Source of the DNA: a virus
Reading direction: 5' to 3' (one strand)
DNA length: 27,647 nt
IMG/VR virus record: IMGVR_UViG_3300032053_006353
Coordinates: 1 to 27,647 of that record
Shown here: positions 1 through 27,647 of the stretch, piece by piece
Numbering within the stretch: the first letter of the stretch is position 1
Layout: every line of letters starts with the position of its first letter
Made by a program: the position numbers and the translations under genes
Notes under the pieces: generated by a model
Told to the model about the DNA's origin: nothing
Seen by the model: the letters and a program-made list of their open reading frames with translations, nothing else
Database searches by the model: none

Positions 1-115
1 CGTCGAGACCGTTGCTATGCGCGAACTCGAGATGCTCGTCAGCGCTGCCGAATCCGTCAAACAAACTCTTGGACGTGTGCGCGTGAAGACCGACGAAGCG
101 CTTCGGTTTGATCAT
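1..115 (-). CDS. dnaE: DNA polymerase III alpha-like (DnaE), PHP-domain start, partial
   Basis: Only the first 38 codons are in the window; the gene runs off the left edge. The ATG is at 115-113. Residues 8-15 read FVGLHAHT and are followed by SLFDGFG, then a helix-like stretch ending HSNGLD. This is the classic N-terminus of bacterial C-family polymerases: a PHP domain with the HxH metal motif (H11, H13), then S-x-x-D-G-x-G, then a helix leading to the usual T-D-H-G (beyond the edge). The family is the replicative DNA polymerase catalytic subunit, and large phages often carry their own copy. It fits the RecA, helicase and FEN genes at the other end of the window. No good Shine-Dalgarno is seen before the ATG. 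The PHP identity is strong, but a stand-alone PHP phosphoesterase cannot be excluded from 38 residues. Confidence 0.75.
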   Translation of the reverse strand, partial: MIKPKRFVGLHAHTSKSLFDGFGSADEHLEFAHSNGLD

Positions 116-158
116 GTGTTTCTATTGTCTGTCGCTCGACCTCGAACTCGAACACTGG

Positions 159-229
159 AGCCGCCGAACAGAGTCGAACTGATATAACGAAGGTACAGGC
201 TTCGTGTCTTGCCATTAGACGACAGCGGC
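159..229 (-). tRNA. tRNA-Thr-like (anticodon UGU), no encoded CCA
   Basis: The minus strand from 229 to 159 folds by hand into a 71-nt cloverleaf. The acceptor stem is GCCGCTG with CGGCGGC (7 bp, one G-U). The D stem is GTCT/AGAC with loop AATGGCA. The anticodon stem is CGAAG/CTTCG with loop CCTGTAC. The variable loop has 4 nt, and the T arm is ATCAG-TTCGACT-CTGTT with one mismatch. Residues 34-36 are UGU, which would read ACA (Thr). Position 33 is C instead of the nearly invariant U, which is odd. The discriminator is U and CCA is not encoded. It lies between the polymerase start and an HNH gene. Isotype confidence is lower than tRNA confidence. Confidence 0.7.
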
Positions 230-233
230 TTAT

Positions 234-872
234 GTGAGTCAATATCTAGTCTATGTGAATCAATCAGAAGCTGGGAAACTGGGTTTCATTGCATCTCGCA
301 AAACCGCTGAGAGACAAAGAGTGGCACGCATTGCTGCTTACGCGGAATCTCCAACACTGTGCTTGACATGCCAGCAATCGTTATCGTACGAGAAACGACA
401 CAACAAGTTTTGTAGTCACTCATGTTCGGCCATCTTTCACAATCCCAAGAAGATTAGCAAGATCCTCTCTACGACTTGTCGATTCTGTTTGAAACCATTG
501 GATCGTGTCAGAACACTTCGAAACAACCATTTCTGCTCGAGTGAATGTTTTGCAGCTGAGCGTTCGACAACGAATCGCGACGAGATGATCGTGTGTGGCT
601 TTGACAAGAACCCAGCCGGCACTAACGCAAAACGGTACTTGATCGAACTTCATGGACACACTTGCATGATCTGCAAAGGCACCGAATGGTACGGACACCC
701 CATGCCATTAACACTTGATCACATCGACGGCAATTCTGAAGATAACTCGTTGACGAACTTGCGAATCATTTGTCCTAACTGTGATCGATTCACACCGTTC
801 TTTGGCTCGAAGAATCGTGGGAACGGTCGTGCAAATCGAAGACAACGTTACCGAGATGGCAAGAGCTATTAA
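234..872 (+). CDS. HNH endonuclease with N-terminal zinc fingers
   Basis: This is a 212-residue protein read from a GTG at 234. The N-terminal half has two zinc-binding clusters, CLTC with a later FCSHSC, and CRFC with a later FCSSEC. The C-terminal half is an HNH nuclease core: CMIC, then LTLDHIDGN, then NLRIICPNC, where the DH pair and the following Asn/Cys positions form the beta-beta-alpha metal site. Phage proteins of this build are free-standing homing-type endonucleases. The gene starts 4 bp from the 5' end of the tRNA on the opposite strand and meets the next gene tail to tail, their stop codons overlapping in TTAA. It is against the main transcription direction, as expected for a selfish insert. 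No Shine-Dalgarno is visible at the GTG, so the exact start is uncertain. Confidence 0.88.
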   Translation: MSQYLVYVNQSEAGKLGFIASRKTAERQRVARIAAYAESPTLCLTCQQSLSYEKRHNKFCSHSCSAIFHNPKKISKILSTTCRFCLKPLDRVRTLRNNHFCSSECFAAERSTTNRDEMIVCGFDKNPAGTNAKRYLIELHGHTCMICKGTEWYGHPMPLTLDHIDGNSEDNSLTNLRIICPNCDRFTPFFGSKNRGNGRANRRQRYRDGKSY

Positions 873-1237
873 TACCTCCACAGCTTTCGCCAGGATCGCA
901 CGACCCACGACTCCTTCGCTGTGTCACACACACGTAGGATCTGCATGTACTGCTCGTTCGTGATGCTGCCGTTGAGGAAGGCGTTCAGAACAACCTGTTC
1001 AGGGATCTCGACAGCAAGCGACTTGACGAGCTCGTCTGGCGCGTCTCCTTGCTCACGTAACCTTGTGAGGAACTCGGGGCTGACGTAATCCTGGTTCGTC
1101 ACGCGTGCTCTCTTTATGAGAGTGTCGCGGATCGACTTGAGATCCTTGTTGATCGCGAGCAGCTGATCTGCGCAATCACAGAGGCTGTACGGCGCGTCGC
1201 ACAACGGGCACGCGTTGTCGGCGAGACCCCACATCAC
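869..1237 (-). CDS. Small protein with N-terminal Cys knuckle, unknown function
   Basis: The product has 122 residues. Residues 10-21 hold CPLCDAPYSLCDC, a likely zinc knuckle, followed by a helical region (ADQLLAINKDLKSIRDTLIKRA) that could form a coiled coil. The rest is mixed helix with a conserved-looking PEQVVLNAFLNGSITNEQY segment and a basic, Trp-rich tail (SWVVRSWRKLWRY). I do not recognise the family. The composition is protein-like and the frame is on the main coding strand, so it is probably real. Its stop codon overlaps that of the HNH gene. Confidence 0.7.
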   Translation of the reverse strand: MMWGLADNACPLCDAPYSLCDCADQLLAINKDLKSIRDTLIKRARVTNQDYVSPEFLTRLREQGDAPDELVKSLAVEIPEQVVLNAFLNGSITNEQYMQILRVCDTAKESWVVRSWRKLWRY

Positions 1238-1315
1238 ACGCGCCTGCGTCGTTCTTCACGTGCGGCTAAAAGCTCTGTCGTAACGGTGACGTCATCACCC
1301 TCGTTCATCGAGTCT

Positions 1316-1516
1316 CTACTTCCACGTGTCGCAAGCGCCGCCTTCGCCTCTGCAAACCGCAGCGGTGTACCCAGGGACGAACCCGCAGTACCCGCAATGT
1401 TGACAGTCGTAATCCGATCGACAGAGCGTTGCGTTGGGTGGGTACGTCACGGGGTAGTTGTCCGGAACGCATGCGATCGTCGCGACAGTCAGCATCAACG
1501 CCAGAATGTATCTCAT
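1316..1516 (-). CDS. Small Cys-rich predicted lipoprotein
   Basis: The product has 66 residues. The first 15 form a hydrophobic signal peptide ending in the lipobox TIAC, so Cys16 would be lipidated and become the mature N-terminus. The mature part carries seven further Cys residues, including CxxCGYCG, and looks like a small disulfide-stabilised extracellular domain. The residue after the lipidated Cys is Val, not Asp, so no inner-membrane retention signal of the enterobacterial type is present. The function is unknown. It is one of six predicted lipoproteins in the window. The gene is divergent from the papain-like protease across a 56-bp gap. Confidence 0.6.
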   Translation of the reverse strand: MRYILALMLTVATIACVPDNYPVTYPPNATLCRSDYDCQHCGYCGFVPGYTAAVCRGEGGACDTWK

Positions 1517-1572
1517 AACGCTGATTCTAGCGAATCTACACGGTAGCTTTACTCTTCAACATACGTAACGAC

Positions 1573-2391
1573 ATGCTCAAGACGCTCACGCTCGGTGACT
1601 CCACAACGAAGAAAGTGCACCTTGCTGGGTGGAAGAAAGACAAGCCAGACACACGTGACTTCAAGCTGAGAGGCATCTCTCACACCCTGCCAGGCGCAGC
1701 GCTCGCGCGATCGAGCAGCGTTGACAACTCCAAGAAATGCTCAAGTGTTGAGGATCAAGGCGACCTTGGATCATGCACAGCCAACATGTTCGCTGGCATC
1801 ATCGAGTACAACAATATTCGGTGGCGTAGTTGGCCGAAGAAGAAGCAGATCTCTCGATTGTTTCATTACTACGCGACTCGTCTGCTTGAAGGCACAGTGA
1901 ACGAGGATTCTGGCTGCTACATCCGTGACACGATCAAGGCAGGCGTTCAGTACGGATGTGTGTGGGAACGCCAATGGAAGTACGATGTTTCCAAGTTCAC
2001 GATCAACCCACCCGCCAAGCTGTGGACGTCCGCCGGCGAGCACAAGGTCGTGTCTTACCACCGCATCGATGACGGTGATGTTGAGACGATGAAGGACACG
2101 CTCGCTGCTGGCTACCTCATCGGCTTTGGCTTCGAGGTGTACAGCAACTTCATGACTCAACAGATGGCGACGTCTGGTGAGTTACACAGGCCTGGTTCTC
2201 ACGATGTTCTCCAAGGTGGTCACGCTGTTGTGCTTGTCGGTTACGACGACGCACGTAAAGCCTTCAAGGTTCGCAACTCGTGGGGCAAAGGTTGGGGCCT
2301 TGACGGTTACTTCTGGATGGACTACAACTACGTTGCCGACGCAAACCTTTGCAACGATTTCTGGGTCGTCAACTCCGGCGTTGAGATCTGA
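1573..2391 (+). CDS. Papain-like cysteine protease (peptidase C1)
   Basis: This is a 272-residue plus-strand protein with a full C1 catalytic set. Gln62 (oxyanion hole) and nucleophile Cys68 lie in DQGDLGSCTAN, His217 in GGHAVVLVGYDD, and Asn235 in VRNSWGKGWG. The first 55 residues contain the short KDxPDTRDF segment often found before bacterial C1 domains. No signal peptide is seen, so it may act in the cytoplasm, in a virion, or after lysis. Members of this family hydrolyse peptide bonds. The gene runs against the local strand, converges with the SUMF lipoprotein gene with 9 bp between stops, and has no strong Shine-Dalgarno before its ATG. It is uncommon in phages. Confidence 0.9.
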   Translation: MLKTLTLGDSTTKKVHLAGWKKDKPDTRDFKLRGISHTLPGAALARSSSVDNSKKCSSVEDQGDLGSCTANMFAGIIEYNNIRWRSWPKKKQISRLFHYYATRLLEGTVNEDSGCYIRDTIKAGVQYGCVWERQWKYDVSKFTINPPAKLWTSAGEHKVVSYHRIDDGDVETMKDTLAAGYLIGFGFEVYSNFMTQQMATSGELHRPGSHDVLQGGHAVVLVGYDDARKAFKVRNSWGKGWGLDGYFWMDYNYVADANLCNDFWVVNSGVEI

Positions 2392-2400
2392 ACGTTTCGA

Positions 2401-3879
2401 TCACTTGAAGCGCATGCAGCGACCGCCGGTGAGGCCACTTTTGACCTCTGGTCGTTGAACACGCAGGATGGTCTCGCCTGGCATCAACGTGACGTTCAGG
2501 TCGGATCTAGAGCTTCCGTACCCGATGCCACGTTGCCTCAACCCAAACAACTTCGTGGATGCGACGAGCACCGACTCACTGAGGTTGCCACCGAGATCCA
2601 TCCACGGCTCGTCGTTCGGGTTGATGCGCACAGTGTCACGTGTGACACGACCAGGCGCGGCGATCTGCCAAACCTTGTCGCTTGCCGAACCACCGAGGTC
2701 GGGGTAGTTGTAGTTGTGTGTGTTGAGTGGACTGCCAGGAAGCGGAAGGTTGTCACCAGCGTCGAAGGTCGCGTTCAACTCGATGACAGGGGCGCAACGA
2801 CCACCTGACTGCGTTGTGTGTGTGAAGATGTTGCCAAGCAGTTCGCCGTGGTTGTCGTACTGCGAACCGCAGCCTGACACGCTGTCAGGGAATCCAGGGC
2901 TTGCAGTCACGTAGTCAAGAACCTCGGCAGTCGCCAGCTGTCCACCGTCCCACACACAGAAGGCAGCGAGCATCACGTTGGTGACGCAGTTGATCGACTT
3001 GGAGTCCAAAACATCCTTCAGCGAAGGGTCGCGCGGGATCTCGTTGTTGTGTGTCAAGATGTCAGCTGGGTAGTAGAACGTTGGGAACCCGTAAGCTCCC
3101 GGGAATAGTCCACAGTTGTTGCCATGCACGTCCGCGTAGACCTGCGCACCGAACTGAGAGTTTGCGCCGAGGTCCACGCTCTGATCTGTCGTCGGAGGGA
3201 CGATGACGCCAGGGCCCGGGTTGACCTCTCCATCATGACGTGGATCGCCAAGCAGCAGACGGTTGATCGTCACCATGTCGCCGCTCACGTTGGTCGGTAG
3301 AAACTTGCTCCAGGCGTCATCCCAGACGATCGGCTTGTTCGCAGCGATCCACCCTTTAACATTTGGCTTGCCCATCTGTTGGGTGACACTCACAATGAAA
3401 GCTCGCATGCGACCAGCCGTGATCTCGTACTTGTCGAGATAGACTGTCTTTCCAGGGTGGTTATCGTCTACGAAGCCAGGAACCGGCAGCGAACGGCAGC
3501 AACTCTCGTGACCCAAGTCGCTTTCGCCTGCGCCACAGGTGTCGCCGCCAAAATGTGGCTTGCAGCTCAACGAGCCCACACATCTCAGGGCGTAGTTGCA
3601 TGCGATCTCGCAATCGCGATCGATCAAGCACTTCTTACCCTCAACGCACTTCGGAGCCGTTGGACCACCACATCCAGAATCCGTCTCAGTGGTGATTGGC
3701 GGCGAGGAGTCAATGCCACCGTCTGATCCTGACACCACGACAGCATCTGGTGACATGATGCTTCCATCTTGAGGATCTGGACTGCTAGGAACGTTCGTGA
3801 CGATGTTGCTCAGATCACTCTCGTGGTGAGACGATGAACATGCCGCAAGCACAAGCAGCGCAACGACACTGAGCTTCAT
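2401..3879 (-). CDS. SUMF/formylglycine-generating-enzyme-fold lipoprotein
   Basis: The product has 492 residues from the ATG at 3879; an in-frame TTG at 3888 would add three. A signal peptide ends in the lipobox LAAC (Cys14). A Ser/Asp/Pro-rich stretch and a Cys-rich segment to about residue 130 follow. The C-terminal SUMF-type domain shows CCRSLPVPGF, LDKYEITAGRMRAFI, CVWDGGQLATAEVLDYV, PWMDLGGNLSE and GGRCMRF. This Cys-rich leader plus SUMF layout is, from my knowledge of the family, typical of Myxococcota surface lipoproteins. The Cys pair used by true formylglycine-generating enzymes after the RGG motif is not seen; the matching place reads RGIGYGSS. A binding or structural role is therefore more likely than sulfatase activation. 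It lies just downstream of the terminator that follows the cellulase gene. Confidence 0.8.
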   Translation of the reverse strand: MKLSVVALLVLAACSSSHHESDLSNIVTNVPSSPDPQDGSIMSPDAVVVSGSDGGIDSSPPITTETDSGCGGPTAPKCVEGKKCLIDRDCEIACNYALRCVGSLSCKPHFGGDTCGAGESDLGHESCCRSLPVPGFVDDNHPGKTVYLDKYEITAGRMRAFIVSVTQQMGKPNVKGWIAANKPIVWDDAWSKFLPTNVSGDMVTINRLLLGDPRHDGEVNPGPGVIVPPTTDQSVDLGANSQFGAQVYADVHGNNCGLFPGAYGFPTFYYPADILTHNNEIPRDPSLKDVLDSKSINCVTNVMLAAFCVWDGGQLATAEVLDYVTASPGFPDSVSGCGSQYDNHGELLGNIFTHTTQSGGRCAPVIELNATFDAGDNLPLPGSPLNTHNYNYPDLGGSASDKVWQIAAPGRVTRDTVRINPNDEPWMDLGGNLSESVLVASTKLFGLRQRGIGYGSSRSDLNVTLMPGETILRVQRPEVKSGLTGGRCMRFK

Positions 3880-3903
3880 TGTGTTCAATGTTACCGTGTG
3901 AAC

Positions 3904-3948
3904 CTTAAAAGAAGAACGCCCGAGAACTGTTAGGCTCCTGAGCGTTCT
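3904..3948 (-). terminator. Intrinsic terminator after the cellulase operon
   Basis: On the minus strand AGAACGCTC pairs with GGGCGTTCT (9 bp, one G-U) around an 18-nt loop. TCTTTTAA follows at once. It lies 16 bp past the stop codon of the GH5 gene and before the start of the SUMF lipoprotein gene, where a leftward operon would be expected to end. Confidence 0.65.
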
Positions 3949-3963
3949 AAGAAAGAGCTTGTC

Positions 3964-6342
3964 TCAGTACGTGAGACCGCCGCTGACGCCGGCACTCTTG
4001 CTTGGCCCGTAATCCGCGCAGTACCCGACAGCCTGCAATTTCTGGCCTGGGAGGATCATCGCGTTGCCAGCCGGTGTGACCTTCACGGTGCCAGTTGCTG
4101 TGGCGTTAGGGAACGTTGCGCCCCACACCGCGCCGGTCCCACGCAACTTGCCGTCACCCAAGGAGATCTTGAACGTCTTCCACGACATGTTGACCGTGTT
4201 AGGGTTCTTGAAGTAGTACTGGCGGCAGTAACCAGATCCCCAGTCGTACGTCTTCACCGAGGTGACAACGAGCGGTAGACAGCCGTTTGACGTGCCGTCG
4301 GTCGTCGCGATACCCTTGACGGTTGGGCACTTGTCTAGCGAGTCAGAGATCCCGTCGCCGTCAGTGTCGAGTGGCACGTAGGTGCACGTCTGCGACAACG
4401 TTGGGGTCCCAACGCATCCTACAGGTGAGGAAGTGGCCGTGCGCGTTTGAGTGCCGCTCGACTGGCAAGCCGACCACGCCGAGTAGGCGTAAACGCAAGC
4501 CGCCGGGGTAGGAGGTGGGACAGCGACGCCAGAGACCCAACCGGCGTCTAGGTACGGCAGCAAGAAATTCCTGAGATCAAACTGTGTGCCACTTGCACCC
4601 GAGTCGTTGTCGTAGTGGCCGCCGGCCTTCTCGATGAGAGTGACCGGGTAACCTTGTGAGCGTAGTGTGGTCATGTTGGTTCGCACGGTCGCGATGGGGT
4701 ACGTCGTGTCACCCGTGTGTGCGAGATGTGCGATGTTGAGCTTCCAAAATGCTGTGTTGGACGCTGTCAACGCGGCCGAGCTCGGCCCAGTGTTCTCGAA
4801 GATCATGCCAGCGAAGAGGCTTGCGTTCTTGAACCCGAGCTCGTACCCGATGTCGCCGCCTGAGGAGTAGCCACCAAGCACGACACGCTTTGGGTCAATG
4901 TTGAAGTGTGTCTTGATGCCAGCGATAGCCGCAAGGATCTTTGCACCGTCGTTCGCGTAACTCGACCAACACGTGGTCTCACGTCCGCCAACCGCGAGAC
5001 TGATCCAACTCTGGTTGGGCATCCATGACACCATGTCGGCATCGTACTGGCTTTGTCCACCGCAGCCGTGCAGCCAGACGAAGAGCTTGGTGGGTGTGTT
5101 GTGAGTGCTGTCATACCCTTGCGGCACGAAGATCCAGCTGGTCACTCCGTTGACGACGATCGTCCCCTTGGCGTTCTTGGTGTACGCGATCGGGTTTGTC
5201 GGAAAAGAGCTTTCAGGAGTAGGGACTGTGACGAAGTACGGAGTCAGCCAGGCCATCTGCGGCGCATCAACCGTGTAGTTGCTGCTCGGATCCAGTGTGA
5301 ACTGGTAGCCTCCCCACCAAGCCGGTGGACCGTAAGTCCACCAACTCCAACCGATCACAACGTCTTGGTTCGCGTTGAAGTAGTCAAGCAGGTTCTTCAC
5401 TGCGACCTGCGCTTGCGACGACGCGATCGTGCCGAACTCGCCGAGGTGAACTTTGACACCGTTAGCGCGTGCCCAATCAACGGTCACCTTAACACGCTCA
5501 ACACCGATCGTCGGGCTGACGACATCGCTCGCGCCGCCGCCAGAGTTCTGATCGAAGTACATGTGCACGCTGATGCCAGTGTTTCCGATCGGATCCTTGA
5601 TGTATTGGAGGAAAGCTGTAGCGTTGGACACAGCAGGGCTGGCGGTGTCGTAGTAGCTTGACGTCCAACTCTCAGCAGCTGTCCAACCGTTGCCGGGAAC
5701 GAGGATCAGGTTGGTTGCGCCTGTCGCGCGGATGCCGAGAACAGCTGCTTGAGCAGCCTGAAACCACTGCACGGTCGACATGGCGTGAGGCTCATTTGTG
5801 AGCCCAAAGACAACACGTGGGTTGTCCTTGAACTGCGTGGCGACACGCGACCAGAAATCAGCGAACGCGCCGTTTGGTACGGCAGCGGTGCCGACAAGGT
5901 TGCCTTTGTACTTCGCGAAGTTGGTGTCGCCGGCGCCGTGCGGCTCAACCATGATGTACATGCCCTTGCTGGTGGCGTAGTTGACGCGATCGATAAAGGT
6001 GGAGACGTACGTGCCGCAGCCACCGGTGGTGGCCAACGGGCCATTGAGAGTCGGCTGCACGCCTTCCCACGAGAAGACCAGTCGACCGAAGCCAACCTTC
6101 TTGCTAACGAGGTAGTCGATGTCCTGGTGAGACACGAACAAGTAGTCGGTCCCTGACACAGGGTTCGACGTGTTCGACTGCCCGTAACTCATGTCGCCGC
6201 CAGTAAGGTTGGTGCCGCGTAGCTGAGGTGTTCCCGCCGAGAGTCTCGCACGTGGAGAGGGCGACTTCGCCGACGGTGTGCAGCCGATCGCCATCAACAC
6301 GAGTGTGCTAAGAAGGATGAGGCATTTCGTTATCTTGTTCAT
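3964..6342 (-). CDS. Multimodular cellulase lipoprotein: GH5 - esterase - TSP repeats - CBM2
   Basis: The product has 792 residues. A lipoprotein signal ends AIGC (Cys21). Residues about 40-370 are a GH5 glycosidase with acid/base Glu184 in TNEPHA and nucleophile Glu302 in HLGEFGT, preceded by GISVHMYFD. Residues about 385-602 are an alpha/beta-hydrolase esterase of the feruloyl-esterase/PHB-depolymerase type: HGCGG, nucleophile Ser493 in GGYSSGG, likely Asp545 and His576. Residues 616-655 are a thrombospondin type 1-like repeat (YSAWSACQSSGTQTRT), 659-675 a calcium-binding type 3 repeat (DTDGDGISDSLDKC), and about 692-780 a CBM2-like domain with spaced Trp residues. The family hydrolyses beta-1,4-glucans, and the esterase could remove acyl groups. 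The start at 6342 has AAGGA six bases upstream and an ATGA overlap with the kinase gene. It is very unusual on a phage-like contig. Confidence 0.88.
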   Translation of the reverse strand: MNKITKCLILLSTLVLMAIGCTPSAKSPSPRARLSAGTPQLRGTNLTGGDMSYGQSNTSNPVSGTDYLFVSHQDIDYLVSKKVGFGRLVFSWEGVQPTLNGPLATTGGCGTYVSTFIDRVNYATSKGMYIMVEPHGAGDTNFAKYKGNLVGTAAVPNGAFADFWSRVATQFKDNPRVVFGLTNEPHAMSTVQWFQAAQAAVLGIRATGATNLILVPGNGWTAAESWTSSYYDTASPAVSNATAFLQYIKDPIGNTGISVHMYFDQNSGGGASDVVSPTIGVERVKVTVDWARANGVKVHLGEFGTIASSQAQVAVKNLLDYFNANQDVVIGWSWWTYGPPAWWGGYQFTLDPSSNYTVDAPQMAWLTPYFVTVPTPESSFPTNPIAYTKNAKGTIVVNGVTSWIFVPQGYDSTHNTPTKLFVWLHGCGGQSQYDADMVSWMPNQSWISLAVGGRETTCWSSYANDGAKILAAIAGIKTHFNIDPKRVVLGGYSSGGDIGYELGFKNASLFAGMIFENTGPSSAALTASNTAFWKLNIAHLAHTGDTTYPIATVRTNMTTLRSQGYPVTLIEKAGGHYDNDSGASGTQFDLRNFLLPYLDAGWVSGVAVPPPTPAACVYAYSAWSACQSSGTQTRTATSSPVGCVGTPTLSQTCTYVPLDTDGDGISDSLDKCPTVKGIATTDGTSNGCLPLVVTSVKTYDWGSGYCRQYYFKNPNTVNMSWKTFKISLGDGKLRGTGAVWGATFPNATATGTVKVTPAGNAMILPGQKLQAVGYCADYGPSKSAGVSGGLTY

Positions 6343-6896
6343 TTGCTTTCCTTGGGGTCGCAAAACCCTTTTTCGATTGCTAATTCGATCTCACGTAGCT
6401 CGCGGTCGAGGTCCTCATCCGAGGTATCGAGAAAGATGTGTCTCGTCTTCAGTAGCGGAACATACTGCTTGTAGAGGGTGTCGATCGCGGTGATCTGGTC
6501 CTCCTTGATGGTGAGATCGTCTTCGTCGACGCGCCCTGCGTAGCCTTGAAGGCGCGTGCACACGACAATGAGCGCGTTCATGCGAGCATACGCCTCGTCG
6601 AGCTGCGCGATGACGTCGGGATCGGTCGGTCGGTTGAAGTGCTTGGAGTAGACAATCTCACAGGGAAAGTTGCGATCAAGGATGACGTCTGTCTTGGTCT
6701 GCTCGAGAAAGTCCGCTAGTGTCGTCTCGCCGAAGCGGAGGAAAGGCAGAAACTGCGAGCGATCGCCCATGAAGAACTTCTTTTGGACCTGCGCCTTGAA
6801 TGTAGGGATGTTGAGACGCTTAGATAAGCCCTCAACAATGTTCGTTTTTCCGGTTCGTTCTGTACCGACAACTACGATCACACGTTGCTTCTTCAT
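6339..6896 (-). CDS. P-loop deoxynucleoside/nucleotide kinase-like protein
   Basis: The product has 185 residues from the ATG at 6896. A Walker A loop GTERTGKT covers residues 11-18, directly after the first beta strand (VIVVVG), as in thymidylate and deoxynucleoside kinases. DRNFPCEIVYSKHF near residue 75 matches the DRx substrate/Mg site of that superfamily, and a basic/acidic helical lid region follows. It probably phosphorylates a nucleoside or nucleotide using ATP. A GTG at 6914 overlaps the previous stop as GTGA and would add six residues; the ATG is chosen because kinases of this type start right at the first strand. It is coupled to the cellulase gene by an ATGA overlap. It differs clearly from the thymidylate kinase at 15592-16206, so the substrate is open. 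Confidence 0.72.
   Translation of the reverse strand: MKKQRVIVVVGTERTGKTNIVEGLSKRLNIPTFKAQVQKKFFMGDRSQFLPFLRFGETTLADFLEQTKTDVILDRNFPCEIVYSKHFNRPTDPDVIAQLDEAYARMNALIVVCTRLQGYAGRVDEDDLTIKEDQITAIDTLYKQYVPLLKTRHIFLDTSDEDLDRELREIELAIEKGFCDPKESK
6349..6353 (-). promoter_or_regulatory. Ribosome binding site fixing the cellulase start
   Basis: AAGGA sits six bases before the ATG at 6342 and inside the end of the upstream kinase gene. It favours this start over an in-frame start seven codons upstream, and it implies coupled translation through the ATGA overlap. Confidence 0.6.
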
Positions 6897-6910
6897 GCAA
6901 GTACCATAAG

Positions 6911-7189
6911 TCACTTCAAAACCTGGGTGGAGTCACAGTTGTCGAGCTGCGCATCCAGTGCCTTCACCTGCTCGCAGAGCTCAACGATGATCTTTTTGAG
7001 GAAAGCGACCTCTACACAATGGTGTTTGTAAAGTTTGTTGTGTTCAGCTTCCCACGCATCGCCTCCGATACAGTCTTGCTCTTTGTAGGCTTTCACGTCG
7101 TACCACGCGGTGGACTCCACGCCTTCGCGAAGCAGGATCTCGACACGTTGCGCGATGTTCAGTGGCTTCTTCTCTTTTTTGATCGTCAA
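6911..7189 (-). CDS. Small helical protein, unknown function, TTG start
   Basis: The product has 92 residues, beginning TIKKEKKPLNIAQRV after the start. It is charged and mostly helical, with a likely coiled coil at the C-terminus (VAFLKKIIVELCEQVKALDAQLDN). The TTG at 7189 is chosen because AGGAGG lies four bases before it and because TTGA overlaps the stop of the upstream gene. An in-frame ATG at 7225 would overlap that gene by 40 bases. No family is recognised. It is the fifth member of the coupled operon that ends with the cellulase. Confidence 0.65.
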   Translation of the reverse strand: MTIKKEKKPLNIAQRVEILLREGVESTAWYDVKAYKEQDCIGGDAWEAEHNKLYKHHCVEVAFLKKIIVELCEQVKALDAQLDNCDSTQVLK

Positions 7190-7464
7190 TCTTCCTCCTC
7201 TGACCCAAGGAACTTCTTGAACCATTCGATGACTTCATCGTCATCTTTGATGGTGAGCCACGAAGCGTCGTATTGAGCGCTTCTCCAACTCCAGAACGTG
7301 AACGCTTCAGACGCACTCAGCTCGACGAACATGCGAACTCGCAAAACCTTGCGAATACGCGGAATGTCATCAGTCTCACCCCAGTTGCCCCAACCGGCAA
7401 GATACAAGAACCTCTGATCGCTACGCTGCTGCGTGTTCATCGGGTGTCGATCGACGTTCTTCAT
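7186..7464 (-). CDS. Small Trp-rich protein, unknown function
   Basis: The product has 92 residues. The middle has aromatic stretches (RFLYLAGWGNWGE and AFTFWSWRSAQYDASW) and the C-terminus is acidic (EVIEWFKKFLGSEEED). No signal peptide or known motif is seen. The ATG overlaps the stop of the PLD nuclease gene as ATGA, and its own stop overlaps the next start as TTGA. It is translated as part of the same coupled chain. I do not recognise it. Confidence 0.65.
   Translation of the reverse strand: MKNVDRHPMNTQQRSDQRFLYLAGWGNWGETDDIPRIRKVLRVRMFVELSASEAFTFWSWRSAQYDASWLTIKDDDEVIEWFKKFLGSEEED
7194..7199 (-). promoter_or_regulatory. Ribosome binding site before a TTG start
   Basis: AGGAGG lies four bases before the TTG at 7189, within the Glu-rich last codons of the upstream gene. 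It decides the start of the 92-residue protein. Confidence 0.55.
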
Positions 7465-7988
7465 GGGAACTCTGAGTGTGCCGCATGCAGCTGCCAGTTG
7501 GCAAGGTACTGCGAGGCGAGGTTCATGTTCAACACCGCCAGACAGTTCTCAGCGTTTGACGTCTCAGCTGAGTTTGTGAAGTTGAACGAACCAGTCAAGA
7601 CGATCTTCCCGTCGATGATCATCGTCTTGTTGTGTGCGATGACATGCTTGCGATCGAACTTGACAAGGATGCCTGCAGCGATCAGTGTTGCTGCTTGAAG
7701 ACTTCCTGTGTTCGAACGATCGAGGACGACCTCGACGACCTTTCCAGCCTTCTTGCGCTCGATGAGCGCGTTGATGATTGGTTGCGATGTGAAGGAGTAA
7801 GCCAGCACACGCACACTTGTCCTTGCGTTGCCCACGTACCTGACGATCTGCTCAGTGCAACCTCCCTTAGGAGAGAAGTGGACTTCTAGCACCGGCGGAG
7901 TGATCGAAACACCGGTCGCTAGTTTCGTGTTTGGTTGGACCTGGCAGGCGCACACGAACAGGGTCAACCATAGTAGTAGGATCTTCAT
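7461..7988 (-). CDS. Secreted PLD-family nuclease lipoprotein (single HKD motif)
   Basis: The product has 175 residues. A signal peptide ends in the lipobox VCAC (Cys15). The mature part is a single phospholipase D domain with the motif H119-x-K121-x4-D126, followed by GSFNFTNSAETSNAEN, the standard GSxNxTxxAxxxNxE continuation. Its length and single motif match the Nuc-type EDTA-resistant endonucleases, which work as dimers and cut DNA without metal; a phospholipase activity is less likely. As a lipoprotein it would sit outside the cytoplasm, where it could degrade environmental or prey DNA or block incoming DNA. It is joined to the Dam methylase gene and to the next small gene by ATGA overlaps on both sides. 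Confidence 0.88.
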   Translation of the reverse strand: MKILLLWLTLFVCACQVQPNTKLATGVSITPPVLEVHFSPKGGCTEQIVRYVGNARTSVRVLAYSFTSQPIINALIERKKAGKVVEVVLDRSNTGSLQAATLIAAGILVKFDRKHVIAHNKTMIIDGKIVLTGSFNFTNSAETSNAENCLAVLNMNLASQYLANWQLHAAHSEFP

Positions 7989-8812
7989 AGAATGATCAAT
8001 TCTCCAACCTTGCCGCGACCCTGACCATTGCTGTTCACCGAGCGTCTGGCTTGAACCTCATGGAGCTTGAATCCACGGTACAGCTCGCGCACAAGAGGTG
8101 TGTCAGAGTTGGACAACATGACGTGCACGCCGCGTGACTTGAGGTCGAGTGCGATGTCACGTAAGCGAAGCTGTTCCGGCGCGGCGAAGCCGTCCGACGT
8201 GTAGTCCACGAAACTGGTCGCGGTCAACGGAATGTACGGTGGATCGAAGTAGACGAAGTCGCCAAACTGTGCGCGGAACTGGACGTTGCCAAAGTCCTCG
8301 CACCGAACCTGATGTGCGCCATGAAGAGCGATCGAGCAGTCAAGCAGCACCTTCTCATCAAGGAACTTGCCAGAGCGGTCGCCGCCGTACGGGACGTTGA
8401 ACTCGCCACCGGCGTTCTCTCGCCACAGGCCGTTGAAGCACGTCTTGTTGAGGTAGACGAACCGTGCTGCTGCCTCAGGATTCGGCGCGAGCAAGACACC
8501 CTCTTTGTTGAGAATCGCACGTTGCTCGTAGAAATCGGCGGCCGTGCGTTTGAACGTTCGCATGTGAGCGACAACGTCAGGGTAGTGGTTGCGCACGCAC
8601 TCGTAAGCGTTGACTAGGCGTCGGTTGAAGTCGCCAAGCATCGAAACCTTTGGCTGAAGAGCGAAGAACAGTGCGCCGCCTCCGAGGAACGGTTCATGGT
8701 AGGTCTTGAACTCCTTGGGAGCGAAGGCAAGGAGGTCGGGGAGGAGTTGCGTCTTGCCGCCAACCCATTTTAAAAATGGCTTAACACGCATATCGGACAT
8801 GCCACTCTTCAT
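7985..8812 (-). CDS. dam: DNA adenine methyltransferase, Dam-like
   Basis: The product has 275 residues, close to the 260-280 usual for Dam enzymes. Motifs in order are FLKWVGGKTQLLP (SAM-site entry), EPFLGGGALFF (motif I, about 40-50), LNKTCFNGLWREN, FNVPYGG, and catalytic DPPY at 190-193, then HVMLSNSDTP. It transfers a methyl group to the N6 of adenine; GATC is the usual target of this group, but the target is not shown here. The start at 8812 directly abuts the stop of the epimerase gene; ATGs at 8800 and 8791 are alternatives close to the domain edge. Phage Dam enzymes usually protect the genome against host restriction or mark it for replication. Its stop overlaps the PLD gene. Confidence 0.93.
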   Translation of the reverse strand: MKSGMSDMRVKPFLKWVGGKTQLLPDLLAFAPKEFKTYHEPFLGGGALFFALQPKVSMLGDFNRRLVNAYECVRNHYPDVVAHMRTFKRTAADFYEQRAILNKEGVLLAPNPEAAARFVYLNKTCFNGLWRENAGGEFNVPYGGDRSGKFLDEKVLLDCSIALHGAHQVRCEDFGNVQFRAQFGDFVYFDPPYIPLTATSFVDYTSDGFAAPEQLRLRDIALDLKSRGVHVMLSNSDTPLVRELYRGFKLHEVQARRSVNSNGQGRGKVGELIIL

Positions 8813-9814
8813 TTATTTCAGCCTATCTCGCATCCACACGATCGTCTTTTCCAAACCAAGACGCAACGACACCGTTGGCGTGTACCCAAGGATGTCACGC
8901 GCGAGCGTCAGGTCTGGCTTTCGCACCCTTGGATCATCCTTAGGGAGCGGTTCGTTGACAACGAGCAGCTTCGGGAACCACTCCGTCAATGTCTCAGCTA
9001 ACTCCATGATCGTGAACTCTCCGTTGTTACCCAAGTTGATCGGGGTGTGTGGAGTTGACTTGACCGCGGCGAGCTTGCGTAGGCCGGCGACGAGGTCGCT
9101 GACGTAGCAGAAGCTCCTCGTCTGCTTCCCGTCGCCGTAGACGGTGAGCGGATCGCCAGTGATGGCCTGTCGGATGAAGTTGCTGACCACACGACCGTCG
9201 TTCGGATCCATCCGCGGGCCGTAGGTGTTGAAGATTCTTGCCACCCGCACATCAAGCCCAGCCTGCTTGAACTCGTAGCAGAGCGTCTCGGCGCAGCGTT
9301 TACCCTCGTCGTAGCACGCACGTGGCCCGAACGAGTTGACGTTGCCCCAGTACCCTTCCGTCTGCGGGTGTTCAGCTGGGTCGCCGTAGACCTCGCTGGT
9401 GGAAGCCTGGACGAAGACAGCTTGGTGAGCCAACGCAAGCGATAGCATGTTGCAGGTGCCGACCACGTTGGTCATCACGGTGCCAAGGCCATCAGCTTGG
9501 TACGCCTTGGGCGAGGCTGGACATGCGAGGTTGAAGACGACATCGTAGTTCGAGAGCATTCGCCCGTTGTCGCGAGCTGGATCGTTCTTCAAGGCGACAA
9601 TGTCTTGCATACGAACGCTGAGAAGATGCTCTTCTGGTTCGCTTCGCAGCATGTGCTCGTCGGTCAACAGATGCTTGACATTGTCTGTGTGACCCGTTGA
9701 GAAGTTGTCGACCACGTCGACGAACCAGCCATCGTTCACTAGACTCTCCACAAGGTGCGATCCAATGAAGCCGGCACCGCCGGCGACGAGCGCGTACTTT
9801 CGACCGAGGTGCAT
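8813..9814 (-). CDS. NAD-dependent sugar-nucleotide epimerase/decarboxylase, UXS-like
   Basis: The product has 333 residues and is a full-length extended short-chain dehydrogenase. GGAGFIGSH at 12-20 binds NAD. The active site has Ser138-Ser140 and Tyr168-x3-Lys172 in the segment GYWGNVNSFGPRACYDEGKR. This GxWGNVNxxGPRxCYDEGKR block is the hallmark of UDP-glucuronate decarboxylases (UXS), which turn UDP-glucuronate into UDP-xylose. RIFNTYGPRM and VYGDGKQTRSFCYV complete the family pattern. The UDP-sugar dehydrogenase at 13939-15234 could supply an acid substrate, but that enzyme looks specific for N-acetylated sugars, so a related C4-epimerase role remains possible. It is the first gene of the coupled leftward operon and abuts the Dam gene. 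Confidence 0.88.
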   Translation of the reverse strand: MHLGRKYALVAGGAGFIGSHLVESLVNDGWFVDVVDNFSTGHTDNVKHLLTDEHMLRSEPEEHLLSVRMQDIVALKNDPARDNGRMLSNYDVVFNLACPASPKAYQADGLGTVMTNVVGTCNMLSLALAHQAVFVQASTSEVYGDPAEHPQTEGYWGNVNSFGPRACYDEGKRCAETLCYEFKQAGLDVRVARIFNTYGPRMDPNDGRVVSNFIRQAITGDPLTVYGDGKQTRSFCYVSDLVAGLRKLAAVKSTPHTPINLGNNGEFTIMELAETLTEWFPKLLVVNEPLPKDDPRVRKPDLTLARDILGYTPTVSLRLGLEKTIVWMRDRLK

Positions 9815-9847
9815 GCGCTCAATCTAACGCCTACTTCACCAATACGG

Positions 9848-9876
9848 TTGATTTCGCCAGAATCTCAGCGTATGAT
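9848..9876 (+). promoter_or_regulatory. Sigma70-like promoter for the acidic orphan gene
   Basis: TTGATT (-35, four of six consensus bases) and TATGAT (-10, five of six) are separated by exactly 17 bp and lie about 45 bp before the ATG at 9922. The position in the divergent gap and the direction fit a dedicated plus-strand promoter that host RNA polymerase could use. Confidence 0.5.
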
Positions 9877-9921
9877 GTCGATCTGCTAGCATCACGATCT
9901 TACCCTTTGAAGAATAGAAAC

Positions 9922-10332
9922 ATGTACTCGCTCGAGCATGGCACGCTGATCGAATGCGACGACTTCTCGGCGGTCGTTGTCACGGATAGCCTGTTGCTCG
10001 TGTTTGACACCTCAGACGACAGCTACATCAAAGCGAACGATCTGTTACATCTGCAGTCTGTTGGACCGAACGACTGGATCGTTGGATCGGACAACTACGG
10101 GTTAGAGCGTCTGATCAGGCGCGATTGGAAGGGTGAGATCAGCATCGACTGGCTTGCCGATCCGTGGTTCGATGACTGGCAGGATGATTGGTACGGTGAC
10201 GATATATTTTTTGATTTTACTCAGTTTGACGCGTGGGACGATTACCGCAGCCTCAGCAGCCCGGCGCACATTCCCAGAGTTCGCAAAGCTTTACGCGGTC
10301 GATACAAGTTGGGTGGTCGCCGACGTCAGTGA
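9922..10332 (+). CDS. Acidic, Trp/Asp-rich orphan protein
   Basis: The product has 136 residues from the ATG at 9922; a TTG at 9907 would add five. The N-terminal 80 residues look like a small beta-rich domain (LIECDDFSAVVVTDSLLLVFD). Residues about 80-110 are very acidic and aromatic (PWFDDWQDDWYGDD, then FFDFTQFDAWDD). The last 25 residues switch to strongly basic (KALRGRYKLGGRRRQ). This acidic then basic design resembles DNA-mimic or nucleic-acid-binding proteins, but no family is recognised. The last 80 bp overlap the end of the matrixin gene on the other strand, so the basic tail could partly be an overlap artefact. A sigma70-like promoter stands in front. Confidence 0.55.
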   Translation: MYSLEHGTLIECDDFSAVVVTDSLLLVFDTSDDSYIKANDLLHLQSVGPNDWIVGSDNYGLERLIRRDWKGEISIDWLADPWFDDWQDDWYGDDIFFDFTQFDAWDDYRSLSSPAHIPRVRKALRGRYKLGGRRRQ

Positions 10333-10840
10333 TGGATGGGTACATGATCGACAACGGATTTCTGAGCTCGAAATGATGCAGACCAATGGCGTGTCCGATC
10401 TCGTGCATCGCGACCAAGTAGTAAGTGCGTGGCGTGAGGTCATTTTGGATCCACACTTTAGACTTGATAGGGTGACCTCTGTCGTCTGAGCCCCATGTTG
10501 AAGCGAAGCCAATGGCTTTCAACGACTTGTCAGCCTTCGCGTCGGTGTAGATGCGAAGTTCTCCAGCCATGGGCATTGCGGTGTACGCGAAATCTCCATA
10601 CGTCACTTCGAAAGTGACAGCGCCTGAGGATGCCGTGACCCACTCGTACGCCGCCTCCAGAATGAGACCCACGCGATTTGCCGGAACGTCTTTGTGGATG
10701 ATGATCTTGTACGACTTGATCGTGTCGGTCGACGTGGGAACGCCGACGTGGATCACATCACAGTCATCGTCGGTAGCAACACCACACGATGTCAACGTGA
10801 CAACGATGAAAGCAAAGATGATCGAGAGCAAACGACGCAT
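10253..10840 (-). CDS. Matrixin-like zinc metalloprotease lipoprotein
   Basis: The product has 195 residues. The signal peptide ends in the lipobox LTSC (Cys19). The domain is a metzincin: HEIGHAIGLHH gives the zinc ligands His146, His150 and His156, the catalytic base Glu147 and the conserved Gly153, and SIMYPS supplies the Met-turn (Met166). This is the HExxHxxGxxH pattern of peptidase family M10 (matrixins). No propeptide or cysteine switch is seen. The mature enzyme would be anchored outside the cytoplasm and cut proteins. Four Cys in the last 25 residues may form disulfides. It starts divergently from nothing close by, 4 bp after the Dps gene stop in the same direction. Confidence 0.9.
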   Translation of the reverse strand: MRRLLSIIFAFIVVTLTSCGVATDDDCDVIHVGVPTSTDTIKSYKIIIHKDVPANRVGLILEAAYEWVTASSGAVTFEVTYGDFAYTAMPMAGELRIYTDAKADKSLKAIGFASTWGSDDRGHPIKSKVWIQNDLTPRTYYLVAMHEIGHAIGLHHFELRNPLSIMYPSITDVGDHPTCIDRVKLCELWECAPGC

Positions 10841-10844
10841 GCTA

Positions 10845-11354
10845 TTAAGTTAGCTTGGCAGCGCGTCTCTTGAAGAGGTACATCAGACCTTCGTGCTTGT
10901 CCGCGATGCCTGCCAAGAGGTTGTCGGTCCCGTAGCTCAGCTGATCTTTCGATTCAAGCGCCGCAACCACGGTCTCCAACATGTCGGCGTAGTACGTTTC
11001 AGCGTCTAGACTTGCTCTAAGAATATCATCCTGTGTGGATCCCATCGCCTGCATGGCTTCGTGAAGGATGCGTGCGGTCTGCGACGCGCTCGTGACGGGA
11101 TCGATCAACGCGTCACCCGCAAGCCCAACGAGGCGTTCAGCCACGCTGTCGATGTCCTCAGCAACGGAGTCGTACGCTCTCTCGTACATGAGGTGATCCC
11201 CGTAGAACGGGTCTCCGAAAGCGCGCCAATGGTTGGCTTGGTGAAGCATCGATAGAGCTCGCGTGGCCGACAGCAGCACAGCCAGCTCGCAGTGTTCAGC
11301 GTCGCTCCATTCACGACACAGTTCTTGAAGCATCGTTCGCGGGTCAGAGTTCAC
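10845..11354 (-). CDS. dps: Dps-family mini-ferritin
   Basis: The product has 169 residues, the usual Dps length. The five ferroxidase ligands of E. coli Dps (H51, H63, D67, D78, E82) align in exact spacing with His42, His54, Glu58, Asp69 and Glu73. They lie in QANHWRAFG...GDHLMYE and EDIDSVAE, with only a conservative Asp-to-Glu change. Dps dodecamers store iron, consume hydrogen peroxide with Fe(II), and often bind DNA. The C-terminus (FKRRAAK) is short and basic. The GTG start overlaps the previous stop as GTGA, with an AGGGG Shine-Dalgarno six bases upstream. In a phage it could protect replicating DNA from oxidative damage in the infected cell; that role is inference. Confidence 0.8.
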   Translation of the reverse strand: MNSDPRTMLQELCREWSDAEHCELAVLLSATRALSMLHQANHWRAFGDPFYGDHLMYERAYDSVAEDIDSVAERLVGLAGDALIDPVTSASQTARILHEAMQAMGSTQDDILRASLDAETYYADMLETVVAALESKDQLSYGTDNLLAGIADKHEGLMYLFKRRAAKLT

Positions 11355-11950
11355 GATTTCCCCTTTGCCTTGCTCAGTGGATCAGAGTTGAGGTGCTGCT
11401 CCACAAAGTTGAGAACCTTCTCGTAGAGTTTCGTCTTGTCGATCTCGGTCGCGAGATTCTTGCTGTGGTTCCTGGCGTACAGGTTGACAACACCGCCCCA
11501 GTCAACGTCAACACCACGCTCAGACCACGCAAGGTAAAGCTGTTTTGCCATCGCTTCGTACTTCCTGTCCGTGATCTTCTCAGCAAAGTCATCGTCGTAG
11601 CTGCGGAACTCCACAACAGGCTCCACGCTCTCCTTCTTGTGTGACTTCTCACCCTTGTTCTTCATTGACCAAGCAAGAGCCCAAGGATTCTCAATGTCCT
11701 TGTTCTTCTTCATCGCTTTGACGGTACCCTCCCAACCCGGGGGAGCTTTCTCATCAAGTTCAACGTCGTTCAACTGCTCTTTGCCGTCGAGGTCGACGTC
11801 GGTGAGCTGCTCCTTGCCTTTACCGTCGTGAAGATCGACATCGCTGTCATCACCTTGAGCCATCATGTTTTGGCGGCCAGCGGTGTTCAACGCTTCACGC
11901 ACGAGAGTGCGAAGCTCAGAGACCTTGATGCGGATCTTCTTGTCAGTCAT
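11351..11950 (-). CDS. Low-complexity protein with PPGWE-x-WALAW motif, unknown role
   Basis: The product has 199 residues from the ATG at 11950; a longer frame to 12007 overlaps the HNH gene and is not favoured. It opens with TDKKIRIKVSELRTLVREAL, a pattern I know from many phage open reading frames. It then has tandem acidic repeats (DVDLHDGKGKEQL, DVDLDGKEQL, DVELDEK). Next comes PPGWEGTVKAMKKNKDIENP followed by WALAWSMKNKG, a motif that recurs in phage and plasmid proteins without an assigned function. The last 80 residues are a helical domain with W and Y positions. Its stop overlaps the Dps gene start (GTGA). It may be a structural or DNA-associated protein, but no function is shown. 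Confidence 0.7.
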   Translation of the reverse strand: MTDKKIRIKVSELRTLVREALNTAGRQNMMAQGDDSDVDLHDGKGKEQLTDVDLDGKEQLNDVELDEKAPPGWEGTVKAMKKNKDIENPWALAWSMKNKGEKSHKKESVEPVVEFRSYDDDFAEKITDRKYEAMAKQLYLAWSERGVDVDWGGVVNLYARNHSKNLATEIDKTKLYEKVLNFVEQHLNSDPLSKAKGKS

Positions 11951-11970
11951 GCCGGTTGGATTCCCTGCAA

Positions 11971-12504
11971 CTACATAGCGACGTAAGAATCCCAACTCGT
12001 GTGCCAATCATCACTTGATAACGGTTTACGCGTGTCAGAAAGCCAAAAATGCGCGACTGTAGGGAACCCAGGCTGTCGGATCAGACGCATGTTTGCCTCT
12101 TCTGGTGTTCGATCCCCTTTGTTGCGGTTGCACGTCTTGCAAGATGTAACGCAGTTGGTCCAATGGTTCTTTCCGTTGCGACTGCGCGGGATAACGTGGT
12201 CGATGGTCGATTCACGAAACGCGATCCGACGAGCGCAGTACTGGCAAATGTAGTTGTCACGCTCGAAGACAACTCCTCGGTTGTAGCCACACATCTTGTG
12301 TGCAGACCGCGCGAGGATGAAGTTCTTGAGGCGTAGGATGGCTGGCGTTCGCACGTTGGCAACGATGAAGTCGTCTGGCCACTCGGTGACAACGTCAACC
12401 ACCTCGCGTCGGATCAGCGAGTGCATGCGTCTGTAGTTCACGAACGCGATTGGTTCGTGGATCGTGCTTATGAGGAGAGCTCTCCTCGGTTTGAGAATAC
12501 GCAT
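11971..12504 (-). CDS. HNH endonuclease, bacterial HNH_5-like
   Basis: The product has 177 residues from the ATG at 12504, one base after the phosphoesterase stop. A frame open to 12810 exists, but its first 102 codons only shadow the phosphoesterase. The nuclease core reads YICQYCARR, STIDHVIPRSRNGKNHWTN, CVTSCKTCNRNKGDRTPEEA. Two Cys pairs form a structural zinc site and the DH...N...N/H residues form the active site. The N-terminal 85 residues are basic and helical (RRALLISTIHEPIAF). Relatives are common in bacterial chromosomes and phages and act as homing or packaging-associated nucleases. Position in a coupled run suggests it is stably maintained, unlike the tRNA-linked HNH gene. Confidence 0.87.
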   Translation of the reverse strand: MRILKPRRALLISTIHEPIAFVNYRRMHSLIRREVVDVVTEWPDDFIVANVRTPAILRLKNFILARSAHKMCGYNRGVVFERDNYICQYCARRIAFRESTIDHVIPRSRNGKNHWTNCVTSCKTCNRNKGDRTPEEANMRLIRQPGFPTVAHFWLSDTRKPLSSDDWHTSWDSYVAM

Positions 12505-12505
12505 C

Positions 12506-13309
12506 TCACCAGAGAGTAGGCTTCCATTCGATCGTCTGCGGATCACCGTACTTGGCACCAGCGACATGCACCATGAGGTTGTCGCACCGCTTGTAAACGT
12601 AACGATCGTGGGTATGCCCGCAGAGGACCTCGATCTGCACCGACCAATGCTCGTTTGCAACTTGATCAAGTGTGTCACCGAACACCTGCGACGAGAACCA
12701 AGGAAGCGCGTACAGATCGCTAGGGTTTCCCATGTATCGACACGACTCGACGAACGGAGGCGCGTGCGTGAGCACCACAAGCCGTTCAGCGCCTGCTGCG
12801 ATCGCGGCACGCATCTTGGTATCCAACGTTTTCGCGCGTGCGTCAGCGAACTCCGCGCTTGCCTTGTAAGGCTCGCGACCGATGTACTCGTGGATGTAGT
12901 GCCAGTCGTTCATGATCATGCGTGGGTTGCCCTGCGTCCCGTTGCGTCCGTCGTACCACCCGGAGTCACCCACGGCGAACGTGCCAGGATCAAGCTCCAC
13001 GTAGTCAACCTTGTCCATAAACGAGGCTCGCGGCATGTGCACGGATGTGACCTCAAGTTTGACGTCAACGTCAGCGAACGACGAACCCCAACGATCGTGG
13101 TTGCCGAGGACGTACAGCATCCGACCGGCCGCAGCGTCGGCCAACGCGTAGTGGTGACCGCTGACCTGTGTGCCGACCGATGTGTCACCCGTGAGCAAGA
13201 GAACTGTGTCGGGATCCACACACTCAGCTTTCACACGAGCGATGAACTCGTTGAACTCATTGCCACGTAGGTGATCGAGGTGAAGATCGCTGCCCCAGAT
13301 GTATTTCAT
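12506..13309 (-). CDS. Calcineurin-like metallophosphoesterase
   Basis: The product has 267 residues from the ATG at 13309; codons upstream overlap the neighbouring gene and are left out. The five metal motifs of the superfamily are present in order: GSDLHLDH (D8, H10), TGDTS (D42), LGNHDRWG (N70, H71), THAPP (H182) and CGHTHDR (H232, H234). These bind two metal ions and hydrolyse phosphomonoesters or diesters. The substrate cannot be read from sequence; nucleic-acid 3' ends, cyclic nucleotides and nucleotide second messengers are all known for this fold. It lies 8 bp after the deoxyribonucleotidase gene, so a nucleotide-related job is plausible. Confidence 0.88.
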   Translation of the reverse strand: MKYIWGSDLHLDHLRGNEFNEFIARVKAECVDPDTVLLLTGDTSVGTQVSGHHYALADAAAGRMLYVLGNHDRWGSSFADVDVKLEVTSVHMPRASFMDKVDYVELDPGTFAVGDSGWYDGRNGTQGNPRMIMNDWHYIHEYIGREPYKASAEFADARAKTLDTKMRAAIAAGAERLVVLTHAPPFVESCRYMGNPSDLYALPWFSSQVFGDTLDQVANEHWSVQIEVLCGHTHDRYVYKRCDNLMVHVAGAKYGDPQTIEWKPTLW

Positions 13310-13317
13310 GCGACTGA

Positions 13318-13917
13318 TCAGAGTATACCACGTAGACGAGGGTACCCGCTCACTTCTAAGATGAAGGCGAGATCTTTCCATGAGAGCGCGCGACGGACAC
13401 CGCTGGGGAGGTTAACTCGGTTCCAGGGTTGATCCATCACAACGGGGAGTGAGTTGTCAGCGTGCTGATCACGGCGCACGTCTCGTTGGTTCGCCCACGC
13501 AACGACGTTCTCAACCTTGTCGTCGACAAGGATGTCAGAGTCAAAGAACTCCTTACGACTGAGGAAACAGACATCCTTGCTTGGGATGTCAAGCTTCTCT
13601 ACCATCCAGTCGCGACGGCCTTCGTACCAATTCGGCACACTGTACGGTGCTGTGACGATCAGGATCTCGTACTCTCTGCGGGCGGCTTGCACGAAATGGA
13701 TAGCGCCAGGGTACGGCTTCATGTTGCGACAGAAATCTGGATGCGCCACGACGTCACGTTTGTAGGCGGTCTCTAACTCCTCATCGTTGTCGAAGACACT
13801 CCAATCAGTTGTCTGCGCGTGCGTCTTTTTGATCCCTCGACTGTTGAGATACTCAAGAGCAGGTGTGTTAAAGTCAACAAGGACCCCATCTCCATCCAAC
13901 GCGAGCGTGGGCTTCAT
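13318..13917 (-). CDS. 5'(3')-deoxyribonucleotidase, HAD superfamily (NT5C-like)
   Basis: The product has 199 residues. The N-terminus LALDGDGVLVDFN is HAD motif I, with nucleophile Asp8 and acid/base Asp10. IVTAPY supplies motif II, a Lys follows in the SRKEFF region (motif III), and DILVDDKVENV is motif IV. The DGVLVDF form and length match the NT5C group, which removes phosphate from deoxynucleoside monophosphates and so balances dNTP pools. In this window it sits with ThyX, Tmk and dUTPase genes, supporting a pool-adjusting role. The start is the first ATG and is adjacent to the motif I strand. Phosphatase specificity for dNMPs is from family knowledge only. Confidence 0.8.
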   Translation of the reverse strand: MKPTLALDGDGVLVDFNTPALEYLNSRGIKKTHAQTTDWSVFDNDEELETAYKRDVVAHPDFCRNMKPYPGAIHFVQAARREYEILIVTAPYSVPNWYEGRRDWMVEKLDIPSKDVCFLSRKEFFDSDILVDDKVENVVAWANQRDVRRDQHADNSLPVVMDQPWNRVNLPSGVRRALSWKDLAFILEVSGYPRLRGIL

Positions 13918-13938
13918 GCTACGAAGGTAGCACTCTGC

Positions 13939-15234
13939 TCAGATAGTGATGAGAATCACATCTTTTCGCAGTTTCGATCCGTTGACGACGCCTTTGAGAT
14001 CCAAGACGATCCCGTCGGGTGCGAGGCAAGCGTTCGCTCGCTCTTCGAACGTGTCAAGGTATGTCGCGTGTGGAACAGCCAAGATGATCGCGTCCAGGTT
14101 CTTCTGGTCAAGAACGTTCACGTGCACCTCTTTGCTGTGTTTGAACAGGTGTTTGAACTCCGTCTTCAACGAACATTCGATCGCTGCGATTGGGTCATGC
14201 ACATGAACCTCACACCCACGAGCACGCAACGATCTCACAAGGTCAGGCACTTTGCTGTTACGAGTGTCGTTCACATCTTCTTTGAAGGTGTAACCAAGCA
14301 CACCAACCTTTGCACCTGGACAGAATCCACGTGGCGACGCCTTCATACGATCGATCAGCCTCTTCGCGACATGCTTCGGCATGTTCTCGTTGATGCGACG
14401 TGCAAGCGAGACCAACCTGAGCGGCTCGCCTAGACTGTCGCCGAGCATCATCAAGTAGTACGGATCAACGCCAACGCAATGACCACCAACGAGCCCGGGC
14501 TTGAAGTTCAAAAAGTTCCACTTCGTGGACGCCGCCTCCAACACATCTTTGGTGTTGATGCCTGCGACACCGAACAGCTTAGAGAACTCGTTGATCAACG
14601 CGATGTTGACGTCACGCTGAATGTTTTCGATGACCTTAGCAGCCTCTGCAACACGGATGGTTGGCGCGCGGTGGATCTTTGTGATGGCCGAGTAGACGTT
14701 GGCCACACGTTCAAGCGTCTCGGCATCTTCTCCAGACACGATCTTGACAACACGTTCAAGTGTGTGCTCCTGATCGCCTGGGTTGATGCGTTCTGGCGAG
14801 TACCCAAGTTTGAAGTCGGTTCTAGTCAAGCCAGAGCAATCCGCCAACACAGGAGCACAGATGTCTTCGGTGACACCAGGGAATACAGTCGACTCGTAAA
14901 CGACAACATCACCCTTTAGAAGGCACAGTCCAACGGCTTCGGACGCGCTCAACATCGGTCGAAGGTCAGGCGACTTATCAACGTTCACAGGGGTTGGTAC
15001 CGCAACGATGTAGAAAGTGGCCAACGCGATGTCATCGAGCTCAGACGTCACACGCAACTTCGTCGTCGCAAGATCCTCAACAGGGATCTCACCAGTTCGA
15101 TCATGACCACGCTTGATCTCGTTGATCTTGTGTGTATCAAGATCGTAACCGATGACATCAGGGAACTTCCGAGCCAAAGCGAGCGCCAGTGGCAACCCAA
15201 CGTAGCCAAGACCAACGACCGCGATGCGCTCCAT
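13939..15234 (-). CDS. UDP-N-acetylhexosamine 6-dehydrogenase (WbpO/TviB-like)
   Basis: The product has 431 residues and is a full-length UDP-sugar dehydrogenase. An NAD-binding VGLGYVGLPLALALA stands at the N-terminus. VAVPTPV, ESTVFPGVTED and GYSPERINPG follow. The central helix includes EAAKVIENIQRDVNIALINE, with the catalytic Lys200. The catalytic Cys253 lies in NFKPGLVGGHCVGVDPYYL, and GYTFKEDVNDTRNSK follows. The FKPGLVGGHC form is typical of WbpO/TviB, which oxidise UDP-GlcNAc or UDP-GalNAc to the uronate for capsules and O-antigens. AAGGAG five bases before the ATG at 15234 fixes the start; a GTG one codon earlier is less well spaced. It may feed surface-sugar remodelling together with the UXS-like gene. 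Confidence 0.92.
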   Translation of the reverse strand: MERIAVVGLGYVGLPLALALARKFPDVIGYDLDTHKINEIKRGHDRTGEIPVEDLATTKLRVTSELDDIALATFYIVAVPTPVNVDKSPDLRPMLSASEAVGLCLLKGDVVVYESTVFPGVTEDICAPVLADCSGLTRTDFKLGYSPERINPGDQEHTLERVVKIVSGEDAETLERVANVYSAITKIHRAPTIRVAEAAKVIENIQRDVNIALINEFSKLFGVAGINTKDVLEAASTKWNFLNFKPGLVGGHCVGVDPYYLMMLGDSLGEPLRLVSLARRINENMPKHVAKRLIDRMKASPRGFCPGAKVGVLGYTFKEDVNDTRNSKVPDLVRSLRARGCEVHVHDPIAAIECSLKTEFKHLFKHSKEVHVNVLDQKNLDAIILAVPHATYLDTFEERANACLAPDGIVLDLKGVVNGSKLRKDVILITI

Positions 15235-15311
15235 CACTTCTCCTTTTTAAGGTTGAAATAGAGCGCAATAGCCACGAGCGTCGTGAGAACGACGAGGCCA
15301 ACCGTGCTCAA
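15234..15311 (-). CDS. 25-residue single-membrane-helix microprotein
   Basis: The frame opens with TTG at 15311 and encodes 25 residues: a hydrophobic helix (STVGLVVLTTLVAIALYF) followed by a basic tail NLKKEK. The TTG overlaps the stop of the upstream gene (TTGA), and its own TGA shares a base with the ATG of the dehydrogenase (TGATG). This double coupling and the clean amphipathic design (helix, then positive-inside tail) support a real gene. A weak GAAGG lies about ten bases upstream. It could be a membrane peptide that modulates an enzyme or the envelope. No homologue is recognised. Confidence 0.42.
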   Translation of the reverse strand: MSTVGLVVLTTLVAIALYFNLKKEK

Positions 15312-15580
15312 GCTTGACCAGCCTTCCCTGCTTCGGCGACCTTTGTCTGCTTCGAGATCTCCATCGCTCGCGCGAGAAGATCGGCGATGTTACGCTCGTG
15401 ACGATCCCTGCAGTCCGTGGTGAGCTTGAGCGAGACGTTGGATCCATCCGCCGTCACCTGAAGGTCGGGCTCAACCTCAAGCATGCGGAGGTGATCAACA
15501 ACGTCGGTTCCCGTGAGCATGCCGAGTTGGACACACTGAGCGACGGCAGCGAGGACTTCATCAGAGAAAGCGTATTTCAT
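15308..15580 (-). CDS. Small conserved-looking protein, unknown function
   Basis: The product has 90 residues, beginning KYAFSDEVLAAVAQCV. AAGGA five bases before the ATG at 15580 decides the start; a longer frame adds five residues and lacks this site. The protein is a compact alpha/beta type: a helical first half (LGMLTGTDVVDHLRML), a strand pair (DLQVTADGSNVSLKLT), and a charged helix at the end. It has no signal peptide. The pattern SDEVLxAVxxCVQLGMLTGTDVVDHLR resembles small phage proteins I have seen but cannot name. It lies between thymidylate kinase and the microprotein. Confidence 0.65.
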   Translation of the reverse strand: MKYAFSDEVLAAVAQCVQLGMLTGTDVVDHLRMLEVEPDLQVTADGSNVSLKLTTDCRDRHERNIADLLARAMEISKQTKVAEAGKAGQA

Positions 15581-15591
15581 GTTTTCCTTGT

Positions 15592-16206
15592 TCAAACGAT
15601 TGAGTAGACAGCATCCAACACGTCGCGCTGGACATCAGCGTGCACACGATCAGCATGTATGACGTAGGAGTTGTCGGGGCGTATCACCGTCCACAGAACG
15701 TAGTGTAATGCTACGCTCTTTTGAAAATTTTTGTCCTTCTCGTAGTCATCTTGAACTCCGACGCGTTTACACGTGCCGTGGAACACAAGGACGGCGTGTG
15801 GTTCACGCATGAGGTTGACGCACGTATTTGTGAGCCTCTCGTTCGCGCCGCCGGCCAATCCGTAAGCCCACATTGAAGCGTGCCAACGGTCCAACAACAC
15901 GTAATCAAACTTCTTCAGCATCGTTGGCAAGATGAAGAACTGAAAGACAAGCTTGTCGATACATTGGATGATTTGGAAGATGTTGGGCCACTTCACAGCG
16001 CGACCGTTCTGCAACATTCGCTTGATCAAACCACCAGTCACCGTGTTGTAAGCTGGCAACTTCGCAATGACAACCTTGTGCCCTTCGGTCGCGAGAGCGT
16101 GGGCGAGTAGTTTGATATGCGTTGTCTTGCCTACGCCATCAACACCTTCCACACTGATGAGAATTGCTTGCTTATTTTTTCTTGAAGTACGCAAATGTTC
16201 GCTCAT
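15592..16206 (-). CDS. tmk: Thymidylate kinase
   Basis: The product has 204 residues, the usual Tmk length. The P-loop EGVDGVGKTT (about residues 20-29) and the DRW motif (106-108, followed by HASMWAYGL) are the standard Tmk signatures. It phosphorylates dTMP to dTDP using ATP and so acts after ThyX, encoded just upstream. The start at 16206 overlaps the previous gene by 35 bases and has only a weak ribosome site. The first ten residues (SEHLRTSRK) are extra compared with many homologues, so a later non-ATG start cannot be excluded. Confidence 0.88.
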   Translation of the reverse strand: MSEHLRTSRKNKQAILISVEGVDGVGKTTHIKLLAHALATEGHKVVIAKLPAYNTVTGGLIKRMLQNGRAVKWPNIFQIIQCIDKLVFQFFILPTMLKKFDYVLLDRWHASMWAYGLAGGANERLTNTCVNLMREPHAVLVFHGTCKRVGVQDDYEKDKNFQKSVALHYVLWTVIRPDNSYVIHADRVHADVQRDVLDAVYSIV

Positions 16207-16360
16207 CCCATTTCACTTGTGTATCAACATCATAGACGTCTTCGAAGCGTCGCTTCTGGAAGTCTTCTTCAGTAACGACCTTGAATTCCAAACCTAGTTC
16301 CGCGAAGAAGACTCTCGCTGCTTCCCACTTATAGCGGAGCGGTAATGTTACCGGATTCAT
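16172..16360 (-). CDS. Small protein between ThyX and Tmk, unknown function
   Basis: The product has 62 residues. It opens NPVTLPLRYKWEAARVFFAELG and ends WDERTFAYFKKK, with a mixed charged and aromatic composition that looks like a folded small domain. It overlaps the end of ThyX by 32 bases and the start of Tmk by 35 bases, both in other frames. No motif is recognised. Its position between two dTTP-synthesis genes suggests a linked role, but this is guesswork. Confidence 0.5.
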   Translation of the reverse strand: MNPVTLPLRYKWEAARVFFAELGLEFKVVTEEDFQKRRFEDVYDVDTQVKWDERTFAYFKKK

Positions 16361-16988
16361 CGACGAAACCGAACGCCTCTAGGGTGCGAGGAAAGGCTCC
16401 TGTCTCCTTCACCAGTTCAAGCATCTTTCCGGTGAGCTCACAGATCTCAACTTGAGCGTGGGTCGTGTAGCGGAGGCCGACGAAATGCGCGAAGCTCCTG
16501 AAGTTGAAGCTGATGTCCACTGTGATCTGGTTGCCGTACGGAAGGTAGAAGCGGGCTGATTCCTTCGCTCGCTTACGAGGCATGCCTTTCGCGACCAGCC
16601 GCTCGAGACAGGTGTGGTAGCGAGCGAGTGCCTCTTCCATGTGTTCGATGTAAAGACCAAGTTCCTCGTCGTCCCAGTCTTGAGGAAGATAGAACTTGTC
16701 ATCCTTCAACTCTTTGTAACGCGCAGACTCGCCATTGATCGACACACCGATGCGATGCTTGAGCAACTGGATGTGGGTCGCGATGTCCGTTGTTGCTAGG
16801 AAATGGATGAAGCTCTTCTCAAATGGGGTGTGATGACCGTCCTGTGCCAACGTCTTCAACAACTTCCCCGCACGAGCGCGTTTGTCCTCTGTGAGGTCAC
16901 GTGCGGTGCTGGTCCACGCTGACAACGCGTGAAGGATGTCGCTGCCGTAGAACCCGATGAGCTCAACCTTGTTGTCCTGACCTGCCAT
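16329..16988 (-). CDS. thyX: FAD-dependent thymidylate synthase ThyX
   Basis: The product has 219 residues. The motif KHRIGVSINGESARY, with HHTPFEKSFIHFLATTDIATHIQLL before it and FYLPQDW after it, is the flavin/dUMP-binding signature (canonical RHRxxSxNExSxRY). Here the first Arg is Lys and one residue is added, a form I associate with phage ThyX proteins. ThyX methylates dUMP to dTMP with methylenetetrahydrofolate, using reduced FAD. It replaces ThyA in many phages and anaerobes. It stands two genes upstream of Tmk and works in sequence with dUTPase. The ATG at 16988 has no strong Shine-Dalgarno. Confidence 0.93.
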   Translation of the reverse strand: MAGQDNKVELIGFYGSDILHALSAWTSTARDLTEDKRARAGKLLKTLAQDGHHTPFEKSFIHFLATTDIATHIQLLKHRIGVSINGESARYKELKDDKFYLPQDWDDEELGLYIEHMEEALARYHTCLERLVAKGMPRKRAKESARFYLPYGNQITVDISFNFRSFAHFVGLRYTTHAQVEICELTGKMLELVKETGAFPRTLEAFGFVDESGNITAPL

Positions 16989-17010
16989 GTGTTGGCAAGG
17001 TTAGAACGTC

Positions 17011-17421
17011 TTAGCGTTCGCGTGAGCTCACGACGTGAACGGCGAACTGGCCGAGGTCTTGAGCGTACTCTGTGAGAGCAACCTCTATGTTGGACGCCGC
17101 CTCCATGGTCAAATCCTGGATGCCGTCTTCATCCAACTGATCCATCAAAGCGTCAAGCGTTTCGGCGTCAAGACGACCGTATGTCGTGTCCGTCATGTTG
17201 TGTTGGTTGATGATCATCACGATGTCCTTCAGCATGCGTTTACGCGCTTGGTAGAGGATCTCCTGTGCCATATCCATCGTGAAGTCGCGGACCTTGTCGT
17301 CAATCTGTTGCTTCATGACCGCCCAGTCAACGCGCATTGCATCAGGACTCTCTTCGCTTAGAACACTCTCGACAATCCCTTGAATTGTCTCGCGTATCCC
17401 AGTGTTCGTCTTGCTTTTCAT
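17011..17421 (-). CDS. Acidic helical protein, unknown function
   Basis: The product has 136 residues from the ATG at 17421; an in-frame ATG at 17445 would add eight and overlap the divergent NMNAT-like gene. An open frame reaching 17718 only mirrors that gene. The protein opens KSKTNTGIRETIQGIVESVL and is nearly all helix, with acidic stretches (LDALMDQLDEDGIQDLTME) and an LxxLGQF end. No signal peptide, zinc site or known motif is seen. It may be a regulator or a subunit. It is divergent from the NMNAT-like gene with only 18 bp between the chosen starts. Confidence 0.6.
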   Translation of the reverse strand: MKSKTNTGIRETIQGIVESVLSEESPDAMRVDWAVMKQQIDDKVRDFTMDMAQEILYQARKRMLKDIVMIINQHNMTDTTYGRLDAETLDALMDQLDEDGIQDLTMEAASNIEVALTEYAQDLGQFAVHVVSSRER

Positions 17422-17439
17422 GTGTGTAACTATCGTCTC

Positions 17440-17988
17440 ATGCATCACGTTGGACTGATTCCTGTGGCGTGTCGGCCGTACCACGCTGGTCACGACGCTC
17501 TCATTCGACTCGCGTGCGAAGAATGTGAGCAGGTCGTTGTCTTCGCCTCCACGTCTGACCGTGTGCGTAGAGGGGAGTTCCCTGTACGTGCGAACGTCAT
17601 GCGTAAACTGTGGGACAGCATCGTGGAGACTCTTCCAAGCAGCGTCGTCGTCGCTTTTGTCCCCAACCCAGTCAAAGCGATCTACGAGTACTTGGGAGCG
17701 CGTAACTCGGACTCGCAACCGCTTCAGAAAGACGAAAAGCTTGTCATATACTCAGACCCTGAGGACATGGAGCTGAACTTCTCTGAGGTGAGCCTCACGA
17801 AGTACGGTGGCGCGCTCGCGAACGCTAAGCGTTTAGCCCGTCGATTCGTTCCACGTGACACCACGGTCAACGTCAGCGGCACGCAGATGCGAGCGTGGAT
17901 GATGCACGGTGACAAGGCGAAGTTCATCGCTCACCTGCCAACGACGATGGATGGTGAAACTGTGTGGAAAGCGCTTACCCAGCGATAG
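17440..17988 (+). CDS. NMNAT/cytidylyltransferase-like nucleotidyltransferase
   Basis: The product has 182 residues from the ATG at 17440; an upstream in-frame start at 17380 covers the divergent gene and is not used. RPYHAGHDALI (HxGH, His15 and His18) is the nucleotide-binding motif of the HIGH/TxGH nucleotidyltransferases. VNVSGTQMRAWM (146-151) matches the IS(x)TxxR motif near the C-terminus of NMN adenylyltransferases and FAD or pantetheine-phosphate adenylyltransferases. Members join a nucleotide to a phosphorylated substrate and release pyrophosphate. NAD synthesis from NMN is the leading guess, as in phage NadM/NadR-like enzymes. It is on the plus strand and overlaps the ligase-like gene tail to tail by 14 bp. 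Confidence 0.78.
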   Translation: MHHVGLIPVACRPYHAGHDALIRLACEECEQVVVFASTSDRVRRGEFPVRANVMRKLWDSIVETLPSSVVVAFVPNPVKAIYEYLGARNSDSQPLQKDEKLVIYSDPEDMELNFSEVSLTKYGGALANAKRLARRFVPRDTTVNVSGTQMRAWMMHGDKAKFIAHLPTTMDGETVWKALTQR

Positions 17989-19150
17989 GTGGGATGTTTT
18001 TACCGCGACCGTAGCGGCACAGTCCAAGGATGGCGTTGGCCGGCGCGAAAGCGCCGGTCAGCTTGTACAATTTGTCCTTCCACGGAAACACAACGCCTTC
18101 GACCGGCGTGACGATGCGGTTCGGATCTTTCAATTTCGTCATCTGCGCGGCGACGTAGTCGATCGCGTATTGATTGCGCGACTTCTTGACGAGGACCAGC
18201 GACTCCTCCAGCTTCTGTCGGATGCGCTTCGCCTCCGAGTCGGGGTCGGCCACCATCGACGGCTTTACGCCCGACAGGAGGGTCACCCCGAAGTCGACGA
18301 TGGCCAGCTCAAGCGGTGCGATCTGCTTCGCAACCCATTCGTTCGACGTTCGTAACATGAACGCGACCTGCGTCGGCACACGTGATTTCAAGACAGTTAG
18401 CGTCGGAGCGTTCTCGGCCTCTGAGAGGCGTAGCGCGGCATCGAAGAGCAACTGCTCATGCATGCCAAACCTCTTCAAATCAGCACAAGCACGTTCCGTG
18501 AGCGCAGTTTGAAGTGTTTTTTCACCGCCGAACCAACCTCGAACAGCTTGGACAAGTTCGTCAAGCGGCTCGTTGTCGTTCCTCCATGGAAACACCACTT
18601 TTTGCGGGCCAAGAACACGCCAGCCGACATGCTTCGTCGACTCGTTCATGTCTACTAAGCCAGCCTCGATTGCAGTGAACCCTTTGCTGTCGTGCGAGAT
18701 CACCGTGTTGCCGTCGAAGCAGAACACAGGCCGTTCGTGAAACACAAGCGTGTCGCAATCGTAGACGACGACGTTAGGGTTCTTGGTGTAGACGATCTCA
18801 GTTGAGTACCACAGGTGAGCGTTCTCGAACGCCTTGCTCACCTCACGTAACGTGAGACAGAGCATTGAACGACGCAGCGCTTCAAAACCTTTTGAGAAGG
18901 TCTCTTGTATGAGGCCTTGCCCTGTGAACTTTGCCTCCAATACGGCGCCGATCATCCCACCTGACTTGATGTCACTCGCGTTGCGAGCCGCACGTGCTTG
19001 AAGGTTTGATGTACACGTGTACACCAAGTTGACACCGTCAAGCTTCTCCGTCACATCGGCCAAAGTGCCACGCCACGCTGCCGTGACGATGTCCACGACG
19101 TCGTTTTGGGTGATGTCTCTATCTTCGACGAGGTGAGAGATGTGTGGCAC
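17975..19150 (-). CDS. Ligase-fold nucleotidyltransferase (KxDG motif), phage-type
   Basis: The product has 391 residues from the GTG at 19150, one base after the upstream stop; a longer frame covers the lipoprotein gene and is left out. EKLDGVNLVY is motif I of DNA/RNA ligases and capping enzymes, with Lys36 as the probable AMP-bearing residue. TEIVYTKNPNVVVYD resembles motif III, EGVVFPW (Glu351) motif IV and LYKL (Lys363) motif V. About 230 residues, mainly helical, separate motifs III and IV, far more than in usual ligases. The family probably forms a covalent nucleotidyl-lysine intermediate. Whether it seals nucleic acid or modifies another substrate is not shown. The start, PHISHLVEDRDI, resembles uncharacterised T4-like phage proteins I remember. 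Confidence 0.6.
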   Translation of the reverse strand: MPHISHLVEDRDITQNDVVDIVTAAWRGTLADVTEKLDGVNLVYTCTSNLQARAARNASDIKSGGMIGAVLEAKFTGQGLIQETFSKGFEALRRSMLCLTLREVSKAFENAHLWYSTEIVYTKNPNVVVYDCDTLVFHERPVFCFDGNTVISHDSKGFTAIEAGLVDMNESTKHVGWRVLGPQKVVFPWRNDNEPLDELVQAVRGWFGGEKTLQTALTERACADLKRFGMHEQLLFDAALRLSEAENAPTLTVLKSRVPTQVAFMLRTSNEWVAKQIAPLELAIVDFGVTLLSGVKPSMVADPDSEAKRIRQKLEESLVLVKKSRNQYAIDYVAAQMTKLKDPNRIVTPVEGVVFPWKDKLYKLTGAFAPANAILGLCRYGRGKNIPPIAG

Positions 19151-19151
19151 G

Positions 19152-19679
19152 TCAGTACGTGCTCGCGTCGCTCGGTGTCGTGTCGATAAATGAGCCTTGC
19201 TGGTTATCGCAAAACTGCTTGGCGTACGCCCGCGTCTCATCCGTCGCGTCGTACCCACCGAGACGGTAGACGTACGTCACATCGCATCCAACAACGCATC
19301 CGCCTGAGGCGCGGGCGCCTGTTTCATATGGACCAAGGTGCCATCCGCTAGATTGGCCGCTGGCATCGCAAGCTACAGAGTCGTCGAAGCTCGTCTCGTA
19401 GCAGAGGGTTGCCATGTTGGTGAGACAGTGACCGATCGTCGGCGCGCAACCCTGGATCGAAGAGTCAACTCCTGCGTCTGTCACAGTCGGCAACGCATCT
19501 GACATCACGTCTGACGTGGCTTCGACGAACGCGTCTGACGCGGCGGCGTCAACGAGGTCACTCCGCGACGGATCAACGCTCACGGCGTCGGTGTCGACGA
19601 ATGTGGTTGGTGTGATGATGCTCTCTGAGCCGCATGCAGCGAGGAGTGTCAACAGAGCACAAACGATCATGATCTTCAT
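19152..19679 (-). CDS. Ser/Asp/Ala-rich predicted lipoprotein
   Basis: The product has 175 residues. A signal peptide ends in the lipobox LAAC (Cys16). Residues 25-75 are low complexity with repeated Asp-Ala/Ser-Asp units (DLVDAAASDAFVEATSDVMSDA), a flexible, acidic tether common before surface domains of myxobacterial lipoproteins. The C-terminal 90 residues have eight Cys (GCAPTIGHCLTNMATLC, GGCVVGCDVTYVYR), indicating a disulfide-rich extracellular domain. No enzyme motif is seen. It is the only lipoprotein gene in the right half, and its stop is one base before the ligase-like start. Confidence 0.72.
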   Translation of the reverse strand: MKIMIVCALLTLLAACGSESIITPTTFVDTDAVSVDPSRSDLVDAAASDAFVEATSDVMSDALPTVTDAGVDSSIQGCAPTIGHCLTNMATLCYETSFDDSVACDASGQSSGWHLGPYETGARASGGCVVGCDVTYVYRLGGYDATDETRAYAKQFCDNQQGSFIDTTPSDASTY

Positions 19680-19712
19680 GTTGGTGAGCGTATCAGATCT
19701 GGACGGAGTCGA

Positions 19713-20042
19713 TTACTCTTCAGTAACAGGCGTGATTCGACCGAGATCGACGAGATCGTCATTGACGCACGATTGTCTACCATTCTCGTCGAGAGCGTCT
19801 ATCGCCGCCCACCAACGTCCAGCGCCGGTTCTCTCACCAGTCGGTCGAACGTTGATGACGCTCGCTTTTCGAAGCAGATCCGTCAAGGCTTGCTTTGCCT
19901 CTTTGATGTGAAGACGACCAGTAGGAACGTCCAAACCGACAAGCTGGAAATCGAAAGTGCCTTCAAGGTTGAAGCCAAGGCTAACCTTGAGACGCACGCC
20001 GTCGCCATCGATGACCTTCACAAGAGTCGCTTCGTAATTCAT
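19713..20042 (-). CDS. Staphylococcal-nuclease-fold protein, active site degenerate
   Basis: The product has 109 residues. ATLVKVIDGDGVRLKV matches the first strands of the SNase fold, with the Asp residues of the calcium site in DGDG. FQLVGLDVPT aligns with the usual FRLxxVDTPE, so catalytic Arg35 becomes Gln and Glu43 becomes Thr. The later Arg (in TGAGRWWAAID) is kept, and VNDDLVDLGRI matches the last helix. Loss of two of three catalytic residues suggests a binding rather than cutting role. No signal peptide is present, unlike secreted nucleases. The start overlaps the upstream stop (ATGA). Confidence 0.68.
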   Translation of the reverse strand: MNYEATLVKVIDGDGVRLKVSLGFNLEGTFDFQLVGLDVPTGRLHIKEAKQALTDLLRKASVINVRPTGERTGAGRWWAAIDALDENGRQSCVNDDLVDLGRITPVTEE

Positions 20043-20635
20043 GTTTCAAGACTAGCACGCGCGAAGAAAAGGCGCGTTTTCAGAACTTGAACCAGGTCGG
20101 TCGGCTTGAGCGCTTGACGTTTCTTTCTCTGATCACGAAATGTGCCACTCTCGTGATCCACAACGCTCTTCTTTTGATCCACGAACCCATCCTTGTCAAG
20201 CGTGAAGCTTCGTAACTCCACAAACAGCGAACGACATGACGTGCATGACTCACGGAATTGGAAGTGTGTGGCGTCTGTGACATGGTACTTCTTCTTGCCA
20301 CCATCTGTGCCGCCGTCGCGTGACGTCATGAACGAACCCTTGCTTGAATGCTTGATCTGCACCGTTAGAAGTGTGTAACGAGTCAACGGATCGAAGAAAC
20401 GCCCGTCAGCTTTCTCGTTCATGATCTGCTCGTACCCGCAGCCTGCCTCGAGCGCTAGCTCGATGTTCTCGGCGTGGGCGCTAGGCTCGGCGAACATGCC
20501 CCAGGCACGACCCGAGATGAGCTTCTGATCGTCAGCGGAGCAAAGGTTCGTCACACCATGCGATCGCAGACGTCTGTGCACTCGAACTGCTTCTTCGAGT
20601 TCATTTGCTTCACATTGAATGCCATCCACGAACAT
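20039..20635 (-). CDS. Unknown protein with Cys pair and basic tail
   Basis: The product has 198 residues. The first 70 are helical with QCEANELEEAVRVHRRL. A middle beta-rich region has RYTLLTVQIKHSSKGSFMTS and KKKYHVTDATHFQF, followed by CTSC (residues about 132-135) and LFVELRSFTLD. The tail is basic (RDQRKKRQALKPTD). Nothing identifies the family; a nucleic-acid-binding role is only suggested by charge. Its stop overlaps the start of the SNase-like gene (ATGA), so the two may be co-expressed partners. Confidence 0.6.
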   Translation of the reverse strand: MFVDGIQCEANELEEAVRVHRRLRSHGVTNLCSADDQKLISGRAWGMFAEPSAHAENIELALEAGCGYEQIMNEKADGRFFDPLTRYTLLTVQIKHSSKGSFMTSRDGGTDGGKKKYHVTDATHFQFRESCTSCRSLFVELRSFTLDKDGFVDQKKSVVDHESGTFRDQRKKRQALKPTDLVQVLKTRLFFARASLET

Positions 20636-20677
20636 CGATTAGAAGGTTAGCCGTCTGCTGGCTCACGACTCGCAAAT

Positions 20678-21361
20678 TCAACTCTTTTGATACGTGAAGC
20701 TCGGTAACTTGTCTTCCAACCACAACATCGCGTCATCTGGCTGCGTAAGACGTGACCATTCGCTCTTGTTGTCGACAAGATCTTGCCAGCTAAGCGTGTC
20801 AGGCAACGTTATCGGCAGAGGGTTCGCGCCACGCACGATGAAGCCTAATCCGTAGTCAGCCGCCATCGTGATCGCATCCAAATCAACGTTTTGTCTGTGA
20901 TGAACAAAACCTCTCCACGAAGTACCACATGATTCTTTTCTCTCAGCATGCAAGCTGGGTGGAAAGCAATCGTGTGTTAAGATGATTCCACCTTCATTCA
21001 AGCGTAACAACGCATTTTCAACGTCTTTTCGTACCTGTTCACCGAGGTGAAGACCGTCGACGAAGATGACGTCAAATGTGTCGTGATGTGTCTCAAAGTA
21101 GACATCACTGGTCATTTTGTGTGTACTGATCGCACTGGGTGTTGGGTCGACTCCTACTTTTACGGCGCATTCGATCTTAGAAAAACAACGACCTCGCGCG
21201 GTGCCAATCTCCAAGTAACTCGAATACTGGCGGTGTTTGATCAGCGTGTTGATGATGTTTGTATGAGCATCTTGCGCGGGAAGGTCAATCTCTTCGCCGT
21301 ACAGTGTTGAGATACATCCGTCGTAGATGTGACCGGCAGGATTCCAAATGATGTTCTTCAT
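20678..21361 (-). CDS. SAM-dependent methyltransferase (Methyltransf_24-like)
   Basis: The product has 227 residues from the ATG at 21361; a frame open to 21583 only shadows the RNR gene. SYLEIGTARGRCFSKI is the SAM-binding motif I, and VGVDPTP is the acidic end of strand 2. FDVIFVDGLHLGEQVRKDVE and LNEGGIILTHDCFP are the motif pair of the Methyltransf_24 family, in which VDGxH and HDxxP are characteristic. Family members methylate sugars, antibiotics and other small molecules, often in surface-glycan clusters. It could act with the UDP-sugar enzymes in this window; that link is inference. It starts one base after the RNR stop. Confidence 0.82.
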   Translation of the reverse strand: MKNIIWNPAGHIYDGCISTLYGEEIDLPAQDAHTNIINTLIKHRQYSSYLEIGTARGRCFSKIECAVKVGVDPTPSAISTHKMTSDVYFETHHDTFDVIFVDGLHLGEQVRKDVENALLRLNEGGIILTHDCFPPSLHAERKESCGTSWRGFVHHRQNVDLDAITMAADYGLGFIVRGANPLPITLPDTLSWQDLVDNKSEWSRLTQPDDAMLWLEDKLPSFTYQKS

Positions 21362-21362
21362 A

Positions 21363-24011
21363 TCATCCACACTTTGAGGAACTGCATGAGAGACAAGTGG
21401 CGCATCCCTGCATGTACGCCACAAACGTTGATCCGCAGTTGACACATGTCTTGTCACTCGCCGGCACAGTCCCGTCTGGGATGTACTGTTTGAGCACGCG
21501 AGACACAACTTTAGCGAAGCTTTGCATGTCCTCGTCCTTCGACTTCGACAACTGTTCGCACACGAACTGCAACGGCGTGCCATGTCTAAGAGACAACGAG
21601 ATCATACGTGTGAACGTGCTGTACATCTGGTTGTCGAACAGTGTGGCCACATCCTTGAAGACGAGCTCGTCGTCGTCACCGTACGGGACGACGAGGTTGT
21701 ACGTCGACAGACCGTCCTTCTTTCCGTTCTTGATGAGCGTCCCGGCTTTGATCTTCTTCGGCAACGCGACCTTGTCGCTGAGACCGCAGAACACTTCGTA
21801 GGGGTTTCCATCGAGCAGACTGACTAGCACGAGGTACTGCTCTCCCTTCACGGTTGTCCTCACAACGTCGCACTCGAGCGTCTTTGGACGCTTGGGCGCG
21901 TGACGTGCGATGATGCCGCTCGACTCAACGTCGAGGTGAAGGCCGGCGCGTCGATGCAACTCCTTCTCCATGGCTGCGACGCGTTTCTTGCTCACATCTG
22001 GAAGTTGATCGATGTTCTTCTTACCAGCCTCCATCACGTCAAGGAGTTGTTTGTCATTGAGCGAGCTGAAGTCGTGCTTGTCCTCGGCTGACACAAGCAC
22101 TCCGGCGCGGCAACCGTCACGGTACACAGTGACGCCCTTGATGCCGAGCTTCCAAGCTCGCATGTAAACCTCAGAGATGAGATCTTCGGTTGCGGATGCG
22201 GGCAGGTTGATCGTCTTCGAGATTGAGTGCTCCGTCCACTTCTGCGCCGCGGCAAGCAGATCAACGGACGCGACCCAGTCGACGTCTGCGCTTGTCGCGT
22301 TGTGGTACGGCGACTTCGTGATGTCCGTCTCGCCGCTGGCGTCCATCCACAGCTTCACGCCGTGGTGGTAGACGTCGTACTCCTGCCACTTGTCACCGGA
22401 CGCGTCGACGAAGTCGACACGCGCCCCGTTATCGATCTCTGTCTGCACGAGCTTCTTGCGTCGCTTGTAGTGTAACAGGTACGCCGGCTCGATGCCGCTG
22501 GTCGTCTGCGTGAGCGTTGACACACTGCCGGCCGGAGCCGTGGTCGTGAGCGCGATGTTGCGACGGCCGGTCTTCGCGAAGTCAGCGTTGACCAAGTCAG
22601 AGCACGATCCGGCGAGACGCAACGCGAACAGGTTGTCCTTGTAGCGGCCTGGTTCCCACGCTGGGAACGCGCCGCGCTCCTTCGCCATGTTGACGCTCGA
22701 CTCGTGAGCATGAACGCCGAGTAGTTGGTACACGGTCTCGGTCGTCTCGATCGACTTCGCACTGCCGTACGTCTGGCCGAGCGCGGCGAGGAAGTCTCCA
22801 AGCGCCGTGACACCAGTGCCAGTGCGACGGCCGTCGTGACACGCCTTGCGAACGTTCATCCACAGGTTGAGCTCGCGCACCTTCTCGAACTCGGGTTCGG
22901 GGTCGTCCTTGATCTTTTGGATGATGCGGTCCACCGCCTCGAGCTCGAGGTCGACGAGGTCGTCCATCAGTCGCTGCGCCTTCTCGACGTGCGTCGCGAA
23001 CTTGGTCATCTCGAACGTCGCGTTCGGCGTCCAAGGGTCCTTGACGTATGAGAGCAGGTTCAGCAGCAACAGGCGGCACGAGTCGTACGCGCTGAGAGGG
23101 AGCTCTGAGCACGGGTTCGTGCAGATCGTCTCGAAGCCTTTGTCCGCGAACTCGTCGGCCATCGACCACTTCGTGACCGTGTCCCAGTAGAGCACGCCGG
23201 GCTCCGCCGCAGCCCATGCCGCATGCATCATCGTCTTCCACAGGTTGCGAGCGGTGAGTGTCCTCGTGAACTTCGCGTCCTTCACCGACGCTTTAACGGG
23301 CCAACGCAACGTGAATTCTGAGTCAGACTCCACAGCCTGCATGAACTCATCGGTGACGCGCACCGACACGTTAGCTCCGGTGACCTTCGTCTTGTCTTGC
23401 TTGATCGTGATGAACGTTTCAACGTCTGGGTGGTTGACGCTCACCGTCTCCATCAACGCACCGCGACGTCCACCCTGAGCCACTTCTCGCGTCGTGTTGG
23501 AGTAACGTTCCATGAAGATGCCGAGGCCGTCGCTGGAGCCTGCTGCGTTCTTGACGGACATCGTTCGCGGGCGGATGTTGCTGAGATCGACGCCAGCTCC
23601 GCCACGACGCTTCTGGAGTTGCAGGATCTCCTCATCTGCGCGCGCGATCGAGCCGTACGAGTCGAGAGGAGACGCGACAACAAAGCAGTTAGACAGCGAT
23701 TGCACCTGCGTCGTGTTGCCGACTGCGCTCATCGGTGAGCCTTGCGGGACGATGTAGCGGAAATCTTCTAGAAACTCAAAGATCTCGTCAACCGTCATCG
23801 GGTTCGGGTACTTCGCTTCGATCCGGGCGAACTCTCGTGCAAGTCGCCAATGCATGGCAGTCGGAGTCGACTCGATCAGCTCACCCTTACTGTTTCTAAG
23901 GGCGTACTTCGTGACGAACACGGTCGCAGCGAGCTCGTCACCTTTGAAATACTTGATGGAGGCTGTCAAAGCCTCTTCGTGGGTGAAAATCGAATCTTTT
24001 TGGTCTTGCAT
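21363..24011 (-). CDS. nrdJ: Ribonucleotide reductase, class II (adenosylcobalamin-type)
   Basis: The product has 882 residues. SNCFVVASP (Cys109) and NPCSELPLS (Asn299, Cys301, Glu303) carry the redox and radical-site residues of the RNR barrel. RRGGAGVDLSNIRP, TTTAPAGSVSTLTQTTSGIEP and the C-terminal CVNCGSTFVAYMQGC with CLSC complete the class II pattern, and a TSCPD-type domain lies around 700-800. The enzyme reduces ribonucleotides to deoxyribonucleotides; class II uses cobalamin and needs no NrdB partner, and none is seen nearby. AAGGA lies four bases before the ATG. It is the largest gene here and the main dNTP source for replication. Confidence 0.93.
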   Translation of the reverse strand: MQDQKDSIFTHEEALTASIKYFKGDELAATVFVTKYALRNSKGELIESTPTAMHWRLAREFARIEAKYPNPMTVDEIFEFLEDFRYIVPQGSPMSAVGNTTQVQSLSNCFVVASPLDSYGSIARADEEILQLQKRRGGAGVDLSNIRPRTMSVKNAAGSSDGLGIFMERYSNTTREVAQGGRRGALMETVSVNHPDVETFITIKQDKTKVTGANVSVRVTDEFMQAVESDSEFTLRWPVKASVKDAKFTRTLTARNLWKTMMHAAWAAAEPGVLYWDTVTKWSMADEFADKGFETICTNPCSELPLSAYDSCRLLLLNLLSYVKDPWTPNATFEMTKFATHVEKAQRLMDDLVDLELEAVDRIIQKIKDDPEPEFEKVRELNLWMNVRKACHDGRRTGTGVTALGDFLAALGQTYGSAKSIETTETVYQLLGVHAHESSVNMAKERGAFPAWEPGRYKDNLFALRLAGSCSDLVNADFAKTGRRNIALTTTAPAGSVSTLTQTTSGIEPAYLLHYKRRKKLVQTEIDNGARVDFVDASGDKWQEYDVYHHGVKLWMDASGETDITKSPYHNATSADVDWVASVDLLAAAQKWTEHSISKTINLPASATEDLISEVYMRAWKLGIKGVTVYRDGCRAGVLVSAEDKHDFSSLNDKQLLDVMEAGKKNIDQLPDVSKKRVAAMEKELHRRAGLHLDVESSGIIARHAPKRPKTLECDVVRTTVKGEQYLVLVSLLDGNPYEVFCGLSDKVALPKKIKAGTLIKNGKKDGLSTYNLVVPYGDDDELVFKDVATLFDNQMYSTFTRMISLSLRHGTPLQFVCEQLSKSKDEDMQSFAKVVSRVLKQYIPDGTVPASDKTCVNCGSTFVAYMQGCATCLSCSSSKCG

Positions 24012-24051
24012 AGTTCCTTGAAACAGCGAGCAGATGGTAAGCTATGCGGAG

Positions 24052-25467
24052 TCAACCGACCTTCTTGAGGTTGAGACCGTTGTCGTTGAACTTGGCGAAC
24101 CGATCCTTCAATTTCTGACGAACATCCTGATCGGCTGCGGCTTGAGCCTCGTCTGGCGTCGTCTGCTCACCGCAAACTACAAGCTTGCTGCGAGCTGTGT
24201 CGATCATACATGGAAACACGAGACCGTCGAGGCCATTGCGGTTCTTCGCGACGTACAGGCGACCAAGGCCGCTCGCTTTCTCACCAGCTCGACGAGACAA
24301 GGTCACGATGAAGTCAGCGATGAAAGCCTTGGCGTACGCCTCCGACATGTTGCTCATGTCGACGACCTCTGCGCTGGATCCCTCCTTGTTGCTCTGCGAC
24401 GCGGTCCACAACACAACGTTGCGCTCGGTCGCAAAGGCTCGCAACTCCTCGTAGATCAGCTTCAGTTCAAGCCTCGGCAGCTCGTACTGCCTTGACGAAC
24501 GCATGATGTCGGCGTAATCGACAAGGATGACATCTGGGACAAACCCCTTGAGAGCAAGCTTCTCGACGTGAGCGCGCAGCATCTGCACAGTGCACGACCC
24601 AGTGGGGAAATACTTGATCTTCAGCTTGCCAAGTTTGTGCTCAGCGTAGAATTTGGCGACCTGATCCTTGCAGACCATGATATCGTTTGAGTCGATGTCT
24701 GTGAAGTTGGAGTCGAAACGGATGCCAACCTTGCCTTCTGAGAGCTCAAAGGTGTAGTACAGCACGTTCAACCCCTGCCTCATCGCGTTCGCGCCAAGGA
24801 AGGCCAAGAAGTGACTCTTTCCGACCCCAGTTGGGGCGATCATGACGTGAAGCTCACCACGTCCTGAGCCGCCGTTGAGGATCTTCTGTGCGTCAAGCTC
24901 GGGTAAGCCAGTTTTGATGGTTGAACGAGCGAGATTCTCGTAACGAGCTTCCACGTCTTCAAAAAGGTCGTGTCCGAGAGTGGATGCGGTGCCGGCTGAC
25001 ACGGCCTGCTTGATCGTGTCGACGATCTGTTCGTAGTTTCCAACCTCAACCTGATCAACAACGTTCTCAAGAGCACGCTTGAGCGACTGTCGACGACAGA
25101 AGTCAAGCGCTTTCTCCTTCACAAGCGGTAGATCGCCCATGTCAGGCGCTTCACGCAACCCTTTGAGGTAAGTCACGACCTGCTCGCGAAGCGCAAGGTC
25201 GTTCCCTTGCTTCAACTCGTCCTTGACGATGGTCACGAGCATCTGGAGCGAAGGGTAAGCCTTGTACTTCTTCGCGTAGTTGAGGTAACGATCTGACAGG
25301 AAGTGAAGGTACTTGAGATCGAAGTAGTTTGCCTCCAACACCTCTGAGATCTGCTCGGCCCAGATCGGGTCACAGAGCAGAGCCTGAACGACCTTCTTTT
25401 GGAAATGCTGTCCGTATTGCCCAAACGTCACCGTCGGTAGCGCGTTCTCGACCGTTGTCTCGTTCAA
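24052..25467 (-). CDS. dnaB: DnaB-like replicative helicase
   Basis: The product has 471 residues. The N-terminal 150 are helical (FQKKVVQALLCDPIWAE), as in DnaB primase-binding domains. The RecA-type ATPase core has Walker A APTGVGKS, YYTFELSEGKVGIR, Walker B VILVDYADI and VVLWTASQSN. It unwinds duplex DNA at the fork. The TTG start at 25467 has the perfect site AAGGAGG five bases upstream, and the site overlaps the exonuclease stop. The layout RecA, dUTPase, FEN, helicase, RNR matches the replication blocks of large phages. The 40 bp after the stop hold the RNR leader and a small inverted repeat. Confidence 0.93.
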   Translation of the reverse strand: MNETTVENALPTVTFGQYGQHFQKKVVQALLCDPIWAEQISEVLEANYFDLKYLHFLSDRYLNYAKKYKAYPSLQMLVTIVKDELKQGNDLALREQVVTYLKGLREAPDMGDLPLVKEKALDFCRRQSLKRALENVVDQVEVGNYEQIVDTIKQAVSAGTASTLGHDLFEDVEARYENLARSTIKTGLPELDAQKILNGGSGRGELHVMIAPTGVGKSHFLAFLGANAMRQGLNVLYYTFELSEGKVGIRFDSNFTDIDSNDIMVCKDQVAKFYAEHKLGKLKIKYFPTGSCTVQMLRAHVEKLALKGFVPDVILVDYADIMRSSRQYELPRLELKLIYEELRAFATERNVVLWTASQSNKEGSSAEVVDMSNMSEAYAKAFIADFIVTLSRRAGEKASGLGRLYVAKNRNGLDGLVFPCMIDTARSKLVVCGEQTTPDEAQAAADQDVRQKLKDRFAKFNDNGLNLKKVG

Positions 25468-25472
25468 TGTTG

Positions 25473-25479
25473 CCTCCTT
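25473..25479 (-). promoter_or_regulatory. Strong ribosome binding site before a TTG start
   Basis: AAGGAGG, five bases before the TTG at 25467, overlaps the last base of the exonuclease stop. It makes the unusual TTG the likely helicase start. Confidence 0.65.
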
Positions 25480-26444
25480 CAGGCCCGTTTAGTCAGCGGT
25501 ATGAACGCGCTGCAGAAGTCGTGTGGGTTCTCGATCGTCCGCACGCCAACCTCGATGAGGTCGCGCATGAAGGATAGCATGTCGATCTTGGGAGAATGCT
25601 CTGCCAGAATGGTCTCGACGATCGCCGCCTGAGAATGCGTGAGCGTTGAGGATCCAAGGTAAACGAGTCGCCAGTTCATGCGGATCAATTTCTCGTTCTC
25701 GGCGACGTTCATCATCACCTTCGCCTCGTTGCGACGCACGTTGGCGTAAGCGAGCACGTCGTCGATGGTGAGCTCGCCGTCTGATATGAACAGTGGGATG
25801 CGTTGAACAAGCGTCTTGAACCCGAGGCCCTTGATTCCCGGCACGTTGTCCGATTTGTCTCCACAGAGCGCCTTCGCGAGCGCGAAGTTCTGTGGTTGGA
25901 TGCCGAAGAACTCCTTCTTGACGTCCTCAGCCGTGTGGATACGTTTCGACTGCGGCGAATACACGCTTGTACGCTCGTCGAGCAGCTGGTAGAAATCCCT
26001 GTCGTTCGACAGAACGATCTTCTTACGGTCACGATACTGGTTCTTGCACAGGTGCGCGATGACGTCGTCACCCTCACAGTCAGGCACGTACACCTGACAC
26101 ACTGGGAAGCGTTTCAGCATACGCGCGGTGATCGCCATCTGCCACACCTTGTTGTCCTCGGTGTCGGGGATGTCATCCTCGTAGAAGCGGTTCAGACGCG
26201 CTGGCTTGCGATTCGCCTTATACTCCGAGTAGATGGCTCTACGTTTAGTGGAGCCGCCACCCTCCCAGGCAATCACGACGACCGACGGCGACAGGTCGTA
26301 GACAAGCCGACGCAGAGTCTTCATGAAGCCCACCACGCCGCCGCACTGCGCGCCGTTAGAGGTCATGTCGGGGTTGACCACGTAGTGACGAGTAAAGAGA
26401 TTTTTTGCGTCCACAAGCAGCACGGGAAGGTTGTCAGGAGTCAT
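25479..26444 (-). CDS. 5'-3' exonuclease, FEN/T5-T4 RNase H type
   Basis: The product has 321 residues. LLVDAKNLFTRHY carries the first metal Asp. VVIAWEGGGSTKRRAIYSEY and NRKP form the substrate arch region, CEGDDVIAHL and LSNDRDFYQLL carry further metal Asps, and CGDKSDNVPGIKGLGFKTL is the H3TH DNA-binding motif with the Asp pair. The enzyme removes RNA primers and flaps from the lagging strand. AGGAG seven bases before the ATG at 26444 supports the start. It is between dUTPase and helicase in the replication block, the same order of jobs as T4 rnh. Confidence 0.92.
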   Translation of the reverse strand: MTPDNLPVLLVDAKNLFTRHYVVNPDMTSNGAQCGGVVGFMKTLRRLVYDLSPSVVVIAWEGGGSTKRRAIYSEYKANRKPARLNRFYEDDIPDTEDNKVWQMAITARMLKRFPVCQVYVPDCEGDDVIAHLCKNQYRDRKKIVLSNDRDFYQLLDERTSVYSPQSKRIHTAEDVKKEFFGIQPQNFALAKALCGDKSDNVPGIKGLGFKTLVQRIPLFISDGELTIDDVLAYANVRRNEAKVMMNVAENEKLIRMNWRLVYLGSSTLTHSQAAIVETILAEHSPKIDMLSFMRDLIEVGVRTIENPHDFCSAFIPLTKRA

Positions 26445-26468
26445 GCTGCATCTCCTGGTATAGATCCT

Positions 26469-26927
26469 TCATCGGCCCGTCGAGCCGAATCCGTCGCCGC
26501 CACGTGTTGTCTCTTCGACTTCGTCTGTCTCAACGCATTCCAGCGTCGTGAACTGGTAGTTGAACGCTGCTGGGTAGACGATCCCCTGCGCGATTTTGTC
26601 GCCTGCCTTGCCGACGTAATCCACGTCGGACGAGTTGAACAGGATGACGTGGAACTCGCCGCGGTAAGTTGGGTCGATGATGCCACCGTGACTGAACACG
26701 CCTTTGAGAGCCATGCTGGAACGGTCCTCGATCTTCAGGAAGATCGCGCCGAAGCCGGACTCAGGTGCTTTCGCGAGCATCAGACCGGTCTTCAGTTTGA
26801 CTGTCTTGCCAGCTGGCACTTTGAAATCGTCGAGACAGCGGATGTCGAGGCCAACATCCCCCTTCCTTTGGGTCGGCAGCGTCGCGCGAGGGTCAACCTT
26901 TTTGAAGAATAGACGGGTAAGGCTCAT
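26469..26927 (-). CDS. dut: dUTPase (trimeric, Dut)
   Basis: The product has 152 residues, the standard trimeric dUTPase length. DVGLDIRC is motif I, EDRSSMALKGV motif II, GGIIDPTYRGE motif III with the catalytic Asp, GDKIAQGIV motif IV, and TRGGDGFGSTGR the glycine-rich motif V. It hydrolyses dUTP to dUMP and pyrophosphate, keeping uracil out of DNA and supplying ThyX with substrate. GAAGG lies a few bases before the ATG. The stop is 24 bp before the exonuclease start. Confidence 0.96.
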   Translation of the reverse strand: MSLTRLFFKKVDPRATLPTQRKGDVGLDIRCLDDFKVPAGKTVKLKTGLMLAKAPESGFGAIFLKIEDRSSMALKGVFSHGGIIDPTYRGEFHVILFNSSDVDYVGKAGDKIAQGIVYPAAFNYQFTTLECVETDEVEETTRGGDGFGSTGR

Positions 26928-26942
26928 ACCCTTCTTTGTAGT

Positions 26943-27647
26943 TCACTCGGCGGCGGGTTCGTCTGTCTCCACCACGTTGTATCCATTTTCATCGACGTCC
27001 GTTGGGATGTCGTACTGGTCGGCCTTGAACTGCTCAGGAGTCTTCGTGAGGGCAACCTCGATGATGTCGTTGACGTACGCGCGGTACTGCGGATCACGCA
27101 TGATGTCGCCGAAGTCCCCCTTGTAGAACTTCTTCTCGACAAGCACCTCGCCGGTCTTGGCGTCAGCGACGTTGAGCTCCTTCCATGAGCTTGTGCCTGA
27201 GATGGACAGCAGCTTCCCGTCCTTCTCGATCTTGTTCTTGTCGCAGTACTCACGCACAACGTCGAACAACTCCTCGTGCTCGACGATGCCACGTCCGAAG
27301 TGGATCTGGAAGAGGATCTTGCGGAAGGGAGCGGCAACCTTGTTCTTGATGACGGTGCCGATGACGTTGATGCCGATGAGCTCGTCATTCTTGCCTTTGA
27401 TCTGCGTGCCGCCGGACAACGCGATGCGCGTGCTGGCATGGAACGGCAACGACAGGCCACCTGGGGTCGTCATGGGGTCGCCAAACATCACGCCGATCTT
27501 CGTGCGGATCTGGTTCAGGCAGACGAGCGTGACGTTCTGGTTGCCGATGAGCTGTGTGATCTTGCGGAAACCCTTACTGAGCTGTCTCGCTTGCAAGCCG
27601 ATGCTCTCCTGTGTGTACTCCGCCTCAAGTTCCGCCTTCGCAGGCGT
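26943..27647 (-). CDS. recA: RecA recombinase, C-terminal part
   Basis: The frame is open to the right edge, giving 234 residues of the C-terminal part; the Walker A loop lies outside the window. ESIGLQARQLSKGFRKIT, then TLVCLNQIRTKIGVMFGDP and TTPGGLSLPFHASTRIAL, are the RecA core segments around DNA-binding loops L1 and L2. FGRGIVEHEELFD continues the fold. The tail is acidic (DVDENGYNVVETDEPAAE), as in bacterial RecA. It drives strand exchange in recombination-dependent replication and repair. A TTG inside the frame at 27596 is not the start, because RecA sequence continues upstream of it. Confidence 0.93.
   Translation of the reverse strand, partial: TPAKAELEAEYTQESIGLQARQLSKGFRKITQLIGNQNVTLVCLNQIRTKIGVMFGDPMTTPGGLSLPFHASTRIALSGGTQIKGKNDELIGINVIGTVIKNKVAAPFRKILFQIHFGRGIVEHEELFDVVREYCDKNKIEKDGKLLSISGTSSWKELNVADAKTGEVLVEKKFYKGDFGDIMRDPQYRAYVNDIIEVALTKTPEQFKADQYDIPTDVDENGYNVVETDEPAAE

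Follow-up and report, generated by a model that had tools for sequence, protein, structure and literature searches.

The window analysed here, a stretch of 27,647 nt from a true phage contig, is predicted to encode at least five envelope-anchored lipoproteins, three of which are putative hydrolases. In the best explanation, to which a probability of about one half may be assigned, the window belongs to a large phage whose replication genes are T4-like and whose host is a myxobacterium related to Polyangiaceae; the lipoproteins would be host-derived outer-membrane exoenzymes, made during infection, which remodel or digest the matrix around the infected cell. The genes concerned are:

1316..1516, minus strand: short Cys-rich ORF, doubtful as a gene, whose lipobox (ATIAC) is marginal
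2401..3879, minus strand: Cys-rich predicted lipoprotein (VLAAC), homologous to a Myxococcota lipoprotein family with multiple paralogues
3964..6342, minus strand: predicted lipoprotein (MAIGC) with GH5 cellulase and PHB-depolymerase-type esterase domains and a Cys-rich/TSP3-like C-terminal part
6339..6896, minus strand: thymidylate-kinase-like gene (phrog_761, 1.9e-7; 82% in the 82-kb relative G002)
7186..7464, minus strand: small gene that follows the nuclease gene
7461..7988, minus strand: predicted lipoprotein (FVCAC), Nuc/PLD-type single-HKD nuclease (PLDc_2, 1e-21)
7985..8812, minus strand: DNA methyltransferase gene (phrog_56, 2e-74), ATGA-coupled to the nuclease gene
10253..10840, minus strand: predicted lipoprotein (TLTSC), matrixin-like metzincin protease (Peptidase_M10, 2.5e-7)
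19152..19679, minus strand: predicted lipoprotein (LLAAC) with an Asp/Ser-rich linker and a small Cys-containing C-terminal domain
21363..24011, minus strand: class II (B12-dependent) ribonucleotide reductase (TIGR02504, 2e-143), phage backbone
24052..25467, minus strand: DnaB/gp41-type replicative helicase (phrog_19, 5.5e-74), phage backbone

Phage context

The window had been described as phage-like, and its gene order is indeed collinear with that of G002. A bacterial chromosome or a chimera is excluded by this synteny, and by the presence of terminase, portal and sheath in a 481-kb phage (G006), collinear with a 428-kb one (G005), both unrelated to the window phage. The ribonucleotide reductase is common to the window and to G001, G002, G003, G005 and G006, and the helicase is found at 88% in G001 and G002. 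No DNA similarity was detected against 50,697 phage records; within the window, promoter and terminator scans performed no better than on shuffles, and Rfam matches were absent.

Lipoprotein signals

All six ORFs for which lipobox signal peptides had been claimed are present at the positions given, on the minus strand. They were evaluated by a SPase II rule, which considers a positively charged n-region, a hydrophobic h-region and a lipobox with its Cys: the rule detects 10 out of 10 E. coli lipoproteins and gives 0–0.1 hits per shuffled proteome. Five of the six (2401, 3964, 7461, 10253 and 19152) are called, with strong SPase II N-termini, and for these the claim holds. It is doubtful for 1316-1516, a weak orphan, missed by the gene finder, which passes the rule only when checked by hand and has no homologue.

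Lipoproteins account for 5 of the 35 genes called in the window, compared with 8/938 in T4, phiKZ, LucasX and Mx8 (Fisher p = 5e-5). When seven phage records are taken together the figure is 22/2053 (binomial p = 4e-5), and the rate in the window is about 13-fold higher than theirs; these p-values overstate the difference, as the window was chosen for its lipoprotein richness. The notion that phages carry zero to two lipoproteins is about right for T4 (2 by the rule), phiKZ (1) and Mx8 (1), but too low for large phages: LucasX has about 3–4, the 481-kb phage 8 and the 428-kb phage at least 10. Known phage lipoproteins that modify the surface of the infected cell, such as T5 Llp and lambda Bor, are small, non-enzymatic and usually single. 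They share the SPase II signal with those of the window, Llp and Bor being produced by the host cell during infection or lysogeny; unlike them, the window lipoproteins reach 792 aa, feature catalytic domains and number five in 28 kb.

As originally reported, Asp does not follow the lipidated Cys in any of the six (0/6). In M. xanthus, Lys at +2 is the signal for the inner membrane and Ala at +7 for the extracellular matrix (PMC3222651): neither is found in any of the six window proteins. Since Asp+2, Lys+2 and Ala+7 are all absent, both sorting rules indicate the outer membrane, where the lipoproteins are predicted to reside, probably exposed at the surface.

Catalytic domains

The three sets of catalytic motifs, for the GH5-esterase, the PLD nuclease and the metalloprotease, are intact, as had been claimed. 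What was listed as "cellulase/esterase" is a single fused protein. Its GH5 domain matches the Pfam Cellulase model (PF00150, 2e-47; 162 bits, cut-off 23.5) and PDB endoglucanases (down to 5e-88), with the catalytic Glu184 and Glu302 invariant. The esterase part matches a PHA depolymerase model (NCBIfam NF050058, 5e-9) with 36 bits, below the cut-off of 150; its triad Ser493/Asp545/His576 is intact, and GYSSG, Asp545 and His576 are invariant. Homologues, syntenic in G002 and present also in G005, retain both fusion and lipobox: the GH5-esterase fusion is common to three phage contigs.

Kinship with GH5 suggests cellulose as a candidate substrate; an assayed viral GH5 proved to be an endomannanase (PMC6786970). 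This enzyme and a chitosanase (PMC9485262) are soil-phage glycoside hydrolases and, like the window protein, represent host-type carbohydrate-active genes in phage genomes, one of them likewise GH5. Unlike them, the window GH5 is fused to an esterase, bears a lipoprotein signal and is accompanied by an equally anchored nuclease and protease. A GH5 cellulase domain is also found in LUCX_247 of the distantly related Xanthomonas jumbo phage LucasX (MW825358): identity is just 24–33% over the GH5 part, with no esterase match found, and LUCX_247, unlike the window cellulase, is absent from the rule-positive lipoproteins of LucasX.

The nuclease matches PF13091 (77 bits against a cut-off of 27) and the PDB endonuclease 1byr (1.5e-33), with HNKTMIID and GSFNFT intact; a homologue (42%) is found in G005, while the gene is missing at the corresponding G002 site. 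It shares with the Nuc endonuclease (1byr) a single HKD motif, and comparable length and motif order; the lipobox sets it apart from Nuc as represented in 1byr. Single-sequence IMG/VR searches with the cellulase and with the nuclease gave no matches, whereas profile and record-wide searches succeeded; when IMG/VR was scanned for additional relatives of this kind of kinase-cellulase locus, G002 alone emerged.

The metalloprotease matches PF00413 (31.2 bits against a cut-off of 24) and features HEIGHAIGLHH and a Met-turn. In G002 a syntenic homologue (53%) carries a lipobox and conserves motif and MYP; the profile found no matches at 1e-8 in 379 Myxococcota genomes.

Cys-rich lipoproteins and the link to Myxococcota

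For the gene at 2401-3879 the best start is the ATG at 3879. The lipidated Cys is invariant in 16 of the 16 aligned relatives; the protein is found also in the 428-kb phage and its collinear 481-kb relative, and its cellular relatives are likewise lipoproteins. One of them, from a Polyangiaceae genome (G010), is a Cys-rich lipoprotein 50% identical to the window protein, with the lipidated Cys and the C-terminal domain in common; many cellular members have extra Cys-rich repeats, while the phage forms are short. The family occurs in 6 of 379 Myxococcota genomes and in none of the 786 from two other phyla (0/398 and 0/388), and the Myxococcota link contained in the original prediction is supported.

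A GH5-esterase profile matches 12 of the 379 Myxococcota genomes, among them all six with the 2401 family (hypergeometric p ~2e-10, or ~7e-9, by hand, when G010 is dropped, a genome found through its GH5). GH5 homologues are known beyond Myxococcota too (Mycobacterium 48%, Comamonadaceae 43%), and therefore the cellulase alone cannot fix the host. The host is probably to be sought among predatory bacteria related to Polyangiaceae, and the paired 2401 and GH5 evidence offers a route to assigning such phages to a host clade.

By eye, the motif order of 2401-3879 is suggestive of a formylglycine-generating enzyme (FGE). This candidate was rejected: neither the protein nor its cellular relatives match PF03781 (FGE-sulfatase) in Pfam, there is no PDB match, hhalign against a phage FGE pair gave 3.7%, and AlphaFold (AF2; two runs, three sequences) returned pLDDT values of 26–28 and no FGE support. 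The protein at 19152-19679 has a homologue in G006 (430006-430629, E 5e-7) with a conserved lipobox. Its assignment as an outer-membrane spanin (Rz1-like) was also discarded, the phrog_456 match being weak (E 0.004) and a spanin-like neighbour lacking in the translations.

Gene arrangement and persistence

The six genes had been proposed to form a possible cassette. They are found, instead, scattered singly among kinase, methylase and sugar-nucleotide genes, and G002 retains two of the six (cellulase-esterase and metalloprotease). The lipoprotein genes lie one at a time in nucleotide-metabolism operons, gained and lost individually. The thymidylate-kinase-like gene is ATGA-coupled to the cellulase gene, in the same order in G002; the nuclease gene has ATGA overlaps with both its neighbours, and in G002 the counterpart of 7186..7464 comes immediately after the methyltransferase, again with an ATGA overlap. 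The ATGA partners of the lipoprotein genes are the thymidylate-kinase-like gene and the DNA methylase, not structural genes. With only two of the six kept by the closest relative, no single lipoprotein gene looks essential.

Such a patchy distribution, with four of the six missing from the syntenic relative, would also result if host lipoprotein genes had been captured by chance and were carried temporarily, with no selected role for the phage. This is very unlikely: frames, catalytic residues and lipoboxes are intact across separate phage lineages, at protein identities of merely 40–65%, and the ATGA coupling is clean. Four of the lipoproteins have versions in unrelated giant phages. The 428-kb and 481-kb phages encode, in addition, further lipobox-bearing proteases (two M10-like and one S8 subtilase) and also a lipoprotein that is a genuine FGE-sulfatase, so that surface hydrolases recur via different genes. 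This sharing suggests that extracellular digestion or remodelling belongs to the lifestyle of these phages.

Possible roles

For matrix remodelling, the phage would take up host-type lipoprotein genes singly, inserting them into its metabolic operons; during infection the host Sec system would export the products, to be lipidated at the Cys and transported to the outer membrane. The tethered predicted hydrolases (GH5 glucanase-esterase, Nuc-type nuclease, metzincin protease), along with Cys-rich accessory proteins, might then act on the polysaccharide, protein and extracellular DNA that surround the infected cell, remodelling or digesting them. This would help progeny to escape and disperse in a social host that lives embedded in matrix, and might also free nutrients. 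Timing, substrate and benefit are here what we infer from the features described above.

The original prediction favored feeding: cellulose, DNA and protein would be digested outside, to support a large phage in making its nucleotides. The gene content of the window, which includes ribonucleotide reductase, ThyX, dUTPase and thymidylate-kinase-like genes, agrees with this, and some Polyangiaceae, Sorangium for example, are known to use cellulose; soil-virus glycoside hydrolases with measured activity also exist (PMC6786970). Feeding appears unlikely, as freed nucleotides and sugars would go to neighbours too, no transporter or catabolic gene is recognised next to the enzymes within the window, and cellulose is a candidate substrate only. 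A set of DNase, glycanase and protease fits equally well the polymers that make up the extracellular matrix of myxobacteria. In M. xanthus, exopolysaccharide and extracellular DNA form this matrix as a network (PMC3530553); that of the host clade may differ. Loosening of the matrix, or competition with other phages, is more likely than feeding of the phage.

Competition may take the form of superinfection exclusion, in which phage DNA entering the cell would be cut by the tethered nuclease, either at the surface or within the periplasm, and glycanase and protease would strip the receptors that other phages use. Phage lipoproteins such as T5 Llp do act on receptors, social hosts are likely infected repeatedly, and the PLD lipoprotein, nearest to the Nuc endonuclease, distantly resembles DISARM DrmC. 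This likeness, however, is that of a generic PLD fold, and exclusion, which is distinctly unlikely overall, accounts less well for the cellulase-esterase with its two domains and for the Cys-rich proteins; the nuclease by itself could act on superinfecting phage DNA.

Discussion of phage auxiliary genes mostly centres on metabolism inside the cell, and that of phage lipoproteins on small proteins serving exclusion. Large phages of little-studied hosts appear to carry, in addition, a rotating set of predicted membrane-tethered hydrolases, kin to host lipoprotein families and common to unrelated phage lineages. If these are active, infection would alter the host's digestion of its surroundings, with effects on matrix breakdown, on phage spread in social bacteria and on carbon turnover by infected predators. 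There is a very slight chance that sister cells still free of the phage obtain these outer-membrane lipoproteins from the infected cell: neighbours would then receive virus-encoded surface enzymes before infection, with changes in their matrix or in how sensitive they are to competing phages.

Predicted lipoproteins and their lipoboxes

Six lipoprotein candidates, all on the minus strand of the window, were evaluated with our own gene caller and lipobox rule, the lipobox being the signal peptidase II motif that ends in the lipidated Cys:

1316-1516 (-), lipoprotein candidate
2401-3879 (-), member of a Cys-rich lipoprotein family ("2401 family")
3964-6342 (-), GH5 endoglucanase-type domain, followed by a putative PHB-depolymerase-type esterase domain and Cys-rich C-terminal repeats
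7461-7988 (-), Nuc-type nuclease (PDB 1byr, 1.5e-33)
10253-10840 (-), matrixin-like metzincin
19152-19679 (-), lipoprotein candidate ("19152 type")

Five of the six, as called genes, pass the strict rule. Lipoboxes are also found in homologues from related phage contigs, namely G002, the nearest syntenic relative, and the very large G005 and G006: TVGC (G002) and LTSC (G005) for the cellulase-esterase, LVGC (G005) and GAAC (G006) for the 2401 family, FVSC (G002) for the metzincin and VCAC (G006) for the 19152 type. The nuclease homologue of G005 features a weaker motif, CNAC, which fails the strict rule. The original prediction of six lipoproteins is thus sustained for five, while 1316-1516 is doubtful. 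As originally noted, none of the window lipoproteins carries Asp at position +2 after the lipidated Cys; nor is either of the M. xanthus signals, Lys at +2 and Ala at +7 (PMC3222651), present in any of them. Lipoprotein genes are more frequent in the window (5 out of 35 genes) than in seven pooled phage records (22 out of 2053), the window having been selected for this very feature. Location and enzyme classes of these proteins are established only by sequence.

Enzyme domains and the Cys-rich family

The GH5 domain of 3964-6342 matches PDB endoglucanases with values down to 5e-88. Its fusion to the esterase is kept in all three phages (window, G002, G005); among the Myxococcota matches that were inspected, the two domains lie at separate places.

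Cellular members of the 2401 family are present in some Myxococcota, one Polyangiaceae genome carrying about ten copies, and none was found at 1e-20 in two other phyla (398 and 388 genomes). Phage 2401-type proteins group with two cellular members (support 98/99); in the same tree, a single clade of phage forms is supported at 49/63 only. Assignment of the host, probably a Polyangiaceae-related myxobacterium, is based on homologues in cellular genomes, MAGs among them.

The phage backbone and related contigs

Family searches identified in the window a UvsX-like recombinase fragment, a DnaB/gp41-type helicase, a class II ribonucleotide reductase, ThyX and a DNA methyltransferase; a dUTPase and a 5'-exonuclease were assigned by reading translations. 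At 27,647 bases the window covers an entire IMG/VR virus record, which is probably a genome fragment. No close DNA match to it was found among 50,697 phage records. G002, 81.6 kb in length, is syntenic with the window over its 51.8-75.8 kb region, most backbone genes being 60-88% identical. Two sugar-nucleotide genes, both identified by family search, are 71-73% identical in G002:

8813-9814 (-), nucleotide-sugar epimerase, UXS-like by reading
13939-15237 (-), UDP-glucose dehydrogenase

Together they may form a route to UDP-xylose, destined for sugars on the surface or on DNA.

Collection scans, which rely on short motifs and may overlook relatives, also gave three short pieces (G001, G003, G004) and two contigs of far greater length, G005 (428 kb) and G006 (481 kb). 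Genes for terminase, portal and tail sheath are present in G006, and 163 genes of this contig have a match in G005, many in collinear order. Matches to G002 are detectable for just 15 genes of G006 and 19 of G005, and the recombinase and exonuclease of the two large contigs are only 24-30% identical to those of the window; G005 and G006 are therefore assigned to a lineage other than that of the window and G002.

Other features observed in the window are:

156-229 (-), tRNA-Thr (TGT), close to the end of the contig
1573-2391 (+), C1 peptidase of the papain family, with no obvious signal peptide; G002 (22474-23253) and G005 (86977-87804) have diverged homologues
10845-11354 (-), Dps/starvation-type DNA-binding protein; G005 and G006 encode homologues of about 30% identity
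11971-12810 (-), free-standing HNH protein, with Cas9d and IscB HNH domains as best models; homologues in G005 and G006

The DNA polymerase of G002 is split into two ORFs (8301-10418 and 11450-13399 of L009, a stretch of this contig) that lie about 1 kb apart.

Gene arrangement and turnover

An ATGA overlap links the cellulase gene to the kinase gene upstream of it, and the order of the two is the same in G002, where the metzincin gene also occupies the same place. The nuclease gene has an ATGA overlap with its neighbour on each side; it is absent from G002, whose two flanking genes are joined by an ATGA overlap at the same site, indicating gain or loss of a single gene inside a compact operon. 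G002 lacks counterparts of the 2401 and 19152 genes. Turnover is therefore gene by gene and not that of a mobile cassette; the "cassette" of surface exoenzymes originally proposed is not borne out, only two of the six genes, cellulase and metzincin, being kept in G002.

Possible role of the lipoproteins

Remodelling of the matrix or surface is the role ranked first for these predicted enzymes, since glycanase, DNase and protease fit the matrix of EPS and extracellular DNA known from one myxobacterium, M. xanthus (PMC3530553), and the lipoprotein genes sit with metabolic genes, not structural ones. Neighbouring cells, moreover, would share in the hydrolysis products, which also weighs against nutrient scavenging, close to the original idea of feeding a large phage and here considered unlikely. 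Superinfection exclusion by the lipoproteins is rated slightly lower still. Outer-membrane exchange among myxobacteria (PMC3325183) would allow phage-made lipoproteins to pass to uninfected sister cells, a reading to which we give very little weight.

Further enzymes with a lipobox are found in the large contigs:

G005 907-1347, M10-like protease, from an upstream start
G006 417153-417851, M10-like protease
G005 383881-385599 (in L035, a stretch of this contig), S8 subtilase; its C-terminal stretch looks multi-spanning
G005 412886-413725, authentic FGE-sulfatase protein

Separate lineages therefore appear to reach lipid-anchored proteases via different genes, a point in favour of a selected role outside the cytoplasm for such predicted proteases.

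Related Asp-rich lipoproteins, 29% identical, are also encoded by G005 (8771-9322) and G006 (470381-470854); the gene adjoins the 2401-type gene in G006 and lies a few kb from it in G005.
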